IMG/VR virus record: IMGVR_UViG_3300049845_000291
Span: 1-64,000 of that record
Length of the DNA stretch: 64,000 nt
DNA from: a virus
Direction: 5' to 3' (one strand)
The position numbers and the translations under genes are program-made. The notes under the pieces are model-generated. The model made no database searches. It was not told the DNA's origin and saw only the letters and a program-made list of their open reading frames with translations. Below, in pieces: positions 1 through 64,000 of the stretch (positions within the stretch are counted from its first letter, which is position 1; every line of letters starts with the position of its first letter).

Positions 1-2
1 TC

Positions 3-500
3 GTGGTGGTTGCCGGCAAGAAAAGCAGCGAGGATAAGAAGCGCAACCCACTAACCGCTCAAGAGCGGATCTCGTACATGACAGGATCTGGGCTGGCTGA
101 TGGTATCAAGTTCATGACGGCCACGTCTGCCTTCGACGCGTTCGAGCAGGTGAACGATCAGTACGACATCGGCGCGGTGGCAGCTGGATCTGATCGCGCT
201 GACGCGTACATGAAGATGCTCAAAAGTGAGTTTGGGCTTGAACCCGTACCGATCAAGATCGGGCGCGAGACCTCGAAGGAGGCGATCGACAAGGACGCCC
301 AGATCGCTGACATCCTGAAGTACCTTGACGAGGACCTACCGATCTCGATGGTTTCAGGCTCACTTGCTCGACGAGCCGCCATGTCTGGCGACCTCAGAAA
401 GTTCTCAATCATCACCGGGCTGACGCGTAAGGAAGACCTCGCAAGGAAGCTCATGGACAAGCTACGACGCGCAATGGGAGGCACCAATGAGCCTGAGTAA
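3..500 (+). CDS. C-terminal part of a cytidylyltransferase-like protein (5' end outside window)
   Basis: The reading frame is open at the window edge, so this is the 3' part of a gene; the first codon shown (GTG) is probably internal. The visible 165 residues resemble the second half of the phage nucleotidyltransferase (cytidylyltransferase-like, HxGH) family: a VAAGSDRAD segment near residues 58-66 matches the family's 'v-GSDR-d-F' strand, and SMVSGSLARRAAMSGD near residues 115-130 matches its 'iSGT-mR-aa--gd' motif. The HxGH motif would lie upstream and cannot be checked. Such enzymes transfer a nucleotide to a small phosphorylated substrate, and the substrate here is unknown. The end overlaps the next gene by 14 bases, so it is probably translated with the baseplate operon. 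Family assignment is by motif memory only. Confidence 0.55.
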   Translation: MVVAGKKSSEDKKRNPLTAQERISYMTGSGLADGIKFMTATSAFDAFEQVNDQYDIGAVAAGSDRADAYMKMLKSEFGLEPVPIKIGRETSKEAIDKDAQIADILKYLDEDLPISMVSGSLARRAAMSGDLRKFSIITGLTRKEDLARKLMDKLRRAMGGTNEPE

Positions 501-1740
501 GTTCTTTGAAAGCTCCCTGCCAAAGGTCACGAGCAACATCCAGACAACTATCTCCAACGCCGTTGGGGATAAGGTTTCTGGCGCCATCAAGAACTTCTCG
601 TTGGCCGATGCCAAGACCATGATCAACGAGAGCTACAACAAGATCAAGGAGAGCTTCAGCCCAAACCCGTTCTCGAAGATCACGGGTGCCGCAGAGACCT
701 TTGCAAAGCAGGGCGCCGATGCGCTCGCTGGTAAGGTTGGCAAGGCTGACTTCAGCCTCGTGGCAGCTGGTGAAAAGGTCAAGCTCGGTGGCGACATCGC
801 CGCCAAGTCGAGCCCGGTGTCAGCTGGTGAAATCAACCAGGCCACCGGTGGAACTGAAACCGTCAGCAACACGTACCACATGGTCAAGCTGACCTCAACG
901 TACGAGCTTGATGAGGTCAAGGAGGTCCCGTTCGTGGTGATGCCAGAGGTCACCGAGGTTCGATCGGTTGAATACGAACCTCTCGCACCGCCACAGCTGC
1001 CTGGTGAATTTCAAAAGTACAAGGGCACTAAGAGCACGCAGTGGACCATCACGGCACAGCTCACAGCTCGCACGCGTGAAGAGGCCGCTCGGAACTTCTC
1101 GTACATGAACGCCCTGCGCGGCTGGACCATGCCGTTCTTCGGTGAGAAACAGCTGAACACGACCAATGGTCGCCTTGGCGCGCCTCCACCTGTGCTGCTG
1201 TTCTCTGGCTGGCGTGGTGTCGTTGGCCAGGTGCCCGTGGTGATCACGAACCTGAGCTGGACCTGGCCAAGAGATGTGGACTGGCTGCCAACTGGGATCT
1301 TTGACGAGCTCAACCGCCAAGAGGTGCCGTTCCCATCGGTCATGACGGTGACGATCAACATCGTTGAGTCCTTCTCTGCCGAGAACTTCAACAACTTCGA
1401 TCTGATCGAGTTCAAGGCCGGCCGAATGATCGGGGCGTTCTCATCGAGCGCACGAGAGCTCATGGGGCCACCACAGATCTCTGAACCAGTTGGGGGCTTG
1501 CAAGGCATCGCGAACGGCGTCCCAGTTCCTGGGGGCTCTGGCGGTCTGAACGCGGTGACCTCGGCAATCAGCAACGCCGAGGCTAAGGCGAACTCGCTCA
1601 GCACGTCAAGCTTTTCGCTTAGCAGCGCGACGGATGTTGCGTCCTTCAAGAGCCAGCTTGGTGAGGCTAAGACGCAGGCCACGAACTCACTCGGATCGCT
1701 GACCAGCGGTGGACTGCCAAGGCTTGGCGGAGGAGGCTAA
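487..1740 (+). CDS. Probable tail tube/baseplate junction (tail-tube cap) protein
   Basis: 417 aa, start ATG preceded by GGGAGG five bases upstream. The N-terminal ~130 residues are Ser/Ala/Lys-rich and look helical or disordered. The middle (about 135-320) is the conserved core: a strand-rich segment, 'MNALRGWTMPFFGE', then 'GAPPPVLLFSGW' and 'VPVVITNLSWTWPRDVDWLPT', followed by 'PFPSVMTVTINIVES'. This pattern is found in tail-tube-end or baseplate cap proteins (gp48/gp54 position) of contractile phages. The C-terminal 100 residues are Gly/Ser-rich. It is the first clear member of the baseplate operon and stops right where the gp53-like gene starts. Inference: it joins the tube to the hub. 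It could instead be another inner-baseplate protein. Confidence 0.5.
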   Translation: MSLSKFFESSLPKVTSNIQTTISNAVGDKVSGAIKNFSLADAKTMINESYNKIKESFSPNPFSKITGAAETFAKQGADALAGKVGKADFSLVAAGEKVKLGGDIAAKSSPVSAGEINQATGGTETVSNTYHMVKLTSTYELDEVKEVPFVVMPEVTEVRSVEYEPLAPPQLPGEFQKYKGTKSTQWTITAQLTARTREEAARNFSYMNALRGWTMPFFGEKQLNTTNGRLGAPPPVLLFSGWRGVVGQVPVVITNLSWTWPRDVDWLPTGIFDELNRQEVPFPSVMTVTINIVESFSAENFNNFDLIEFKAGRMIGAFSSSARELMGPPQISEPVGGLQGIANGVPVPGGSGGLNAVTSAISNAEAKANSLSTSSFSLSSATDVASFKSQLGEAKTQATNSLGSLTSGGLPRLGGGG

Positions 1741-2112
1741 ATGGAAAAGAGCTCAGTGCTCGTCAAGAACTCGCGGTACGTTTCAGGCGGCACCAGTGAG
1801 GTGAATGCCCGAGCGATTGAATGGTGGGAACGCACGGTCTTGACACCAGATGCCAGCGACATCATCTACGTCGTAGAACGGCGGTGGGAAGGGCGCATTG
1901 ATTTGATCGCGAACGCGCTGCTCGGAGACAGTCGACTCTGGTGGCTGATTGCACAGTACAACGCGGTGCTGGATCCAGTGAACGAGATTCGAGAAGGTCG
2001 CGTTCTGCGTGTTCCACTGAAAGACCGTGCGCAAGCCTTCTTGAATGGGCGCATTGGAGGCGTCGACAGCCTTCGTGAAGTGCCAACAAACAACATCACC
2101 CCTATCGTATGA
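1741..2112 (+). CDS. 53: Baseplate wedge subunit, gp53-like (LysM-type)
   Basis: 123 aa. ATG follows the previous stop codon directly, with GGAGGAGG as ribosome-binding site. The segment 'LIANALLGDSRLWWLIAQYN' (about 57-76) followed by 'EIREGRVLRVP' is the LysM-like core of the T4 gp53 family, in which gp53 bridges neighbouring wedges and locks the baseplate ring. T4 gp53 is about 196 aa, so this is a short version close to the bare domain. The gene overlaps the next by ATGA, giving translational coupling to the hub gene. Order 53 - hub - 5 - 25 - 6 agrees with T4-type synteny. Fairly sure of the family. Confidence 0.72.
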   Translation: MEKSSVLVKNSRYVSGGTSEVNARAIEWWERTVLTPDASDIIYVVERRWEGRIDLIANALLGDSRLWWLIAQYNAVLDPVNEIREGRVLRVPLKDRAQAFLNGRIGGVDSLREVPTNNITPIV

Positions 2113-4247
2113 AGCTCAAGAACAGGTTGGACCAGTTCAGGTCGCACTCCGTGCATTACGTGGTCATCGCGGCCAGGTCGACTGAGGATGTGCGTGCTTT
2201 CACTGATGGTTCAGCTGACGCCCAAACCAGAACCCTTCAGGCCATCGAGGCCGCTAAGCAGCTTGGTGATGAGATCGTGCTCCCTGGCAAGTCGAGCTCA
2301 AACGTCGCGTTCTTGATGCTTGACACACGCCGGTTTTCGCAGTTCACGATCGACAACTTCAGCCTGGAGACCGTGATCGATGGTTTCAGGGTCCCAGGCA
2401 GCACGTCGCCGCACGTCACTGGCACGAACATGACGTTCACGGTGACAGACAACGTTGGGATCTCGTTTGCCAATTTCTTGCAGTACTTGATGGACCAGAA
2501 GCTGCAGGTTTCGTACGACGGCATGACCTTGTTGGTGAGGTTGTTGTTCATCGGGCACCTGAGCGACGGCAGCAGTCAAGTGGTTCAGAGTGTCACGGTG
2601 CCAGCGATCTTCAACAAGATCGAGCTTGAGCTCACTGACACCAAGGGCGTGTACAACTGCACGCTTTTCCCGCTGATTGGGATGAGCTCAACGCGAAACA
2701 TGAATGCCCGATGGACCAGCATTGGAAACGCGGTCACGTACTTCACTGGCAAGGGCGCCAACACCCTTGGGGCCATGGTCGCATCATTCGAGAAAAGCCT
2801 GAACAAGGAATCACTGAAGCGGTACGCGCAGTTGAACGCGCAGACACAGCAGCCCGGCAAGGGTGCCAAACAGGGTACTCGATACGGCCGCCCAGTGCAA
2901 TACATGATCACCATCCCAAAGACCTGGGAAACGTATCGATTCTCTGGCCCCGCACAGGGCTCGGCCGTTGAGATCAACTTTGCGGAGCTGCTCAAGGAAG
3001 AAGAGGCCCGCCGGCAGAACCAAGCGAACCAGAGCCAGCAGAAGAACGCGCCAAACGCTTCAGCCCCTGCCAGAGACACTTATCTTTCAGTCGATCCCGA
3101 TTGGACCATCACTGATGTGTTAGACAAGATGTTCGCGCAGACTGGAGAGGTATCAAAGCTTGCGAACTTCTCAACGGTCTCAGCCAACACGCCTTCCATC
3201 AAGTTCTACAAGCAGCTGGTCAGTGTGACCAGCGACAACGAGGCCTTCACGGTGCACGTTGACGTGGTGGAGTTCGAGATTCCGAACGTTGAGCTGGCAA
3301 CGAAAACCACGACGGTGTCGCAGCAAGATGAGTTCATGTACCAGGTTGTGCAGGAACCAGGACGGGCGCCACGCAAGGAGCCTCGGAACTTCATCGAGCT
3401 GGATTACATCTTCTCCGGCAAGAACATGGACGTGCTGTCGCTTGACCTGAAGATCGAGAACCTGAACATCATGCTGATGCAGGGCGTCAAGATCGGATCT
3501 GGTGAGCTTGAAGACGCCACCATCCGTGGGCAAGATCAGCCGAACGGTGAAGGAGTTGGCGCGGACCGTCGCACCGTTCAGGGCATGCGTCAAAAGGATC
3601 CGTTGCTGATGCCTCAGATGACGGCACTGCAACGAAACAACTTCTCAGACATTGGGACGCGTGCAAGGGACGAGTCGAACTTGACACCACAGGAGGTGAA
3701 CCAGCAGTACGTTCGGAACCTGTCGGCGTTCTACAACGCCGGACCTGTGACGGCCAAGCTCGTGCTGCGTGGCAACCCTGACATCATGGCTGGTGTCACG
3801 CTGCAGGACATCCAGCAGCACGTGACCGCGGTTACGGTCACGGCCGCTACAGGTGAGATTAGCAGCACAAACACCTCCGTCAAGGCCAAGTACCGTGCTG
3901 ATCTTGAGAAGAGCTTGCTTGGTCCTGGCATCACTCGCGCAAGCTCTGGCGCCTTCAGGGTCTCAAACCCGCTAAGTGGCCCGAGCCCCATGACCAGCCC
4001 AGTGTTTGTCAAGGTCAATGTGTTCGGCCCGAACGTGAACTTCGTCACGAACGCCCCGATCGCAGGACAGGACTTTGCACAGCAGCTGTTCTACCAGAAC
4101 TTCTACTTCTTGCAGAAGCTGACCAGCAAGATCGAAGGCTCGAAGTTCACGCAGGAACTTGATCTGTTGTCGTACAGCGTGTATGGGTACACAGGTTGGA
4201 CAGCCCAGGGCCCACAAGCCAACGTTCGTCCACAGGAGGCAAAATGA
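2109..4247 (+). CDS. Baseplate hub structural protein
   Basis: 712 aa, coupled to the gp53-like gene by an ATGA overlap. Features seen: strand-rich N-terminal third; a Gln/Asn/Ala/Lys-rich linker near residues 300-325; a central 'NFIELDYIFSGKNMDVLSLDLKIEN' region near 420-445 (given here as its key pattern: aromatic-rich strand, FSGKN, alternating hydrophobics), which is typical of hub proteins of distant T4-like phages; and a C-terminal 'GSKFTQELDLLSY' strand typical of hub domains that end a repeated strand-loop-strand fold. Placed between gp53 and the gp5-like spike, it probably fills the gp27 role, seating the spike on the tail tube. The N-terminal 'MKLKNRLDQF' is not taken as a packaging signal because the protein is a baseplate component. 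Confidence 0.6.
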   Translation: MKLKNRLDQFRSHSVHYVVIAARSTEDVRAFTDGSADAQTRTLQAIEAAKQLGDEIVLPGKSSSNVAFLMLDTRRFSQFTIDNFSLETVIDGFRVPGSTSPHVTGTNMTFTVTDNVGISFANFLQYLMDQKLQVSYDGMTLLVRLLFIGHLSDGSSQVVQSVTVPAIFNKIELELTDTKGVYNCTLFPLIGMSSTRNMNARWTSIGNAVTYFTGKGANTLGAMVASFEKSLNKESLKRYAQLNAQTQQPGKGAKQGTRYGRPVQYMITIPKTWETYRFSGPAQGSAVEINFAELLKEEEARRQNQANQSQQKNAPNASAPARDTYLSVDPDWTITDVLDKMFAQTGEVSKLANFSTVSANTPSIKFYKQLVSVTSDNEAFTVHVDVVEFEIPNVELATKTTTVSQQDEFMYQVVQEPGRAPRKEPRNFIELDYIFSGKNMDVLSLDLKIENLNIMLMQGVKIGSGELEDATIRGQDQPNGEGVGADRRTVQGMRQKDPLLMPQMTALQRNNFSDIGTRARDESNLTPQEVNQQYVRNLSAFYNAGPVTAKLVLRGNPDIMAGVTLQDIQQHVTAVTVTAATGEISSTNTSVKAKYRADLEKSLLGPGITRASSGAFRVSNPLSGPSPMTSPVFVKVNVFGPNVNFVTNAPIAGQDFAQQLFYQNFYFLQKLTSKIEGSKFTQELDLLSYSVYGYTGWTAQGPQANVRPQEAK

Positions 4248-5353
4248 GCTTGATGGAAGGCATTGTTGTTGACAACAACGACCCTCAACAAGCTGGTCGC
4301 GTCAAGATCTGGGTACCATCACTTGATGGTGACCTGTACGACATCGAGCTGCTGCAGTGGTCGGTCTGTGTCACGCCATTTGCTGGGCAAACAAGGGACT
4401 ACCCAGCTGGACCAAATGGAGCTAAGACCTCCGGACTCATGTCATACGGTTTTTGGGCGGTGCCAAAGATTGGCTCACTGGTGATCGTTGGATTCTTGCA
4501 CGGCGATCCAAACCGCAGGATGTACCTTGGGTCGTACTTTCGTGATCAAGGCAATCGGTCGCTTGGAACCGGGCGCATGCGCAAGGACCTGGCGCCGACC
4601 CCGTTGTCTGACACCTTTGAGCCAGTTGAACCAGCCAGCACAAACCTCAAGGAACAGTTCAAAGGCAACCTAGAGGCCAGTGAAGCGCAGACACGTGGTG
4701 TGTACGAGCGCATGGTGGCTCAGGACAAAACCGACAAGGATGGCACAGAGGGGTATCAGCAGAGCCTGAGCACACCAACTGATGAACAAGGCAATCCGGT
4801 ACTCGACCCCCAAACGTACCTGTTGTCGACTCCTGGCCGACACACGCTGATCTTCCAGGACAACCCAACAACCGGCCGCATCAGGTTGAAGACCGCGGCC
4901 GGTCATCAGATCATCCTTGACGACGCAAATGAACGCATCTACGTCAGCACGGCCAAGGGCAAGACCTGGCTTGAACTGGATCAAGACGGGCGTGTGCACC
5001 TGTTTGGAACCGACAGCATCAGCATCACAACTGGCGCGGACTTCAACATCACAGCCGTTGGGAACCTGAATTTCGATGTTGGCGGCGACGTGAACATCCA
5101 AGCTGGCGGCGCGATGCGTCTTGCAGGATGCAAGCTTACCAGCTTGTCAGGTGATGGGCTGAACCTTGAATCCGGCGCGAACTTGAATCTTAAGGCCGCA
5201 GCCCAGATCCTACAGACAGGCAGCCAGATTCACCTAAACGGTCCTGGCGCCGCGGCTGCCGAGTGCCCCGTGAAGCCCAGCACCGTTCCTGAACATGAAC
5301 CATGGACTCGTGCCGCCACCAAGGGCAGCCGTGGTCCGAACTGGAAGGCGTAA
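4244..5353 (+). CDS. 5: Baseplate central spike, gp5-like (OB fold plus beta-helix, no lysozyme domain)
   Basis: 369 aa from the ATG at 4244, which has AGGAGG just upstream and an ATGA overlap with the hub gene; a longer upstream frame exists but lacks a site. Residues ~1-125 ('GIVVDNNDPQQAGRVKIWVPS' start, then 'GFWAVPKIGSLVIVGFLHGDPNRRMYLGS') are the gp5/VgrG OB domain that contacts the hub. After a linker (~130-200), residues 205-345 alternate short strands ('ITTGADFNITAVGNLNFDVG' type) and form the triple beta-helix needle. T4 gp5 has a lysozyme domain between these parts; none is visible here, and cell-wall activity is supplied by other genes in the window (36182-37813). A PAAR gene at 38363 probably caps this needle. 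Confidence 0.8.
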   Translation: MSLMEGIVVDNNDPQQAGRVKIWVPSLDGDLYDIELLQWSVCVTPFAGQTRDYPAGPNGAKTSGLMSYGFWAVPKIGSLVIVGFLHGDPNRRMYLGSYFRDQGNRSLGTGRMRKDLAPTPLSDTFEPVEPASTNLKEQFKGNLEASEAQTRGVYERMVAQDKTDKDGTEGYQQSLSTPTDEQGNPVLDPQTYLLSTPGRHTLIFQDNPTTGRIRLKTAAGHQIILDDANERIYVSTAKGKTWLELDQDGRVHLFGTDSISITTGADFNITAVGNLNFDVGGDVNIQAGGAMRLAGCKLTSLSGDGLNLESGANLNLKAAAQILQTGSQIHLNGPGAAAAECPVKPSTVPEHEPWTRAATKGSRGPNWKA

Positions 5354-5355
5354 CC

Positions 5356-5736
5356 ATGGCAACAAGACTTCCAACCTACCGTGGCTTCAGCACCGCGAAC
5401 TTCCTTCGTACTGGATCGTTCTTGAACACGAACGTGGACACGGTCAAGCAGGACCTGCTGAACCACATCTACACCGTGCCAGGAGAACGCGTTCATATGC
5501 CAGACTTCGGCACACGCATTCCACTTCTGGCGTTTGAGCCGATGGACGAGACCACGGTGACGATCATTCGGGAGGACCTGCAGAAGGTCTTCGCGTACGA
5601 TCCACGTGTGCAGCTCATTGACATGGCGATCACCCCTATTCCTGACAACAACTTCATCGCGGTCTTTGTTGACCTGCTGTACGTGGAGTTCAACATCAAG
5701 GAAACACTGAAGCTCGAGTTCGGAGTTGGTTCGTGA
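5356..5736 (+). CDS. 25: Baseplate wedge subunit, gp25-like
   Basis: 126 aa from ATG 5356 (GGAAGG upstream); two bases separate it from the gp5-like stop. The compact gp25/gpW-type wedge fold is indicated by 'VKQDLLNHIYTVPGERVHMPDFGTRIP' (pattern: helix, then PGER, then PDFGT) near residues 32-55, and by 'VTIIREDLQKVFAYDPRV' further on. In T4, gp25 joins gp6 and gp53 in the inner wedge, and the length matches the family (about 130 aa). The stop overlaps the next start (GTGA). High confidence. Confidence 0.88.
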   Translation: MATRLPTYRGFSTANFLRTGSFLNTNVDTVKQDLLNHIYTVPGERVHMPDFGTRIPLLAFEPMDETTVTIIREDLQKVFAYDPRVQLIDMAITPIPDNNFIAVFVDLLYVEFNIKETLKLEFGVGS

Positions 5737-6155
5737 AGCTGAGAGAACTGCTTATGGAAGAGAAAATCCTCAAGACGCCGGACGGCGAGCTATGGTACGG
5801 CTGGCGCAAGGACCTGGAGGAAGAAGAGGAAGAGGGGTACATCCCTGACGGGTACAGCAAGCGTGTGCTCGAGCTGAGTCTCCTCAAGGTCAAGAAACCT
5901 GGGCAGGGCTTTGGTGATGAGCTCATGAAGGCATTCCTTGACACGCCGGAAGCCAAGAAAGCTGAGCTGATCTTTCTTGACCCAAACCCAGGCATTGGGG
6001 TGAACTTCAAGAGCAAGCAGAGTGAGGAAGAACAGGTCGCTCGGCTGGTCAAGTTCTACCAACGGTACGGTTTTCGTCACAATCCTAGGTCGGCCACAAA
6101 GCGCATGTGGTTGGTCAGAAAGGGTTCAATCCCGGATCACGAGCTCCCAACGTGA
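5733..6155 (+). CDS. GNAT-type acetyltransferase in the baseplate operon, possible packaged protein
   Basis: 140 aa, GTG start in a GTGA overlap with gene 25. Residues ~55-70 'KKPGQGFGDELMKAFLD' fit the GNAT acetyl-CoA loop (Q/R-x-x-G-x-G/A) followed by its helix, and 'LVKFYQRYGFRHNP' (~107-120) is the GNAT motif B end (FY---GF). A run of glutamates sits at residues 29-34. The substrate is unknown. The N-terminus MKLRELLMEE resembles the short targeting peptides of T4 internal head proteins, and six other genes in the window start alike. It is the last gene before the antisense endonuclease gene, whose end overlaps it by 19 bases. Confidence 0.65.
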   Translation: MKLRELLMEEKILKTPDGELWYGWRKDLEEEEEEGYIPDGYSKRVLELSLLKVKKPGQGFGDELMKAFLDTPEAKKAELIFLDPNPGIGVNFKSKQSEEEQVARLVKFYQRYGFRHNPRSATKRMWLVRKGSIPDHELPT

Positions 6156-7831
6156 TCAAGTAAGAAGGCGTAGTGTCCAGCGCCAAAGATCCGAAACCAC
6201 CCGTTCGCTTCCATGTTCTGAACCTCTGTAAGCTCAGGATCGAATTTCTCCAAAAGATTAGGCAACTTGTGTTTTTGGCAGGCAAGGCGATTGACACGCT
6301 TCATCTCTTTTGGGTGCACGTAAAAGTAGTCTACTGGTGTGAGATGTGTTTCAACAAATCCATTGGTGCTGTACACATTACCAATTCCAAGTCGGGCGTC
6401 TGCATATGTGATGATAGAGCCAACTGGCCTTCTCTTGAGAAGCTTGCTGAAGGCGCCCACAACGGCCATATCTCGCCGTGAGCAGAACCTGATAAGTTCC
6501 CAATCAGCGTGTTTAGAAAATCGCGGGCGCCCAAAGGTCATCAGTGCCAGTAATTTGTCTCCGTCATACAGACCGATTCGGATTGAAGCGCGGTCCGGGC
6601 CTTGGAGATGGTTCGCCAACAGAAATGATGATGCCTCTTTAGGAGGCACGTCCCCGACAGTAAGTTTTCTGGCGTAAACGCGTTGGCACAGTCCAAGATT
6701 TGATCTAATGATACTATGCACCAGTTCATGGTTCTGCACGTACTCATCCTCAAAAATCTGGATGAGCTTTATCCCAGCCTCCCGAGCCGCTAGATGCTTC
6801 TTTTGGTGGTACTGATTGTCTCCCAATCTCTTGGTGCTGTGCCAATAGATTCCATGGAACTCTACTGCCAGCCGGTGTTCTGGGAAATAGAAGTCTAGCT
6901 CATACCCCTGCAGCACTTTTCTGTTCCGCGTTTCGTACTTCACGCCAAGACCGTCAAGAAACGCTGAGATTTGAAGCTCAGGCCGAGACTGGCGGGCAGG
7001 TCTGCATTTCCTACAACCAAGCCAAATGCTAGATAGGGTTGTCGAGAAAACCCTATCATGCTCCACACAGCGCCACTTTAGAACGTCAGCCTTTTGCGCA
7101 TCAAGTGCCGCATCACAGGCTTCAAATCCTGATTGCTTGGCCCTCTTCAGCAGGAGCTTTCTGGTGGTGATCGCTCTTCGTTGCTGAACTCCTGGAATCT
7201 TTGATGGGTGATCAACCCCATATTTTGTTAGCAGATGCTTTTGCCGAACTTTGGAGCTCAACGGGTGTTCCCCAAACCTCTCCAAGACAGTATTCCTGAC
7301 TTTCGTTTTGACAGCTTCAACTTGGCTTACGTTAACAACACCGTACCGAGAAGCCACAGTGTTTTTGACACGGTCTTTGATCTCGCTAGATTTTCCCTTG
7401 CACCTCAGAGAGCACCAGCCGGCCTTATAGCCGATAGCGAACGACAAAAAGGTTTTCAGGGCGGCACCGCACTCTTTGCACCTCTCAGGATAATCATACA
7501 GGTCGTGGTAGTACCAGTACAGCAGTTCATCGTTTGGAAGTGCTGGCCTGCTCTCCTGCATCACCTGAAGCCACTTCGGGCTCATGAACGTCCAGCTCGT
7601 GATCTGATCGTCTCGCACAAGCAGCGCCATGATCTGCTCTTTCGAAGGCGATTCGAAAAACAGCCTGTCACTCTTACGGTACTGACCTCTAGATGAGGTT
7701 AAAACACCTAGGGCTCTGAGCTTGCGGATGGTGTTCAACTTCAGCCCAGACAAGCTCACGAGTTCTGACAGCCCACCCTCCAGTGGATCATCTTGCTGAC
7801 TAAATACCTGAACTTCAGGTCTCGGGTTCAT
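6137..7831 (-). CDS. Homing endonuclease, Vsr-like EDxHD type, inserted antisense between genes 25 and 6
   Basis: 564 aa if started at ATG 7831, whose CAT abuts the ATG of gene 6 (CATATG); an upstream in-frame ATG (7894) lies well inside gene 6. Order: helix-turn-helix-like N-terminus; a zinc-knuckle pair (CKEC...CSLRC, about 115-140); two repeats of a 'sRYGV-n-sq---k-k' DNA-binding type; a second Cys pair (CRKC); a nuclease core with 'RPELQISAFLDGLG', 'LDFYFPEHRLAVEFHG', 'YWHS' and 'LIQIFEDEY' (roughly 280-370), matching the very-short-patch-repair-like EDxHD homing endonucleases such as I-Bth0305I; and a C-terminal 'YADARLGIGNVY' domain. The DNA is visibly more AT-rich than both flanks, a sign of transfer. 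It is convergent with the GNAT gene. Confidence 0.8.
   Translation of the reverse strand: MNPRPEVQVFSQQDDPLEGGLSELVSLSGLKLNTIRKLRALGVLTSSRGQYRKSDRLFFESPSKEQIMALLVRDDQITSWTFMSPKWLQVMQESRPALPNDELLYWYYHDLYDYPERCKECGAALKTFLSFAIGYKAGWCSLRCKGKSSEIKDRVKNTVASRYGVVNVSQVEAVKTKVRNTVLERFGEHPLSSKVRQKHLLTKYGVDHPSKIPGVQQRRAITTRKLLLKRAKQSGFEACDAALDAQKADVLKWRCVEHDRVFSTTLSSIWLGCRKCRPARQSRPELQISAFLDGLGVKYETRNRKVLQGYELDFYFPEHRLAVEFHGIYWHSTKRLGDNQYHQKKHLAAREAGIKLIQIFEDEYVQNHELVHSIIRSNLGLCQRVYARKLTVGDVPPKEASSFLLANHLQGPDRASIRIGLYDGDKLLALMTFGRPRFSKHADWELIRFCSRRDMAVVGAFSKLLKRRPVGSIITYADARLGIGNVYSTNGFVETHLTPVDYFYVHPKEMKRVNRLACQKHKLPNLLEKFDPELTEVQNMEANGWFRIFGAGHYAFLLDHVGSS
7801..7806 (+). promoter_or_regulatory. Late promoter TAAATA for gene 6
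   Basis: GAC-TAAATA-CCTG, 25 nt before ATG 7832. It lies inside the 5' part of the antisense endonuclease gene. It matches the T4 late box (TATAAATA) in its core and the other boxes in this window. Confidence 0.65.
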
Positions 7832-10800
7832 ATGGCTTTCCGGAACACAAACAGCGCAGAATCGTGGGATAAGATCTACGAGGCATTCACTCAAGTGAAC
7901 TTTACCTCGTTTGACTTTGACACGATCAAGGCTTCGCTGGTCGATTACCTACGTATTTACTACTCTGAGATATTTAACGATCTCATCCAATCATCAGAGT
8001 TGATTGCGTTGCTTGAGATGTTCGCGTACGTCGCCGAGCAGCTCGCGTACCGCGTGGACATGGTGTCGCATGAGAACTTCATCACGACCGCTCAGCGCAA
8101 GCAGAGCATCCTGCGGCTGGCGAAGCTGATCTCGTACAAGGCCACGCGGAACATCCCAGTTCGCGGGCTGGTAAAGATCACAAGTATCAGCACGACTGAG
8201 CAGATCATTGACAGCCGCGGTGTTGACATCTCTGGGCTTGTCATCAACTGGAATGATCCAAACAACCCGAACTGGAAAGAGCAGTTCCTGCTGATCATGA
8301 ACCGCGTCCTGAGCACGCAGTTCGGTCAGCCGCAGAAGTCCTTCCAGGTCGGTGACGTGCTGATGGACCTGTACTCCGTGAACGCGGCAGAGGGTTCGTT
8401 CACGAACGGGGTGTTCCCATACACGGCCACCACCGGTCTCGATAGCTTCCCAATGGAGATCGTGCCGGCTGACATCGACGAGAACGGCCCGTTCGAGCGT
8501 GAGCCTGATCTGTCAGCGGCCATGTCGATCGTGTACTCCAACGACGGCATTGGTGATGGCTCAGACTACACTGGGTTCTTGGCGTACACCAAGCAAGGCA
8601 CCCTAGCCCGTATCGACTACAACATCAGCGAACGGCTGCCGAACCGCCGACTGGAGTTCCTGCCAGACAACGTGAATCACACCGACGTTTGGGTGCAGAA
8701 GCTTGCAGGTGACGGCACAATCAGTGAGCGTTGGAAGCAAGTTGAGACCATCAGCGAGCAGAATCTGATCTTCAACGAGGACCGCAGCACGCGAAAGAAG
8801 TACGAGGTCGACACCCTTGAGAACGACCAGATCGCGGTGGTGTTCGGGGATGGTGACTTCGCTGAGGCCCCAGTCGGCCTGTACCGGTTCTGGATGCGGC
8901 AGTCCGCGAACCAGGCGATCGTGATCGCCAAGAACAAGGTCGTGAACGCACCGCTGACGTTCACGTACATCTCGAGCACCGGCAACACCGAGACGTGCTC
9001 GATGACCTTCAGCCTGACGACCACGCTGCAGAACGGCGCGGCGTCCGAGACCATTGAGCACGTTCGACAGGCAGCCCCTGCCACGTACTACGCCCAGAAC
9101 CGCATGGTGAACGGGCAGGACTACAACACGTACATGCTCAAGGATCCTTCGATCCTTCGGTTGAAGACCGTGAACCGCACCTTTGCAGGGCAGCCAAAGT
9201 ACATTGACTGGAATGACGCGTCAGGGTCATACGAGAACGTCAAGCTCTTCGGTGATGACCTGGCGATGCGGTACGACCTGTCACTGAACTCACTGAGCAC
9301 CTCGCTGTCTGGTCAGGCACTGATCGACCGCGTGATTGAGCCGCTGCTCTCAGACAGCGGTGTGGTCACAGCCATGGTGCACGTGTCGGCAACGCACCCA
9401 CCAACCAAGGACGTGGTGTCGTCTCCTCGTCGCACGTTCATTGAGGACAACCGAGCGAACCTGTTCAACAGCACGAACGGCACCGCGGTCTCACTGATCT
9501 CTGGCTCGACACCAGATGGCTCGCTCAAGGAAAAGACTGCCATGCAGGCGCTCATCGACCGGCACTGGTACGGTGAGCCCATCGAGTTCGTGGAAGCTCC
9601 AGGCAACCAGGTCTGGGCGCGCATTCCAGACCCAAGCCTGTTCCCGAAGGATGACTCGCGGATCTACGCGGCAAACGTACCTCGCACGATCGACGGCGTG
9701 AACCGCTTCCCACCAGGCGACATTGGTTCGGGACTGCAGCCCATCGCCGAGCAGGATTACTTCGCGCTGCGGTACAACCGCACGATGGCCGGCATCGGGA
9801 ACGGCTCGATCACGTTCAGCTTGCCGTCAGCATATAAGCGCGCTGGCGAGGTCTGGACCATTGAGGTCGCCGCGAACGGCACAACGCTGTACGTGCGCTC
9901 AAACCTACGTGGCACGTTCCCGAGTGGCACGGTTGGGGAGCCATACGAGATCACACCGCCAGATCAGGTGTCGCCGGCGCCGTTCTTCACGGTGACGCAG
10001 GGCAGCACGCCGTTCGAGCCAGGTGACGCGTTCATCATCCAGACAGGTGTGGCTCCGGGGTTGACGCTGACGCAGCGCACGAACGCATCAGGCTCTGGTT
10101 GGACGTACTTCAACAGCGCCGGTGTCATCAACCTGAACGGCTGGTGGCAGATTCTTGGCACCCCTGAGCTTGGTGCCGAGTACGCCAACGGACCAGTCAG
10201 CACCGCGCCGTACTACCACGACCAAGCGTTCGCCATGAACGGCCCGCTCAAGAACTCGTGGCTGATCTTGGTTCGCAAGATCAAGCCGGCGGGGGTGGTC
10301 ATTGGGTACGAGGTCTACTACCGCGACCTGAAGCTGACGGTGGAGTCACCAACTACCAAGTTTTGGTTCAACGAGGTTGATCAGATCCTTGACAACGAGA
10401 CCAAGAAAAGGGTGTACGACAACATCAAGATCCTGCGCTCGAACAACGACTACACAGGTGTGCAGCTCAAGAGCACGCAGCTCTATGATGTGGTCGGCCC
10501 AATCAAGAACGAGCTCGGGGAGATTGACTTCAACCAGCTGCAGGTGGTGCCAACTGACCTGCTGCAGGAGGACGAGAGCGGCAACCTTGAACCAGATCGT
10601 CTGCTGCAGTTCGTGACGTTTGCCGGGTTTGATGAGCTTGACAGCTTCGAGTACTTCCGTCTTGACAACCCAAGTGCTGCCCTGACACCTGGTGAGCTCT
10701 CGGCAGCGGTAGCGGCCTTTGGAACACTGAACGATGACAGCGCCTTTGCCGTCCAGGCTGGCGGCATCTGGTACGGCCGCAAGCAGGTTGCCAAAAACCA

Positions 10801-11434
10801 ATCAGACCCTGAAGCCAAGGGCCTGGACTTCATGTGGCAGCACTTTGCGCCTTACACCAACATCATCGATCCTTCGGTGACGAACATCCATGATGCGTAC
10901 GTGATCACACAAGGGTACTATGATTCGGTGGTCGCGTACCTACGCGGGCTGTCCAGCACCGCACCGACCCCGCCAACGCCGCTCGACCTGCGGAACTCTT
11001 ACTCGTACCTGCTCAAGAACAAGATGCTCAGCGACACTGTGGTGCTGCATCCAGGTCGCATGCGCTTGCTCTTCGGTTCACTGGCTGAACCTCAGCTTCG
11101 CGCAAAGTTCAAGGTTGTGCGTGCTCCTCAAGGCACCCTAACCAATGAGCGCGTCAAGGAAGAGCTGTTGAACGTGATCAACACGTACTTCGACATCCGG
11201 AACTGGGACTTCGGTGAGACGTTCTACGCCACCGAGCTGATCGCCTTGATGCACCAACGCCTGCCAACTGAGATTGCCTCGGTGGTCCTGGTACCGCTGT
11301 ACAGCGCGAACTCGTTCGGTGATCTGTTCACGGTCGAAAGCGGTTTCGATGAGATCCTGCAATCAGCCGCGCAGCTCAGCGACATTGAGGTCGTCGAGGC
11401 GCTTACTCCAACTACCATCCGACAGGTACGCTAA
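7832..11434 (+). CDS. 6: Baseplate wedge subunit, gp6-like, enlarged
   Basis: 1200 aa from ATG 7832, 25 nt after a TAAATA late box; T4 gp6 is 660 aa. The first ~110 residues ('SFDFDTIKASLVDYLR', 'LIALLEMFAYVAEQLAYRVDM', 'ILRLAKLISY') are the helical start of the gp6/baseplate-J family, and the last ~130 ('GRMRLLFGSLAEPQLRAKF', 'IRNWDFGETFYATELIALM') its C-terminal dimerisation region. The extra length lies in the middle: about residues 650-760 hold a beta module ending 'QGSTPFEPGDAFIIQTG' that recurs in the two giant proteins downstream. The role is heterodimer formation with gp7-type protein and gp53/gp25 in the wedge. The start codon has only a weak ribosome-binding site. High confidence for family, moderate for start. 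Confidence 0.85.
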   Translation: MAFRNTNSAESWDKIYEAFTQVNFTSFDFDTIKASLVDYLRIYYSEIFNDLIQSSELIALLEMFAYVAEQLAYRVDMVSHENFITTAQRKQSILRLAKLISYKATRNIPVRGLVKITSISTTEQIIDSRGVDISGLVINWNDPNNPNWKEQFLLIMNRVLSTQFGQPQKSFQVGDVLMDLYSVNAAEGSFTNGVFPYTATTGLDSFPMEIVPADIDENGPFEREPDLSAAMSIVYSNDGIGDGSDYTGFLAYTKQGTLARIDYNISERLPNRRLEFLPDNVNHTDVWVQKLAGDGTISERWKQVETISEQNLIFNEDRSTRKKYEVDTLENDQIAVVFGDGDFAEAPVGLYRFWMRQSANQAIVIAKNKVVNAPLTFTYISSTGNTETCSMTFSLTTTLQNGAASETIEHVRQAAPATYYAQNRMVNGQDYNTYMLKDPSILRLKTVNRTFAGQPKYIDWNDASGSYENVKLFGDDLAMRYDLSLNSLSTSLSGQALIDRVIEPLLSDSGVVTAMVHVSATHPPTKDVVSSPRRTFIEDNRANLFNSTNGTAVSLISGSTPDGSLKEKTAMQALIDRHWYGEPIEFVEAPGNQVWARIPDPSLFPKDDSRIYAANVPRTIDGVNRFPPGDIGSGLQPIAEQDYFALRYNRTMAGIGNGSITFSLPSAYKRAGEVWTIEVAANGTTLYVRSNLRGTFPSGTVGEPYEITPPDQVSPAPFFTVTQGSTPFEPGDAFIIQTGVAPGLTLTQRTNASGSGWTYFNSAGVINLNGWWQILGTPELGAEYANGPVSTAPYYHDQAFAMNGPLKNSWLILVRKIKPAGVVIGYEVYYRDLKLTVESPTTKFWFNEVDQILDNETKKRVYDNIKILRSNNDYTGVQLKSTQLYDVVGPIKNELGEIDFNQLQVVPTDLLQEDESGNLEPDRLLQFVTFAGFDELDSFEYFRLDNPSAALTPGELSAAVAAFGTLNDDSAFAVQAGGIWYGRKQVAKNQSDPEAKGLDFMWQHFAPYTNIIDPSVTNIHDAYVITQGYYDSVVAYLRGLSSTAPTPPTPLDLRNSYSYLLKNKMLSDTVVLHPGRMRLLFGSLAEPQLRAKFKVVRAPQGTLTNERVKEELLNVINTYFDIRNWDFGETFYATELIALMHQRLPTEIASVVLVPLYSANSFGDLFTVESGFDEILQSAAQLSDIEVVEALTPTTIRQVR

Positions 11435-11676
11435 TGAAGCTTCAAGAAATTACCTTAAAGAACGATTTTCCAAAGAAGGACGTCACCATTGAGAACGTCT
11501 TGGACACGCTTCCAGCGTCCCCAGGTGACATTTTCTGGAAGCTTGGGCGTGTTGAGGACTATCAAGATCGAGCCAAAAGCGCGGCGTTGCGAGGCATGCT
11601 AGACAAGCTCGTTGCTGAAAAGAAGGTGCGCGCAAAGCACCGCACCGCAGACGATCCAGTGTACTATAAGGTCTGA
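11434..11676 (+). CDS. Small protein with packaging-like N-terminus, possible winged helix
   Basis: 80 aa, ATG overlapping the gp6 stop (TAATG). I do not recognise the family. After MKLQEITLKNDF, the segment 'PGDIFWKLGRVEDYQDRAKSAALRGMLDKLVAEKKVRAKH' reads as helix-helix-turn-wing and would fit a small winged-helix fold (a DNA-binding suggestion only). It is charged, with no membrane segment. Its first residues match the MKL-x-E-(L/I) start shared with the next two genes, which in T4 internal proteins acts as a head-targeting peptide. It is followed ten bases later by another gene of the same kind. Confidence 0.6.
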   Translation: MKLQEITLKNDFPKKDVTIENVLDTLPASPGDIFWKLGRVEDYQDRAKSAALRGMLDKLVAEKKVRAKHRTADDPVYYKV

Positions 11677-11686
11677 AGCCCGAGCT

Positions 11687-12067
11687 ATGAAACTCAATGA
11701 ACTCAAGCTTGGGCACGTTGTTGGTGACGTCATCGGGGTGGCAAAAGCCGGCAAGAAGCTTGTTGGCAAAGAAGACCCAAAGGAACAGAGCAAGCTCAAG
11801 AAGTCAATTGCACTCGGCGAAGGCCTGGGCGATCTGCACGCGAAGTTCCAAGGTTGGCTCGACCAAAACAAGCTCCCAGGTGACGAGCTCCAGCGGCTGT
11901 TGAAGGACCTAGAGGTTGAGGCTAAGAGCCGCGGATCGCTTCACACCATGATCGATGACCTGATGAGCCCCCTGACCGTGAAGCAGCTCAAGACCCTGAT
12001 GAAGATCGGCCCCGCTGACCTGAAGCTGGCTGCCAAGGAAGAGTACGCGCACCGGAACCAATCATGA
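11687..12067 (+). CDS. Small basic helical protein with packaging-like N-terminus
   Basis: 126 aa from ATG 11687, inside a longer frame whose upstream part overlaps the preceding gene. Begins MKLNELKLGHV, then a Gly/Ala/Lys stretch 'VIGVAKAGKKLVG', and then mostly predicted helix with many Lys/Glu. No family recognised and no membrane segment. Coupled to the next gene by ATGA (12064). The position in the late operon and the N-terminus make an internal head protein a reasonable guess; nothing in the sequence gives a catalytic role. Confidence 0.6.
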   Translation: MKLNELKLGHVVGDVIGVAKAGKKLVGKEDPKEQSKLKKSIALGEGLGDLHAKFQGWLDQNKLPGDELQRLLKDLEVEAKSRGSLHTMIDDLMSPLTVKQLKTLMKIGPADLKLAAKEEYAHRNQS

Positions 12068-12969
12068 TCCTGCAAGAGATCTTCGACAGCACGTACGAGT
12101 ACGAGGTCAAGCTTGATCATCGTGGTATCTACCTGGTCGAGTTCCGAGATAAGGACGGGCGGTACATTGAGGTTGAGTTCTCAAAATCCAAAGATCAAGA
12201 CATCTGGCTGATTGAGTTCACCCGCGATGGTTCCGTTGTCGCGACTGGTGAAGGCGATGCGCCAAAAATCCTGAGCACCGTAGCGGCCATTACTCAAGAA
12301 TTCATCGACAAGAAAACACCTGCGTTCCTGGTATTCTCGGCTTCAAAGCACGACCGAGCTCGCGCTAGCGTGTACCGTCGCATGATCATGCGCAAGGTGC
12401 TGCCGTATTACGTTGAGCTCAAGTACCCGCAGTACCGTTTCAAAGTCCCCTTTGGAGAGACCTTCGACGAGCTCTGGCGCTTGTACCGTCGGTCTGGAGG
12501 TGAGGACACGACCTTCATGGTGATTGCTCACCAGGATGAGCTTAAGGAAGCGCTCATGACCGAGGTGTTTGATGCCAAGGTCGAGTACGAGGTCACACGC
12601 CAAACCGCCAAGCACTTCCAGACCAAGGCTGAGATCGGAGGTCGAACGATTGTGTTCACCGCGCTGCTCGATGATGGACCGAACGGTGCGTACTGGGACG
12701 TGGCGTTCGAGGAGTACGATGGTCATCTTGGGACCTTCAAGGCCACCGGCAAAGGCAAGGCCTTCGAGGTCCTGTCCATGGTCAAGGCCAGCCTGACCGA
12801 GCTCAGGGACAGGTACCAGCCCGAGATCGTGTACTTCACCGCCGACTCGACCAACGGCGCCGCGCGGGCCAACATCTACCGTCGGATGGTTGGCGACGTC
12901 TTCAACGGCTACGAGCTCGAGGAGACGAAGTCGGAAGGTGATCACGTCTTCATCTTCCGCCGTCCATAG
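12064..12969 (+). CDS. Tandem-duplicated protein with Alt-like N-terminus (candidate internal head protein)
   Basis: 301 aa, ATGA-coupled to the previous gene. Starts MILQEIFDSTYE, close in pattern to T4 Alt (MELITELFDED), a packaged enzyme. The body is two copies of one unit, about residues 12-115 and 173-300. Each runs: strand-rich start ('YEV...'), a 'IEFTRDGSVVATGEGDAPKIL' or 'VAFEEYDGHLGTFKATGKG' strand-turn, a helix, a 'FLVFSAS' or 'IVYFTADS' strand, and the signature 'RARASVYRRMI' or 'RANIYRRMV'. The family looks like ones I have seen in other T4-like genomes without function. It is the last gene of the baseplate transcript, followed by a hairpin. Function unknown. Confidence 0.68.
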   Translation: MILQEIFDSTYEYEVKLDHRGIYLVEFRDKDGRYIEVEFSKSKDQDIWLIEFTRDGSVVATGEGDAPKILSTVAAITQEFIDKKTPAFLVFSASKHDRARASVYRRMIMRKVLPYYVELKYPQYRFKVPFGETFDELWRLYRRSGGEDTTFMVIAHQDELKEALMTEVFDAKVEYEVTRQTAKHFQTKAEIGGRTIVFTALLDDGPNGAYWDVAFEEYDGHLGTFKATGKGKAFEVLSMVKASLTELRDRYQPEIVYFTADSTNGAARANIYRRMVGDVFNGYELEETKSEGDHVFIFRRP

Positions 12970-12990
12970 ACCGGCGACACCAGGCGACAC

Positions 12991-13012
12991 CCAGAGGCTT
13001 CAAAGCCTCTGG
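12991..13012 (+). terminator. Stem-loop after the baseplate operon
   Basis: CCAGAGGC / GCCTCTGG, 8-bp perfect stem with a 6-base loop, 21 bases after the last stop, followed by a weak T-rich tail (TCTGTTAG). The gap 12970-13128 also holds two GGCGACACC elements before the hairpin, a possible long-loop GTGCCC/GGGCAC pair (13043-13077) followed by five T, and the late promoter at 13101. Confidence 0.6.
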
Positions 13013-13100
13013 TCTGTTAGGTACTACAGTCACGCCTTCGAGGTGCCCGATCGTCGCCTTCCGTTACATGGGGGCACTTTTTGGCACTCTGACAGGGTCC

Positions 13101-13106
13101 TAAATA
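13101..13106 (+). promoter_or_regulatory. Late promoter TAAATA for the 2830-aa gene
   Basis: TCCTAAATACCAC, 22 nt before ATG 13129. Thirteen bases are identical with the box at 21329. Confidence 0.75.
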
Positions 13107-13128
13107 CCACGCACTCGCGTGAGATCCT

Positions 13129-16100
13129 ATGGCCAAAGACTACAACCTTCCTCGCCTTGACCTGATCAACCTGGTTCCTCAGGAACTCAGGAACGTTGCT
13201 TCTCGGTCCTTGCTCGACAACCTGTTCAACAGGTTCTTGACCAAAGACGAGGCGGTGCCGTTCTACGGGTTTGTTGGCCGTAAGCCGTCTGGCGTCGAGG
13301 ACAAGACGCCAAAGATCCCACAGCCAACCGTCGAGCGTGACATCAACGCCCTGGTGCCAGTGTACTCGTTCAAGCTCGGCGCCGAGACGTACTCATTCAC
13401 GCCGCACGACATCATCCGCAAGATGAGCGTTCTTGGTGGGTCCGACGATCAGGAGAACTGGTTGTACTCGCAGGGGAACAACTACGCCCCACCAATCGAT
13501 CTCGATCGGTTCACAAATTTCTTCAACTATTACTGGGTGGCTGGTGCTCTCGAGAATCCTCCGAGCATGCCTTGGAACCCGGAGCTGCGTCCAGAGTACT
13601 ACACCATCCAGCGACCGCCAATCGATGACATCGACAAGCTGAACGTTCGGGTGGCCAGCACCGCGAACATCATTCTCACCGGTTCTGGGTACTTTGACCA
13701 GACTTGGGAGGTCACGTTCACGTCGCCAACGACGTTCACGATCACCGCCACTGGCCCACTGACGGGCATCACCACCGCGGTTCAGGGCCCATTCACGCTC
13801 GGTGCCACCCCGTTGGCACCGCCGTACACCGCCATTGACCAGAACTTCACGTTCTACAACAACACCGCAATCCCTCTGGCCAGCCGCCTAACGCTGTTGA
13901 CCTTCACGATTCGCCGTGAAGCCGTGTACGACGGTGTCGGTGCGTTCGTGTCGTATGAGTCCTTTGCCGCCGGCGACAAGTTCACAATCACCGCGCCGTT
14001 CATCTCATCAGTCAGCAACGTGGTCTTCGTCGGCAGCTCGGGCGTCAAGGGCAAGATCCTGAACGTGAACTCACGCGACATCTACCAGACCGTTGACGGG
14101 GTGGTCCTCAAGAACGGTGATCGAGTGCTGGTCAAGAACAACACCGCTGCAGAGAACGGGATCTACACCGTTCGTCCGGGTGCATGGGAGCGCGCACCCG
14201 ACTCAGCGGTCGGCATTCAAGCCGTCGGTGACCGAGTCTTCGTCCTGCAGGGAACGGTGAACGCAAACCGCCTTTACAGCGCAACCGCGTCAGGAGCCGG
14301 TTTCACGTACAACCTCGTTGCCACGAACACGGTCTCGAACACCAACACCTGGCAAGAGCACAATTACTGGGTTCACCGTGACGAGCTCGGTTCGTACGAC
14401 ACGTCAAAGGTCTTCCAGGCCACTCGCCCGATCATCGAGTTCCAGGCTGGCCTGCGGCTGAACCAGTTCATCGGCACCGATGGGCGCCCATCAGACATCG
14501 GCACCTCGTACCAGCAGGTCAAGCACGAGTTCAACCAGCTGCCACTGTTCGATCTGTACCGGTACGATGGCACGCACGCAAGGGTGGCGTCTGGCCTATT
14601 CTACTACGTCGAGGATCCAACGGCTGACATTGATGTGCCGTTGCAGCGCCGTGTGGCGCGTGTGAACAACGTGTCACGTGATTTCTTGTTCGAACACGGC
14701 ATGCTAGAGCAGCCCAACACCTTGCTGTTCTACAAGGACCGTGCTGGTACCTTGAAAACCGTGTGGCACCCTGGGTACTCTGCAGCGCAGTATGTTGACC
14801 AGGAGTTTGAGGGCGACGGTGACGGCACACTGACCGTTAACCTGTCTGGCGGCACCCCGTTCACCGCACAGCAGATCTGGCAGCTCGTCGCTGACGAGGA
14901 TCCATCGCGATTCAAGGTCGTTGGCTCCAAGCTCAAGGTTTTGCCGGAAACCATGGAGTTCGTGTACGTTGGTGTGCCGTACTTCAACGGTCACTTCAAC
15001 GCCTTGATCACCGCTGGCAGCACGCCATTTTCCCCGGGCGACACCTTCACCTTCCGTGTTGGCAACCTCGAAACCACGCGGTACGTTTACCGAGACGCCA
15101 ACGATCAGATCTATGATCTGTACGGTGGTGCGCCTGCTGACGATGAAGGCATCGGCTCATGGCAGATCCCAAGGATGTTCTACAACAACATAGAAGCCAG
15201 CTCAGGGGAACCAATCTCGGAGGGCACACTGTACTCTCACTTCCGTGGGATCTTGGCGAACCAACTGAAGACCGGTGTTGAGGACAAGGCCTTTGGAGGC
15301 TCAATCAAGCTCTGGTCAGAGCAGGTGAACTTGCTCTCGTCGCTGATGATGCAGCGCGACAACACGCCACCGTCCATTGTTGACTTCGCGCAACGGCAGC
15401 ATGAGAGCGCGTTGAACTCCATCGTTGACCTGTTCGTCAAGAACGCGCGGGCGTACGTGACGTCAAACGGTGCGGTGGACACCAATGCTGAGCTGGATGC
15501 CTTCGTTGACATGCTGCTCTCCATGCATGCTCAGACGGAGCAAGCTCGAAAGGTGCTGTACGACAGCACCTCACCGATCCCTGGTTTCCCAGCGACCCTG
15601 CCGCTGCTTGGTGTTCTGCCTCTGTCGGTTCCAGGTGCGGTGTTTGAGAACGAGCTGAACACCGTGCTGTTCAGGCGGCATGATGGGAGCTTGGCACCGT
15701 TTTACACGAACACAGTGCAGTTCCTGGATCAACTTGGTCCTGTTGGCAGCACGTACCCGCAGGACATGGCGATGCTGCTCAACGACGTGCTGCTCACAAT
15801 TGAGCAACGGCTGTTCGACGGCATCTCCGAGCTGCACCGCACGTACTTCACCGAGGAAGAGGTCAAGAACGCCATCCAATCAAATCTTGGACCACAGCTT
15901 GAACGTGAGCTGGCATCATGGGCCATTGGCAATGGCTTTGATCCGACGGCGCCGGACTATGTTCCTTCTGACGCCCTGACGTGGAACTATCGCGACGCGA
16001 TCGTGTTCGCGCCTGTTGACACCACAGAGGTCCCAGCGCGTTGGTACAACGCGCTGCAAGCACACCAGCGCACGGTGCCCGGCGTGCTGCCAACATCGCG

Positions 16101-19100
16101 ACCTGATCTGGAGCCATGGCGCCTTGTTGGCTTCCCTGAAGATCCTGGTGCCAGCTGGGACGTGTACCGCGCGCCGGTGACGCCAGATGATCTGGCCGCG
16201 GGTGGCTTCATTGATGGCGGCACCGCAAGGCTCGTGATTGGCGGCCCCGGTTCATCGAACACTATTCGCTCTGGTCTCCCAGTGATTGATGGGCGAACGG
16301 CGGCGGCTGGTGACGTTGTCTTGTTGGCGAACGAGATGGCGCCGCAGTTCAACGGCCTGTGGGTCGTCAGCACCGGTCTTTGGGTTCGGTCGAGTGTGCC
16401 GCTGACCGCTGGCACAGTGGTGCAGATCACCGACGGTCAAGAGTACGAGGACTCATCATGGGTCTTCATGAACACGCCCGCTTCACCCGGTGTCAACCCG
16501 CTGCAGGTTGAGCTGGTCCGTCGCTGGACCGACCAGATGTGGGACGACATTCAAGCTGCTCGCCCGACGTTGAAGCTCAGCGTGAACACGCTCCGTGATC
16601 AGCTGTTGCCACCGTACGTGTCAAGCTTGTTGTCGTACAGCGTGCACGCGCTGACGAACACGATTCCATCTGGCGTTGATCAATCGTACTTCTTTGGTGA
16701 AGGTTCACCAGTTGAGACGGTCTGGTTGCGAACACTGGAGTACCGGTACTCGCTTGCACGTGCTCTGTTTAGGCAGGATCCACTGGCATTCCTCGGACAT
16801 CTCTGGGGCTTCGAATGGCTCGAGGTTGATCGCGTGCTGTACGACGCGTTCGAGGTCGCGGTGCCGGCAAAGGACTCGAAGCTGCACGGCGAGAGCATCA
16901 GCTCGGTTCAGCGAACCGCGCCCATCAGCTTGACCCTTGCCACGGGACCGGCCCCGTTCACGATCACCATCACCCGTGATGCATTCACCTCATCGCGTCA
17001 GCAGGCTTGGAGCATTCGAGCACAAGACGGCATGTTCATTGAGTACGCGCTCGAAGGGGTGACATACCCCACGATCAGCGCCGCAGGGTACACGTTGACG
17101 AACCTTAGGATTGAGGACGAGGGCAAGCCGTTCCGCGTTGGTGACAAGTTCACGATCAGCGCCAACGCTGATGGCTCAGGCTCTCTCGTGACCTTCGAAG
17201 GCGCCTCATATCGTCGGTACAACGGGTTCGCACAGCTGTTCGCGCAGTCCTTGCGCGAAGCCAGCATTGACACCACGCAAGGGTACGCGATCAAGGCCTT
17301 CCGTGAATGGGACGTCAACCTCGGCTACCGAGCTGCCGGTCTGGTCAGCACCGACGACCTGCAGGTCTTCTCTGATCGTGTCGAGATCCCTGAGAACTCG
17401 TACGAGCTGCGGTTCAAGCGCTCACCATACGCCGGTGACCTTTGGCTACAGGCCTTGCGCGTCACGCCAGTGGTCATTGGTGCCAGCCTGCCTGGCAGCA
17501 CTGGGGCACCAGCCGCAACAACTGATGCCTCAGACTGGGTGTTCCGAGTTGAGGGCTACAATGGTCGGTACCTCGGCATTGAGTACTACACCCTGAATAC
17601 GAGTGGTCCGTTCGTGACCTTCAACGCGCTGAACGGTGCGACGACAACACGCGAGTTCAAGCAGTACACCGAGACATCGGGCATCGTGAACGCGCAGCTG
17701 CCGTTGACCATCCGTGGTCTACAGAACGTCGTTGACTTCATGTTCGGGTACACCCGCCGGCTCGAAGATCTTGGCTGGAGCTTCGAGGACCAGCTGAATC
17801 CAAACATTGACGTGGTCACTGGCCGCGTTCGGAACTGGCAGCTTGAGATTGAGAAGCTGATTGACGTCGTGTACAAGGGCATCGAGCTCGGTCAAGGCCA
17901 CATCTTGAACCCATTCATCGATCGTGTCTGGGTTACGCAGCAGACTGGTCTGCTGTCGCCGTTCTATGACAGCGCGCTCTTTGACGTCTCGGCAGACCCT
18001 GGGGTCTTTGACACCTTGGGCGCGAAGATCTCCACCTCTGATCTGCTGGTCTTGCGGCAGCTGAATCGTTCGCAGATCAGCTCTGTGGTGCCAATGTTCT
18101 CAGTGCACGCCCAAGTTGACGAGTTTGAGCACCTGTTCGTGTTCAGCAAGTACATTGAGCCCAGCACCGAGAGCGGGCTGATCTACGACCCGTTCAGCGC
18201 TGCACGCATCACCTCATTGAAGTTCAACGGTCGACGTCAAGGCACGTACACCCTGCGTCCTGAGCTTGGTGGACATTACCTTGTGAATGGCAAGGTCCGC
18301 ATGAACATGCAGGCCAGCACCGACAAGGTCGCACAGTACTATGACGCGGATCACGTCTTCGAGGACAACCTGAGCACGAGGCACGCGCTGGCGCTGCTTG
18401 GGTTCTCGCCAAAGGAGTACATGGACTCGCTTGACCTGACAAACCGGTCGCAGTTCAACTTCTGGCGTGGCCTGATCCAGATGAAGGGCACGAACCTGTC
18501 AGTCGACGCGTTCTTGAACAACGACCGCTTTGAGGACGCTAAGATCGATGAGTTCTGGGCGTACAAGGTCGCCGAGTACGGTGACAACCGCATGCGCATG
18601 TTCCCTGAGCTCAAGCTCACCGTGGCTGACACCGTGCAGCAGTTCACGAAGCTGCAGTTCGACCAAACCAGCGGTGAATTGACGGACTTCACTCAGATCC
18701 AGGCCGATGATGAAGCCCGTTGGTTCAGCATCGAGGACTTGAATGGTGAAACGCGCTTCCAGGCGCAGCTCGTTGGCACGTATAACAAGAGCACCACGGC
18801 TGGTGAGATCATCACCCTGCCATTCATCGCTGACGTGCTTGAGATCACTGGAGCTACGCAGCTGAACGCGAACACGTTGGTCGCCACTGGTACCAACGTA
18901 TCAGTTCGTGGCTTCGGGCCGGCCACGCCAAAGTTCAACCCAATCAAGCTCCTGAACTACGTTGACAACCAGCTCGTTGAAGAGATTCCGATCTGGCACC
19001 CAGTCATTGGACAGCACACGCCAGTGGCACTGGAATCGATCAACATCATCAGCACCCGTGATCCAGCTCGGTACAACGTGTCGACACAGGTCGTCGGGAA

Positions 19101-21621
19101 CGCGAACTTCGACCCGCTGCGGGCCTGGGGTTCCAAGGAACTCGGTCGTGTCTGGTGGGACACCACCAACCTGGAGTACGTACCGTACTACGACGAGCAG
19201 ATTTTCCCCGATCTCGAGGCCCGCCTGAATCGCTGGGGGACCTTGACCGACTTCAGCACGATCGACGTTGTGGAATGGGTTGAGTCATCCGTACCGCCCG
19301 CCGAGTACGACGAGCAGGCAGCCATTGATGCAGGCAACGCGGACCTGGATCCGATGACGCGTGCCGACGGTCAGGTGTACGGTGCAAAGACCTACAGCCG
19401 TGAGCGCTCGTGGGGCATTCGTCCGATCGCTTGGAGTCGTGCTGGTAAGCCAGCTGAAGGTGCGCACATTGGAGGTGTTATCGGTTCGCGAGGTTCATTC
19501 AGCGCGGACTTCGATGCGGCCTTGCACCTGACAGAGCAAGGCCTCGCGATTCTAGATGGTCGTACATTCAGTGATATGGGCATCATTGCTGGCATGCGAT
19601 TTGGCGCTTTCGAGGACAGCATTGTGGCACTCCGTGCTCGCTCAGAAAATGTGATCTCCTCGTTCACAAAGTCCATCAGGACTGGTGTTGGGGCCGGCAG
19701 TATCGGCGTTGCGCACACACCTGAGATCGGCACAGCAAGCACCCTGTCAGCTCAGGTCACCATTCAGGTCACTGAGCCAACCTTGGTCATTGGCCAGCTG
19801 CTGTTCACCCGTCGCGAAAATGAGGTCCAGATCTTTGACGCTGATGGTGTGCCAACGGGCGAATCAGACTTTCAGTCCTTCTTGAGAGTGCGCGTGCCAG
19901 GCACCGACTTCGACGAGGAGGTCCTGGTGCGTGCTGAACGTGGCAATACTGGGGCTCCGACAAGTGCAACCTTTGACGCTCAGGCCAATCAGTTGATTTT
20001 GGTCGACTTGCCGAGCTTTGGGCTGCGGCTGCGGCTGCTTGTTCAGGCTACCGCGTTGGGAGTTCGGTACGATCGTGTTGCTGAGCTGATTGTCAACACC
20101 CTGAACACCAAGATCTGGGTGTACGACGCCGCGCTGTACGAGTCAGTTTGCGACTACGAGGAAATTGGGGATGGCTACCCGGCCAGCCTCTCCGTGCTGA
20201 TCAACGATTTCACACTCGTTTCACCGGCTTCTGGGCTCTTGTATGATGATGCCGATCCAGCAAAGGGCGGTCTTGGCTGGCGTGCTTGGGAGGTTCCAAC
20301 TCAGGCACAGCTCAACGCTGACAGCCGGTACCCGAACAGCGAGTGGTACCCGATGGTCGGCCCACTGCTGCCACTTGACCCAACGATCACGCAGATCCAG
20401 GAGGCGGCTGAGGGCGCATCGTTCCTGTTGAACAACGGCGTCACCATCCAGCGGTACGGCACGAGCTGGGGTGAGTGGACTGAACTGGAGACGCGCAAGC
20501 TTCGCCAGGTCGCCACCAGCACCGGAGACCTGTCGTTCGAGCTCGGGGAAGCCGTGAGCCCGGACCGTCTGTCCGTGTACGTGAACGGGGTGGCTCAGCT
20601 CACCGGAACCTTCGGGCTAGATGGTACCACACTGACCGTGTTCGGGGTGCCCTCGGGCCACCTGGTGGTCGCCGTCGTACGTCCGTACAGCCCAACTCCT
20701 GAGGAGCTGGAGTTCGATCCAGAGATTGAAGACGACCTGCTGGTCCAGCGTCAGTACAAGGTCGACTACCAGTACGTTGAGCTTCCGATCCGAGACGCTG
20801 GCGGCGCGATCATCAGCACCAAGTACTTCTTCTGGGTCAAGAACCGGTCAAGCGTCGCTCGTCGCAAAAAGCTCTCAGTCAAGGCCATCGCGCAGCAGCT
20901 CACGACCGGCCCAGCACAGTACATGACCTTCCAGAACATCCAGGAGTCAAGCCCGAGCGCTGGTGATTGGTTCTACGACGCCATCACGGTCAGTGGCCTG
21001 TCGTACGTGGTGACAAAAGACGACACCTTCAAGCTCCGGTTCACACGGAACTTCACGCTACGTGACGATCCAAATGAGCTTGACCTGAAGAATGTGCACG
21101 CTGAGTGGGCGCTGATCCGTCCAGGACAGCGCGTCAGGATCCCTGAGGACCTTTGGAACAAGCTTGTGAACGCCGCATGCGGGCAAGACCCCGCTGGGAA
21201 CCCGCTACCGTCACCTCGTCGCGTGTCGTACGACGAGCGGAATGGACGGAGCACTCAGTTCGGCTTCGGGCCAGAACAGATCTTGGCACCCTCTGACTTG
21301 GTGAAGTCGACACTCCAGTACACGATCCTAAATACCACATTGATCGATGATGGTGGTGCCGTTCCAGTCCCTGACTACATGTTGTTCCTTGACTTCAACC
21401 AGAGCGATCAATGGTTTAGCACACCTGAAAATGCACGTGCGACCATGACAAAGATCTGGAATGAGGGCAAGGTTGCTCAGATCAACGAGCTGTTCTTCGC
21501 CGTTCTCAACGAGATCGCCGCCGCGCAGTACGAGATGACGGATCTGTTCAAGACATCAAGGCTGAGCGCGTACTCCATCAAGATTGTGCAGAACAATCCT
21601 GTGGAACCGACGTACGAATAA
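13129..21621 (+). CDS. Giant baseplate/tail structural protein (2830 aa), gp7 position
   Basis: No enzyme motif. The first ~150 residues ('IPQPTVERDINALVPVYSFK', 'DLDRFTNFFNYYWV') match the start of very large virion proteins of divergent T4-like phages. The middle carries repeated beta modules: units ending in a 'GD-ft' turn (around residues 180-300, 560-650 'AGSTPFSPGDTFTF', 1270-1360 'FRVGDKFTI') and two copies of a 'GDRVLVKN...NGIYTV...W-R' unit (around 305-390 and 1040-1115). The last third is less repetitive. It follows gene 6, where T4 has gene 7 (1032 aa), so a peripheral wedge role is the best inference; a long side fibre is possible. It has its own late promoter. Certain as a gene, function by position only. 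Confidence 0.72.
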   Translation: MAKDYNLPRLDLINLVPQELRNVASRSLLDNLFNRFLTKDEAVPFYGFVGRKPSGVEDKTPKIPQPTVERDINALVPVYSFKLGAETYSFTPHDIIRKMSVLGGSDDQENWLYSQGNNYAPPIDLDRFTNFFNYYWVAGALENPPSMPWNPELRPEYYTIQRPPIDDIDKLNVRVASTANIILTGSGYFDQTWEVTFTSPTTFTITATGPLTGITTAVQGPFTLGATPLAPPYTAIDQNFTFYNNTAIPLASRLTLLTFTIRREAVYDGVGAFVSYESFAAGDKFTITAPFISSVSNVVFVGSSGVKGKILNVNSRDIYQTVDGVVLKNGDRVLVKNNTAAENGIYTVRPGAWERAPDSAVGIQAVGDRVFVLQGTVNANRLYSATASGAGFTYNLVATNTVSNTNTWQEHNYWVHRDELGSYDTSKVFQATRPIIEFQAGLRLNQFIGTDGRPSDIGTSYQQVKHEFNQLPLFDLYRYDGTHARVASGLFYYVEDPTADIDVPLQRRVARVNNVSRDFLFEHGMLEQPNTLLFYKDRAGTLKTVWHPGYSAAQYVDQEFEGDGDGTLTVNLSGGTPFTAQQIWQLVADEDPSRFKVVGSKLKVLPETMEFVYVGVPYFNGHFNALITAGSTPFSPGDTFTFRVGNLETTRYVYRDANDQIYDLYGGAPADDEGIGSWQIPRMFYNNIEASSGEPISEGTLYSHFRGILANQLKTGVEDKAFGGSIKLWSEQVNLLSSLMMQRDNTPPSIVDFAQRQHESALNSIVDLFVKNARAYVTSNGAVDTNAELDAFVDMLLSMHAQTEQARKVLYDSTSPIPGFPATLPLLGVLPLSVPGAVFENELNTVLFRRHDGSLAPFYTNTVQFLDQLGPVGSTYPQDMAMLLNDVLLTIEQRLFDGISELHRTYFTEEEVKNAIQSNLGPQLERELASWAIGNGFDPTAPDYVPSDALTWNYRDAIVFAPVDTTEVPARWYNALQAHQRTVPGVLPTSRPDLEPWRLVGFPEDPGASWDVYRAPVTPDDLAAGGFIDGGTARLVIGGPGSSNTIRSGLPVIDGRTAAAGDVVLLANEMAPQFNGLWVVSTGLWVRSSVPLTAGTVVQITDGQEYEDSSWVFMNTPASPGVNPLQVELVRRWTDQMWDDIQAARPTLKLSVNTLRDQLLPPYVSSLLSYSVHALTNTIPSGVDQSYFFGEGSPVETVWLRTLEYRYSLARALFRQDPLAFLGHLWGFEWLEVDRVLYDAFEVAVPAKDSKLHGESISSVQRTAPISLTLATGPAPFTITITRDAFTSSRQQAWSIRAQDGMFIEYALEGVTYPTISAAGYTLTNLRIEDEGKPFRVGDKFTISANADGSGSLVTFEGASYRRYNGFAQLFAQSLREASIDTTQGYAIKAFREWDVNLGYRAAGLVSTDDLQVFSDRVEIPENSYELRFKRSPYAGDLWLQALRVTPVVIGASLPGSTGAPAATTDASDWVFRVEGYNGRYLGIEYYTLNTSGPFVTFNALNGATTTREFKQYTETSGIVNAQLPLTIRGLQNVVDFMFGYTRRLEDLGWSFEDQLNPNIDVVTGRVRNWQLEIEKLIDVVYKGIELGQGHILNPFIDRVWVTQQTGLLSPFYDSALFDVSADPGVFDTLGAKISTSDLLVLRQLNRSQISSVVPMFSVHAQVDEFEHLFVFSKYIEPSTESGLIYDPFSAARITSLKFNGRRQGTYTLRPELGGHYLVNGKVRMNMQASTDKVAQYYDADHVFEDNLSTRHALALLGFSPKEYMDSLDLTNRSQFNFWRGLIQMKGTNLSVDAFLNNDRFEDAKIDEFWAYKVAEYGDNRMRMFPELKLTVADTVQQFTKLQFDQTSGELTDFTQIQADDEARWFSIEDLNGETRFQAQLVGTYNKSTTAGEIITLPFIADVLEITGATQLNANTLVATGTNVSVRGFGPATPKFNPIKLLNYVDNQLVEEIPIWHPVIGQHTPVALESINIISTRDPARYNVSTQVVGNANFDPLRAWGSKELGRVWWDTTNLEYVPYYDEQIFPDLEARLNRWGTLTDFSTIDVVEWVESSVPPAEYDEQAAIDAGNADLDPMTRADGQVYGAKTYSRERSWGIRPIAWSRAGKPAEGAHIGGVIGSRGSFSADFDAALHLTEQGLAILDGRTFSDMGIIAGMRFGAFEDSIVALRARSENVISSFTKSIRTGVGAGSIGVAHTPEIGTASTLSAQVTIQVTEPTLVIGQLLFTRRENEVQIFDADGVPTGESDFQSFLRVRVPGTDFDEEVLVRAERGNTGAPTSATFDAQANQLILVDLPSFGLRLRLLVQATALGVRYDRVAELIVNTLNTKIWVYDAALYESVCDYEEIGDGYPASLSVLINDFTLVSPASGLLYDDADPAKGGLGWRAWEVPTQAQLNADSRYPNSEWYPMVGPLLPLDPTITQIQEAAEGASFLLNNGVTIQRYGTSWGEWTELETRKLRQVATSTGDLSFELGEAVSPDRLSVYVNGVAQLTGTFGLDGTTLTVFGVPSGHLVVAVVRPYSPTPEELEFDPEIEDDLLVQRQYKVDYQYVELPIRDAGGAIISTKYFFWVKNRSSVARRKKLSVKAIAQQLTTGPAQYMTFQNIQESSPSAGDWFYDAITVSGLSYVVTKDDTFKLRFTRNFTLRDDPNELDLKNVHAEWALIRPGQRVRIPEDLWNKLVNAACGQDPAGNPLPSPRRVSYDERNGRSTQFGFGPEQILAPSDLVKSTLQYTILNTTLIDDGGAVPVPDYMLFLDFNQSDQWFSTPENARATMTKIWNEGKVAQINELFFAVLNEIAAAQYEMTDLFKTSRLSAYSIKIVQNNPVEPTYE
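21329..21334 (+). promoter_or_regulatory. Internal late promoter TAAATA before the 2054-aa gene
   Basis: TCCTAAATACCAC inside the end of the 2830-aa gene, 288 nt before ATG 21623. The 13-base identity with the 13101 promoter makes chance less likely; it would raise expression of the second giant gene. Confidence 0.5.
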
Positions 21622-21622
21622 C

Positions 21623-24600
21623 ATGGCGGCAAAGTACCTGAACTCATTGGTGTCCTACATCCTGGACACCAAGCCCTACCACAGCAAGCTCTCTGAGGTT
21701 GTTGAGGAGTACCTGTTCGAAGAGTCGATGACGGTCAACATCGTAGAACGTTTGTTCTCGAACACGACCATCAAGGCCGCCTGGCCGTACACATTCTTCT
21801 CCGGCGGCCCGAGCTCGGGCCGCACGATGCCCCTCAAGCGTGTGCTGCACAACTCAGTGCGTGGCCCTTGGGCCAACAACCAGACCCTGAGCCGTGGGGC
21901 GTTCAAGGCTTTTCGTGATGAGATCGCTGAGCTGCCTGGTGTCGGCTTCACGTTTGACCCAACGTCGATCCAGGGCATCGGCATCAAGGACGTTGTCCTG
22001 CAACGAACTGGCAACACCAGTCGTGTCGAACCTATGCTGGAAGGACATGATTTCTTCCTGAGCCATGGTGCGTACACCTTCCAGATCCTGAAAACCAGGG
22101 CATCAAACGTCATCGGCACGTTCATTCGACTTTACGAGGATGATGACGGTCCGTTCCCGATCACCGTGACCATGCCGTTCATGGCGCCAGGAATGGAGGT
22201 CTTTGGGCCAGCGGTGCAGGTCACAAGCAACCAGATCTCGGTCACCGCTGCCGGCTGGGTCAGGGTCTTTGGTGTCCAAGAAGGTCCACGGTACGCCCCA
22301 GAGTTCATTGAGCTACGTGACAAGACCGTGATCTCGGACATCACGGCTTTCACCCAGCAGCGCGCACTTGATTTTACCCAACCGGGTTCATCATTGAACC
22401 TGATCACCGAGCTCCTCGATCAGATCGAGACAGAGCTGCCTTCACGCTCAAACATCACCCCAACGCTTCTGACACAGGCAAACGCTGAGATCGCGAAGCT
22501 GCGAGCCGTGCTGGCGGACGATCGCCTGCCCAGCACGTACGAGGCCCTGCTTCGACCACTGCACGTCGCCAACGTTGGGCGACCAAGTGGCTTCAACACC
22601 TGGTACGCCGAGATCGGTGTTGATGGCTCTCCTGACGTTGGGTTGAAGTTCGCCGAGCTCACCCCTGGGTTGTACTTCAACGCATACACCGACGTCGCCA
22701 TGCGTCGGAACGGGGCGCTGCGATATGACGACGTTCGTCTGCCAGATCTGAGCATCACGAACATCGTGGCTGACCCCGAGCGCGCCACGTACGAGGAGTT
22801 CACCCTCACCGCGGTCACTGACACATTCTTCACCGTCACTGGCTCGGCATCTGGTCTCGTTGGGTCCTTCACGATCGGTGAGATGTTCAGCTCACCGTAC
22901 CTATCATTCAGCACCTCTGGTACGAACTTCACACCAGGGGCATCAGTACTGTTGACGCCCGCTGAGCAGATCACGGTGCACGCCAAAGCGCCGCTTGAGC
23001 AGTGGAGCCTGATCAAGGTGAACCCACTGGCTTACAGCCGACCGATGTTCAACTCAACGCGTGTTGGGTACCTGCAGTCAGCAACTAACCAGATCGGTCG
23101 CGTGACGATCTTGGACAGCACGTTCCCTGACGGTACACTGGTCATTCGAATGACCAGCTCGACCGCGTACACGGTGAGAACCACCGGAGATCCGCTGTAC
23201 GCTGGATCTGGCACCGTCGGTACGCTGTACAACGATGGGCGCGTGTCCTTCCGCGTCATGGCCGGTTCCGCGTACACGTACGCCGTGAACGACGTGTTCT
23301 ACGTCGAGATCACCAACCCTGTCGCAACGCCAGTTGATCTGGATTTGGTGTGGGGCTATGACGTCGAACCTTACAGCGACGACACCTTGCAGTACACCAG
23401 CCCGCTGTTTCCAGCTTATCTGGAGACGCTGGACTTTGGCTTCAACGGCCGTTTCATTGGATACGACTTTGACGCACTTGGGCTGACGCTGACGCAAACC
23501 GTCTCAAGTGGTGGCGCATGGCGCATTCGCGCGCTACCCGACACCAGCGCCCCAATCACACCGCTTGGTCTTGATCCCTCGATCCAGCTGTGGTACGCCA
23601 ATCGATTCGCACTCGAACGCCACAATGGCAACGACTGGATTGTGCTGGATTCGAACGTGCCGATCGGTACACCGTACAACAACAGCACGTACGGAATTGC
23701 CTTCACGATCGTTCCAGCAGCCAAGCCCTTCATCGCTTCTCGAGTCACGTACAGCAACGGCACCGATGGTCCGTTCACGGCCGAGGGCGGTGATGCTTTC
23801 ACCTTCACTGTCGACAATGATGGCGCATTCCAGCAAGATCCAGCCGGTCTGACCTCAGGTCGCGTACCACGTCTTGTGATGCACGGTGACAGCTATCAAA
23901 CTGCCACCCCGGCCTCTTGGACGCTGACCTTCACCAGCACTAGTGCTTACACCCTGCAAGGTGTCTACACCGCAGGACCAAACACCGGCGCTTCGGTCTT
24001 TACCACACCAGTTTCATTGCTCTTTGGAAACGGGCGGTCATATCAGAACGCTGAACATGGCTTGCATTGGACCGTGTTGTCTGGCTCGTCGATTGGTCAC
24101 GCAGCTGGCGATACGTACACGTTCGAAACCTACCAAAGCAAGCCATCTTACCTGGTTCATGGCTCGGTCAGTGGTTGGCAAGCACCAGCTGAGCTTGACA
24201 AGTGGTACTGGAATGGCAAGATCGGCTTCAAGCTCAAGAAGCCAACTGTCAAGTTCATCAACCCAGCAGTTGATTTTGCGCCGACGCCAGCGCTGCAGCG
24301 TCAGGGTGACAGCCCATTCGCGGTCACGGTCCCTGTGACTGGCACCCTGACGCTGAATTCAGTTCGACCTGACACTAAGGATCATGTGTATGTGGCACGC
24401 TCGAACGCCACAAACCGTTGGACCTTGTACCGCGATGGCACGGTCGTTGGCACCGGTAGCACGACTGTGGCTGATCAGTTCATCTCGGTCACCCTGCCCA
24501 ACGCCCCCATTGACACTGAGTTCAGGATCTGGGTTGAGAACCATGAACCTGATCTGTTCATGGGGAATGACCTGGCGATCATCAAGGCCAGCCCAGGACG

Positions 24601-27600
24601 CATGCCGACGAGCGCGGACTTCATTGTCATCGAGCGCACGCGCTCGGACGACGTTGGCATCGCCATTCGATCGATTTCCAGCACGCATGAGACCACCCTA
24701 CAGCAGCTTGAACCGCTGACCATCGACGTTCGGTACGTTGACTTGAACGCCAACTCTGGCGTTCCACTGTCATCAACCTCCCCAGAGGTCACGGTGCTGA
24801 GTGGCTGGCTGCCAATGATCGTGGAAGACCAGGACACCAGTGCTGGATCGACAGCAGTCTTCAGCGATGCTAGCACTCGCACTAGGCTGCTTTCGGCGAG
24901 CACCGGTGAGGTCATCGGCACGATCGCCAGCACGAGCACGAACCCTAATTCACCGGTGTTCCTGACCTGGGACACCGCGTTCTACAACAAGTACCTGCCG
25001 TTGAATGCAGAGGCCAACGTCGTGACGTACGGCTCAGGCACCAATGAGAATGTGCATGTCACCATCACGGAAGGCATTCGGTTCTTGCTGAGCGGTGGCA
25101 GCCAAACCGAGAGCGCCCTGTTCAGTGACGAGCTCAAGGTCAACTTCCGTGAAAACACGAACTGGTTGATCCGCAGCACGTACGACCAGGCCCTGACGGT
25201 TCAGATCAAGGACAGCCCGTTTGGCGGCTTCTTGCCTGGCTATGACAACACAGGCTATGACTTTGAAACCGGAATTGGAGATGTCAGCGGGCTGACAGGT
25301 GGTTCATACGACATGGGCTTCCCGCTGCAGTCGTGGTTTGAGCGCGCGAAGTTCTTGAGCGTCCAAAGCACGTTGACGCCGCAGGAACAGGATGAGCTGA
25401 ACACCCTGATCACGATGCTGAATGGCTCGCTGGTGGATGGGCAGATTGAGGCCACGACGCTTGATGACTTCATCAAGAACACGACACCAGCTATTACGGT
25501 TCGTGCTGCAACAACCGCGAACATCACGCTTTCAGGCTTGCAGACGATAGACGGTATTTCTCTGGTTGCTGGAGATCTGGTGTTGGTGAAAAGCCAGACA
25601 ACAACAAGCCAGAACGGCGTGTACATCGTGGCTTCAGGCGCTTGGACACGCCACCCTGACTACAACATCGCGGCCGAGCTGAACAACACCAGGTTCATTG
25701 CCGTAAGTCAAGGTACCGTGAATGGTGACAGCTGGTGGTGGCGCGTGCAGCCATTCGTGTCGTACACCTACCAAGTGGCGTACAGCACCAGGAACGTTGG
25801 CTTTGGTTTGCCTCAGGTCGGCATGGCCATGTCGATCGAGCAGCGGCATGAGAAGACCGGCTGTGAGCTCATTGATTTGACCCGCGCAGGTTTCTCGGTG
25901 CTGAGTGGCAACGGGGCGCTGTTCACGAACGGAACTTCGGAGTTCGGTCCTACCATTGCGATCGCTTCGCAGAACACCAGCACGATTGCGACCATTGAGA
26001 AGAACCTCATTGATCAGAAGCTGCTGCAGCTCCGTGTCAAGGTCAAACTCGACGCCTTGAATGCTGACGACGGTGGAACTATCGCGCTGTCGTACGGTGC
26101 GAACGGGCTCTTGGTGCTCAACCCGGCGCGTGAAGCAACGTTTGACGCTGCGCGTCGTCCTTACGTGTCGTACCGCCCATCTACATCTCTTTCGTATACC
26201 AACACCGTGGTCTTCCCGACTGCCTTGGTTGTTGGGCGCTGGTACCAATTTGAGTTCTACCGAGACGGATCTAACTTCGTATGTCGAGTGACGGATCTCG
26301 ACACAAGTGTACATGTCGTCACGACCGTTGGATCATTCAACTCAAGCTTCCAAGGACCACTCTTTACATCGACTTCTGCTGGTGGATCGGCTGGTTTTGT
26401 AGGTGGCCCTAGCACCTTTGGGGGCGGGGTGTTCGTTGCGATCAACAACGGCTCTGGAGGTTTTGCCACAAGCAGCACTTTCAAGCGTTCAGCTGACTTC
26501 GGGCAAACCTGGCAAACTATTACCACAGGTTTGACAGCACTTCAAAACTGGGACATTCGATACGCTGCGGGTGCATTTGTTGTGGTGACAGGCGTTGCGA
26601 GTGCTGACCGTGGGGTCTACCGGAGCATCGACGGCGGTCTGACATGGACGCTGAACACCACCGCGCTACCGGCCAGCGGGTTTTGGTACGCATACGGTTC
26701 GAATGGCTCACGATTGCTGGCGGCACGGTGGGGTAGCAACCAACTGGCGGTGAGCGACAATGGTGGAGCTTCATGGACCACACGTACGCTACCAGCTTCA
26801 TTGAACTGGTATGGCATGATCTTTGTGAATGGGCGCTGGCTGCTGTCATCACGCTCAAACCGTTCCATCTACAGATCAGATGACAATGGCGAAACTTGGA
26901 GCCTACTGAGCACGGTTCCGGGGTCTGGCACACTTGCGCAGCTGATCACATCAAATGGCAAGGCCTTCATTCGAAATCTTGGTAGCCCAGACGCCAACAT
27001 GTGGGTCAGTGATGATGGCAGCAGTTGGACAACGGTAACCCTTCCATTCAGCTCTGGAGGCTCTCCCGGTGCTCAGTACTTTGAACCTGGTGGATACTGG
27101 TACCTGTTCCGCGGGAACAGCACTGGCTTGGTGGCAATAAGCACCGACACCGTGAACTGGCAACTTGCCACGAACACCGTGCCGTTCAGCACTGCTTTTA
27201 GCAGCAGCTACGGTGGTGGCACCATCGTGGTGCACGACTTCCCGAATAACCAGACCGCTCGTGCGGTCCTAGACAACTTCAGCGTGCTTGAAGAGCCGCT
27301 TGTGAACAGGCTCTCGTTCACCGCGGACTCTAACGGTGTCACCACAGCGGTTAGCTACAGCGATGTCGTGCTGTGTTCCGAAGAAGACAGCACGGCGGCC
27401 GTTGGGGTCGATGAAGGTATTACGGTGATTGCGAACGACCTTGGATACGCTTTCGCAACCGACGGCTTTGATGTTGGTGAGCTGGACGCGCGGCAAGAGA
27501 TCTACGCCACCGTGATCAGCGTGGCACCCACACCGCTCCCAAGCGCCGGTCTTCCACCAGGTGGAACGTTGTACGAGAACTTCCAGACACCGTTGTACGT

Positions 27601-27787
27601 CAGCATGCCCGCACGAATCATTGACCTGTCATTTAACGTGCCGCTAGGTGGCACGCCAACCGTCTATTACTGGGCTCCAGGAACTCCTGCCCCTATTCAG
27701 GTCTCTCTGCTGGAGACCCTAACACCAAATCGCGTGTTCAGGTTCACCGTTCCGTCGCCCACTGAGATGAAGATCATCGCGGTCTGA
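21623..27787 (+). CDS. Giant modular tail protein with Asp-box propeller (2054 aa)
   Basis: Starts at ATG 21623, one base after the previous stop. N-terminus 'YLNSLVSYILDTKPYHSKL' suggests assembly onto the tail. Repeated beta units occur near residues 393-446, 503-566 and 764-837, and a 'GDLVLVKS...NGVYIV...W-R' unit near 1293-1373 is shared with the 2830-aa protein. Residues ~1458-1590 read as a concanavalin/LamG-type jelly-roll; ~1593-1874 are a propeller with six Asp boxes (SADFGQTW, SIDGGLTW, SDNGGASW, SDDNGETW, SDDGSSW, STDTVNW); then 'ARAVLDNFSV' appears to close the jelly-roll. Asp-box propellers often bind or cut glycans, but no sialidase Arg triad can be assigned by eye. Probable host-surface contact protein; position is that of T4 genes 8-10. 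Confidence 0.75.
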   Translation: MAAKYLNSLVSYILDTKPYHSKLSEVVEEYLFEESMTVNIVERLFSNTTIKAAWPYTFFSGGPSSGRTMPLKRVLHNSVRGPWANNQTLSRGAFKAFRDEIAELPGVGFTFDPTSIQGIGIKDVVLQRTGNTSRVEPMLEGHDFFLSHGAYTFQILKTRASNVIGTFIRLYEDDDGPFPITVTMPFMAPGMEVFGPAVQVTSNQISVTAAGWVRVFGVQEGPRYAPEFIELRDKTVISDITAFTQQRALDFTQPGSSLNLITELLDQIETELPSRSNITPTLLTQANAEIAKLRAVLADDRLPSTYEALLRPLHVANVGRPSGFNTWYAEIGVDGSPDVGLKFAELTPGLYFNAYTDVAMRRNGALRYDDVRLPDLSITNIVADPERATYEEFTLTAVTDTFFTVTGSASGLVGSFTIGEMFSSPYLSFSTSGTNFTPGASVLLTPAEQITVHAKAPLEQWSLIKVNPLAYSRPMFNSTRVGYLQSATNQIGRVTILDSTFPDGTLVIRMTSSTAYTVRTTGDPLYAGSGTVGTLYNDGRVSFRVMAGSAYTYAVNDVFYVEITNPVATPVDLDLVWGYDVEPYSDDTLQYTSPLFPAYLETLDFGFNGRFIGYDFDALGLTLTQTVSSGGAWRIRALPDTSAPITPLGLDPSIQLWYANRFALERHNGNDWIVLDSNVPIGTPYNNSTYGIAFTIVPAAKPFIASRVTYSNGTDGPFTAEGGDAFTFTVDNDGAFQQDPAGLTSGRVPRLVMHGDSYQTATPASWTLTFTSTSAYTLQGVYTAGPNTGASVFTTPVSLLFGNGRSYQNAEHGLHWTVLSGSSIGHAAGDTYTFETYQSKPSYLVHGSVSGWQAPAELDKWYWNGKIGFKLKKPTVKFINPAVDFAPTPALQRQGDSPFAVTVPVTGTLTLNSVRPDTKDHVYVARSNATNRWTLYRDGTVVGTGSTTVADQFISVTLPNAPIDTEFRIWVENHEPDLFMGNDLAIIKASPGRMPTSADFIVIERTRSDDVGIAIRSISSTHETTLQQLEPLTIDVRYVDLNANSGVPLSSTSPEVTVLSGWLPMIVEDQDTSAGSTAVFSDASTRTRLLSASTGEVIGTIASTSTNPNSPVFLTWDTAFYNKYLPLNAEANVVTYGSGTNENVHVTITEGIRFLLSGGSQTESALFSDELKVNFRENTNWLIRSTYDQALTVQIKDSPFGGFLPGYDNTGYDFETGIGDVSGLTGGSYDMGFPLQSWFERAKFLSVQSTLTPQEQDELNTLITMLNGSLVDGQIEATTLDDFIKNTTPAITVRAATTANITLSGLQTIDGISLVAGDLVLVKSQTTTSQNGVYIVASGAWTRHPDYNIAAELNNTRFIAVSQGTVNGDSWWWRVQPFVSYTYQVAYSTRNVGFGLPQVGMAMSIEQRHEKTGCELIDLTRAGFSVLSGNGALFTNGTSEFGPTIAIASQNTSTIATIEKNLIDQKLLQLRVKVKLDALNADDGGTIALSYGANGLLVLNPAREATFDAARRPYVSYRPSTSLSYTNTVVFPTALVVGRWYQFEFYRDGSNFVCRVTDLDTSVHVVTTVGSFNSSFQGPLFTSTSAGGSAGFVGGPSTFGGGVFVAINNGSGGFATSSTFKRSADFGQTWQTITTGLTALQNWDIRYAAGAFVVVTGVASADRGVYRSIDGGLTWTLNTTALPASGFWYAYGSNGSRLLAARWGSNQLAVSDNGGASWTTRTLPASLNWYGMIFVNGRWLLSSRSNRSIYRSDDNGETWSLLSTVPGSGTLAQLITSNGKAFIRNLGSPDANMWVSDDGSSWTTVTLPFSSGGSPGAQYFEPGGYWYLFRGNSTGLVAISTDTVNWQLATNTVPFSTAFSSSYGGGTIVVHDFPNNQTARAVLDNFSVLEEPLVNRLSFTADSNGVTTAVSYSDVVLCSEEDSTAAVGVDEGITVIANDLGYAFATDGFDVGELDARQEIYATVISVAPTPLPSAGLPPGGTLYENFQTPLYVSMPARIIDLSFNVPLGGTPTVYYWAPGTPAPIQVSLLETLTPNRVFRFTVPSPTEMKIIAV

Positions 27788-27792
27788 CGCAC

Positions 27793-27798
27793 TAAATA
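27793..27798 (+). promoter_or_regulatory. Late promoter TAAATA for the 210-aa gene
   Basis: CACTAAATATCC, 25 nt before ATG 27824, five bases after the previous stop. Confidence 0.7.
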
Positions 27799-27823
27799 TC
27801 CGCAATCCAACAAAGGAACTGCT

Positions 27824-28456
27824 ATGCAGGAAACCCTCAAGACAACCGTCACTACCAATGTTCTTATCAAGGATGATCTTGGGAACGTGCTGGTTGACAA
27901 AGCTAACGCCATTCACCCCGGGAACATGGCCACGGCCATTGCTCGGGGCCTGTCGAACTCGCCGAACTTCCAGATCTTCAAGATCAAGCTTGGCAACCAG
28001 GGCACGTACGTTGACAGCTCGCTGCAGGTTGTGTTCCGACCGCCAAACACCACTGGGACGACAGCTGATCTGTACAACCCAACATATGTCGAGGTTGTCG
28101 ACGACGCCAACTCCGGAGTTGGCGTCGGTAACAGCGTGACGTTCACAAACATCCCTTCCAGCACCTCAACTCGTGTGATCGTGACGTGCATCATCTCGGC
28201 TAATGAGGCGGTGAACCGGCCGACTGATGAGGCCGATTCAAGCACGACCAACGGTCTCGATGGTGTTGATGACGCGCCGGCCGAAGGCGAGTTCTACTTC
28301 GACGAGCTCGGTCTCTTCACCTCAGGTCTTGGCACACCATCGCTTCTGGATGAAAGCGAAGAGTTGATGCTGACGCACCTGATCTTTTCGCCGATTGAGC
28401 ACACAGGCAACCGTGAGCTCACCATCGTGTACACCTTGACCATCACGGTGACCTGA
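27824..28456 (+). CDS. Tail structural protein, probable fibre/baseplate connector
   Basis: 210 aa, ATG with AAGGAAC upstream and a late promoter. The segment 'HPGNMATAIARGLSNSPN' then 'FKIKLGNQGTYVD' (about 30-65) is a pattern seen in small virion proteins of T4-like and other large phages ('NMA--IARGLAN', 'GNGGT-VD'), generally annotated only as structural. The C-terminal half is strand-rich ('RELTIVYTLTITV'). It lies between the giant proteins and the fibres, so it may attach a fibre to the baseplate. No enzyme signature. Function is inference from position. Confidence 0.6.
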   Translation: MQETLKTTVTTNVLIKDDLGNVLVDKANAIHPGNMATAIARGLSNSPNFQIFKIKLGNQGTYVDSSLQVVFRPPNTTGTTADLYNPTYVEVVDDANSGVGVGNSVTFTNIPSSTSTRVIVTCIISANEAVNRPTDEADSSTTNGLDGVDDAPAEGEFYFDELGLFTSGLGTPSLLDESEELMLTHLIFSPIEHTGNRELTIVYTLTITVT

Positions 28457-28463
28457 TAGTTTC

Positions 28464-28469
28464 TAAATA
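28464..28469 (+). promoter_or_regulatory. Late promoter TAAATA for the PKD fibre gene
   Basis: TTCTAAATACAGC, 23 nt before the GTG start at 28493. Confidence 0.7.
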
Positions 28470-28492
28470 CAGCGACCAACACGGGAAGCACA

Positions 28493-30169
28493 GTGAAGCT
28501 CAATTTTCGTCAAGGCCTAGCTCGGTATCAGCGTGACAGCTCAGGAAACCCGACGTTCCTACAGAAATCGTCGGACGGTCTGCATGTCAACCTAGTTGTT
28601 GCCCCCACCACGACACTGATCGTGTTCGCGCACCGTGACGCCACGTACTTGGTCGAGGAACCAAAGACAGTGCTCAGCGCGTGGGGTCCACTGCCAGGCA
28701 TCAACACCAAACACCTGTACTGGGATGTGAATGCGCTCACAGGTCAGCTGACCCGCGGGTTCACCACCATCACTCCACTGTACACCTCGACGGCACCGAA
28801 CTCCCCTGTCTTCGATCAGCATTGGTTCAGCACCGTTGATCAGGTGATGTACGTCTGGAACGGCAGGACATGGGTCGAGAAGATCCGCTGCTTTGCCGGT
28901 ACCTTCACCACGAATGTCACGCCAGCACCTCTTGGATCGCAGGCTGGCATCAATGGTGATTTTGAAGCTGGACACATCCTGCTTGATTCGTACGGCCAGC
29001 CGCTGCGGCAGCGAAACCCAGCTGATCCACCTCATGTGCTTGCTCGGTTCGTCACGTCAGTCTCGTGGCTGAACGTCGTCAACAACTCGAACACGCAAAC
29101 TCGGGTCGAGTCCAAGCTCATGTCCGGCATGGCCTCGGAAGAGATCGGCGAGAACAGCTGCGTCATCCTGCAGCCAGGACGCCGCATCGCCCTAGCACGC
29201 AGCACTGATTACACGACTCGTGTCGCTGGCATCGTGCTCGAGGGTTTGAACGAGAGCGAGATCGGCACGATTATTGAAAGTGGCGTCGTCAAGTCTGACA
29301 CATGGAACTGGCCGGATACTGCCGTCAACCGCCCACTGTTCTGTGGCGCAACTGGGCAGCTCACGCTGACACCGCCTGGCGTCGGCGTTAGTCAGCAAGT
29401 CGGCTTTGTGCTAGATCCAAACTCGATCTTTGTGCGGATCCAATCGCCCATTGTTTTGGAGGATCCTGGCACCATCCCTATCGGGCCGCCGCCAACCAGC
29501 GCGCCAACTGCGAACTTCACGCTGACTCCAGCGACGGGCACGGCACCGCTCACAGTGAACTTCACGAGCACAAGCGAGATTGGCGACACGTACGAGTGGG
29601 ACTTCGAGAACAACGGCTTTTGGGATGGTACCGGCCCCGTTATCTCGCACACGTACTCCACGCCTGGGAGCTACACAGTTCGGCACCGCGTTGCCAACAC
29701 TGTCGGCGACGACACCGAGATCAAACCGAACGTCGTCACGGTTCTCCCAAGTGTCACTGATCCGATCAACACGAACCTTGAGATCATCTTTGGCGCGCCG
29801 CCAGAGGTCTTTGGTGGTTCAGCATTTGGTGTTCAGGTCATCTCTCGCAATGACGGCTTGCTCAGCGCGTCAGCTGCCTCGAGGATCGTGATCATCAGGA
29901 CGAGCACTGGCGCACCCGTCGAGATCTTGAACAATGGTGGCGCAACGGTCACGAGCACAGGTGCTGGCACTTCTGGTTCTCCGACACTGACAACCTTGAC
30001 CTTCCCATTGATCGGCCTGCCGTCAGGCGATTCAGCGGTATCAACCATCACACTAAGAGCGCCGGCCGGCTCAATGAGAGTTCTGCTGCAAGCCTCCATC
30101 AGTTCACCTGAGGTAGACGCTAATCTCGGCGACAACACCTCAACGACCGAGATTCGGGTGCGCACATGA
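28493..30169 (+). CDS. Tail fibre-type protein with PKD and CARDB-like domains
   Basis: 558 aa, GTG start with GGGAAG upstream. Residues 1-~325 are an unrecognised beta-rich virion part containing 'DQHWFSTVDQVMYVWNGRTW'. Residues ~342-425 are a PKD domain: 'PTANFTLTPATGTAPLTVNF', 'YEWDFENNG', 'ISHTYSTPGSYTV' are its hallmark strands. Residues ~428-558 resemble a CARDB/DUF11-type Ig-like domain, ending 'LGDNTSTTEIRVRT'. Such Ig-like domains on phage virions are thought to hold weakly to cell-surface sugars. ATGA overlap with the next gene suggests they are made in proportion. Fibre identity is inferred from neighbours. Confidence 0.68.
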   Translation: MKLNFRQGLARYQRDSSGNPTFLQKSSDGLHVNLVVAPTTTLIVFAHRDATYLVEEPKTVLSAWGPLPGINTKHLYWDVNALTGQLTRGFTTITPLYTSTAPNSPVFDQHWFSTVDQVMYVWNGRTWVEKIRCFAGTFTTNVTPAPLGSQAGINGDFEAGHILLDSYGQPLRQRNPADPPHVLARFVTSVSWLNVVNNSNTQTRVESKLMSGMASEEIGENSCVILQPGRRIALARSTDYTTRVAGIVLEGLNESEIGTIIESGVVKSDTWNWPDTAVNRPLFCGATGQLTLTPPGVGVSQQVGFVLDPNSIFVRIQSPIVLEDPGTIPIGPPPTSAPTANFTLTPATGTAPLTVNFTSTSEIGDTYEWDFENNGFWDGTGPVISHTYSTPGSYTVRHRVANTVGDDTEIKPNVVTVLPSVTDPINTNLEIIFGAPPEVFGGSAFGVQVISRNDGLLSASAASRIVIIRTSTGAPVEILNNGGATVTSTGAGTSGSPTLTTLTFPLIGLPSGDSAVSTITLRAPAGSMRVLLQASISSPEVDANLGDNTSTTEIRVRT

Positions 30170-31095
30170 GCTACAAAGTCCTTTACTACAACACCCAGAC
30201 AGGCGAGTGGGGTCGCCTTCCAGACAACTCGCTCATCAACGCGGGCGGTGTCGAAGGGCCGTACTTCACGGTCGGTGGCCGCGCACTCATGTTCGCGGAC
30301 GGCACAAGCACCAGTCCAACTGGCGGTGGTGTCACGCTGCAGAGCGTGTACGAGAATTCCCCATCAGGAAATCTTGACCTAGTCACCGGCAAACACCTGT
30401 CGTTTACGGCCGGGAACAACTCGTACTTTGCGGTCAACGCCGATACCGGCAAGGTCACGATCAGCGGCGACCTTGAGGTTCTTGGCAGCTCCACGGTCAT
30501 TGAAGGCGTCATCGCTAACACCGACCAGGTCTTTATCCGCCCACCATCTGGTGCCGCGAGCGCGCTGATCATTGAGCCGATGACCGCGGTCGCGATGGCT
30601 GCCCCGCTGATATCGATTCGGCACAGCAACGGCGGGCCGATCGACCTGCAGCTTGATCCGAACGGCAACACATACATTCGGAACCTGAGCGTTGGCTCAA
30701 ACATGACAGTTGTTGGCACGATCAACGGTGTTGATCTTGTCACTCTGTTCAACAGCTTTACAAACCACACTGACGGGTCTGCTTCAACCAAGCACCGTGC
30801 TGATCAGGTCTCAGTAGACGAAACGAATCTTGATGTTCTTGAGGGCAATGATGTCCAGGAGATCATCGAGGACTTGGATCAAAAGCTGGTCCGCACATTC
30901 CGTCATAACCAATTGACTGCAGGTTCAGTCTGGACAGTTACCCACAACCGCGCGTCAAACAGCCCGACGGTGACCGTGTACGACAGTACCGGCGAGCAAG
31001 TCTGGCCGGACCGCATCCAGATCGTATCACCGAACCAAGTACAGATTCACTTCAACACGCCAATCGCTGGATCAGCCGTCATGCTGTTCTTTTGA
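30166..31095 (+). CDS. Tail fibre-like protein with C-terminal TWTV-HN domain
   Basis: 309 aa, coupled to the PKD gene (ATGA). The middle ('TGKVTISGDLEVLGSSTVIEG', 'NTYIRNLSVGSNMTVVGTIN') is typical fibre-shaft beta sequence, followed by 'TKHRADQVSVDETNLDVLEG' and a short coiled coil ('VQEIIEDLDQKL', about 230-241). The last ~65 residues ('GSVWTVTHNRASNSPTVTVYD...FNTPIAGSAVMLFF') are the small beta domain repeated in five other places up to 35442. The likely role is a trimeric fibre segment with a tip domain. Confident of the fibre class, not of the receptor. Confidence 0.7.
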   Translation: MSYKVLYYNTQTGEWGRLPDNSLINAGGVEGPYFTVGGRALMFADGTSTSPTGGGVTLQSVYENSPSGNLDLVTGKHLSFTAGNNSYFAVNADTGKVTISGDLEVLGSSTVIEGVIANTDQVFIRPPSGAASALIIEPMTAVAMAAPLISIRHSNGGPIDLQLDPNGNTYIRNLSVGSNMTVVGTINGVDLVTLFNSFTNHTDGSASTKHRADQVSVDETNLDVLEGNDVQEIIEDLDQKLVRTFRHNQLTAGSVWTVTHNRASNSPTVTVYDSTGEQVWPDRIQIVSPNQVQIHFNTPIAGSAVMLFF

Positions 31096-31116
31096 TGGTC
31101 CCTGAAGAGAATCTCG

Positions 31117-31122
31117 TAAATA
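31117..31122 (+). promoter_or_regulatory. Late promoter TAAATA for the 75-aa gene and main fibre
   Basis: TCGTAAATAGGTT, 22 nt before ATG 31145. Confidence 0.65.
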
Positions 31123-31144
31123 GGTTCGGAAAAGAACAGCTAAG

Positions 31145-31372
31145 ATGAAGCAAGACGTAGAAACCAGCGATATTGTTCTGGCGGCGACCTTGAAAGTCAA
31201 GGGTTTTCGTTTGGACCGTATTGAAAAAGATGGTCGAAGAGGAGTCTTTTGCTTCGCAGATGTCGACACGAAGGTGTTGGACGAATTCAATCTTGGACAG
31301 GCGTTGGTGGAGCCTGTTGCCTTGAACAACGCCGTTAAGGCACTGACCACCGCGACAAAGAGGATCCTTTAA
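31145..31372 (+). CDS. Small DUF5659-like protein
   Basis: 75 aa. 'TSDIVLAATLKVKGFRLDRIE' then 'RRGVFCFAD' and 'EPVALNNAVKALTTATKRIL' follow the pattern of the small phage DUF5659 family (d-yLAAyLk-kGfkl--i---g-rvfF-F). The function of that family is not known to me. It sits nine bases before the main fibre gene, behind the same late promoter, so it may be a fibre assembly helper or simply co-transcribed. Confidence 0.6.
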   Translation: MKQDVETSDIVLAATLKVKGFRLDRIEKDGRRGVFCFADVDTKVLDEFNLGQALVEPVALNNAVKALTTATKRIL

Positions 31373-31381
31373 GGAGAAATC

Positions 31382-34282
31382 ATGAAGATCAATGGCTCAC
31401 TCGTATTTGACGCGTCATCCGCGTCAGAGATTCAAAACCTTCGCATTCAGAAGGTCACTGGCACCAATCCGACTCACACCGAAGCGGACCGCGGTCGCCT
31501 GATTTACAACACGACCGACAACAAGGTCTACGTTGGTGGCGCTTCCGCATGGGTTGCAATCGCTACTGGCGGTGACGCTGCGGCGCTTGCCGCTCGTGTT
31601 GACAACCTGGTCACGACCCTCGGGCTGACTGACTCGGAAGGCGTGTTCAACGCTTCCGCTGTCAACACCGCGCTGGCAAACGCCGACGGTGCAACGAACC
31701 TGTTCGAAGTCCTGCAAGACCTTGACGCTGCTATCACGGCAGCTGCTGGTGTTGACACCCTCGACGAGCTGGCTGACGTCACGCTGAACACGAACGTCGC
31801 TGGGCAGGTTCTGCGCTACACCGGCACGGTTTGGGCGAACCACACTCCAGTGTTGGCTGACATCACTGATGTTACTGCCACCGCCGCTGAAGTGAACTTG
31901 GCTCTGGACGGCATCACCGCATCGGCAGCTGAGCTGAACATCCTAGACGGCGTCATCGGCACGAGTGCTGCTGACATCTCGTCGATTGCTGGCTATGCTG
32001 CTCAAGGCGTTTCCGCTACAGAGTTTGGTTACGTCAACAACGTCACATCGCCAATCCAAACGCAACTGGACAGCAAGCAGTCCGGTGATGCAACGTTGAC
32101 CGCCTTGGCCGCGTTGAACAGCGATGCTGGACTCGTCGTCCAGACTGGCGCTGATACCTTCACCAAGCGTTCACTGGTCCAGCCTTCTGCTGGCATCACG
32201 ATCGCCAATGCCGACGGCCAAGCTGGCAACCCAACGTTTGCTCTGGCAAACGATCTGGCGGCCCTTGAAGGTCTTGCAACGACGGGCTATGTTGTTCGTA
32301 CAGGCGATGGCACCATGGCCACGCGTACGATCGACGGCAATGCTGGACGCATCGTTGTTTCGGACGCAGGTGGCGTTGCCACCAACACCAACATCGATCT
32401 GGCAACCCTGACCGACGCTGGCACTGGCACGTTCCTGAAGTTGACTCGCGACACCTACGGTCGCGTTTCAGGCACGACGGCTGTTGTTCAATCAGACATC
32501 ACCGGTCTGGTTGACAGCGTGTACGTCAAAATTTCCGGCGACGCCATGACCGGCTCCCTGGACATGGGTGGAAACTCGGTCACCAACCTGGCAAGCCCAG
32601 TTGGCGCCACCGATGCAGCTACCAAGGGGTACGTTGACGCTGTTGCTTCTGGCTTGGCCGCTAAGCCAGCCGTTGAAGTTGCTGCCGTTGGTTCAGCTGG
32701 CCTGACGTCTCTTGGTTCGTTCACGTACAACAACGGCACCGCTGGTGTTGGTGCTACGCTGACTGCCACCGCAAACGGCGCGTTCCCAACTGTTGACGGA
32801 TACACGCTGAACAGCACGACCCCGGGTCTGAACGGTGTCCTGATTGCCTTCCCGAACGGTACTGCTGACGCGGTGTACAACGGTCGGTACAACCTTACAC
32901 AGCTCGGTAACGGCTCAACCCCTTGGGTACTGACTCGTTGCGGCCTGTGCGATGAGAGCACCGAGATCGAAGGTGCATACGTCTTCGTCAAGCAAGGTAC
33001 GAACTACCAAGGTACTGGTTGGGTTCAAGTTCACAACCCAAGCGATCCAGACAGCACGATCACGGTCGGCACCGATCAGATCTGGGTGTACCAGTTCTCG
33101 TCAGCTGGTACGGTCCAAGCTGGTACTGGTCTGTCGCAGTCTGGTACGGTCATCAACGTCAACCTTGGCGCTGGTATCTTTGAAGGTCCAGCTGACGCAG
33201 TTGGTATCGATCTGTTCACGCCAACTGCTGGCGCGCTGATCCTGACGACAAACGGCACGACTCGTGAGAGCCCAATTTCACTGCTTGGCCAGCTGCACCT
33301 GTTGCTTGCCTCTGGTGGTGGTCTGACGCAGGACTCAACTGGTCTGTACATCCCAGCTTCTGGTGTGACGAACGCCATGCTGGCGAACAACACGATCACG
33401 ATCAACGCTGATGCCGGTGGCACTGACAACGTGGCGCTGGGCGAAACGATCCTGTTCGCTGGCAGCTCGGTTCAGGGTATCTCCACCAACCGCTCTGGCG
33501 ACAACACGATCACCATCGCTGGTATCGATGCCTCGGCCACGCAGAAGGGTGTTGCAAGCTTCAACGCGACCGAGTTCTCGGTCACTGCTGGCGCCGTGTC
33601 TCTTGGTACCCTACCAGTTGCGAAGATCGCTACCCCGACAATCGGCTTCGTTGGTACGAACGCCTCGTCGGACACCGTAACACTGGGTGAGTCCTTCACC
33701 TTCGTCGACGGCGGTTCGCTGGCGCAAGCTGCTCTGGTATCGGTCGTCATCGGCACGAACAGTGGAACGATCGCACTGCGTCAAGCAACAACCACCGCAG
33801 CTGGCGTGGCAAGCTTCAGCGATCAGCACTTCAGCGTCACGGCTGGTGCAGTCAGCCTGAACGCAACGATCGGTGATCTGACGAACGTTGCAGCCGGTGC
33901 TGATGCAGCTTCAGCTAATGACGTTCTGTCGTTTGTTGGTGGTGAGTGGACGAACGTTACTCGCGCTGCAGTCGTTGGATCTGCCAACCTTGGTGACCTG
34001 GCTGACGTTGGTACCGCAACGCCAACTGACGGCCACCTGCTGGTCGGCAACGGCACATCATGGAACAACCAGAAGGCTTACCACCTGCACGACCAAACCG
34101 CACCGGACACGACGTGGACCGTGGTGCACAACCTTGGCCAGCAGTTCTGCGTCGTCACCGTGATCGACAGCACAAATGAAGTGGTCATTCCACAGTCGAT
34201 CGTCTTCGGTGGCGTTTCGGAACTGACCGTGACCTTCAACACTGCCATCACCGGCAAGGTTGCTGTCATGGGTATCGCGTAA
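31382..34282 (+). CDS. Main tail fibre protein (966 aa)
   Basis: ATG 31382 with AAGGAG upstream. The N-terminal ~30 residues fold into an attachment part. A 'DNKVYVGGASAWVAI' turn follows, and then fibre signatures: 'LADITDVTATAAEVNLALDG', 'TASAAELNILDG' (around 160-185), 'TQLDSKQSGDATLTALAALN' and 'TDAATKGYVDA' (near 415-425). Residues ~430-600 form a different, Gly/Thr-rich segment ('LNGVLIAFPNGTADAVYNGRYN') that could be the receptor-binding knob. A shaft with repeated 'ITIAGIDASATQKGVASFN' strands follows, and the C-terminal TWTV-HNLG domain spans about 900-966. No chaperone domain is seen. It is followed by a strong terminator. Confidence 0.85.
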   Translation: MKINGSLVFDASSASEIQNLRIQKVTGTNPTHTEADRGRLIYNTTDNKVYVGGASAWVAIATGGDAAALAARVDNLVTTLGLTDSEGVFNASAVNTALANADGATNLFEVLQDLDAAITAAAGVDTLDELADVTLNTNVAGQVLRYTGTVWANHTPVLADITDVTATAAEVNLALDGITASAAELNILDGVIGTSAADISSIAGYAAQGVSATEFGYVNNVTSPIQTQLDSKQSGDATLTALAALNSDAGLVVQTGADTFTKRSLVQPSAGITIANADGQAGNPTFALANDLAALEGLATTGYVVRTGDGTMATRTIDGNAGRIVVSDAGGVATNTNIDLATLTDAGTGTFLKLTRDTYGRVSGTTAVVQSDITGLVDSVYVKISGDAMTGSLDMGGNSVTNLASPVGATDAATKGYVDAVASGLAAKPAVEVAAVGSAGLTSLGSFTYNNGTAGVGATLTATANGAFPTVDGYTLNSTTPGLNGVLIAFPNGTADAVYNGRYNLTQLGNGSTPWVLTRCGLCDESTEIEGAYVFVKQGTNYQGTGWVQVHNPSDPDSTITVGTDQIWVYQFSSAGTVQAGTGLSQSGTVINVNLGAGIFEGPADAVGIDLFTPTAGALILTTNGTTRESPISLLGQLHLLLASGGGLTQDSTGLYIPASGVTNAMLANNTITINADAGGTDNVALGETILFAGSSVQGISTNRSGDNTITIAGIDASATQKGVASFNATEFSVTAGAVSLGTLPVAKIATPTIGFVGTNASSDTVTLGESFTFVDGGSLAQAALVSVVIGTNSGTIALRQATTTAAGVASFSDQHFSVTAGAVSLNATIGDLTNVAAGADAASANDVLSFVGGEWTNVTRAAVVGSANLGDLADVGTATPTDGHLLVGNGTSWNNQKAYHLHDQTAPDTTWTVVHNLGQQFCVVTVIDSTNEVVIPQSIVFGGVSELTVTFNTAITGKVAVMGIA

Positions 34283-34301
34283 TCCAAGTCATTGGATCTT
34301 C

Positions 34302-34325
34302 AAGGCGGCTTCGGCCGCCTTTTTA
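34302..34325 (+). terminator. Intrinsic terminator of the main fibre transcript
   Basis: AAGGCGGC-TTCG-GCCGCCTT followed by TTT; 8-bp stem with a UUCG loop and a T run. It lies 20 bases after the fibre stop. Confidence 0.9.
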
Positions 34326-34368
34326 GTTTCCGGAAGCATTGATCTTTTAGTTTCCGGAAGCATTGATC
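34321..34368 (+). repeat. Perfect 24-bp tandem duplication
   Basis: Two identical copies of a 24-base unit (34321-34344 and 34345-34368) containing TTTCCGGAAGC, between the terminator and the next late promoter. TCCGGA makes each copy partly palindromic. Confidence 0.9.
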
Positions 34369-34371
34369 CCA

Positions 34372-34377
34372 TAAATA
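34372..34377 (+). promoter_or_regulatory. Late promoter TAAATA for the fibre-tip genes
   Basis: CCATAAATAGGAT, 23 nt before ATG 34401, directly after the tandem duplication. Confidence 0.75.
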
Positions 34378-34400
34378 GGATGACGAACTAAGGATCCAGC

Positions 34401-35003
34401 ATGAAGTTCTACGGGCACGCAAATCTCCAACAAAATGAGCTGCAGAACGCAGCTCTTTCGACTGTCACCGCTTTTCCACCCGACGCAAAGGTTGGTCAAG
34501 TTGCTTTCGTCAACAAGCGCGTGTACATCTGCGTGCAGGTTGATCCTGCGCCACCAATCTGGGTGCCGCTCACTCAGGAGATCACCGCGCACAAACATAC
34601 CCAGGAAACCTCGGCATTGACATGGACGGTGACACACAATTTGAACACCACGGCGGTTTCTGTGCAGGCCTTTGGCACCGACAACCGTGTCCTGATTCCC
34701 GACGAGATCGACGCGGTCAGTAACAACGTTGTGTCTATCTCGTTCAACACACCGTTGTCAGGTCGCGCAACGGTGTTGTCTGGCCACGAGACTGGCGAAG
34801 CAAAGCCAACGTACGCGTTGACGTACTACCAGAACACCGCCAGCACCACATGGACCATCGTGCACAACCTTGGGTACAACCCAATCTTGCGCGTGTTCAT
34901 TGGTCTCAATGAGGTGCAGCCCAACACGATTGCCCACCCAGATACGAACACCACGGTCATCACCTTTAGCACCGCCCAGGTTGGTTACGCGCGCTTGATC
35001 TGA
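34401..35003 (+). CDS. Fibre-associated protein with two tandem TWTV-HNL domains
   Basis: 200 aa, ATG with AAGGAT upstream. Residues 1-~65 ('LQQNELQNAALSTVTAFPPD', 'GQVAFVNKRVYICVQVDPAPPIWVPL') look like the N-terminal clamp of phage fibre proteins. Then come two copies of the small beta domain: 'ALTWTVTHNLNTTAVSVQAF...FNTPLSGRATVL' (~72-128) and 'STTWTIVHNLGYNPILRVFI...FSTAQVGYARLI' (~143-200). It is the first of three neighbouring genes built from this domain. Likely a short fibre or an accessory tip; receptor binding is inferred only from the domain's place at fibre ends. Confidence 0.65.
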   Translation: MKFYGHANLQQNELQNAALSTVTAFPPDAKVGQVAFVNKRVYICVQVDPAPPIWVPLTQEITAHKHTQETSALTWTVTHNLNTTAVSVQAFGTDNRVLIPDEIDAVSNNVVSISFNTPLSGRATVLSGHETGEAKPTYALTYYQNTASTTWTIVHNLGYNPILRVFIGLNEVQPNTIAHPDTNTTVITFSTAQVGYARLI

Positions 35004-35011
35004 GGACAATC

Positions 35012-35236
35012 ATGTTGACCAAGAAGATCGCCACAACTTATCGGCACGTTCAGTCAACCGCCTCGACAATCTGGTCATTGGGGCACAACCTAGACATGCA
35101 TCCAATCATTGAGGCCTATGTGACCGAAGGTGGACAGCTGCTCAAAGTGATTCCGCAGCGGATTACATACGTAGACCCTAATAACGCTGAGCTTGAGTTC
35201 AGTTATCCAATCACTGGCTTTGCCACGGTGGTCTGA
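35012..35236 (+). CDS. Stand-alone TWTV-HNL domain protein (first)
   Basis: 74 aa, ATG with GAGGAC upstream. Almost the whole protein is one copy of the fibre-tip domain: 'STIWSLGHNLDMHPIIEAYV', a short loop, 'KVIPQRITYVD' and the closing 'EFSYPITGFATVV'. There is no shaft or attachment part, so it must act alone, as an oligomer, or bound to a fibre made by a neighbour. The stop overlaps the next start (TGATG). Role inferred from resemblance to the C-termini of the fibres at 30166 and 31382. Confidence 0.62.
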   Translation: MLTKKIATTYRHVQSTASTIWSLGHNLDMHPIIEAYVTEGGQLLKVIPQRITYVDPNNAELEFSYPITGFATVV

Positions 35237-35442
35237 TGAATGCAATAACCTTCACGCAACTCAATCCGGCAACCACATGGACCATCAACCACGGCTTTGG
35301 GCACAAGCCAGCGGTTGACGTGATCATCGACACTGGGCAGGGTCGGGTCAAGATCATGCCACAAGAGGTTCGCCATGTATCTGACACGCAGCTCATGATC
35401 ACGTTTGCAAACCCAGAGTCTGGGGTTGCCAGGCTCGCATAA
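35236..35442 (+). CDS. Stand-alone TWTV-HNL domain protein (second)
   Basis: 68 aa, coupled to the previous gene by TGATG. Another single copy of the domain: 'ATTWTINHGFGHKPAVDVII', 'VKIMPQEVRHVSD' and 'ITFANPESGVARLA'. The sequence has drifted far from its neighbour, so this is not a recent duplication. Two consecutive single-domain genes suggest a hetero-oligomer or alternative tips. Followed by 18 bases and the spanin genes. Confidence 0.6.
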   Translation: MNAITFTQLNPATTWTINHGFGHKPAVDVIIDTGQGRVKIMPQEVRHVSDTQLMITFANPESGVARLA

Positions 35443-35460
35443 CCAGATGAAAGATCTCCC

Positions 35461-35862
35461 ATGTTCAGCACGAAACTTGTTGCGATCGCGGCAGCGGCCG
35501 TTTTGATTCCAACCCTGGCCTTTTCTGGCTGGACATACATCAAGCTCAAGAACGCTGAGGCTGACAAAGCTGAAGCGATCTCTCAGCGTGATGCGATGGC
35601 AACACAGCTTGATCTGGCGGTGCAGGCTAACCAAACCAGCCAGGCCACGATCGATCAGCTCAAGGCCGAGAAGCAAGACATTGAGGCCGCGCTGGCCAGC
35701 CTTGAGGCCCTACGTCGGAGGGACCGCGCCACCATCGCCGGTCTGTCTAAGGCCATCACTGAACAAGCCAACAACCCTGAAAACCAGGTCAAGCTTAGTC
35801 CCGTGCTGCAGCAGATCGTTGATCAGATCCAGCAACAGCGTAGCTCTCGAGGTGTCAAATGA
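35461..35862 (+). CDS. Inner-membrane spanin (Rz-like)
   Basis: 133 aa. Residues 5-27 ('LVAIAAAAVLIPTLAFSGW') are a single N-terminal membrane anchor; residues ~28-105 form a long charged coiled coil rich in Glu, Lys and Gln, and the tail is Gln-rich. This is the layout of i-spanins, which sit in the inner membrane with the coil in the periplasm and fuse inner and outer membranes at the last step of lysis of Gram-negative hosts. The gene overlaps the lipoprotein gene by ATGA, the usual i-/o-spanin arrangement. Sequence alone does not give the family. Confidence 0.78.
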   Translation: MFSTKLVAIAAAAVLIPTLAFSGWTYIKLKNAEADKAEAISQRDAMATQLDLAVQANQTSQATIDQLKAEKQDIEAALASLEALRRRDRATIAGLSKAITEQANNPENQVKLSPVLQQIVDQIQQQRSSRGVK

Positions 35863-36182
35863 GAAGCTTACTACTCATCCCCGTTCTGTTGGCCCTTGTC
35901 GGCTGCGAGACGTTCGTGAAGCGTGAAACGGTCGTTGAGACGCGGTACGTGGTGCGCACCGCCGTCGAGGACCAGAAGCGACTGCCACCGTACCCACCAC
36001 CCATTGACGTCAAGACCGCCTCTCAGCTGGAGCTTGCACAGTGGATCCTAGCCAGTGAAGAGCGCCAATGGCGGCTCGAGGCGATCATCGCCGAGCTCAT
36101 CAAGTTCTATGAGAAGCCGGTGACGAAGGAAGAGCAAGACAAGGTCAAGGACGAAAAGAAAGATCCTCCTAAGGAGAACTGA
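35859..36182 (+). CDS. Outer-membrane spanin lipoprotein (Rz1-like)
   Basis: 107 aa. A lipoprotein signal peptide 'MRSLLLIPVLLALVGC' has its lipobox Cys at residue 16, followed by a Pro-rich stretch ('RLPPYPPPID', about 47-56) as in Rz1 proteins and a charged C-terminus ending in Lys/Glu/Asp. It starts four bases inside the i-spanin gene and is not embedded in it. Together the pair would span the periplasm. The C-terminal extension is longer than in lambda Rz1. The stop overlaps the lysin start (TGATG). Confidence 0.78.
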   Translation: MRSLLLIPVLLALVGCETFVKRETVVETRYVVRTAVEDQKRLPPYPPPIDVKTASQLELAQWILASEERQWRLEAIIAELIKFYEKPVTKEEQDKVKDEKKDPPKEN

Positions 36183-37813
36183 TGGGAACATGCTGCCCAC
36201 CAGCACCAACACCTGAGACCATTGGCGCCGCCGGTGCCGAGGCAGGAGGACCAGAGAGCGACATCAGGCCAGGTGAGAGCGTTGAGTGCTACATGGCTCG
36301 AGGTGGCAACACCTCCGGGTTGCATGACGACGCCACCTCAAACGTGCTGAACAAGATTGAGAACTCGTCGATTCCAATCAGCCAAAATCCGGTGCGCTTT
36401 GACGGCATCCAGTTCACCTTGACAGATGGCAGCACCAGGATTCCAACGTCATGGGGTTGGGTGAACGATGGAGGGGAGCCACTGGCGACTTTGGGTGGAG
36501 TCACTCTATCCAGCACCGGTGTGTTGTCTGGTAACATCCCACCGGCAGCTTTCAACAAGACCTTCAAGGTCGCTGTCACAGCATCTGACGCAACAGGTGT
36601 GATTGACCGACGAGGCTTCACCTTCTCTCCTGGCGAGGCAGGTGATGATGATCTTCGGTTGATCTCACCGCTGCCGGGAGCCACCGTGAACTCGCTGTTT
36701 GGTCCGCGGCTGCACCCAATCCAGAAAGTGATGAAGCCGCACACGGGCATTGACATGCGGTACGATGACCGCTCCGTCAAGGACGTGGTGGCGGCAGCTG
36801 ACGGCACCGTCACGCTGACTGGTGGCAACCGAAGCACTGGGTACGGTTTACGTGTCTGGATCAAGCACACCACAAAGTCTGGCAAGGACCTGGCCACCAC
36901 CACGTACAACCACCTTGAGAAGATCTACGTCAAAAACGGACAGAAGGTCATGGCTGGGCAGTCCATTGGTCTTGAAGGCAGCACAGGTGCCAGCACCGGA
37001 CCGCACCTGCACTTCGAGTGCCGGCTACCTGATGGCAAGTTCATTGACCCGTTGCCGCTGATTCGTGGGCAGATCTTGGTGGCAAGAAGCACCGGATCTC
37101 GCGGTGAAGCGCAGAACGTATCGGCACGTTCTTCCAATGCATCGCTGTCTGCGGCTGAAGTGGCGGCAAGATCTTCAAGCTGTGCCCCGTTTGGTCCGAC
37201 CTATCCTCCAGCCGATCCACCAGAAACCAACGACACCCCTCCAACACCAACTGCCACAGAGCCGTTTGAGCTGGCTTGGTTCTTCACCATGTCCCATGAG
37301 GTCGGGCCTTTCTGGAGCAACACGTTGGCTGGCACACCTGATGTTGTTGCTGGACTGATTGAGACAGCTATTCAGCGCCGGAACGTTGGGTACGTGAACA
37401 CGCCGAACTTTCCTGGCGGTGAAACCAAGTTCGGCGTGGCGCAAAAACCAAATCCAAGCGTCGCCGTCAGGTCGATTGACTACGCGGCGGCGAAGAAGCT
37501 TGGGTTCAACAATTACTGGAAGAGCGCCCCGATCAGTTGCGTTGGCAAGGGATCGTACATCGCGGTCTTGCTGTTCGACCTAAATTATCTGCATGGTGGC
37601 GGCAACGCCAGAACAATCTGGCAGAATGCCATCGACGCTGGCATGAACGCCAGCGTGTCATCGAGAGACGATCAGCTGATTGCATGCGAGATCCTGACGG
37701 ACGCTCGTGTGCAGTTCATTGAAGATATAACCCAACCTGCGTACCAGCGGGGTTGGCTGCGACGAGCTAACGAGACGTTGGCGTACGTGCGCTCATTACC
37801 ACCTGGACTGTGA
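36182..37813 (+). CDS. Two-domain cell-wall lysin: M23 endopeptidase plus GH108-type muramidase
   Basis: 543 aa. Residues ~60-150 look Ig-like ('IQFTLTDGSTRIPTSWGW'). Residues ~160-290 are an M23 zinc endopeptidase with 'HTGIDM' (His and Asp ligands, ~187-192) and 'GPHLHFE' (~273-279). Residues ~360-540 resemble glycoside hydrolase 108 with its peptidoglycan-binding tail: 'MSHEVGPFWSN' carries the probable catalytic Glu, 'FPGGETKFGVAQ' matches the GGxTxxGI motif, and 'QRGWLRRANETL' closes the binding domain. No signal peptide is seen. Next to the spanins it could be the endolysin, but tail genes follow and the spike lacks a lysozyme, so a tail-borne lysin is equally possible. No holin is recognisable beside it. 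Confidence 0.82.
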   Translation: MGTCCPPAPTPETIGAAGAEAGGPESDIRPGESVECYMARGGNTSGLHDDATSNVLNKIENSSIPISQNPVRFDGIQFTLTDGSTRIPTSWGWVNDGGEPLATLGGVTLSSTGVLSGNIPPAAFNKTFKVAVTASDATGVIDRRGFTFSPGEAGDDDLRLISPLPGATVNSLFGPRLHPIQKVMKPHTGIDMRYDDRSVKDVVAAADGTVTLTGGNRSTGYGLRVWIKHTTKSGKDLATTTYNHLEKIYVKNGQKVMAGQSIGLEGSTGASTGPHLHFECRLPDGKFIDPLPLIRGQILVARSTGSRGEAQNVSARSSNASLSAAEVAARSSSCAPFGPTYPPADPPETNDTPPTPTATEPFELAWFFTMSHEVGPFWSNTLAGTPDVVAGLIETAIQRRNVGYVNTPNFPGGETKFGVAQKPNPSVAVRSIDYAAAKKLGFNNYWKSAPISCVGKGSYIAVLLFDLNYLHGGGNARTIWQNAIDAGMNASVSSRDDQLIACEILTDARVQFIEDITQPAYQRGWLRRANETLAYVRSLPPGL

Positions 37814-37820
37814 GGACCAC

Positions 37821-38366
37821 ATGAAAACGTATGACGACATCCGAGGCCAGATCAAGAACGGTGATTTGATCCATCTGTACCGGGCTGACAAGCCACTCCC
37901 AAGAACCGTGCTTCATTGGGTGATCAACTTCTTCACTGGCTCACCGATCTATCACAACGTAATCGCGCTCTGGATGAGCACTGACAGTGGTGAACGTCGG
38001 CTGATGTGCGTTGAGTCGCACATCAAAGGCGGCAAGCGCATCGTTCCACTCAGTGTGTATGCGGACGAGAAGATGGAGATCCATCCTTTGCCTGATGACG
38101 TTGACTTCACAGACATGGAACCAACGCTGATGCACCGAGTCGGCCGTCAGCGGTATGGGATCTTTGACTTCATCGCCATCGGGTTGCGCGAGTTTACTGG
38201 GATCAAGCTTGGCGATGCGGGCGGTCAGGTCTGCAGTGAGATGGCCGCTGAGGCGTGGATCTCGGCTGGTGTCCATCTGCCAGGTACCTTGCTGAGCCCG
38301 GGTCGTTTGCGTGGCGAGCTGATCAAGCTTGGAATCACCCCAACCATCAGGGCGAACATGGTATGA
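37821..38366 (+). CDS. Permuted NlpC/P60 (YiiX/YebB-like) papain-fold hydrolase
   Basis: 181 aa, ATG with GAGGAC upstream. The order of catalytic parts is that of permuted NlpC/P60 enzymes: an early His in 'SPIYHNVIALW' (His ~45) with a following strand and 'CVESHIKGG', and a late Cys in 'GGQVCSEMAAEAWISAG' (Cys ~137) leading a helix. Related proteins cleave amide or ester bonds in peptidoglycan or lipids. The ATGA overlap with the PAAR gene hints at a tail-associated or lysis role. The substrate cannot be told. Confidence 0.65.
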   Translation: MKTYDDIRGQIKNGDLIHLYRADKPLPRTVLHWVINFFTGSPIYHNVIALWMSTDSGERRLMCVESHIKGGKRIVPLSVYADEKMEIHPLPDDVDFTDMEPTLMHRVGRQRYGIFDFIAIGLREFTGIKLGDAGGQVCSEMAAEAWISAGVHLPGTLLSPGRLRGELIKLGITPTIRANMV

Positions 38367-38662
38367 GCGGCAACACCGTTCGAATCGGCGACAAGGTCAC
38401 CTGCGGTGACAACTCCGCTTCAGGGTCTGGCAACGTATTTGCGAACGGCATGCCAATCACTCACGCTGGGCAGAAGAACACCACAGGTCATGGATGCTTC
38501 CCCCCAACGGTGTTTGCCGGGCCGTGGTCTGCGACCGTGTTCGTGAACAATCAGCCCGTCGCGCTCAAGGGCAAGACCAAGATCACGCCGCACCGGTGCG
38601 GGAAGAGCGTGCATGATGGGATTGCAAGCAGCGCGTCCCCAGACGTCTACGTTGAAGCCTGA
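38363..38662 (+). CDS. PAAR-type spike tip protein
   Basis: 99 aa from ATG 38363 (ATGA overlap); a longer upstream frame is the shadow of the preceding gene. 'NTVRIGDKVTCGDN', 'GNVFANGMPITHAGQ' and 'TVFVNNQPVALKG' are the repeated short strands of PAAR domains, and Cys/His residues placed near the ends (C14, H35, C46, H74, C77) suit the bound metal ion. PAAR proteins form the sharp cone at the end of gp5/VgrG needles in phage tails and type VI secretion. It should cap the spike at 4244-5353 although it is coded 33 kb away. Confidence 0.82.
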   Translation: MSGNTVRIGDKVTCGDNSASGSGNVFANGMPITHAGQKNTTGHGCFPPTVFAGPWSATVFVNNQPVALKGKTKITPHRCGKSVHDGIASSASPDVYVEA

Positions 38663-39558
38663 TGCCTCTCAATCTTGCCAAGGCGTACTCGTACGTTCCT
38701 AAGGTCAGCGGACCGGTGCAGCTCGTCACGCGGTCATCTAGACGTGCCAGGTTGACAGCGGGCGGCACGTACTTCAGGTCAAAGGAGTACGGTGAGAGCG
38801 CTAACCTGATTCGGGTTCAGGTCATTGAGAACACGAGTCCAGAGGGTGCCCTGGTCGTCCAGCACGGAGCTCTCAAACCTGATGAGATGATCGCATGGAC
38901 TGGGTCAAATGCTGGCGTCGAGGTCGAGCTTTTCGAAAACAACCTGGAGTGGAACCAAGAGCTACGTGTCACCATTGAGGGCTCAACCACAGTGGCGAAT
39001 TTATACGGCATTAGGTGGCAAATAGCGGGCGGCGAGGACTTCATTTCAGCCGTTGGGCCTGTCGTCAGTGGGATCTTTTCAGGTGCCGGCGTCGTCATGA
39101 AGCTCAAGTTCACCACATGGCCAGCTGGTGGGGTACTGACGATCCGTGCTCGCGTCAAAAAGATTCCTTTGACCCGAATCACGGTGACAACCGACACTGG
39201 AACTGAAGATGGTTGGGCCATCCCAGCCCTGCGAACGGCCGTGAACAGCGACTCGAACCAGTGGATCTACATGCCCACGCGATCAGGGCCTGTCGAACCT
39301 CCAGCGCTCCCGGCAGCTGGAGAGGACGCGCAAGACACTGGGACCGATGCCAAGTTCCTGACGGCGTTCTCATTAACGAACCTGGCCGGTGGCGATGGTC
39401 TACCAACCTCGCCAGCCGGGCTAAACACCGGACCCGATCGAACCTTGGTGCACCTGAACTATGCCGAGAAGGAGGACGGCTCGCTGGGCGAGCTTAACGT
39501 CGTCCATGAGTGGGTCGGCGACAGCCAGCTCATCGGCAGCTGGCAGCGGTACTCTTGA
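38662..39558 (+). CDS. Unrecognised beta-rich protein, probable virion component
   Basis: 298 aa, TGATG overlap with the PAAR gene. Reads as all-beta with many Val/Thr strands ('GALVVQHGALKPDEMIAWTG', 'ELRVTIEGSTTVANLYGIRW', 'VLTIRARVKKIPLTRITVTTD') and a Pro/Ala/Gly linker near residues 212-225. No signal peptide, membrane segment or enzyme motif. It is the last gene of the rightward late block and ends ten bases before a strong palindrome. Likely structural by location; no family recognised. Confidence 0.55.
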   Translation: MPLNLAKAYSYVPKVSGPVQLVTRSSRRARLTAGGTYFRSKEYGESANLIRVQVIENTSPEGALVVQHGALKPDEMIAWTGSNAGVEVELFENNLEWNQELRVTIEGSTTVANLYGIRWQIAGGEDFISAVGPVVSGIFSGAGVVMKLKFTTWPAGGVLTIRARVKKIPLTRITVTTDTGTEDGWAIPALRTAVNSDSNQWIYMPTRSGPVEPPALPAAGEDAQDTGTDAKFLTAFSLTNLAGGDGLPTSPAGLNTGPDRTLVHLNYAEKEDGSLGELNVVHEWVGDSQLIGSWQRYS

Positions 39559-39564
39559 TGCAGA

Positions 39565-39589
39565 ACCGGCGACACGAGGTGTCGCCGGT
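39565..39589. terminator. Perfect palindrome between converging transcripts
   Basis: ACCGGCGACAC-GAG-GTGTCGCCGGT, 11-bp stem with a 3-base loop. It sits between the + strand gene ending at 39558 and the - strand gene ending at 39652 and could stop both. T runs are short (CTTAAATTT on the + side). A second GGGTGTCGCCGG copy follows at 39634-39645. Confidence 0.7.
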
Positions 39590-39651
39590 GGGCCTTAAAT
39601 TTCTAAGATGATAGGTACTGTGTCCGGCAGACCGGGTGTCGCCGGCGTCGC

Positions 39652-40260
39652 CTAAAGCTCTTTGCCTGGCGTGTTGTTTCGACCGTCGGCGCTCACGAAG
39701 ATCTTCTCTACCGCGCCCCGAATCAGACCACCAGCCTGCGCAAACAGGCCCTGCTTGAGCTCGTCGATGAGCTCCTTGTTCTTGTACAGGTCGCTGGAGC
39801 GCATGCCGCCGGTTAGCTTCAGGTGCACAGGAATCGGATCATCACCGAGCACGCGCTTGATCATGCGCATCCGGCCGCGGCCTTCATGGCCGGTGACCTT
39901 TGGCAGGCTCTCACCCTTCTGATCGAACCGAATGTCGAGGAACGGAATGCCAACAGCGTACCCTTGCTTGACGACGAGCTCTTCGAGCTCGTACGACGTC
40001 GGTTCCTGGTGGCCCTCATCGTCGAGGGCCAGCTTCAGGAACGTGCTCGGTTTCATGAGCGCCACAGCACCCTCGTGCCAGATGTTACCGTTCAACGGCA
40101 CGGATCCTAGGCCCTTACGGGCCGAGAAGGTGATGGGGCCGATCTGGTACTCGAACTCGGCCACGGCTGGAGACCAGGCTGGAGCGTTCTCGAACTTCTC
40201 CGCGTAGATCTTGCGTGGCTCGTTCTCGGCCAGAAAGGATTTGAAGGTGATGTGCCGCAT
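39652..40260 (-). CDS. Unrecognised protein with packaging-like N-terminus
   Basis: 202 aa from ATG 40260, which overlaps the previous stop (TGATG); a TTG directly before it is an alternative. Begins MRHITFKSFLAENE, close in pattern to T4 internal protein leaders (MKTYQEFIAE), with a possible L-x-E cut at LAE. Near residue 122 'VTGHEGRGRMRMIKRVLGDD' recalls the '-GHEGRHR-' motif of ParB-like phage proteins. The second half is helical and Gly/Asp/Lys-rich. The last - strand gene before the convergent terminator. Function unknown. Confidence 0.58.
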   Translation of the reverse strand: MRHITFKSFLAENEPRKIYAEKFENAPAWSPAVAEFEYQIGPITFSARKGLGSVPLNGNIWHEGAVALMKPSTFLKLALDDEGHQEPTSYELEELVVKQGYAVGIPFLDIRFDQKGESLPKVTGHEGRGRMRMIKRVLGDDPIPVHLKLTGGMRSSDLYKNKELIDELKQGLFAQAGGLIRGAVEKIFVSADGRNNTPGKEL

Positions 40261-40469
40261 CAAGTATTTATGAGACGGGCTCTGAACTGGGCTCGGGGCC
40301 GATGCTCGTACGAGCGGTCCATGGCCTGCCAGCTCCTACAGAACGGCTTGACGACAACCTCGACAAGCGGGTCCTTCAGCAGCTCGAGCGCGTTCTGCTG
40401 GCAGATCGGGACCCAGCCGCCGGCCTTCAGCCGCAGCCTGACTCTGGCGATGGAGTCAGGCTCACGCAT
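40260..40469 (-). CDS. Small basic protein between the LexA-like gene and the 202-aa gene
   Basis: 69 aa, ATG in a TGATG overlap with the LexA-like gene and a TGATG overlap at its own end. Basic, with 'ARVRLRLKAGGWVPICQQNALELLKDP' near the start (amphipathic helix pattern) and two Cys. No family recognised. Tight coupling on both sides and GC-rich third codon positions like its neighbours support a real gene; the competing + strand frame over the same bases is not supported. Confidence 0.55.
   Translation of the reverse strand: MREPDSIARVRLRLKAGGWVPICQQNALELLKDPLVEVVVKPFCRSWQAMDRSYEHRPRAQFRARLINT
40265..40270 (-). promoter_or_regulatory. TAAATA box at the start of the 202-aa gene
   Basis: TCATAAATACTTG on the - strand, only four bases before ATG 40260 and inside the end of the 69-aa gene. 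If active it would give a nearly leaderless message; it may be chance. Confidence 0.35.
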
Positions 40470-40705
40470 CAGAGCACTGGCCCGAGGGCCATGGCCAGGC
40501 CTCGCGTGGTCGGCGTGACGTTTCGCTTGTGGTGCGGCACGCGCTTCACGGCGCCATGATCTTCCAGACGATCCAGCAGCAGGTGCACGCTCGGGCCGGT
40601 GATGCCGAGCTCGGCGCCGAGCTCCTCACGAGTGGGCGAGTGTCCGTGCACGACCATGAAGGCCACGAGATGCTTCAGGCAGTTCAGCTGTTGGGGGGTG
40701 ACCAT
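40469..40705 (-). CDS. LexA-type winged-helix DNA-binding protein without protease domain
   Basis: 78 aa, ATG with GGAGCC upstream, one base after the previous stop. 'MVTPQQLNCLKHLVAFMVVHGHSPTREELGAELGITGPSVHLLLDRLEDHGAVKRVPHH' is the N-terminal DNA-binding domain pattern of LexA (sPT--Ela--lgi-s-s-V---l--Le-kG-i-r); the helix-turn-helix lies near residues 24-55. The self-cleaving C-terminal domain of LexA is absent, so it would be a constitutive binder or need a partner. It may act on the palindromes TGTAAC-(G/GC)-GTTACA at 41069 and 53237, the first of which lies upstream of its own operon. Confidence 0.75.
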   Translation of the reverse strand: MVTPQQLNCLKHLVAFMVVHGHSPTREELGAELGITGPSVHLLLDRLEDHGAVKRVPHHKRNVTPTTRGLAMALGPVL

Positions 40706-40706
40706 C

Positions 40707-41015
40707 TTAGGCTCCTTCGGAGTTCAGAACTTCCATGATGTCGGGAATCTGCTCGCTGAGCTCGAACAGACCTTGCGGCAGCTCGGTCACAGGCGTGACC
40801 TGCTCTCCTTGGACGCGGAACCGATGGAGCTCGGTGCTCAGGCGGCGGGAGGGCAGCTCGACGACGTACGTGATGTAGAACTGGTGCTTGGCCGCATCGT
40901 ACCACAGTCCGTCGACGTGGCCGTCCAGCGCCACGAGCGGTGAGGTGCCGATGAACTTGCCGACCTGACGCACCGCGTCTTCGGCATCGATCAGCAGCTC
41001 CTTGAGTTGCCCCAT
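40707..41015 (-). CDS. Unrecognised small acidic protein upstream of the LexA-like gene
   Basis: 102 aa from ATG 41015 (GGAGAG eight bases upstream); a longer frame to 41099 runs through the promoter and is rejected. 'MGQLKELLIDAEDAVRQVGKFIG' starts a helix. Strands follow ('FYITYVVELPSRRLSTELHRFRV'), and the end 'GLFELSEQIPDIMEVLNSEGA' is acidic. First gene of the transcript that includes the LexA-like repressor. No known family. Confidence 0.6.
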   Translation of the reverse strand: MGQLKELLIDAEDAVRQVGKFIGTSPLVALDGHVDGLWYDAAKHQFYITYVVELPSRRLSTELHRFRVQGEQVTPVTELPQGLFELSEQIPDIMEVLNSEGA

Positions 41016-41041
41016 TGTGCTCTCCGTGACTAGGATGAATG

Positions 41042-41083
41042 GAATTCTATCCAGTCTAGAGGACAGAGTGTAACGCGTTACAC
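41042..41083 (-). promoter_or_regulatory. Promoter with overlapping 16-bp palindrome
   Basis: On the - strand, TTACAC, 18 bases and TAGAAT precede ATG 41015 by about 30 bases. The -35 region is the right half of a perfect palindrome GTGTAACGCGTTACAC (41068-41083), which also contains the stop of the upstream gene. Placement suits an operator. Confidence 0.55.
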
Positions 41084-41713
41084 TTCTGCCAGGAACCACT
41101 CCTGATACGTGCCCGGGAAGGACATGGGGTCATACGACCAAGCGGCACCCTCTGGTGTCGTGAGCTTCGTGGTCAACAGGATCTGTTCCATGGAGCCAAA
41201 CATCACGTGGCTCAGTGCATGGACGAAGTGCGGCGTGGCTGGGAAGAACACCGCCATACCACGAACCGGCGTCAGGCTGAAATCGTACGCTGGGAATTCA
41301 AGCTTCGCACCGTACACCTCGAACCGTGGGTCAAGAGGTACGGATGAGTTGAAGTCCTTGAGCCAGAGGAAGCCGACCAGATCGATGTCTCGAACCTTAT
41401 GCCACTTCTTTCTGGAATACATCCAGCCTTGGGCACCGATTGGTTCAGCGGGCTTCTTCGGATCTTCCCAGTACTGTTGGAACATGCCATTCCAGTCGAG
41501 CACTCGAGAACCGTACCGTTCTTCAATAGCTTGGCGATGAGGTGCGAGCGCACCTCGAATCATCGTCAGCTCGGCTGGTGGCAGCAGTCTTTCGTACTTG
41601 AGAGGACGACCGTCTTCGTCAAGACTCGGCTTCAGCAACCCAAGTTCCTTGATCAGCTGCTCGCAGCGGAGCGGGCTGATCAAGTCCTCAATTACGTGGA
41701 ATGGTGAGTGCAT
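41078..41713 (-). CDS. 2-oxoglutarate/Fe(II) dioxygenase-like protein
   Basis: 211 aa from ATG 41713 (GGAGCTCC upstream); a longer start at 41749 would overlap the previous gene further. The C-terminal half fits the double-stranded beta-helix of phage prolyl-4-hydroxylase-like oxygenases: 'IDLVGFLWLKDF', 'FEVYGAKLEFP', 'FSLTPVRGMAVFFPATPHFVHAL' (second His ligand and preceding strand) and 'QILLTTKL'. The usual H-x-D pair is not clear, so activity is uncertain. T4-like marine phages often carry such enzymes, with unknown targets. It overlaps the previous gene by 26 bases. Confidence 0.6.
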   Translation of the reverse strand: MHSPFHVIEDLISPLRCEQLIKELGLLKPSLDEDGRPLKYERLLPPAELTMIRGALAPHRQAIEERYGSRVLDWNGMFQQYWEDPKKPAEPIGAQGWMYSRKKWHKVRDIDLVGFLWLKDFNSSVPLDPRFEVYGAKLEFPAYDFSLTPVRGMAVFFPATPHFVHALSHVMFGSMEQILLTTKLTTPEGAAWSYDPMSFPGTYQEWFLAEV

Positions 41714-42299
41714 TGGCGGTTTGGAGCTCTTCAAACACGCCGCGGTCAAGCTTCAGGAGTGGGGTCTCGCCAGCCTCTGTGACGCGCACCGTCACGAACT
41801 TTGCAAGATCGCCGAGCTGGACCTGAACGTCGTGTTCAAGGTTCTGGGTATCGCCGGGCCAGAACGAGAAGTGCGTCTCGTTTAGCGCGTACGCTGTTTT
41901 CTTACCGACCATCAGGCCGTTTGGCGTCAGTTCGTTGAGTCCCTCAGTGAGCTCGACCTTGACACGTTCGCCATCTACGACAATGAACAGCTCCTCTGAG
42001 AACTTAGACCACTCTGGGTGAGGATCATCAGCAGGGGGCGGTTCTTTCCTGATCTTGTCATCTGCCTTTGGGGCATCATCCTTCGGTGCTTCGGGCTCTT
42101 CCTTCGGAGCCTCGTCCTTTGGGGCCTCAGGCTCCTTCGGCGGTTCATCGTCTTCACCGGCAAGGGCGCCAAGAAATTCAACCAAACGGGCGGTCTTTGT
42201 GTTCAGGACCCGAACGTCAAGGCCTTCATCTTTGAAGATCTCCACTGCCTTGTTGATGGCTGGAGATTTCTCGTAGCACATGATCACGACTGGATGCAT
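41688..42299 (-). CDS. Unrecognised protein with acidic Pro/Ala/Lys repeat linker
   Basis: 203 aa, ATG with GGAGGAC upstream. Residues 1-45 ('HPVVIMCYEKSPAINKAVEIF') could be a small alpha/beta domain. Residues ~52-95 are a low-complexity linker of 'EAPKDEAPKEE' type. Residues ~100-203 are strand-rich ('KVELTEGLNELTPNGLMVGK', 'FVTVRVTEAGETPLL'). Such a linker between two domains is common in virion and scaffold proteins. No family recognised. It follows the gene with the 42903 late promoter, so it is probably late. Confidence 0.55.
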   Translation of the reverse strand: MHPVVIMCYEKSPAINKAVEIFKDEGLDVRVLNTKTARLVEFLGALAGEDDEPPKEPEAPKDEAPKEEPEAPKDDAPKADDKIRKEPPPADDPHPEWSKFSEELFIVVDGERVKVELTEGLNELTPNGLMVGKKTAYALNETHFSFWPGDTQNLEHDVQVQLGDLAKFVTVRVTEAGETPLLKLDRGVFEELQTANALTIPRN

Positions 42300-42300
42300 G

Positions 42301-42882
42301 TCAGTCCTCCATCGTCACGCGAGTGATCTTTGGGTTCGTCATCTTTGGGGCGTGCTTCACCATGAAGACGTGGCGTGCATGCGCTTTGTCCTTGACAGCC
42401 TTGATCTTTACCTGCCCAGTTGCGCGCTGTTTCATGTTGCCTTCAGGATCAGCCTTCTTAGCAGATTCGCTCTCGTCGTCGCAGCTGTACAGCACCGTTG
42501 CCGTTTTGTTTCCAGCAGATTCGGTCAGCCCAGCCATCTCACGGGCGCGGCGGGCCGCATAGAACTCATCCATCTCCTTGGCCACGACAGTTGGATCCTC
42601 TCCCTCAAGGACCTGCACAGGCGCCATGGTTTCAGCCTGCAGCGCGAGCTTGCACTTGTCCATGGCAATGCGCTTCACGATCTTGTATGTGCTCTGGGCG
42701 TATGTCACGGGGTCAGTGATGCAGACACACAACACCAAGTCCGCCATGACCATTGGGTCATTTGGTTGGGAGCTTACTGCTGGTTGGCTGTCAATCCAAA
42801 CTGAGATGTGTGAACAAGATGAGGTGTCAACATCAGCTGGCACCTGCACCGCTGCAGTCAGGTCGTATGAATCGGGGTACAT
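42301..42882 (-). CDS. Unrecognised late protein
   Basis: 193 aa, ATG with AAGGAGC upstream, 20 nt after a TAAATA box. The first half is strand-rich with four Cys; the second half is basic and charged ('KKADPEGNMKQRATGQVKIKAVKDKAHARHVF'). A segment 'REMAGLTES' near residue 117 fits the L-x-E cut site of T4-type head protease, as does 'LAGLTEA' in the gene at 53285. No known family. Late expression is well supported by its promoter. Confidence 0.55.
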   Translation of the reverse strand: MYPDSYDLTAAVQVPADVDTSSCSHISVWIDSQPAVSSQPNDPMVMADLVLCVCITDPVTYAQSTYKIVKRIAMDKCKLALQAETMAPVQVLEGEDPTVVAKEMDEFYAARRAREMAGLTESAGNKTATVLYSCDDESESAKKADPEGNMKQRATGQVKIKAVKDKAHARHVFMVKHAPKMTNPKITRVTMED

Positions 42883-42902
42883 TGCTGCTCCTTTTTGAGG
42901 AC

Positions 42903-42908
42903 TATTTA
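42903..42908 (-). promoter_or_regulatory. Late promoter TAAATA for the 193-aa gene
   Basis: GTCTAAATAGTCC on the - strand, 20 nt before ATG 42882; its TAA is also the stop codon of the nuclease gene. The same flanks (CTAAATAGTCC) occur in the promoter at 53252. Confidence 0.75.
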
Positions 42909-43643
42909 GACCTTTTGAAGCACCTGTGCCCAGAACCGCGCGGCGCGCTCTCGCAGCTCGGAGAACTTGCTTTCGACGTCTACAATGAACTCCAGTGGGA
43001 AGCCCTTTGCCGCAGCCATCAAGATAACACCCTGTTTGATGTCAGTTCCGAACCGCTCATTGTGTGCCATCGCATAGAACGCAAGCTGGATCTCATAATC
43101 CGCAACATCGTCGCGGTTCTTGATCCGAGCGGCGGTCTTGAAGTCAATGATCGATGGGACGCCCTTGTATTCCCCAGCACAATCAAATCGACCCGCCACT
43201 TGAACCTGGTCAGAGTACAGCGCCTTCTCTTGACCCCAGATCTCGTTGATCAGGTTCAGCTTGAGCTTCAAGGAATTGAAGGCGTTTCGATCGTCCTGAG
43301 GAATGCTCTGACCATCAACCGGTGCAAAGACCTCCTGATCTTTCAGGTACCGTTCGACCAGCGTGTGCACCATCGTGCCATGCTGGGTTGCTTCAAGGCT
43401 TTTTTGCGCGGCGCTTTTTTCGCCTAAGGATTTTCTCCACTGCTCGAGCGAACGCTTTTTCTCCGGCGCTTCGGTTATTCCCAAGACGGTGGTGATCGAT
43501 GGCAGCGCGCCAATTGGTGTGCTGTACCACCGCATTCCAAGCTCATTCGTGGTCTCGTACTCGACGTACGGAAATGGGCGGTGAACTCGTTGAGCTGTAC
43601 TTGACGGGGCAACCTTGTCCTTCAGCCAGTTCTTGGGGGTCAT
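42906..43643 (-). CDS. PD-(D/E)XK nuclease, RecB/MGME1-like
   Basis: 245 aa, ATGA overlap with the previous gene. The nuclease core is readable: 'THGTMVHTLVERYL' pattern near residue 85-100 (as 'QHGTMVH'), 'VAGRFDCAG' (~147-155, Asp), 'SIIDFKTA' (~161-168, the D-x-K pair) and 'YEIQLAFYAMAH' (~183-194, the Q-x-x-x-Y helix). This is the RecB/Cas4/MGME1 branch of the superfamily and probably trims DNA ends. Neighbours include a ligase-fold protein and small basic proteins. T4-like phages without gp46/47 at hand often have such a gene; its late context is unusual. Confidence 0.78.
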   Translation of the reverse strand: MTPKNWLKDKVAPSSTAQRVHRPFPYVEYETTNELGMRWYSTPIGALPSITTVLGITEAPEKKRSLEQWRKSLGEKSAAQKSLEATQHGTMVHTLVERYLKDQEVFAPVDGQSIPQDDRNAFNSLKLKLNLINEIWGQEKALYSDQVQVAGRFDCAGEYKGVPSIIDFKTAARIKNRDDVADYEIQLAFYAMAHNERFGTDIKQGVILMAAAKGFPLEFIVDVESKFSELRERAARFWAQVLQKV

Positions 43644-44194
43644 GTGTGATTCAAGCGCCGCAACCGCATTGAAGCTGACTTACGTCGAGTCAACTTTGAC
43701 TTCATCGCTCGGATGAACTTCTTTCTAGTTGCTGCAATTCGGAGCTTGTTCCTCGTCTTGGCTGGAATAGGCGGCTTGAATGCGGTCTTTGGGTTAACTA
43801 CGACCCGACCTTTGCGGCGCCCGCTGGTTACGCGGAATCCACGCTTGATCTTGTTGCCGACTCTCCTGAAAGCTGGTCTGATGCCCTCTTGCAGATCGTC
43901 ATCAAGTTCAGAGAACGCTTCTACAGGAAGGACTATACCATGTGGGAACCTGTCGTCATTCTCTTTCTTAAGGATGACATCATTGTCATCGAGGGTTGCT
44001 GTGAACAGATCACCATGAACGTCTTTGAACTGCCCACTGCCCGAATTGAGAGCGGCCAAGAAGTCGTCGACCTTTGATCGGTCGAGCTTCATCACAAAGT
44101 CGTCGGCGCTGAGCAGCAGGCCACCCGCGAGCTCAGCAACGTTCCAGCCGTCGACAGTCTTCGGCTTAGCTGTCGAAGTGCTCGTCGTGTTCAC
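43640..44194 (-). CDS. Protein with highly basic C-terminus, probable nucleic-acid binder
   Basis: 184 aa from a GTG at 44194; ATG 44092 is an alternative, and neither has a good ribosome-binding site. The N-terminal ~100 residues are acidic ('VDDFLAALNSGSGQFKDVHG'). From ~105 on it is strongly basic: 'RVTSGRRKGRVVVNPKTAFK', then 'KTRNKLRIAATRKKFIRAMK' and 'RKSASMRLRRLN'. This tail resembles short basic modules I have seen in other large-phage proteins. It probably binds DNA or RNA. Overlaps the previous gene by 29 bases and the nuclease gene by four. Confidence 0.55.
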   Translation of the reverse strand: MNTTSTSTAKPKTVDGWNVAELAGGLLLSADDFVMKLDRSKVDDFLAALNSGSGQFKDVHGDLFTATLDDNDVILKKENDDRFPHGIVLPVEAFSELDDDLQEGIRPAFRRVGNKIKRGFRVTSGRRKGRVVVNPKTAFKPPIPAKTRNKLRIAATRKKFIRAMKSKLTRRKSASMRLRRLNHT

Positions 44195-44555
44195 GATACC
44201 AGACTTTCGTGAGACCGTTCAGGAACGACAAGATGTCCTTGCTCGTATCACCGATGCTGCCACAATAGATGTCATTCTTCTGACCTTGGACAACCGCCAT
44301 CCACTCATTCGTCCAGGTGAAGCGAACAACATCGCCTTTTTTGGTCCGAACGTCAAGATGGTTCTTGCGGCGCTCGCTCGTAACTGACTCGATCGCCTTG
44401 TTTGCGCGAAGCTCATCTGCTGTCTTCGCAATGCGATCTTTCATCTGCCGCTGAGCAATGTACTCTCGATCGGACTGTTCAACGTCAGCAGCGCGAGCTG
44501 CCTTGGACATGCCCTGCCCAAGAACGCGCGCCTCAGATAGCTCGCTGAACTTCAT
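44166..44555 (-). CDS. Small charged protein with packaging-like N-terminus
   Basis: 129 aa, TGATG overlap with the DAEG-repeat gene. Starts MKFSELSEARVLGQGMS; 'LSEA' fits an L-x-E cut, and the start matches the group of MKL/MKF-x-E-L proteins in the window. Residues ~20-60 are helical and charged; ~65-95 are strands ('NHLDVRTKKGDVVRFTW', 'MAVVQGQKNDIYCG'). No family recognised. Position within the ligase/nuclease cluster suggests a packaged accessory protein. Confidence 0.6.
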   Translation of the reverse strand: MKFSELSEARVLGQGMSKAARAADVEQSDREYIAQRQMKDRIAKTADELRANKAIESVTSERRKNHLDVRTKKGDVVRFTWTNEWMAVVQGQKNDIYCGSIGDTSKDILSFLNGLTKVWYREHDEHFDS

Positions 44556-46795
44556 CAGTTCCTCCAGCCCTTTGGGCGACCGCCAGTTTTGAGCTTGGTG
44601 GTCCTCAGCATGTTTGCGTACTCCAAGGCAGCCTTGTAGCCTTCCTTCGAGTTCTCAAAGTACCTGGAATGCAGCGCCCCGTCGAATGGACCGTCAATGC
44701 CGACACGCAAGGTCTTCATCCCCGTAGCATCAGGATCAACACCAAGTGCGAGAACTGTCTCCTCGTGCGTATCATCACCGACGTGTGTGGCCATCATGGC
44801 TGGGCCGGCCGCCGGCTCAAACATGTTCAGGTACTTCAGGTCGCTATCTGTGAGCGCTGAAAGCTCGCTGAAGGCCTCATTCAGGTTCTCGTTCTTTTGG
44901 CCTGGTTGAACGCGGGTGAAGGTACGATTTGGCTCGTTTTCCTCATTCAGGGCGGTCAGCAGATTCTTCATCTTCTGCATCACCAGTGCCTTGTTCTTGA
45001 GCGACTGGCGCTTTTCACGAAGGGACTTGATCAGATTGGCTTCTTGGAAATCCAGGTGCTTGGCTGGAATACCAAGGGCAACAAAGATAGCCTCAACCAT
45101 GTTGAGGTACGGATCTGCACCAACGTTCAGGTCACCATCACCTTCAGCCAGCGGCTTACCAGCGCGCTGAAGTCCGGCCATGATTGGCTCGTTCACGTCA
45201 TCAGTCTTGATGCCCATGCGTTGCGCCAGCACGATCATCGCACGGCGTAGCTCGTCATTCGTGCCGATGAGCTTGGCGGCACGCAGCAGAGCCGGAGCAG
45301 CCGGGCCTGGACCTTCAGTGCTGACGACTTCGGCTGGAAGCCCGAGCTTGATCAGGATGGTCTCGAACATCTTCTGGATCGCCGCACCGCGCTTTGGCAC
45401 CGCACGCTCGGCCTCAAGGGCGTACCCCTTGACGGTGGCCATCATGTTGTAGAACTTGTTGAAGGCTGTCAGGACTGACCTCTCCTTGCGAAGCATGTCG
45501 CCGGCCGCTTGAACAGCTTCCTTGACGCCATCAACGTTCACGAAACGGCCAGGGATACCAGTCATCGCGTAGAACGCGACAAGCTTCTTGTCAATGGCAC
45601 GTGGCAGCTGAGCAACCAGCGCCATGTACTGCTTGTCCATCGGGATAGCCATGCCATCCTTCACCGAGTCGCGGTCAACAACCGGAGCTTTTGCTTCCAG
45701 CACGCGCGACAGAAAGTTTGCACCAATTGTCATGTCAACTCCTTGAACACGGAACTTGATCTCGTCCGTTGATTTCTGTTCAGCCATCAGTTCAGCAGCT
45801 TGTCGGCTTGCGAACATTCCCGGCATGTATCCCAGTGCGCGACCTTCGGCAATCGCCTCAAGCACGAACTCACCTTCACCTGATTTAGCAAGCTTGGCGA
45901 GCTGGCTAAGGCCTTCTTCCGTTTGGACAGGCTCCTTCTTCTTTTTCTTCTTGATCACGTTCCCATTCTCGTCTTTCTTGGGATTTCCGTCATCATCGAG
46001 TTCGACCTCTTCGTCTTCCTCACCAGCATCGCCTTCAGCATCGCCTTCAGCATCGCCTTCAGCATCGCCTTCAGCATCGCCTTCAGCATCGCCTTCAGCA
46101 TCGCCTTCAGCATCGCCTTCAGCATCGCCTTCAGCATCGCCTTCAGCATCGCCTTCAGCATCATGACTCGAACCATTTGGGGGCGCTTCATCAGCACCTG
46201 CGGCCAAATCGTTCTCGACCTCACCAGCTGTCGGCTCATCGGCTGAAGTTGTAGGTTGATCCGAAGTATCCTCTGGAGCAGGCTCGTCATCTGCAGCCAG
46301 GGCTGGTTCTGATTCCTCGTCACCAAAGAGCTCGTCAAAGTCGCTGTCGATGGTCAGATCGTCTTCAGATCCCTCTGGGTCGCTTGGCCAAACAACGTCG
46401 ACGATCTCGAACTTCTGCGCAAGAGTCGCGATGGCTTCTTCTGGGTCACCTTCAATACCCAGTAGTTTCGACATTTCAGCTTCGAACTCGTCAGCCTGGT
46501 CAGCACGCACATACACCTTGATGATGTCACCTTCAGGATCGGCAGGATCTTGCAGACCGAAAAGAATGGTGTCAACCTCATCGTTGATCTCAGCTGCACG
46601 CTCAAGATAGTTGTTGATGTCAGATCCTGACAGCTTGCCGTCAGAGTTCAAGACGTTGCGCATCATCGAGAATTGCACATCAACAGGCTTCGCGGAAACG
46701 TCACCACTACCCGCGTTAGAACCATCTGAGCTCTTGAGGTCAGCTTGGAAATTGCCTTTTGACGAGATACCCGCCAGCTCTTGAATCAACTTCAT
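44555..46795 (-). CDS. 746-aa late protein with eleven DAEG repeats
   Basis: ATGA overlap with the ligase-fold gene. Starts MKLIQELAGISSKG. Residues ~40-125 ('NNYLERAAEINDEVDTILFG', 'IIKVYVRADQADEFEAEMSK', 'KFEIVDVVWPSD') form a conserved-looking domain that I have seen in large T4-like phage virion proteins. Residues ~130-285 are disordered and acidic: DAEG repeated eleven times (~212-255), then 'GEEDEEVELDDDGNPKKDENG' type sequence and six Lys in a row. The remaining ~460 residues are helical. The shape suggests a core/scaffold or internal head protein made to be cut. Function not established. Confidence 0.65.
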   Translation of the reverse strand: MKLIQELAGISSKGNFQADLKSSDGSNAGSGDVSAKPVDVQFSMMRNVLNSDGKLSGSDINNYLERAAEINDEVDTILFGLQDPADPEGDIIKVYVRADQADEFEAEMSKLLGIEGDPEEAIATLAQKFEIVDVVWPSDPEGSEDDLTIDSDFDELFGDEESEPALAADDEPAPEDTSDQPTTSADEPTAGEVENDLAAGADEAPPNGSSHDAEGDAEGDAEGDAEGDAEGDAEGDAEGDAEGDAEGDAEGDAEGDAGEEDEEVELDDDGNPKKDENGNVIKKKKKKEPVQTEEGLSQLAKLAKSGEGEFVLEAIAEGRALGYMPGMFASRQAAELMAEQKSTDEIKFRVQGVDMTIGANFLSRVLEAKAPVVDRDSVKDGMAIPMDKQYMALVAQLPRAIDKKLVAFYAMTGIPGRFVNVDGVKEAVQAAGDMLRKERSVLTAFNKFYNMMATVKGYALEAERAVPKRGAAIQKMFETILIKLGLPAEVVSTEGPGPAAPALLRAAKLIGTNDELRRAMIVLAQRMGIKTDDVNEPIMAGLQRAGKPLAEGDGDLNVGADPYLNMVEAIFVALGIPAKHLDFQEANLIKSLREKRQSLKNKALVMQKMKNLLTALNEENEPNRTFTRVQPGQKNENLNEAFSELSALTDSDLKYLNMFEPAAGPAMMATHVGDDTHEETVLALGVDPDATGMKTLRVGIDGPFDGALHSRYFENSKEGYKAALEYANMLRTTKLKTGGRPKGWRN
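46033..46152 (-). repeat. Ten perfect copies of a 12-bp tandem repeat coding DAEG
   Basis: The 12-base unit CTTCAGCATCGC (+ strand) is repeated ten times without a change, with one degenerate unit on each side. It codes (D-A-E-G)n on the - strand. Lack of any silent change points to recent slippage or conversion. Confidence 0.95.
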
Positions 46796-49116
46796 GAATC
46801 TTTCCTTGGATCTGGGAACTGGAGCGACAGCCGTTGAGCCGCCTTAGATCGCTTACGCGGCACAATAACTCGGCCTCTTGCAACTGGTTTCCGAAGGATC
46901 TTTGACTCCCGGCTTGCGATGGCACTTGCTGTCGTAGAAACACCAGGAGTCGCTGCTGTTGAGGGTGCTGCAGGCGCGACAGCGGCGCCCTCATCTTCCG
47001 ACAGGCGACTGATTTCTTTGAGAAGCGACCCCTCAAAGACCATTGGATCGGTGGTTGCAGGACTTGTCATGAGCAGTGTAGGTTGCAGTGCACGGAATCG
47101 AGTAAAGAGGAATGATCGTGGAATGAACTGCAAGGCGTACATGTACAGCCTGTTGGAGGCCTTGATCTGTTCGTCTTGTGTAAGTTCTGGCCATCTAACC
47201 ATCCAATCAAGCAGGCTATTTAGCCGTTCACTGCGCAGCCCGGATAGATCAATAAGGCGCTGTAGCGTTTTCCGGTGATCTGCCCAGTCGATCTTGACCT
47301 GCTTGTCAAGTGAAAAGTCCATGTGCAGGAACTTCCACCAAGGCGCCGGGATGTGTCGCGTGACCTTGAACAGCTCGGCTTGCACTTGCTTCGTCATGTG
47401 TTTCTTGACGTCAGGACGGCTGTTCCGCCAGAACATGTACCCCCAGTGATTCAGCGGGCTCATGTCGGCTGACCAGCGCTTCAACATGTAGTTCTTGCGG
47501 TCGCGGAGCTTGCGTAGGGCTAGCTTGTCTTGAACATGGAACATGAACATCGTCATGAAGGCCATAGCGAAGTACCCATTGAACAGCTGGAAACTGTCCT
47601 TGCGATCAAAATCACTCAGGTCGATCTCACCAAAGCTCGCCCGACGGGTCTTGATCTTCTTGATCCTGGCTTCGAGCAGTGCCTCGTTTACCTTTTCATG
47701 TGCGGCCTTTGCGTGCACACCGTACAGCACCGCGAGCAGCTGGTCGAGCCGATCAGTTCCCTTGACCTTGTTAAACAACTCAGTTAGGTTCTTCTTGGTC
47801 TCGGCGAAGCTTGCGAGGGTCTTCTTGACCGTATCGTCAGACAGACCGAACTCACGACCGTCCTTGAGACGGAGCTTGTACTCCTCACGGGACTCTTTGA
47901 ACTCCTTGAGCTTCGCCCCAAGGTCCTTGTTCGCGTTCGAGATCAGAGCCAGGATTCTAAGCCGCAGACCTTGAAAGTCATCAAGATCGGGCATACCTTT
48001 CGCCATGTTCCGAATGGTGTCAGCTGGCGTTTCACCCTTGATGCTGGCCAGCAGCTTGCGTGCGTTTGCGCTCTTTGCCAGCTCACGGTTGCCAAGCGTG
48101 TCGGCGATCTTGATCTTCAGGTCACCAACCAGGCCACCACGCGCCTCAAGCCCAGCTTCAGGATCGGTGGTGTTTATTGGTCCTTGGAGCTCTGCTCGGA
48201 CTGCCTGGTTGAATCGATTCACGGCCGTGAACACGTCACGATCAACGATCTTGAGCTGGCTACCATCTTCAGCCCGAAGCACGATACCTTCAACCTCAAG
48301 GTTGTCACCGTTCTGGGCCCGCAGGGATTTGACGAGCTTGTTGATCAGCAGCTTCTTAATTGGCAGCTTATGCTCTTGGTGGAGTGCGGCTTGGAGCTCA
48401 GCACGAGCCTCTTTGGCCTTTGGGCGATCGTCCTTGGAGACTTGATTCAAATTCAGGGTGAGCAGCTCGTACTTGGTCTTGCCAGCTATCGCGCTTGGCT
48501 CCTTAAGGAACTTCTCAAGCTTCTGGATCGCTGCATCAAGGCCATCAACCTGAAGCTTTGATGGGTCAATTTCCTTGGGCTCAACGAACTCGAAGGTCGT
48601 GATCTCAGGGCGGAGCTTCAGGTTCTCGCCGTCGTCCGAGCTCACGGCGTTGAAGCGAGCATCAACACGATGTCCCTTCAATGACTTTGCTAGCGCGGCA
48701 GCGGTCTCATCTGACGTTCCTTCGACGCCACGCAGGATCGCAATCTGTGATCCGCCCGTGTTGTACGACACCGCGTTTGGTTGTTGACCGAACAACACCT
48801 CAACTTCCACGATGGAACCAGGCTGCAGGTGCTGCTTGATGATCTCCTGCTTTTGCTCCAGCGCCGAGTGCGCGGCTTTGAACTGGTTGTGCGCCGAGAC
48901 GTCTGGCCAGTTTACAACCTTGAACTTTCGTTCAGCGTTTGCGTGTTTACCTTCACGTGACGTGAAGAACCGACCTTCTTCGTCAACACCAACCCACAGA
49001 TTAGCGCCATCGAGCTTTTCTTGCGCTTTCATCCGAGGAAGCTCACGCAGGGCCTGAATGAACTCATCCAGGTCCAAGTCCTCGATATGCGTCACTGATT
49101 CCAAGAGTACTGGCAT
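46792..49116 (-). CDS. 774-aa protein with nucleic-acid ligase (nucleotidyltransferase) domain and long unknown tail
   Basis: Residues 33-39 'EKLDGAN' are ligase motif I (Lys34 would carry AMP), 'TSREGK' (~52-57) and 'VEVEVLFG' (~102-109) fit motifs III/IIIa, 'EVEGIVLRAEDG' (~273-284) is motif IV, and 'QLKIVDRDVF' (~286-295) is motif V. The pattern is nearest the T4 Rnl2/PF09414 RNA-ligase-like group. Residues ~300-774 are unrecognised: helical, with aromatic/Met-rich 'FNGYFAMAFMTMFMFHV' and a basic end. A TAAATA box five bases before ATG 49116 implies late, possibly leaderless expression; GTG 49095 is an alternative start. Late timing fits a packaged protein better than a replication ligase. 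Confidence 0.72.
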   Translation of the reverse strand: MPVLLESVTHIEDLDLDEFIQALRELPRMKAQEKLDGANLWVGVDEEGRFFTSREGKHANAERKFKVVNWPDVSAHNQFKAAHSALEQKQEIIKQHLQPGSIVEVEVLFGQQPNAVSYNTGGSQIAILRGVEGTSDETAAALAKSLKGHRVDARFNAVSSDDGENLKLRPEITTFEFVEPKEIDPSKLQVDGLDAAIQKLEKFLKEPSAIAGKTKYELLTLNLNQVSKDDRPKAKEARAELQAALHQEHKLPIKKLLINKLVKSLRAQNGDNLEVEGIVLRAEDGSQLKIVDRDVFTAVNRFNQAVRAELQGPINTTDPEAGLEARGGLVGDLKIKIADTLGNRELAKSANARKLLASIKGETPADTIRNMAKGMPDLDDFQGLRLRILALISNANKDLGAKLKEFKESREEYKLRLKDGREFGLSDDTVKKTLASFAETKKNLTELFNKVKGTDRLDQLLAVLYGVHAKAAHEKVNEALLEARIKKIKTRRASFGEIDLSDFDRKDSFQLFNGYFAMAFMTMFMFHVQDKLALRKLRDRKNYMLKRWSADMSPLNHWGYMFWRNSRPDVKKHMTKQVQAELFKVTRHIPAPWWKFLHMDFSLDKQVKIDWADHRKTLQRLIDLSGLRSERLNSLLDWMVRWPELTQDEQIKASNRLYMYALQFIPRSFLFTRFRALQPTLLMTSPATTDPMVFEGSLLKEISRLSEDEGAAVAPAAPSTAATPGVSTTASAIASRESKILRKPVARGRVIVPRKRSKAAQRLSLQFPDPRKDS

Positions 49117-49121
49117 GCCAC

Positions 49122-49127
49122 TATTTA
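49122..49127 (-). promoter_or_regulatory. Late promoter TAAATA for the ligase-fold gene
   Basis: GGCCTAAATAGTGGC-ATG on the - strand; five bases separate the box from ATG 49116, where a T4-type late start would fall on the A of ATG. GTG 49095 lies 26 nt away, the usual spacing here. Confidence 0.6.
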
Positions 49128-49141
49128 GGCCCGGATACCAA

Positions 49142-49164
49142 AGAAGGGGCCAATGGCCCCTTCT
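49142..49164 (-). terminator. Intrinsic terminator after the 82-aa gene
   Basis: AGAAGGGGCC-ATT-GGCCCCTTCT then TTGG on the - strand; 10-bp perfect stem. It separates the 82-aa gene from the next late promoter. Confidence 0.85.
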
Positions 49165-49182
49165 GTTTCATCCACCTCGATC

Positions 49183-49431
49183 TCAGGCGGCAGCTTCAGC
49201 TTCAGCCGGCTTTTCGGCGGCCTGCTCCTCAAGCTCGCGCTTCACGGCCTCAGTGATCTGATTCGCCACCGATTGAACCGCCGCGTTGGACTTGATGACC
49301 TCGAGCTGAGCGGCCTGCAGGTCAGCTTGGAACTTGTTGTACACCGCGACAGCGGATTGAATGCCCTGGCTGAACTTCGACAGCTCGTGCTGAACACCGT
49401 CGATCGTGATGGTTGGGGTGCCTTGATCCAT
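49183..49431 (-). CDS. Small coiled-coil protein, late, single-gene unit
   Basis: 82 aa from ATG 49431 (AGGAG upstream), preceded by a late box and followed by a terminator, so it is its own transcript and may be abundant. 'MDQGTPTITIDGVQHELSKFSQGIQSAVAVYNKFQADLQAAQLEVIKSN' shows a short beta start ('TITIDG') and a long amphipathic helix; the tail is Ala/Glu-rich ('EEQAAEKPAEAEAAA'). This design (short strand then helix) is common in small phage proteins described as structural. No function assigned. Confidence 0.65.
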   Translation of the reverse strand: MDQGTPTITIDGVQHELSKFSQGIQSAVAVYNKFQADLQAAQLEVIKSNAAVQSVANQITEAVKRELEEQAAEKPAEAEAAA

Positions 49432-49474
49432 GTTGGATGCTCCTATACGTATGGGTTGTGGTTGGTACCGCAGG

Positions 49475-49480
49475 TATTTA
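49475..49480 (-). promoter_or_regulatory. Late promoter TAAATA for the 82-aa gene
   Basis: CGATAAATACCTG on the - strand, 43 nt before ATG 49431; it overlaps the last codons of the helicase gene. Confidence 0.7.
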
Positions 49481-50836
49481 TCGTGGCCGGAGACCAATCA
49501 GCTCTTGAAGGCCGTCGCCACCATCTTTCTTTGGGACAACGGCTGATGGGCCGGACTTCAAGAGCTTCGGCCGAGTGTTCACCAACGGTAGATCGTCGGC
49601 GTCACTGATCCGCAAGCTTTCGGCATCCCAGCGCATCTCAAGCTTCTTGTTCACGGCGTTGCTGTTCCGTGACTTCAGGAACTCGAAACGGTACAGACCA
49701 GCCGCTTCCATGTCCTCGGTCTTGACCAAGGCGATCACTAGATCAGAGGTGTTGATCTTAGAGATGCCGCCCTGAATGTGCGCCTGATCAAGCGACTTCT
49801 GTTCACGGGTGGCCTCAATCGCCCCTCGGCCAAGCTGTGACGCGCTGATCATCAGGCAATCGAAGTCGAAACCGATCGCTCGAACCTCTTCGGTGACGAA
49901 CTTGTCCTTCGTGAACATGTTGTCGCCGCCGTGCTTCTGCACCGACGCCATCAGGTCGATGTAGTCCACGATCACGAAGTCTGGTCTGAAGCCGTGCACC
50001 GCCTCAAGCTCACGGAGGTACGAGATGATGTGGTCAGCGGTCGTCGTTCCCTCGCGCATGCGCTTGATGAACAATCGACCATAGCCCTTCTCACGGGCCA
50101 GCTCAACCTCCTGGCCAACCTTGAGCTTGTTCGCGAAGATGTTCTTGCCGCTGATTCGGCTGATCATCGAGTCTAGGCGCTTGGCCACCACTCGATCTCG
50201 CATCTCGAGAGAGATGTACACCCCGTGCAAGCCACGCTTCAGCAGGTTGTGCCCAAGGTTCAGCATGGCAACGGACTTGCCACCACCGGAGTTCGCCGTG
50301 AACAGCACCAGCTCTTGTCGGCCAACGCCACCACCAATCAGATCGTCTACGGTGCTCCATCCGGTCGGAATCAGGATCTCGGCCGCCTCGGCCTCGGCAA
50401 GTCGTCCAGCGGGGTCGGCAAAGTAATCGATGCCCAGATCAGAGTGCAGCGCGATCTGTGAGGCCAACTTGATCTCATTGACCATCTGGCCGAAGTTGCC
50501 CTTCTCAATGTGAGCTGGAGCGCGCAGCACGGCCTCAGTGACGGCACGAATCTGGCAGAACGAGGCAATCTGCTCGGCCAAGAACTGCAGGTCGCCACGC
50601 TGCAATGACGGCACCGCATCAAGCTTGAGCTTGGTCGCCGTATGGAAGATCTCCGGTGCTGGCACTGCCCGCTGATCGTGGAAGTACTCCTTCAGGAACT
50701 TTACGCCAGGTTGGAAGTTCGTGTCAAAGTACGAGGCCTTGAGCAGGTGCTGCACACGTGCAAATAGCTCTGGGTGGCTTAGCATGCTGGCCAGATATAG
50801 CCGCTGAGCCGCGTCGTCAATCAAGTGATCACTCAT
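49478..50836 (-). CDS. 41: Replicative DNA helicase, gp41/DnaB-type
   Basis: 452 aa, ATG overlapping the previous gene by eight bases. N-terminal ~150 residues are the helical domain of DnaB-like helicases ('AAQRLYLASMLSHPELFARV'). From ~165: 'IPTGWSTVDDLIGGGVGRQELVLF', then Walker A 'ANSGGGKS' (~181-188), 'LEMRD' and Walker B 'FVIVDYIDL' (~286-294), the Arg/Gln motif 'MISASQLGRG' and 'SDLVIALVK'. It should form the hexameric ring that unwinds DNA ahead of gp43, working with the primase encoded just upstream. High confidence. Confidence 0.92.
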   Translation of the reverse strand: MSDHLIDDAAQRLYLASMLSHPELFARVQHLLKASYFDTNFQPGVKFLKEYFHDQRAVPAPEIFHTATKLKLDAVPSLQRGDLQFLAEQIASFCQIRAVTEAVLRAPAHIEKGNFGQMVNEIKLASQIALHSDLGIDYFADPAGRLAEAEAAEILIPTGWSTVDDLIGGGVGRQELVLFTANSGGGKSVAMLNLGHNLLKRGLHGVYISLEMRDRVVAKRLDSMISRISGKNIFANKLKVGQEVELAREKGYGRLFIKRMREGTTTADHIISYLRELEAVHGFRPDFVIVDYIDLMASVQKHGGDNMFTKDKFVTEEVRAIGFDFDCLMISASQLGRGAIEATREQKSLDQAHIQGGISKINTSDLVIALVKTEDMEAAGLYRFEFLKSRNSNAVNKKLEMRWDAESLRISDADDLPLVNTRPKLLKSGPSAVVPKKDGGDGLQELIGLRPR

Positions 50837-51056
50837 CCTTGAGGCGCTCCGCTACTTCTTCAGCCACCTGAACGGTCTTGGTGCTGTGCTGCCAGATGGA
50901 CTCGATCTGATCAGCTCCCAGATGAATTGGGCGCGGGCCTTCAGCGTACCGCCAAGTGCAACCACTCTTGGAGTACGAGAATGAGTACACCCAAAACCTT
51001 TGTCGCTGCCCTGACTGGTACACGACCTCAATTTCAAAAAGTGGAACGTCAACCAT
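50829..51056 (-). CDS. Small protein between primase and helicase
   Basis: 75 aa from ATG 51056; AGGAGG lies five bases upstream, which rules out the GTG at 51062. 'LFEIEVVYQSGQRQRFWVYSFSYS' then 'TWRYAEG' suggest a small beta-sheet, followed by a helix 'KTVQVAEEVAERLKDE'. No family known. The ribosome-binding site lies in one arm of a 9-bp inverted repeat (51063-51089), so translation may depend on which promoter is used. Confidence 0.62.
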   Translation of the reverse strand: MVDVPLFEIEVVYQSGQRQRFWVYSFSYSKSGCTWRYAEGPRPIHLGADQIESIWQHSTKTVQVAEEVAERLKDE

Positions 51057-51062
51057 TTTCAC

Positions 51063-51089
51063 CTCCTGATCAATTGTAACGATCAGGAG
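51063..51089 (-). promoter_or_regulatory. TACAAT promoter within a hairpin that masks a ribosome-binding site
   Basis: On the - strand CTCCTGATC-GTTACAATT-GATCAGGAG: perfect 9-bp inverted repeat. The loop holds TACAAT (-10 type) and the CGTTACA box; the 3' arm holds the AGGAG site of the gene starting at 51056. Confidence 0.6.
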
Positions 51090-51106
51090 ATTTGGCGAAT
51101 CCCAAG

Positions 51107-52126
51107 TCAGTGACGACCGATCTTGGCAAGCTCTAGCTGGAGCTTGGATTGCAGCGAGATGCCTTCGGCGGTCTTGATTGGGCTTGGGCGCGTCCGGTTC
51201 TTCATCAACGTCCAGACGGTGTAAGGCAACCCGAAGAGCTGCACGCTCTTGTTGATGTCGCTGGCTCGAGGATCAACGAACGTGATCTCCCAGCCGTGTT
51301 TCAACGCGATCTCTCCAAGCAACCCACCATTTGAATCTCGATCAATGACCACGACTTTAGTGCGACGGCAGCGATCAAGCACCTCAAGCTTTGCATCGTT
51401 GATCTCAGAACCAAGCAGTGCGACGCCCCGCACAGGGGCCGCGTCGGTAATCCCTTCAGTCACGAACAGCGGCTGATCAAGATCCTGCCAAAGGTGATCG
51501 TACCCCCAGAGCACCGCCGCTCGAGGTGCTGTGCACGAGATGTACCGTGGTTTGGAGTCCTTCACCGTTCGTGCTTGCCAGAAGATGACCTTGCCTGCGC
51601 GCATGCAGGGGATGATCACGCGGTTCAGGAACTTAGGATCGGTGCTGAAGTGCGCGTTCAGTTCCAACGGATCAAGCCGACGACTGAACAGGTACTCGAT
51701 CAAGGGGATCTGCAAGTCCTCACGGAACTCACTGCCCAGCGGATATGAACTTGGTGGAAGGTCGACATCAGGTGTGAACAACGAGACCGGCGGCTTCAGG
51801 GTTTCAAGCGTGATCTCTTTAGGCTGGTTCGCCTTGTTGAAGAACGCGGTACCAACAAGCTCGTCGAGCTTTGCACCTGGAACCCCATGTGCCTCTAGGA
51901 TTCGTCGGGCGCTCTTTGAGATTGAGGTGCTGCCTTCCTCATGCAGGAACTTGGCCTTGCAGTTGAAGCAGTGAAAACCGACGGTTGAACCATCGAACTT
52001 GAACCCGGCACGCTCACTGTGGTCATTACAGACCTGACACCGAAGGGCGCGAAAGCCAGTAGCCGATTCGCGCCCTAGGTGAACGTGCTCTTCAACGAGC
52101 TCCCTAAGCGTCAGCGGTTTGACCAT
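51107..52126 (-). CDS. 61: DNA primase, gp61-like (zinc finger plus Toprim)
   Basis: 339 aa from ATG 52126 (AAGGG upstream); the frame extends to 52240, but this would overlap the neighbouring gene by over 130 bases. Zinc ribbon: 'CQVC' (~30-33) and 'CFNC' (~53-56). Toprim-type core: 'LFVTEGITDA' (~220-229, catalytic Glu) and 'VVVIDRDSNG' (~257-266, the D-x-D metal pair). It makes RNA primers on the lagging strand together with the gp41 helicase. C-terminal part ('NRTRPSPIKTAEGI') is typical of such phage primases. Confident of role. Confidence 0.87.
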   Translation of the reverse strand: MVKPLTLRELVEEHVHLGRESATGFRALRCQVCNDHSERAGFKFDGSTVGFHCFNCKAKFLHEEGSTSISKSARRILEAHGVPGAKLDELVGTAFFNKANQPKEITLETLKPPVSLFTPDVDLPPSSYPLGSEFREDLQIPLIEYLFSRRLDPLELNAHFSTDPKFLNRVIIPCMRAGKVIFWQARTVKDSKPRYISCTAPRAAVLWGYDHLWQDLDQPLFVTEGITDAAPVRGVALLGSEINDAKLEVLDRCRRTKVVVIDRDSNGGLLGEIALKHGWEITFVDPRASDINKSVQLFGLPYTVWTLMKNRTRPSPIKTAEGISLQSKLQLELAKIGRH

Positions 52127-52355
52127 CTGGCCCTTGAATGTCGTACCGTCCGCCGCACTTGCCGCAGTAGAACCAGGTCCAACCAAACCCGTTGTCGTGG
52201 AACTTGCCACCGCTGTGACCTTCTTTGGCGCAGCGTTCACGGATCTCTTTCAAGGCTGGGTAGTACACGGTGCGGTCGTACTCGCCCATGGCGTGCTTCA
52301 TGAACTCGCGGCGTGCGGCCTCAACTCGGCCACGATCTTCCCAGACAGTGCTCAT
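52104..52355 (-). CDS. Small zinc-ribbon-like protein
   Basis: 83 aa, ATGA overlap with the previous gene. Starts MSTVWEDRGRVEAARREF and is helical and charged. Near the end 'GWTWFYCGKCGGRYDIQG' has a C-x-x-C pair; His48 and His53 ('GHSGGKFHD') could complete a metal site. No family recognised. It overlaps the primase gene by 23 bases and is presumably made at the same time. Confidence 0.55.
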   Translation of the reverse strand: MSTVWEDRGRVEAARREFMKHAMGEYDRTVYYPALKEIRERCAKEGHSGGKFHDNGFGWTWFYCGKCGGRYDIQGPDGQTADA

Positions 52356-52489
52356 GAGGCGTACGACATGAAGAGCAACACCAGTGCCCCTGCAAGGTAT
52401 GGGCTTGGGTTGACGCTGAAGAACATCGCCCCGATCACGGCAATCAGGATCATCACCAGCCCACCGATCTTAAGGCGATCTTTGTTCAT
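52352..52489 (-). CDS. Tiny membrane protein
   Basis: 45 aa from ATG 52489 (GAGG four bases upstream); ATG 52498 is another possible start. Two hydrophobic segments, 'IGGLVMILIAVIGAMFFSV' (~8-26) and 'YLAGALVLLFMSYAS' (~31-45), with a turn NPSP between. No family recognised; small early membrane proteins of this kind often modify the host envelope or metabolism. TACAAT lies seven bases before the start. ATGA overlap with the next gene. Confidence 0.5.
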   Translation of the reverse strand: MNKDRLKIGGLVMILIAVIGAMFFSVNPSPYLAGALVLLFMSYAS

Positions 52490-52490
52490 A

Positions 52491-52512
52491 CGCCTCATTG
52501 TAACGTCAGGCG
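52491..52512 (-). promoter_or_regulatory. TACAAT box in a small hairpin before the membrane protein gene
   Basis: CGCCT-GACGTTACAATG-AGGCG on the - strand: 5-bp arms round a CGTTACAAT box, with the ribosome-binding site AGGCG in the 3' arm. Same layout as at 51063-51089, weaker stem. Confidence 0.4.
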
Positions 52513-52555
52513 ACGACAGGGCACCTCGGCTCTTGGGCTGATGAGCCAAACACAA

Positions 52556-52575
52556 AGGGGACCCGAAGGTCCCCT
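52556..52575 (-). terminator. Intrinsic terminator after the 83-aa gene
   Basis: AGGGGACC-TTCG-GGTCCCCT then TTGTGTTT on the - strand; 8-bp stem with UUCG loop. Confidence 0.85.
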
Positions 52576-52597
52576 GCGTTGTTCTGGTGTCACGAGC

Positions 52598-52849
52598 CTA
52601 GGTCTGTTGGCTACCTGCTCGCTTCTCCTTGTAGAATGCGATCGCCGCACGCATCAGCGGCTCGGTCACCGTGAGGTGCTCGGGCATGTGTGCACGCTGG
52701 TACAGCGCGTGCCACTGCGGCTTGCCCTTGAGCTTGATCTGCGCGACTTGCCAGAAGTCCTTGCCGTCCCTGGTCTCGTGACCCTGGCGTCGGCAGAACT
52801 CGAGGAAAGCCTCGAGGTCGTTCTTATGCAGCAGGCTTCTTGACGCCAC
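52598..52849 (-). CDS. Unrecognised small basic protein
   Basis: 83 aa from GTG 52849, chosen because AGGAG lies seven bases upstream; a longer frame to 53017 runs antiphase through the neighbouring gene. 'LHKNDLEAFLEFCRRQGHETRDGKDFWQVAQIKLKGKPQWHALYQR' suggests helix, then strand-helix. No membrane part. No family known. Ends 22 bases before a terminator. Confidence 0.58.
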   Translation of the reverse strand: MASRSLLHKNDLEAFLEFCRRQGHETRDGKDFWQVAQIKLKGKPQWHALYQRAHMPEHLTVTEPLMRAAIAFYKEKRAGSQQT

Positions 52850-53204
52850 GGGCTCTCCTGTTTCCGTCTGCCCAGCACTCACGCGCCCGTTGAAGGGTTC
52901 GGTCCAGCACGCCAGCTTCGGTGCCTGTGCGGTACACACGACTGGCCTTGAACAGGCAACCTGAGCGTCCGGTGCGGGGGTTGTTGAAGACCAGCAGGAC
53001 GCGAATCGCATCCGCACCGGCTGGCCGAACGTCGCCGCCGTTCAGCGGCAACGACGTGTAGATCTTGACGAACATCGTCGGGTCCAGGTCGTGCTGTCGC
53101 TGGTACACCAGCTCACCACGAGCCTCTGGATCCGGTTTGAACCCGGCCTGTTCCAGACGCGAGATGAAGCTCTCTCGGCTGACTTCGACGTAGCGTTCGC
53201 TCAT
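52824..53204 (-). CDS. Unrecognised early protein with leaderless-type start
   Basis: 126 aa, ATG 53204, only six bases after a TAGAAT box and without a ribosome-binding site. Contains 'RESFISRLEQAGFKPDPEAR' (helix), 'MFVKIYTSLPLNGGDVRPAG' and 'ADAIRVLLVFNNPRTGRSG' (strands), and a basic end 'RRARGVKKPAA'. Reads like a compact alpha/beta protein. No family recognised. The last 26 bases overlap the next gene. Confidence 0.62.
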   Translation of the reverse strand: MSERYVEVSRESFISRLEQAGFKPDPEARGELVYQRQHDLDPTMFVKIYTSLPLNGGDVRPAGADAIRVLLVFNNPRTGRSGCLFKASRVYRTGTEAGVLDRTLQRARECWADGNRRARGVKKPAA

Positions 53205-53210
53205 GTGGGC

Positions 53211-53257
53211 ATTCTACACCCCAAGTCAGATGAACCTGTAACGGTTACAACTAAATA
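53211..53257. promoter_or_regulatory. Divergent control region with palindrome, early box and late box
   Basis: In order on the + strand: TAGAAT for the - strand gene (53211-53216 reversed), palindrome TGTAACGGTTACA (53237-53249), late box TAAATA (53252-53257) for the + strand gene at 53285. One binding site could influence both directions. Confidence 0.6.
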
Positions 53258-53284
53258 GTCCAAATTCTCTCTTAGAGGCTCCAC

Positions 53285-53797
53285 ATGTCTAATCTTCTCG
53301 TATCCGTCATTGATGATCTCATCCACGATCGCCGTGAACAGGCTCAGGTTACCATCCATGACTATATCTTGGGCAGGATGCAACAGCTTGCTGGATTGAC
53401 AGAAGCCAAAATCAGCCCGATGAATTTCTCGGCTCTCAAGGGTGGTGAGACGCCTGATGAAAAAACAAAAGCTGCTTTGCAGAAGATGTGCGACGCTGCC
53501 GAGAAGAAGATGCTCAAGGATGTTGTTGCAAACCCAGACAACTTTGGCATCGACACGTACGAAACTTCCAAGGCTGAGATTCGTTCAGGAACAAATGTTT
53601 GGGCGCAGTTCGTGACGGTTTATGAGAACGGGTTCAAGATTGCCTTGAACGTTGACACCGATAACATCGGTGGAGACAGCACGAACCACGAGGAACAGTA
53701 CGCCGACGCCTCAGGCAAGATCGTTGCGGAGATGCCCGCATTTGGAAAATTGATCTGTTCCCTCGACGTGCAGAGCGATTTCATGCGTGATGACTGA
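53285..53797 (+). CDS. Lone + strand late gene inside the replication block
   Basis: 170 aa, ATG with AGAGG upstream, 27 nt after a TAAATA box. Residues 1-41 are helical ('VSVIDDLIHDRREQAQVTIH') and end in 'LAGLTEA', an L-x-E cut site of T4-type head protease. The body ('TKAALQKMCDAAEKKMLKDV', 'VWAQFVTVYENGFKIALNVD') is alpha/beta with an acidic end. No family recognised. Flanked on both sides by genes of the opposite strand and separately promoted, it looks like a recently inserted late cassette, perhaps a packaged protein. Confidence 0.65.
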   Translation: MSNLLVSVIDDLIHDRREQAQVTIHDYILGRMQQLAGLTEAKISPMNFSALKGGETPDEKTKAALQKMCDAAEKKMLKDVVANPDNFGIDTYETSKAEIRSGTNVWAQFVTVYENGFKIALNVDTDNIGGDSTNHEEQYADASGKIVAEMPAFGKLICSLDVQSDFMRDD

Positions 53798-53810
53798 CCT
53801 GGCAAGGTGA

Positions 53811-54005
53811 CTACACCGGCTTGAAGTCGAACGGATCGCCGCCCTGTTGCAGGAACTGCAGGAACTGTTGTCCCTCAGCGTACGTCAGTCGGGGCGGGAT
53901 GCAGGCGTACGCTTCGATGTGATGCACCGGAACCCACTGTCCGTCGTTCAGGTACTCGATGCGGTACCACAGCCGGTTTGTCACGAGACGAAAGCGATCA
54001 CCCAA
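53811..54005 (-). CDS. Small unrecognised protein
   Basis: 64 aa from TTG 54005, chosen because GGAG lies seven bases upstream and the longer frame overlaps the previous gene; GTG 53984 is an alternative. 'FRLVTNRLWYRIEYLNDGQWVPVHHIEAYACIP' is a strand-rich pattern, followed by 'TYAEGQQFLQFLQQGGDPFD'. No family known. Last gene of its - strand run before the converging + strand gene. Confidence 0.5.
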   Translation of the reverse strand: MGDRFRLVTNRLWYRIEYLNDGQWVPVHHIEAYACIPPRLTYAEGQQFLQFLQQGGDPFDFKPV

Positions 54006-54267
54006 GGTAGTACTCCAATCCGTAAGCTGACACCGGCCCGGCGTTGATGTACTTCCCATCAACGAGCTGCAGCAATCGCCAGACCTGATCGCGACCGCCG
54101 AAGTAGTACGCCGTCGCTTCCATCCAGGAACCGTGCTCGTTGCTGTACTTGCGCACCAGGTACTGGCGCACCTCTGGCGGTTCGTTGATTGCCGAGCGCC
54201 ACTTTCCAGGATCGAGCGATGGCCGCCAGATTGGGTTATTCAGGAAGCTCATCTGCGGCACAGTCAT
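53998..54267 (-). CDS. Small unrecognised aromatic-rich protein
   Basis: 89 aa from ATG 54267; ATG 54252 is about as likely, as neither has a clear ribosome-binding site. 'FLNNPIWRPSLDPGKWRSAI', 'VRQYLVRKYSNEHGSWMEAT' and 'YYFGGRDQVWRLLQLVDGKY'. Many Trp/Tyr, no membrane segment. Overlaps both neighbours by a few bases, as usual in this operon. No function inferred. Confidence 0.5.
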   Translation of the reverse strand: MTVPQMSFLNNPIWRPSLDPGKWRSAINEPPEVRQYLVRKYSNEHGSWMEATAYYFGGRDQVWRLLQLVDGKYINAGPVSAYGLEYYLG

Positions 54268-54502
54268 CTGGGTTCATCTCGTACTCGTCGAAGTCCGTCG
54301 GGGAGTCCAACAGGTGATCGTTAGGATCTTCCCATGGCTCATTTAGCGTGACCTGGCCAGTCTCAACCAGCGCCATGATGGCGCGTTGGATCTCTTCTGG
54401 CGGCCAGGCGTAGAAGGCCCGCACACGCTCGGTCAGCTCCTCAAGGCTGCACAGCCCTTGGTTGGCCGCCTTGAGGACCAGATCTTCCAGTTCAGCGTCC
54501 AC
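54236..54502 (-). CDS. Small acidic protein, possible winged-helix
   Basis: 88 aa from GTG 54502 (GGAAG upstream, inside the end of the transglycosylase gene). 'DLVLKAANQGLCSLEELTERVRAFYAWPPEEIQRAIMALVETGQVTLNE' reads as three helices and a wing, compatible with a winged-helix fold. The tail is very acidic ('DSPTDFDEYEMNPDDCAADE'). An acidic tail after a DNA-binding-like fold may indicate a host-protein inhibitor or DNA mimic, but this is a guess. Confidence 0.5.
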   Translation of the reverse strand: MDAELEDLVLKAANQGLCSLEELTERVRAFYAWPPEEIQRAIMALVETGQVTLNEPWEDPNDHLLDSPTDFDEYEMNPDDCAADELPE

Positions 54503-55148
54503 TTTGGTTCAGCTTCCAATGTGTGTTGATTCGGCGAACATGCTGCTCAACCCCAATCGCGTAATGATACGAGTCATCGACAGCCTTGACACCGCCGGGC
54601 CCGCGGTTGTACGCGTTCAACAGCTCACGGCCTTGGAAACCGTACTGGCGGGTCAACAACAGCAGGTACTTCGACGTGATCTCGATGTTGAATGCCGGAT
54701 TGAGGATCAGATTCGCCTTGAGCTCGTCGTCGGTCCGAGTCTGGAACTTGTACTTCTGCCAGAGCTCCGGCCAGCGGGCCAGCACATCACGCGCCGCACC
54801 AACCTTGATCTGACCAAGCCCGTAGTACTCGTCACCTCGGTTTCCAGCCACGCGGTATGAGTCCATGCCGCCGGCCTTGGACTCCTGCAGGATGACACCC
54901 TGCACCAGCTCAGGATGACGGTGACCGTCGGCCTTCGCTTGCAGATAGGCCTTGGTGAGCACTTGGTGCTGCTCTTTCGTCAGGCCACGCGGAACCACCA
55001 CGGCCGCCTGGTTTCCCATGCGCGGTCCGACGGGCTTTTCACCGATCACGGTGGTCCCAGTCGGTTGTGGCATCGTTTCGAACAGCTGTGCTGCTCCCAT
55101 CGCCAGCGCGCCTAGCACCGCCAGCATCCCGATCATCACCTTGGTCAT
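54492..55148 (-). CDS. Membrane-anchored lytic transglycosylase (SLT)
   Basis: 218 aa from ATG 55148 (AAGGAG upstream). N-terminal segment 'VMIGMLAVLGALAMGAAQLF' (~4-23) is a signal anchor. The catalytic domain follows at ~70-210: 'QGVILQESKAGG' (catalytic Glu ~86), 'YYGLGQIKVGAARDV' (~105-119) and 'LLNAYNRGPGGVKAV' (the AYN-GPG motif). It would cut peptidoglycan glycan strands in the periplasm. Placement among early/replication genes and away from the lysis cassette is odd; it may prevent superinfection or help remodel the wall rather than lyse. TACAAT lies about 60 bases upstream. Confidence 0.82.
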   Translation of the reverse strand: MTKVMIGMLAVLGALAMGAAQLFETMPQPTGTTVIGEKPVGPRMGNQAAVVVPRGLTKEQHQVLTKAYLQAKADGHRHPELVQGVILQESKAGGMDSYRVAGNRGDEYYGLGQIKVGAARDVLARWPELWQKYKFQTRTDDELKANLILNPAFNIEITSKYLLLLTRQYGFQGRELLNAYNRGPGGVKAVDDSYHYAIGVEQHVRRINTHWKLNQSGR

Positions 55149-55206
55149 GAAGCACTCCTTAGTACTGATGGCGGGTTCACCGCCAAGATTGGTCAGAGCT
55201 CGGTCC

Positions 55207-55212
55207 ATTGTA
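55207..55212 (-). promoter_or_regulatory. Probable sigma70-type -10 box for the transglycosylase gene
   Basis: TTGATACAAT on the - strand, about 58 bases before ATG 55148, just after the terminator at 55235-55262. The leader contains a GGCGG-TGAAC-CCGCC hairpin. Confidence 0.45.
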
Positions 55213-55234
55213 TCAACAAAGTTCACCTGAAAAC

Positions 55235-55262
55235 ACAAAGGGCCGCTCTCGCGGCCCTTTGT
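55235..55262 (-). terminator. Strong intrinsic terminator after the 142-aa gene
   Basis: ACAAAGGGCCGC-GAGA-GCGGCCCTTTGT then GTTTTC on the - strand; 12-bp perfect stem. Confidence 0.9.
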
Positions 55263-55284
55263 TCAGGACGATGAGCCTCAGATC

Positions 55285-55713
55285 TTACATTCTGGGTGGT
55301 TCGCCAGCGACCACGCCACCGCGTGGGTCTGCAAACTCTGCGCCGATCATCTTGTCGTCATCGCCGCCGAGCTCGACCGAAGCCAGCCCGCCGCCGATAA
55401 CAGCGCCCTTCGGGCGCTTGACCTTGACATAGTTCATGTGGAAAAAGTCAAGGGCGTTCATGCCGTTGTTCAAACGACCCTGAGACAGGAGCTCCCAAAG
55501 TGGGTACTTGTCAGCGTGAACTGACGTGATAACCGACTTCAGCCGCTTCTTGTCGATGGGGTGCAGCTTGTCAACTTCAATCCCAAAGAGCGTGCCGTCA
55601 GCTGTTTCCTTGACAATGGCGATCTCCTTCAGGAGGCCATCGTCGTTCCAATCAACCAGCCATACGTGCTTCAGGTCAGTGGGACGCTTCTCAATTTTCG
55701 TTTTTGCAGCCAT
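55285..55713 (-). CDS. Unrecognised late protein in its own transcript
   Basis: 142 aa from ATG 55713 (AAGGAG six bases upstream). 'KHVWLVDWNDDGLLKEIAIV', 'LHPIDKKRLKSVITSVHADK' and 'NALDFFHMNYVKVKRPKGAV', then a Gly/Asp-rich end. A late box lies 85 bases upstream and a strong terminator 23 bases downstream, so it is a one-gene late unit within the early block, probably made in quantity. No family recognised; a virion or packaging accessory role is likelier than replication. Confidence 0.65.
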   Translation of the reverse strand: MAAKTKIEKRPTDLKHVWLVDWNDDGLLKEIAIVKETADGTLFGIEVDKLHPIDKKRLKSVITSVHADKYPLWELLSQGRLNNGMNALDFFHMNYVKVKRPKGAVIGGGLASVELGGDDDKMIGAEFADPRGGVVAGEPPRM

Positions 55714-55798
55714 GATAGACTCCTTCACGGGACATCGTGAACGATTTACCGCTTGAGCACATGCTCTCGCGAACCCTTTGTACGCCGAAGCGTAAGTC

Positions 55799-55804
55799 TA
55801 TTTA
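55799..55804 (-). promoter_or_regulatory. Late promoter TAAATA with long leader
   Basis: ATGTAAATAGACT on the - strand, 85 nt before ATG 55713. The leader (55714-55798) is the longest in the window and holds no gene; I see a possible CTTACGCTTCGGCGTA-type fold. Confidence 0.6.
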
Positions 55805-55817
55805 CATGGCTGGTCGT

Positions 55818-56117
55818 TTAGACCTTGTAGATCTTGACGCGGTACTGGTACGGCTCTCCCTTTTTCAAGGCGTGCTCTTCCTCGAGCTCGATGCAGAACC
55901 CAGCCTGCGATCTCTTCTTGAAGAACCTGAGGACCTTCGCGGCGTGAGTCCAGTTCTCAAGGACGACATGATGAACAAGCTTTGGGGCCTGCGCTAAGAC
56001 CTTGTCGATCTCATCGATGAACTTTCCCTCGGCATCTGGGTCAACGACCTCGACGTCTGGAAATCGAGCATGCAGGGCGTACAGCAGCTCTTGCAGCCGG
56101 CGATGGGAATCACTCAA
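55818..56117 (-). CDS. Unrecognised small protein next to the exonuclease
   Basis: 99 aa, TTG start (GGAGG eight bases upstream) overlapping the exonuclease stop by eight bases. 'RRLQELLYALHARFPDVEVVDPD', 'EIDKVLAQAPKLVHHVVLEN', then 'GFCIELEEEHALKKGEPYQYRVKIYKV', an alpha/beta pattern. No family known. Coupled to the exonuclease, so possibly in DNA metabolism. Confidence 0.55.
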   Translation of the reverse strand: MSDSHRRLQELLYALHARFPDVEVVDPDAEGKFIDEIDKVLAQAPKLVHHVVLENWTHAAKVLRFFKKRSQAGFCIELEEEHALKKGEPYQYRVKIYKV

Positions 56118-57144
56118 AGGACAGCCCTCCGATTGGTTTCGCCGCTGGCTTCTTCTCGAGCTTCACTGGTGGGGCGCTTGGCCGCGTGCCACTAAACATC
56201 GGAACAAAATCGATTGCGCGCTCGGCGATCTGTGCAAGCTTGTACTTCCCAAGGAACTTGTTGAAGTGGAAGAAGTTGAACGTGCCGTGATGCTCACTCT
56301 CGTGCTCGATCACCTCGGTGATGAGCTGGCGGATCCGTTCTGGTTGCGCCGACAGGTTCATTAGCAGGTTGTTCTCTTCGAACATCCTGGCCACGGACAT
56401 CATGCGCTTGTCGCCGGTCTCAGGGTCCATGAACTCCCACTGCGACTCGAGCAGGTTTGACATCGTGAACGCGTCGGCCTTGAGTGGATCGACCTTGTTG
56501 CCGACAACGCCGTACGCCTTGTGCAGCTTGGTGGCGCGAACACGAGGAAAGGCTGGCAGCACGTTGTCGCCTGCATCACCACGCATGCACTTCTCGAACA
56601 TGAAGTACCCAGCGTCGTCAACGCCGCAGACCGCCTCGACGGTGCGTTGCTTTCCGTCGTCCGGATTCAGAAGCTTGATGTTCGGGCTGCCCAGGAGCTG
56701 CACGAAGTCCTTGTCGCCAGACAAGATCACGACCTCATCACCAACCGCACTGAAGTGCTGCGCGTACCCAGCAATCAGGTCATCACCCTCAAGCTCTGGA
56801 TGGACCAGGGTCACGATGTTTGTGTGCTCACGAGCTAGGTCCTCGAAGGCCCGCATGACGTCGAACAGCACGGCCATGCTCGGGTCGGCGGTGCGGTTCC
56901 CTTTGTACAGGCGCTTGCTGTAGCACTCGTCAGACTTGGTGTACTCCTTGCGCCAGTTCTTCTTGCCCTCAAAGACGATGGCCAGACGATCAGGCTGCAC
57001 GTTCATCCAGTGCTTTCGCAGCGACATCAGGGACATGTGCAGCCCGAGCCCCGCGGATTCAGAGGCATCAGCCGGGCCGTACCTCTGCTGGGCGGCCACG
57101 GTTCGCCAGAACAGGTTTGAGACGTCGCAAACAAGTCGTTTCAT
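56110..57144 (-). CDS. rnh: 5'-3' exonuclease / RNase H (FEN family)
   Basis: 344 aa, ATGA-coupled. FEN metal-site motifs in order: 'VCDVSNLFWR' (~5-14, first Asp), 'ELEGDDLIAGYA' (~116-127), 'LSGDKDFVQLL' (~141-151), 'MRGDAGDNV' (~187-195). This matches T4 RNase H (305 aa), which removes RNA primers and adjacent DNA during lagging-strand maturation. After ~300 comes a Pro/Lys linker and the end 'PIGGLSFE', a likely contact peptide for clamp or ssDNA-binding protein. High confidence. Confidence 0.88.
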   Translation of the reverse strand: MKRLVCDVSNLFWRTVAAQQRYGPADASESAGLGLHMSLMSLRKHWMNVQPDRLAIVFEGKKNWRKEYTKSDECYSKRLYKGNRTADPSMAVLFDVMRAFEDLAREHTNIVTLVHPELEGDDLIAGYAQHFSAVGDEVVILSGDKDFVQLLGSPNIKLLNPDDGKQRTVEAVCGVDDAGYFMFEKCMRGDAGDNVLPAFPRVRATKLHKAYGVVGNKVDPLKADAFTMSNLLESQWEFMDPETGDKRMMSVARMFEENNLLMNLSAQPERIRQLITEVIEHESEHHGTFNFFHFNKFLGKYKLAQIAERAIDFVPMFSGTRPSAPPVKLEKKPAAKPIGGLSFE

Positions 57145-57356
57145 AGCTCTTCCAAAATCTCGTCTTGACTGACGCCAAAGGTCAGTCCATCAGTTCGGTC
57201 TTCATGAGAGACCTTGAAGGGCCATTGGCCAGCATCACGGATCTCGCGAACAATCAGACGGTCACCCTTCTTCGCCAAGTACCCGCCTGGGTGACAGTCA
57301 TCGGGACCTTCATACAGGTCCCTCTTCATGATCACCTTAGATCCAACTGCAATCAC
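57141..57356 (-). CDS. Small SH3/KOW-like protein
   Basis: 71 aa, GTG start in a GTGA overlap, ATGA overlap with the exonuclease. 'MIAVGSKVIMKRDLYEG', 'GGYLAKKGDRLIVREI', 'WPFKVSHEDRTDGLTFGVSQDEI' is the strand order of a small SH3-like barrel with the 'G--v-v-r' pattern. Function unknown; members of this kind are common small phage proteins. Confidence 0.6.
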   Translation of the reverse strand: MIAVGSKVIMKRDLYEGPDDCHPGGYLAKKGDRLIVREIRDAGQWPFKVSHEDRTDGLTFGVSQDEILEEL

Positions 57357-57667
57357 AGCAGGTTCCCGAGCAGCCGTTTAGTGGCCTGTACCCCTATCCG
57401 ACGTTCGAACAACTCACGCGCTTCATTGAGCAGCGACTGCCAGTTCTCGAGCCGTGCTCGCTCTGAGCTCGTTGCGCGCAGCGTCGCAATGATCTCTTCA
57501 TTGTACAGATGCTCGAGATCGGTGCGCACCTCATTCAAGAGCTCTTCGACGGCTTTCTTGGAAGCATCGAGCTCGGCCTGATGGTCGGATGAACGCCAAA
57601 GAACCATCATCCAAGGAACAAGCTCCTTGAGACGTGATTCAGCTAGATCGTATCCAGAGTGTGTCAC
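57353..57667 (-). CDS. Helical unrecognised protein
   Basis: 104 aa, GTG start in a GTGA overlap. Nearly all helix with charged heptads ('ELDASKKAVEELLNEVRTDLEHLYNEEIIATL' region, ~31-62), suggesting a coiled coil. Basic C-terminus 'RIGVQATKRLLGNLL'. No family recognised. Tightly packed in the replication operon. Confidence 0.55.
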   Translation of the reverse strand: MTHSGYDLAESRLKELVPWMMVLWRSSDHQAELDASKKAVEELLNEVRTDLEHLYNEEIIATLRATSSERARLENWQSLLNEARELFERRIGVQATKRLLGNLL

Positions 57668-58008
57668 TTCATGTTCATCCGGCCAGACAACGTTGGGTGC
57701 GAATCAGATTGCACTGGGTCATCACCACCTGTCAGCTCAGTAGGCTTCATCTGAGAGGCATAGAAGAACAGCTGCACGGTGTCCTCCTCGGTCTCAGCCT
57801 GAAACCCCATGCTGTTCAATCGGTCAATGAAGGCCTGGTTCCAGTTGAAGCCAACCTTGATACGACCATCGTCCTCAAAGCCAACGACCTCGAACATCGC
57901 CCAAGGCTCGTCGAGCTTCTCTTGCTGCTCAACGAACAGGGCCTTGCCGTCAATGGGCTTTGGGGCCTCATTGAACCAGTTCTTGAAGCGCTTGAGGAAG
58001 CTCACCAT
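57664..58008 (-). CDS. Unrecognised replication-operon protein
   Basis: 114 aa, ATG with GGCGGG upstream, overlapping the previous stop. N-terminal amphipathic helix 'VSFLKRFKNWFNEAPK', then 'WAMFEVVGFEDDGRIKVGFNWNQAFIDRLNSMGF' (strand-strand-helix) and 'VQLFFYASQM'. No membrane segment. No family recognised. Conserved tight spacing suggests co-expression with the clamp. Confidence 0.55.
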   Translation of the reverse strand: MVSFLKRFKNWFNEAPKPIDGKALFVEQQEKLDEPWAMFEVVGFEDDGRIKVGFNWNQAFIDRLNSMGFQAETEEDTVQLFFYASQMKPTELTGGDDPVQSDSHPTLSGRMNMK

Positions 58009-58364
58009 TTACCCGCCGTGGCCATGGCCTTGACCGATGGCATGACACGCTTCAGCTCAGGCTCAACTGTCGTACGCAGACGCTCAGCGGCCATACTCTC
58101 GATGAGCGTGTCGACGATCGCTGATACCGCTGTTGTGGGATCCGTTTGCTGCAGCGCCTGCACTGTGATCTGCGCCGTGGTGCGCTTGCCGCCGAAGGCC
58201 AGCGTGAAGCCAACGATCTGCTTGTGCGGATCAATCTCTGCGTTGCAGCGTGGCTCCCACTTCTCAGCGAGCTCTTTGTACTTCGTGAGCTCGCTCATGG
58301 CGTGCTCGAGCTGGGTTTCAAGTCGAGCAACGTACTCGCTGCGGTTCTTTTCGATGTCGTCCAT
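58002..58364 (-). CDS. Unrecognised protein after the clamp
   Basis: 120 aa, ATG with AGGAGC upstream, eight bases after the clamp stop. N-terminal helix with coiled-coil features ('VARLETQLEHAMSELTKYKE'), then 'VGFTLAFGGKRTTAQITVQALQQTDPTTAVSAIVDTLIESMAAERLR'. In T4 the clamp is followed by gp44/gp62 clamp-loader genes; this is not one of them. No family known. Confidence 0.55.
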   Translation of the reverse strand: MDDIEKNRSEYVARLETQLEHAMSELTKYKELAEKWEPRCNAEIDPHKQIVGFTLAFGGKRTTAQITVQALQQTDPTTAVSAIVDTLIESMAAERLRTTVEPELKRVMPSVKAMATAGKW

Positions 58365-58372
58365 GGGCGCTC

Positions 58373-59095
58373 CTATGAGTATTGGATCTTTGGGATGGCT
58401 AGCAGGGTGTGCTTGTGCGCCTGAAGCTTGAACTGCCCAGAGCGCATCAGCGCTGTACTTACAACGTCGTTCTGTGACGCAAGATGCTCAAGCATCCCAA
58501 GAAGCACACCGGCGTTCGTGCAATCGAAGTTGTTCACTGCTGGGTAAGGGGCCTCGATGAACTCCGCCGGCACTGAGAGCTCGGTCTCAAATCGGTCGTT
58601 GTTCTGATCCATGGCCTCAACACGAACCTGTCCATCCTTCCTGACCTGGAAGGTGACCTGCTCGGCGCCAATGGTCTTGACGGATTTCGCGATCAGGGCG
58701 ATCTCTGGCTTGGTGAGCTGCACCACCGCCATCTCCTGATCGGTGTTGGTCTTTGGATACTTCAGGAGCTTCGGGTCGGTGCAGCGGAACTCGATCTTCG
58801 ATGAAGCTCCGCGCAGCGTAAGCTTCTTGACCAGGTTGGTGTCAGTGAGCTCGCCTTCGATCAGGATGTTGTCGCCAAAGAGCTTCATGCGCTTTTCGAG
58901 CTCGACCAAGCGGCCGATCCCGAACGCAACACTTGGATCGATTGAGAGCTCAATCGTGCTGAAGATCGCGCCATGGTGTTGTGGGTTCAGGCCACGTACC
59001 AAGCCTTCATGGATCACCGCATCTTCCACTCCAGCGAGCTTGCAGGCGGCCAGCGCCGAGCGCAGCTTGAGAACGTCATCAGAGTTCAATTTCAT
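58373..59095 (-). CDS. 45: DNA polymerase sliding clamp, gp45-like
   Basis: 240 aa (T4 gp45: 228). Two-domain clamp pattern: 'GLVRGLNPQHHGAIFSTIEL', 'GIGRLVELEKRMKLFGDNILI' (~57-78), a linker, 'KPEIALIAKSVKTIGAEQVTFQVRKDGQVRV' (second domain start) and the closing 'HKHTLLAIPKI' strand. It holds gp43 on DNA and, in T4, activates late transcription with gp33/gp55, which would fit the late boxes here. It lies directly after polymerase. A TACAAT box sits six bases before ATG, and no ribosome-binding site is evident. Confidence 0.78.
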   Translation of the reverse strand: MKLNSDDVLKLRSALAACKLAGVEDAVIHEGLVRGLNPQHHGAIFSTIELSIDPSVAFGIGRLVELEKRMKLFGDNILIEGELTDTNLVKKLTLRGASSKIEFRCTDPKLLKYPKTNTDQEMAVVQLTKPEIALIAKSVKTIGAEQVTFQVRKDGQVRVEAMDQNNDRFETELSVPAEFIEAPYPAVNNFDCTNAGVLLGMLEHLASQNDVVSTALMRSGQFKLQAHKHTLLAIPKIQYS

Positions 59096-59101
59096 GATCG
59101 A

Positions 59102-59107
59102 ATTGTA
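59102..59107 (-). promoter_or_regulatory. TACAAT box six bases before the clamp gene
   Basis: TACAAT-TCGATC-ATG on the - strand, in the 15-base gap after the polymerase gene. If used, the message would start at or next to the ATG. Confidence 0.4.
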
Positions 59108-59110
59108 CCG

Positions 59111-61930
59111 TCAAAAGGTGAAAACGGATTTCAGATACGCGGTTTGAGGAGTTGGAAGCTCTTGACCCAGAGCCTCAAAGATCCCCTTGATCTTCATGTC
59201 GATCAGCTTCTGTTCAGTGACCTGCATGTCGATCTGGAAGTTCTCCTTAAACCACTCTGGCAGGTGCATCATGTCCGCCGGGAACGCGATGCTCTTGAAC
59301 TGCCAGCTGTTGGGTCTCAGGTAGAAGATCACGGCCTTGTCACCAGAGCGAATGGCCTTACCACCTGGGTCAAAGGCCTCAAGGCACTCGTTGTAGTTCA
59401 CCGCGGCTCGCACGTGTCCTGGAAGCCGCACCTTGCCTCTACCGATCTTCTCGGTGCGCTTCCACTCAGCGTACAGCGCATCCAGGTTGTTCACCTGCTT
59501 CGCGGTACCGAGCGCCAACAGGTCCTCGGTGCGATGAATCAGCGACCCGCGGTGAGTGTTCACAAAGCGCTCAAGCTCATCATGGTCCTTGCCACTCAGC
59601 ACCAGGTCCATCAGGCCCTTCAGGAACTCCTGCACGACCTTTGGCGTGTCGGCTTTCTTGATCTCAGAGCCCATGCTCTTGAGTTTCGGCTTTGCGCGAA
59701 GGTCAGCTCCCTCAAGGTTCACCACCTTCAAGGTGTATTTTTTCTTGGCGAACAGGAACAGCCCCGCTTCTGCAACGACCTCACGGGCTGCCTGAATTAG
59801 GTTCTCGCGGCCACCAGTGCAGTTGAACTTGGAGGCCATGAACTCAGGGAAGGTGGCGTTCGTGCGAGCCGCAACCTCATCAGCTGTGGCGACGGCCTCC
59901 TCGTAGTTCGAGGCGCGCGTCATGAAGTAACACGAGTCTGTATCCCCGTAGATCACCTCATCCGTTCGAGTGTAGTACACCGCACCTTGGGTCTCGTCGT
60001 TATCACCGTCTTCCTCCCCAAAGATCATCGGGGCAGGTTCGGTTGGAAGCCTGTCGAGGGCCTCAAAGTTCTTGGTGTACCTGTTCAGCGAGTGCGAGAT
60101 GCCTGGCACGTACGTGGACTTGTTCCCAGCCTCGCGCGTGTACGAGTACCGCTTCTCAATCTTGCACGGCTGTCCCGTGACCAGCTCACCAATGGTCTGC
60201 CCCATGTGGATGCTGATCTGGCGGCCAGTGCCAGTCACTGATGCACCGATCTCTCGACGACCGAAGCGGAATGCCTCGTTCAAGAGCGCGCCGTACGTTG
60301 AGTTCAGCTGGATCTTCTTGGTGAGCTGCAACAGGTCGTAGTGCTCGGCCTGCCGTTCGTACTCAGCTTTCTTTACTGGATCGGTCTCTTCCTTGGCGAG
60401 CTTGGAGTACTTCTTCTTCTCAGCTTGCAGGCGTTTTCGCTCACTGAACCAGAAGGTCAGCGTGTCAGCCACCATGCCTGGTCGCGCTTGATCGAACACC
60501 GTACCAAACGCGCTGATCGCCCAGTTCATCTCACGCAGCACGTCGTACCATTCCGCGCCAGTGCGGGTATCAGCACCCCAAGGCATGTCAAGACACCAGA
60601 GGTTGTCATCGCGGGCATTGATGCCGTTCCAGGCTTTCTCTTCCTCGGTGAACTGTCCAATGAAGGTCTCGACCGACATGTTCAGGGCGCGAATCACTGA
60701 GGGGTACAGTGACGTGATGTCGACAGATCCGATCCAACGGTGCAACCCGGCCAGCGGAGTCATAACGATGGCACCTTCGACCTTGGCGTTCTCGGTGTCT
60801 GGAATCACCTTGTCCGTGCAGATCAGGTTGTGCACCTGATGCGCGCGGTTCATGATGCCGGTTTCGACATATCGAACGGTGCCAAGAATTGCCTCGAACG
60901 GCACCGTGTTCTCGTGCGCCATCTGGTTCACGAGCTGCATGAGCTTGAACTTCTGGTCAAGCTTGACAAGCACCTCAACGTCACGTGCGTTGTACGTGAT
61001 GAAGTGCACAAAGTCGCGGTTGTACAGCTGCTCTAGGGTGCCATCGTAATCGAGCTTTGGAACGTCAAGCTCCTCAGCGGCAATGTTCGCCAACGAGTAC
61101 GAGACACGACCTTCGAACGTGAACTTCTTGAACAGATCAAGATAGTCGAGGTGGGTGCGGCCACGCAACGAGTACACCGTTGTCTCAGTGCCGAAGCGAT
61201 TCACCTTCCTTGCACGTGGCAGCCCACCACCTGGAAAGCACAGCCTACCAGTTCCCTTGGTCCCAAAGAGCCGCTCAAGTCGCTTGATGATGTACGGCAG
61301 ATCGAAGAACTCAGAGTTCCAGCCGCTGACAATGTCGGCTTCTTCGATCTCCTCGAGCATCCCCGCAAGAAGCTCACGCTCGTTCTTGCAGATGAACACA
61401 TTGGGCTCGAAGCCGAGCTTGTTCTCGATCCATGACTGAACGAGCTTCTCGCGGAACTCCTTCTCGTTCAGCTTGAAGCCCTTGGGCGGCACCACGTACG
61501 TGATGTACTCGCGAGTCCAGGACTGGTAGATCGTGACCGCGTTGATCGGGGCGTACGGGTTCTCTGGCGAGCTGAAGCCGATCTTAGAGTCGTAATCGAC
61601 CTCGATGTCGATGAACGCGTAGTTCACGACCGGCGTGGCGCGGCCTTGGTACACGTCCATCAGCAGACGTGCAAGTGGTTGCACGTCTGACTCGAAACGG
61701 CGGCTGAACTTCTTGATCAGCGCCTGGAACTCGTCCTTGTCATTTGCCTCGACCTTGGCGAGCTTCTCACCCGTGATCGAGGTGTACTCACCGTCCGGGC
61801 TCGGCACGTAGAAGTACCGAGGCGGTTCGTACTCACGCAGGCCGCGTGGGCCACCGGCGATTGGACGCTCCCAGACCAGGATCTTGTCGTGATCCTGGTC
61901 GTAGACCGCGCTGATGTACGTGTTACTCAT
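59111..61930 (-). CDS. 43: Family B DNA polymerase, gp43
   Basis: 939 aa from ATG 61930 (GTG 61936 is two codons longer). Exonuclease motifs: 'YAFIDIEVDYDS' (Exo I, ~104-115), 'IVSGWNSEFFDLPYI' (Exo II), 'FITYNARDVEVL' (Exo III). Polymerase motifs: A 'GSVDITSLYPSVI' (~397-409), B 'KKIQLNSTYGALLN' (~535-549), C 'VIYGDTDSCYF' (~658-668). The C-terminal 'AYLKSVFTF' is a probable clamp-binding peptide. All catalytic Asp/Glu residues are present, so proofreading is intact. Overlaps DsbA by eight bases. Very high confidence. Confidence 0.96.
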   Translation of the reverse strand: MSNTYISAVYDQDHDKILVWERPIAGGPRGLREYEPPRYFYVPSPDGEYTSITGEKLAKVEANDKDEFQALIKKFSRRFESDVQPLARLLMDVYQGRATPVVNYAFIDIEVDYDSKIGFSSPENPYAPINAVTIYQSWTREYITYVVPPKGFKLNEKEFREKLVQSWIENKLGFEPNVFICKNERELLAGMLEEIEEADIVSGWNSEFFDLPYIIKRLERLFGTKGTGRLCFPGGGLPRARKVNRFGTETTVYSLRGRTHLDYLDLFKKFTFEGRVSYSLANIAAEELDVPKLDYDGTLEQLYNRDFVHFITYNARDVEVLVKLDQKFKLMQLVNQMAHENTVPFEAILGTVRYVETGIMNRAHQVHNLICTDKVIPDTENAKVEGAIVMTPLAGLHRWIGSVDITSLYPSVIRALNMSVETFIGQFTEEEKAWNGINARDDNLWCLDMPWGADTRTGAEWYDVLREMNWAISAFGTVFDQARPGMVADTLTFWFSERKRLQAEKKKYSKLAKEETDPVKKAEYERQAEHYDLLQLTKKIQLNSTYGALLNEAFRFGRREIGASVTGTGRQISIHMGQTIGELVTGQPCKIEKRYSYTREAGNKSTYVPGISHSLNRYTKNFEALDRLPTEPAPMIFGEEDGDNDETQGAVYYTRTDEVIYGDTDSCYFMTRASNYEEAVATADEVAARTNATFPEFMASKFNCTGGRENLIQAAREVVAEAGLFLFAKKKYTLKVVNLEGADLRAKPKLKSMGSEIKKADTPKVVQEFLKGLMDLVLSGKDHDELERFVNTHRGSLIHRTEDLLALGTAKQVNNLDALYAEWKRTEKIGRGKVRLPGHVRAAVNYNECLEAFDPGGKAIRSGDKAVIFYLRPNSWQFKSIAFPADMMHLPEWFKENFQIDMQVTEQKLIDMKIKGIFEALGQELPTPQTAYLKSVFTF

Positions 61931-62261
61931 CGTCACCGTACGATGAGTGATCGGGCGGCAGCAGCCCCATCACCGCGTTGATGAGTGCTTCAAGCTCCAA
62001 GACGTTGTCTTTACGCGCCGAGTAGTCGTTTGAGTACACCATCGCCACGTAGTAGTTGAAGAGCTTTGGGTTCAGATCAAGCTCGTTGCGAGCAACGTCT
62101 CGCAAGCTCTTGATGGTTTCTTGCTCGAGCTGGATCTTGGTCTTCGACCGAACGGCCTCATCAACCAGGTTTGTCAGCTTGGCCTTTGCCGCCGGGTCTT
62201 TGAGGATGTCCTCAATCGGGCGAAAACGGCGAGTGGGCGGTTCTTTGGTGATCAGGTTCAA
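61923..62261 (-). CDS. dsbA: dsDNA-binding protein DsbA-like
   Basis: 112 aa, TTG start with AGGAG six bases upstream. 'IKSLRDVARNELDLNPKLFNYYVAMVYSND' (~48-77) follows the T4 DsbA pattern (I-diR--A-delG-d-k-FN-l--ly--d). T4 DsbA (89 aa) binds double-stranded DNA and boosts late transcription. The N-terminal part is longer and basic ('KEPPTRRFRPIEDIL'). Located directly upstream of polymerase. Family is a pattern match, moderately sure. Confidence 0.65.
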   Translation of the reverse strand: MNLITKEPPTRRFRPIEDILKDPAAKAKLTNLVDEAVRSKTKIQLEQETIKSLRDVARNELDLNPKLFNYYVAMVYSNDYSARKDNVLELEALINAVMGLLPPDHSSYGDDE

Positions 62262-62293
62262 GGCTTTCTCCTAGTACGAAGAAAGATTGTAAC
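62262..62293 (-). promoter_or_regulatory. CGTTACAAT promoter before dsbA/polymerase
   Basis: CGTTACAAT (62285-62293, - strand) followed by CTTTCT-TCGTACTAGG-AGAAAG, a 6-bp hairpin whose loop and 3' arm include the AGGAG site of the TTG start at 62261. Confidence 0.5.
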
Positions 62294-62326
62294 GAACGCG
62301 TGATGACGTAACACCCAGCCGGTGGA

Positions 62327-62716
62327 TCAGTTCAGTGTACGTTCTTGTTGGACCTCGATCAGCTGCGCCAGGCCAAAGGCGTGAATTGCCTTACCCTCAG
62401 CTGGGTCTACATTGGAATCTACCACCCAGACCTTCGCGATCTCGTTGGCGCCCCAATCCTTCGAGATCGTTGGCTGCCCGCTGTGTTTTGGATTCACCTC
62501 ACTGAGGAGCTTGAACTGCCGGGAGGTGGAGGCCTCATTCAGCGCACGCGTCAGGTCGCCAAGCACCCCATTGCATGACTCGACCGCTGCTTGCAACGTG
62601 TCAAATTTCTTCGAGCTCAAGATCAGGTCCTCGGCCCCCGGGACGATGGCCTTGAGCTTCGTTGGAATCACACCTGCTTCTGAGAGCTTGACGCTCATGG
62701 CGAACTGGTACTGCAT
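62327..62716 (-). CDS. Unrecognised protein before dsbA
   Basis: 129 aa from ATG 62716 (TGATG overlap); a TTG just before it is unlikely. 'KLSEAGVIPTKLKAIVPGAEDLILSSKKFDTLQAAVESCNGVLGDLTRAL' is mostly helical, followed by 'NEIAKVWVVDSNVDPAEGKA'. No membrane part, no motif. The pair with the next gene upstream is tightly coupled. Function unknown. Confidence 0.55.
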   Translation of the reverse strand: MQYQFAMSVKLSEAGVIPTKLKAIVPGAEDLILSSKKFDTLQAAVESCNGVLGDLTRALNEASTSRQFKLLSEVNPKHSGQPTISKDWGANEIAKVWVVDSNVDPAEGKAIHAFGLAQLIEVQQERTLN

Positions 62717-63165
62717 CAATGCACCTTCAACGGTTCAAACTCGTACAGCTCCTTGAGGGGTGGCAGTGGGAACTGGTGATAGCAGACCTTGGCCTCAATG
62801 AAATCCTGGTCCTCGTGCTTGACGGTGACCTGGCTGAAGATGAAGGGGTTGTTGAAACCTGACACCGATACGATGTCACCTTCTTCGTCGAACTCGATCT
62901 TCGAGTCGTCTGGCTCGGCCGTCGGCAGGTACATCGGGTTGAACTCGGTCGAAGGTTCAAGCTTGACCTTTGACAGCTCCAAGATCGTCTCCACGGCTTT
63001 GTGAAGCTCCTTTGCAGCCTGAATGTCGGAGTCGTATGAGGTGCTTGTCACGAGCACTGTGCTGATCGCATCTTGGTTCGTGAACAGCTCAAGCAGCGAG
63101 CTTGCGGCCCGCTCATGCAAGAGCAGCGTGTAGAACGACTTTGTGGTGCTTGGAGGGGTGATCAT
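62716..63165 (-). CDS. Unrecognised acidic protein
   Basis: 149 aa, ATGA overlap with the gene upstream. 'SFYTLLLHERAASSLLELFTNQDAISTVLVTS', 'AAKELHKAVETILELSKVKL' (helices), then 'KIEFDEEGDIVSVSGFNNPFIFSQVTVKHEDQDFIEAKV' (strands). Acidic overall. No family recognised. Coupled downstream and upstream, so likely the same timing as the structural-looking gene that follows on its 5' side. Confidence 0.55.
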   Translation of the reverse strand: MITPPSTTKSFYTLLLHERAASSLLELFTNQDAISTVLVTSTSYDSDIQAAKELHKAVETILELSKVKLEPSTEFNPMYLPTAEPDDSKIEFDEEGDIVSVSGFNNPFIFSQVTVKHEDQDFIEAKVCYHQFPLPPLKELYEFEPLKVH

Positions 63166-64000
63166 GAGTCAGGACCTATGACAAGCTCGTGATCCAAGGA
63201 GACTGCTTCATCCGATCCTGAAAGGCCAGTTCGGATGAAGGTCGGCTCGTTGTGTCGCTGCACCACCAGCGCCGGGAAAACTTCAGCCAGGGCTGTTGCC
63301 GTGACCATCAGGGTCTTCACGGCGTCATTGAGCTTCACGACCAAGTACCCATTCACCAAGGAGCTCAGAGGTGCCCAGATTGATCGCTCGCGGTCCAGGG
63401 ACGTGTATGGCGAGCGGGCAAACAGGATTGCCACATCGCTGAGTGGCGTGCCGGCGCCGGCAACTGTGACGCTCTTAACACGGAGCTTCACGTCGTTGAT
63501 GGGCTGAACGATCTCGTCAAAGTCGAGATAGAACAGGTGCCACTGGTCGGTGCTGGGTAGTTTCCTGACGTAATCAATGCCTTCCCACGACCCAAGGCCA
63601 ACGCGCGAGTCGTCGTCAATCACGTGCTCTAGTGTGAACAAGACCGTGCTGGTGGCCGAGGCCTTGCGCACGATAATGTCGACCTGCGTGTTTGTGCCGG
63701 TGATCTGGGTGTTGAACAGCACCGAGTTTGGCGGAACTGGCGACCCAACGGACCCGTCATACAACTGGTACTGATTTGCGCCGGTGCCGGCGGTTCGCTT
63801 GACACCGTTCACGTACACCTCAACTTGATCGGGCGTTGGGCCGGTAAGGTCGTACCTCAGCACCTTTCGGTTTACACCATCTTCGACACCGTTGATGATT
63901 GTGAACGCACCAGAGCGACGGTAGGTGTACTGCCGATAGTCCTGGGCCGTTTGATTCTCGGCCTCGAGCTCCAGTACGCACGGCCCGACGGACTTGTTAC
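63162..64000 (-). CDS. Beta-rich, virion-like protein (5' end outside window)
   Basis: The frame stays open from 63162 to the window end (at least 278 codons), so the N-terminus is missing; an internal ATG would give 233 aa, but 'ELEAENQTAQDYRQYTYRR' and 'GAFTIINGVEDGVNRKVL' continue upstream in frame. Visible: 'QVEVYVNGVKRTAG', 'TQVDIIVRKASATSTVLFTL', 'SLVNGYLVVKLNDAVKTLMV', all short strands as in tail or fibre proteins. 'VEVYVNG' is also found in the giant protein at 13129. Coupled to the next gene by ATGA. Probably structural; no family named. Confidence 0.55.
   Translation of the reverse strand, partial: NKSVGPCVLELEAENQTAQDYRQYTYRRSGAFTIINGVEDGVNRKVLRYDLTGPTPDQVEVYVNGVKRTAGTGANQYQLYDGSVGSPVPPNSVLFNTQITGTNTQVDIIVRKASATSTVLFTLEHVIDDDSRVGLGSWEGIDYVRKLPSTDQWHLFYLDFDEIVQPINDVKLRVKSVTVAGAGTPLSDVAILFARSPYTSLDRERSIWAPLSSLVNGYLVVKLNDAVKTLMVTATALAEVFPALVVQRHNEPTFIRTGLSGSDEAVSLDHELVIGPDS

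Follow-up and report, generated by a model that had tools for sequence, protein, structure and literature searches.

The capsid-targeting sequence of phage T4 packages only a few proteins, and to our knowledge no general signal has been described for the many proteins of a jumbo-phage head. In T4, this sequence is a short N-terminal peptide with an L-x-E site, processed by gp21 and borne by unrelated proteins, IPI-III and Alt (PMC9026906, PMC3012670). In phage P1, an N-terminal signal likewise loads counter-defence proteins (Dar, DarB) into the head, but it takes 10-30 residues, the Dar proteins have no consensus and there is no family of small tags, unlike what we describe here (PMC9024508). 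In phiKZ and SPN3US a Glu-specific prohead protease also trims many head proteins; the propeptides are mostly longer than 100 residues (PMC5694885), against 8-12 for the peptides studied here. Finally, the polyvalent phage-injected proteins of Iyer et al. overlap with our predicted cargo in host-directed enzymes (ART, GNAT) but are, in the account given by PMC7824862, large multidomain polypeptides, whereas ours are mostly single-domain proteins, each with its own tag.

We analysed a window of 64,000 nucleotides (IMG/VR record IMGVR_UViG_3300049845_000291, positions 1 to 64,000), which lies on a 152-kb fragment; the phage is a T4-like jumbo phage with XacN1 and CM1 among its relatives. An earlier note had reported one N-terminal peptide, resembling those of T4, on seven unrelated proteins of this window. 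The seven open frames and their N-termini are indeed as it gave them (the GTG start at 5733 is supported by ortholog alignments), the T4 genome does give MKTYQEFIAE (65416, 65834) and MELITELFDED (123454), and Pfam, PHROGs and BLAST show no relation among the seven bodies. The existence of the peptide is confirmed, as is its spread beyond the seven proteins first listed. It is however not a single one: six of the seven share MKLxEL, while the protein at 40260 carries FKxFLxE, the form closest to the T4 internal-protein signal. The features are as follows, an additional candidate being given last.

5733..5759, + strand: tag MKLRELLME with the site L-M-E, GTG start
5733..6155, + strand: GNAT-fold acetyltransferase, 140 aa, predicted cargo (AF2 pLDDT 85)
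11434..11463, + strand: tag MKLQEITLKN (profile score 7.8)
11434..11676, + strand: 80-aa protein adjoining gp6, predicted cargo (moderate)
11687..11716, + strand: tag MKLNELKLGH (profile score 10.6)
11687..12067, + strand: 126-aa protein, near gp6 like the preceding one, predicted cargo (moderate)
12064..12093, + strand: tag MILQEIFDST (profile score 11.5)
12064..12969, + strand: duplicated-domain DUF6934/PHROG 16075 protein (Pfam DUF6934 4e-9, PHROG 16075 6e-11), predicted cargo (moderate)
40225..40260, - strand: tag MRHITFKSFLAE of the T4 internal-protein type, with an L-A-E site (homolog N-termini)
39652..40260, - strand: 202-aa protein, possible ParB/sulfiredoxin-like fold (AF2 pLDDT 71.5), predicted cargo (strong tag)
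44532..44555, - strand: tag MKFSELSE, then Ala, a complete L-x-E/A site (profile score 12.8; the slash marks the cut)
44166..44555, - strand: 129-aa protein, predicted cargo (strong tag; profile score and a gene of the relative G006)
46766..46795, - strand: N-terminus MKLIQELAGI, the weakest of the seven (profile score 4.4)
44555..46795, - strand: 746-aa protein, cargo status doubtful (homolog N-termini)
49096..49116, - strand: short leader MPVLLES (L-L-E/S), extra candidate (homolog leaders differ)
46792..49116, - strand: 774-aa RNA-ligase-like protein, extra candidate cargo (weak Pfam RNA_ligase match, E 0.006; KLDGANL)

In the relatives, dozens of proteins per genome with unrelated bodies begin with the consensus M-K-[LIV]-x-[EQ]-[LI]-[FL]-E-[A], and in the alignment the consensus MKLxELxE is confined to the N-terminus. 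There are about 20-40 candidates per genome, of many enzyme classes, against a handful in T4. The main consensus here, MKLxELFE, is shorter than the T4 tag and shifted, and the packaging is in our case predicted from sequence. This KL form has low direct similarity to the tags of the T4 internal proteins, which are negative on the KL profile, whereas the FKxFLxE type is nearly identical to the T4 tag and its members match it directly.

The two forms are connected by exchange. Across relatives the tag is present on the same proteins, and orthologs with a conserved body differ in their tag; the MKLxEL-type peptide is swapped for the T4-type MITFKQFLAE. The window acetyltransferase (5733) is one of these cases: its orthologs have in the place of the tag MKLIDLVLLE, MRLNELKLLTE, MKVHELLNLHEE or MITFKQFLAE, and those which do not align with it from its first residue open with a variant of the peptide; residues 1-7 are disordered in its AF2 model. 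Among the amidoligases, six have an FKxFLxE-type tag and two a KL-type tag.

A glutamate occupies position 8 in 38 of the 79 tagged N-termini (48%) and in 55 of the 1099 others (5%; p 2e-24), although Glu 8 was no criterion in selecting the tagged set, and the following residue is A, S, G or T in 25 of the 38. The L-x-E site is thus locked in position and mostly has a small residue after it, which matches the cleavage logic of gp21-type proteases. In the window it is well placed behind the targeting part in only three of the seven members (5733, 40260 and 44555); the others may be targeted but uncut. The tag at 12064 has an Asp where the Glu of the cut site is expected and, as in T4 an Asp there blocks trimming only (PMC9026906), this protein is perhaps targeted yet untrimmed.

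We consider it probable, and strongly supported by comparison, that these peptides are the capsid-targeting sequences of a diverged and much expanded T4-type system, because they are exchanged with FKQFLAE on orthologous bodies (5733 included), because an L-x-E locked in position, with a small residue behind it, fits gp21-type cleavage, because the relatives have the protease and the same L-x-E in their capsid protein, and because the cargo classes match proteins injected by T4-like phages. An N-terminal tag of 8-12 residues, of the MKLxELFE or TFKxFLAE type, on otherwise unrelated proteins would dock each of them on the core of the prohead during its assembly; a gp21-type protease would in many cases cut it off after L-x-E; the cargo would be packaged alongside the DNA and injected at infection, ahead of the transcription of any phage gene. 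The phage of the window, whose head genes lie outside the contig, would act like its relatives. It is improbable that the N-terminus is rather an intracellular signal of localisation or interaction, for instance the binding of a phage or host protein, on proteins which are never packaged. We do infer the packaging of the tagged proteins, and some tags (MKLxELK of Acb1, MKLxELxGIKKY of the kinases) are devoid of L-x-E; but neither the position-locked site with its small residue nor the swap with FKQFLAE is expected of such a signal.

Profile searches found no head genes on the 152-kb contig, which is a fragment, and hence the PF03420 search of this contig gave no match. Like T4 with its gp21 and Gp23, the relatives have a gp21-type protease (Peptidase_S77 in 14 of 17, with good matches to PF03420) and Gp23 (13 of 17, by profile search). 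A profile search of phiKZ gave no Peptidase_S77 match, unlike these relatives; with tags of 8-12 aa and matches to PF03420, they fall outside the long-propeptide class of phiKZ. The comparison with capsid-protein cut sites suggested by the earlier note could be run in the relatives, where L-x-E/T-A is retained at the expected processing position, ahead of the mature domain. Some short extra matches to the Gp23 profile looked at first like capsid-propeptide fusions, but two resolved cases say otherwise: G005 230120 and G006 235040 are small proteins whose shared segment, ELxxVQPM, comes from the mature portion of the capsid protein and not from its cleaved part.

Gene position counts in part against the head: many tagged genes adjoin baseplate genes (gp25, gp6) and not head genes, and they cluster around gp6 both in the window and in the relatives. 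The tag could then be an assembly address to the tail, the baseplate or the outside of the particle. Yet some tagged genes are inside the head cluster itself (G006 166149-167787, G001 96468), flanked by those for protease, scaffold and capsid, others are distant from both groups, and the L-x-E site together with the swap for a T4-type tag points to the prohead, so that we hold such an address to be distinctly unlikely.

Returning to capsid targeting, the predicted cargo includes an AcrVA5-like GNAT protein, T7 gp0.7-like kinases (with a tag-like N-terminus in 11 of 11) and ADP-ribosyltransferases. These classes resemble what T4-like phages inject, such as the ADP-ribosyltransferase Alt of T4, and factors of host takeover. 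That an acetyltransferase is among the members agrees with the AF2 model of 5733 and its PDB matches, which indicate a GNAT fold (by Pfam alone the protein is sub-threshold). The best matches are GNAT enzymes, AcrVA5 being the top one (E 1e-4, TM 0.79 by target length, about 15% identity), a likeness of fold only. The anti-CRISPR AcrVA5 acetylates Cas12a and thereby blocks target recognition.

Virion mass spectrometry notes for PA5oct, a distant relative, provide the sole experimental hint of packaging, and a modest one: scores of at least 4 are found in 7 of 93 detected proteins and in 5 of 228 undetected ones (p 0.03), with p ranging from 0.03 to 0.20 by threshold and overall score distributions that are alike. 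The tag is absent from the checked N-termini of the virion lipase and chitinase of XacN1, which means that it is not the sole route into the virion. With these two enzymes, the doubtful 46795, the window members that have no well-placed L-x-E and the absence of head genes from the contig on the other side, the capsid-targeting interpretation of the earlier note is partly supported overall. We give about even chances to a broader picture, in which a large clade of environmental jumbo phages loads some 20-40 different proteins per head by one short, exchangeable, protease-removed tag; the AcrVA5-like acetyltransferase, gp0.7-type kinases, ADP-ribosyltransferases and possibly the anti-CBASS Acb1 would form a kit for takeover and counter-defence, injected before phage gene expression and readable from N-termini alone. 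If so, the injected proteome of such phages would be predictable from N-terminal sequence, and a recognisable tag would flag dozens of proteins for host takeover and counter-defence that now lack annotation, and serve as a new short label with which to load proteins into phage heads.

Shared ancestry, with the tagged genes as diverged paralogs best preserved at the N-terminus, is very unlikely. True paralogs do exist (a DUF6934 cluster of 11), but the 101 tagged candidates of four genomes form 74 body clusters, with folds as unlike as GNAT, kinase, ART, DnaJ and AAA, and orthologs keep the body while the tag differs.

To evaluate chance we shuffled each alignment column among genes, which keeps the general N-terminal preference for MK and hydrophobic residues. 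The excess within the contig alone is modest: the loose pattern MKLxEL occurs in 6 of 160 N-termini for 1.9 expected (7 of 1000 shuffles reach 6), and a profile trained on other genomes gives 5 strong N-termini for 0.9 expected (at most 4 in 300 shuffles). In three relatives the excess is decisively beyond chance: 32, 24 and 23 loose matches for 7.5, 3.8 and 5.1 expected, and 14, 4 and 8 matches to the strict motif MKLxE[LI][FLHA]E for 0.10, 0.04 and 0.03, counts reached by none of 1000 shuffles. Of 36 records, 15 contain a DNA pattern that is independent of gene calling, with 43 matches in all (31 of them in 13 records outside the motif definition), and its reversed control has none; our contig has no strict match. 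As the relatives moreover keep the tag on the same proteins, chance is contradicted for the clade, where it has very little probability left, but may account for individual members, 46795 for instance. Column shuffling shows no excess of the KL-type tag in T4 and RaK2, which makes it a property of this clade and not of all gp21 phages. In phiKZ the loose pattern is slightly in excess (6 for 2.3), and the strict tag was not found by motif count or DNA pattern. Across all IMG/VR contigs, MKLxELFEA has 77 scattered single matches, plausibly chance for a collection of this size and hence uninformative. Finally, a nucleotide-level signal at gene starts (translation enhancer or recombination site) incidentally encoding MKLxEL is rejected, even though every instance of the motif sits at a start codon, by the varied synonymous codons at the Leu, Val, Ile and Glu positions, and the alternative TFKQFLAE has a different nucleotide sequence.

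As to the other window members, no homologs were found for the body at 11434; near gp6, relatives carry clusters of tagged genes, and those of the 12064 protein hold tagged paralogs in tandem. Homologs of 40260 start with MITFKQFLFE (G006) and MQTFKQFLTE (L290); its AF2 model, one of five models only, weakly matches Osa and sulfiredoxin in the PDB (E 0.02 at best). Scans of the collection of viral contigs found no relatives of the 11687, 44555 and 746-aa proteins, after which synteny and direct tblastn were used. By synteny, the G006 gene at the position of 44555 begins with MNLQELFEA. Homologs of the 746-aa protein start with MNLLKEFSKGD, MSLLKEFAVGD and MKLLKTINEFVGD; MKLIQELAGI is mainly how this protein family begins, and not a tag open to exchange. 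The 774-aa protein at 49116 is likely an eighth member: its homologs in three relatives (39-48% identity) have the leaders MRIISEG, MKIHRLLSES and MTILRRLNEG ahead of one conserved ITHIEDL/IDHVDDL body.

Seven proteins of the window, encoded by genes starting at 5733, 11434, 11687, 12064, 40260, 44555 and 46795, were said in the earlier note to carry similar N-terminal peptides on unrelated bodies; all seven N-termini are present as described, and the comparison with Pfam and PHROGs bears out that the bodies are unrelated. The loose MKLxEL pattern occurs at 6 of the 160 predicted N-termini of the contig (the whole record), against a mean of 1.9 after column-wise shuffling among N-termini, in which the preference for Lys at position 2 is preserved; a count of 6 is reached in 7 of 1000 shuffles. 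After training on three genomes other than this one, a profile finds 5 N-termini where 0.9 are expected. In the window by itself this excess is suggestive, not conclusive.

The reality of the shared peptide is settled by the relatives. The gp6 protein, used as a query, has relatives in 75 viral contigs, several of them of 290-345 kb, and in relatives many genes near gp6 start with MKLQELMDRE, MKLNELLNSC, MKLIELFEAK, MKLLELFNKT, MKLTQLLEGK and the like. We called genes in three large relatives, G005 (342 kb), G001 (235 kb) and G006 (336 kb): the loose pattern is found 32, 24 and 23 times respectively, where shuffling gives 7.5, 3.8 and 5.1 on average, and the strict pattern 14, 4 and 8 times, against 0.10, 0.04 and 0.03. 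Independently of gene calling, a DNA pattern for MK[hydrophobic]x[EQ][hydrophobic][LF]E has 43 matches in 15 of 36 records, 31 of them in 13 records not used in defining the motif, while the reversed pattern, taken as a control, has none in the same 36 records. The synonymous choice of tag codons varies among the matches. The pattern has no match in T4, phiKZ, RaK2, PA5oct or CM1.

The genomes which contain this MKLxEL-type peptide (the KL tag) also contain a second type, [T/S]FKxFLxE, close to the T4 tags MKTYQEFIAE and MKTFKEFIKE. The window protein at 40260 is of this type (it starts MRHITFKSFLAE), and so is another protein of this phage, likewise with a strong tag:

contig 131089-131982 (L004:11089-11982), outside the window, minus strand: 297-aa protein with a MITFKQFLLE tag, start MITFKQFLLEGG

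Its orthologs in G006 and G005 retain MITFKQFLLEGG and MRSFKQFLLQEGG. The two types are interchanged between orthologous bodies. Among the amidoligases, orthologs start with MITFKQFLSE, MISFKQFLAE, MITFKEYLLE, MITFRQYLEE, MISFKQYLQE or MITFKNFLAE in six genomes, with MKLDVLFE or MKLVKLQE in two others, and with a shortened MKLSEA in one. The seven orthologs of the acetyltransferase at 5733, itself one of the proteins of the earlier note, are 53-64% identical and start with MKLIDLVLLE, MRLNELKLLTE, MKLLEICRG, MKVHELLNLHEE, MNLMELWNVHNLHEE, MITFKQFLAE and MKLNELKLPEG, the last followed by about 80 extra residues. Of all single arguments for the KL tag doing the work of the T4-type tag, this exchange on the 5733 orthologs is the strongest.

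The pattern collecting N-termini stopped at position 6, so that position 8 was outside the selection. Glu nevertheless stands at position 8 in 38 of the 79 collected N-termini, against 5% of the other 1099 (p 2e-24), with no comparable excess at the adjoining positions; this Glu is followed by Ala in 14 of the 38 and by A, S, G or T in 25. L6-x-E8 followed by a small residue has the same cleavage logic as T4 gp21. The Peptidase_S77 and Gp23 profiles have no match in the whole contig, which is therefore a fragment not covering the head genes; among the relatives, they match in 14 and 13 of 17 records, respectively. The capsid proteins of the relatives start with a conserved segment of about 35-45 residues which ends in LxE-T-A directly before the conserved FQKI.IPMIRR (HLLETAG, YLTETAG, HLMETAP, HLVETAA; MxE in one). 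The Gp23 profile also found small proteins of 64-88 aa (G005 230120-230386, G006 235040-235234), whose ELVSVQPM or ELCSVQPM segment is like ELVGVQPM of the mature capsid protein.

The ten N-terminal residues of T4 IPIII are enough to bring a protein into the prohead core; targeting depends most on residues 4 and 7, processing on 8 and 10 (PMC9026906). The T4 internal proteins, a diverse set with the tag as sole common part, counter host restriction (PMC3012670). We propose the same scheme for these phages: the tag would attach the protein to the core, the capsid would close around it, the protease would trim the tag, the head would fill with DNA and the cargo proteins would be injected. Compared with the known T4 kind, what would be new is the diverged tag, the presence of a second type equivalent to it, and a predicted cargo set of far greater size. 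The open-access work using "capsid targeting sequence" that we examined covers T4, P1 and SPN3US, and a comparative jumbo-phage survey does not contain the term "capsid targeting"; such absence is no proof of unpublished status.

Among the window members, 5733, 40260 and 44555 are strong. The site of 44555 is L-S-E then A, and the gene at the same place in G006 starts MNLQELFE then A. The cases of 11687, 11434 and 12064, which cluster next to gp6 as in the relatives, are moderate; in place of the expected cut-site Glu, Asp or Asn is frequent in 12064 and its DUF6934 paralogs, and in T4 Asp at this position stops trimming and leaves targeting (PMC9026906). The putative tag of 46795 is weak, its start being conserved as the N-terminus of its own family. 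We added as a candidate the RNA-ligase-like protein at 49116, whose homologs have differing short leaders ending x-x-E before the same conserved body.

Four genomes hold 101 candidate tagged proteins in 74 body clusters; according to the shuffles, about 1/8 of those of KL type from the three relatives are chance matches. The relatives yielded 11 genes for gp0.7-type protein kinases (PHROG 15752), and all of them start with a tag-like peptide; it stands in the standard register in ten, of which two require a later in-frame start. These T7 gp0.7-type kinases recur in the clade (L256-L267), and several of their tags extend as MKLxELxG[IV]KK[FY], a sub-type without L-x-E. One of two ART-PolyVal ADP-ribosyltransferase genes has a KL tag and the other FKQYIEE; amidoligases, a DnaJ protein and an AAA protein are also recognisable. 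Genes for Acb1 anti-CBASS proteins are common in these jumbo phages (L279-L289), with and without a KL-type N-terminus: in some genomes the start is MKLFELK, MKLYELK or MLLNELK, and in others a peptide of this kind is missing. Because these peptides lack L-x-E, Acb1 is only possible cargo. The AlphaFold2 model of the 5733 family is confident in the body and of low confidence at tag residues 1-7, which are probably flexible. In the PDB, the anti-CRISPR acetyltransferase AcrVA5 matches it best and other GNAT enzymes come next; with an identity of about 15%, the likeness shows the fold, not the target. The moderate model of 40260 is weakly similar to Osa and to sulfiredoxin/ParB-like folds.

The virion data from PA5oct, in which GenBank notes mark 93 proteins as detected by mass spectrometry, are supportive but weak as regards the tag being a packaging signal. 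With the profile trained elsewhere, a score of 4 or more is reached by 7 of the 93 proteins detected in virions and by 5 of the 228 undetected ones (p 0.03). At other thresholds p lies between 0.04 and 0.20, and the whole score distributions do not differ; a narrower pattern picked post hoc gives 8/93 against 3/228 (p 0.003). Speaking against it, two XacN1 enzymes found in virions both lack the tag; therefore other routes into the virion exist.

The window covers bases 1-64000 of an IMG/VR record of 152,208 bases. Its B-family DNA polymerase is nearest to those of jumbo phages XacN1 and CM1 (about 34% identity), and it has a T4-like tail module with a gp25-like gene at 5356 and a gp6-like gene at 7832-11434. 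Two further features were annotated:

window 6137-7894, minus strand: 585-aa open frame matching DUF7487, Vsr endonuclease and the Mom family
window 35461-37813: likely lysis cassette, with an i-spanin-like 133-aa protein, a 107-aa lipoprotein and a 543-aa M23 peptidase/GH108 enzyme

The former takes up, on the opposite strand, the space from the acetyltransferase to gp6; because of its three matches, its product may be a fusion of a Mom-like GNAT domain with a mobile, homing-type endonuclease. A 102-aa protein at window 40707-41015 (minus strand) starts MGQLKELLIDAE, which is loosely tag-like, off register, and has a profile score of -10.7.
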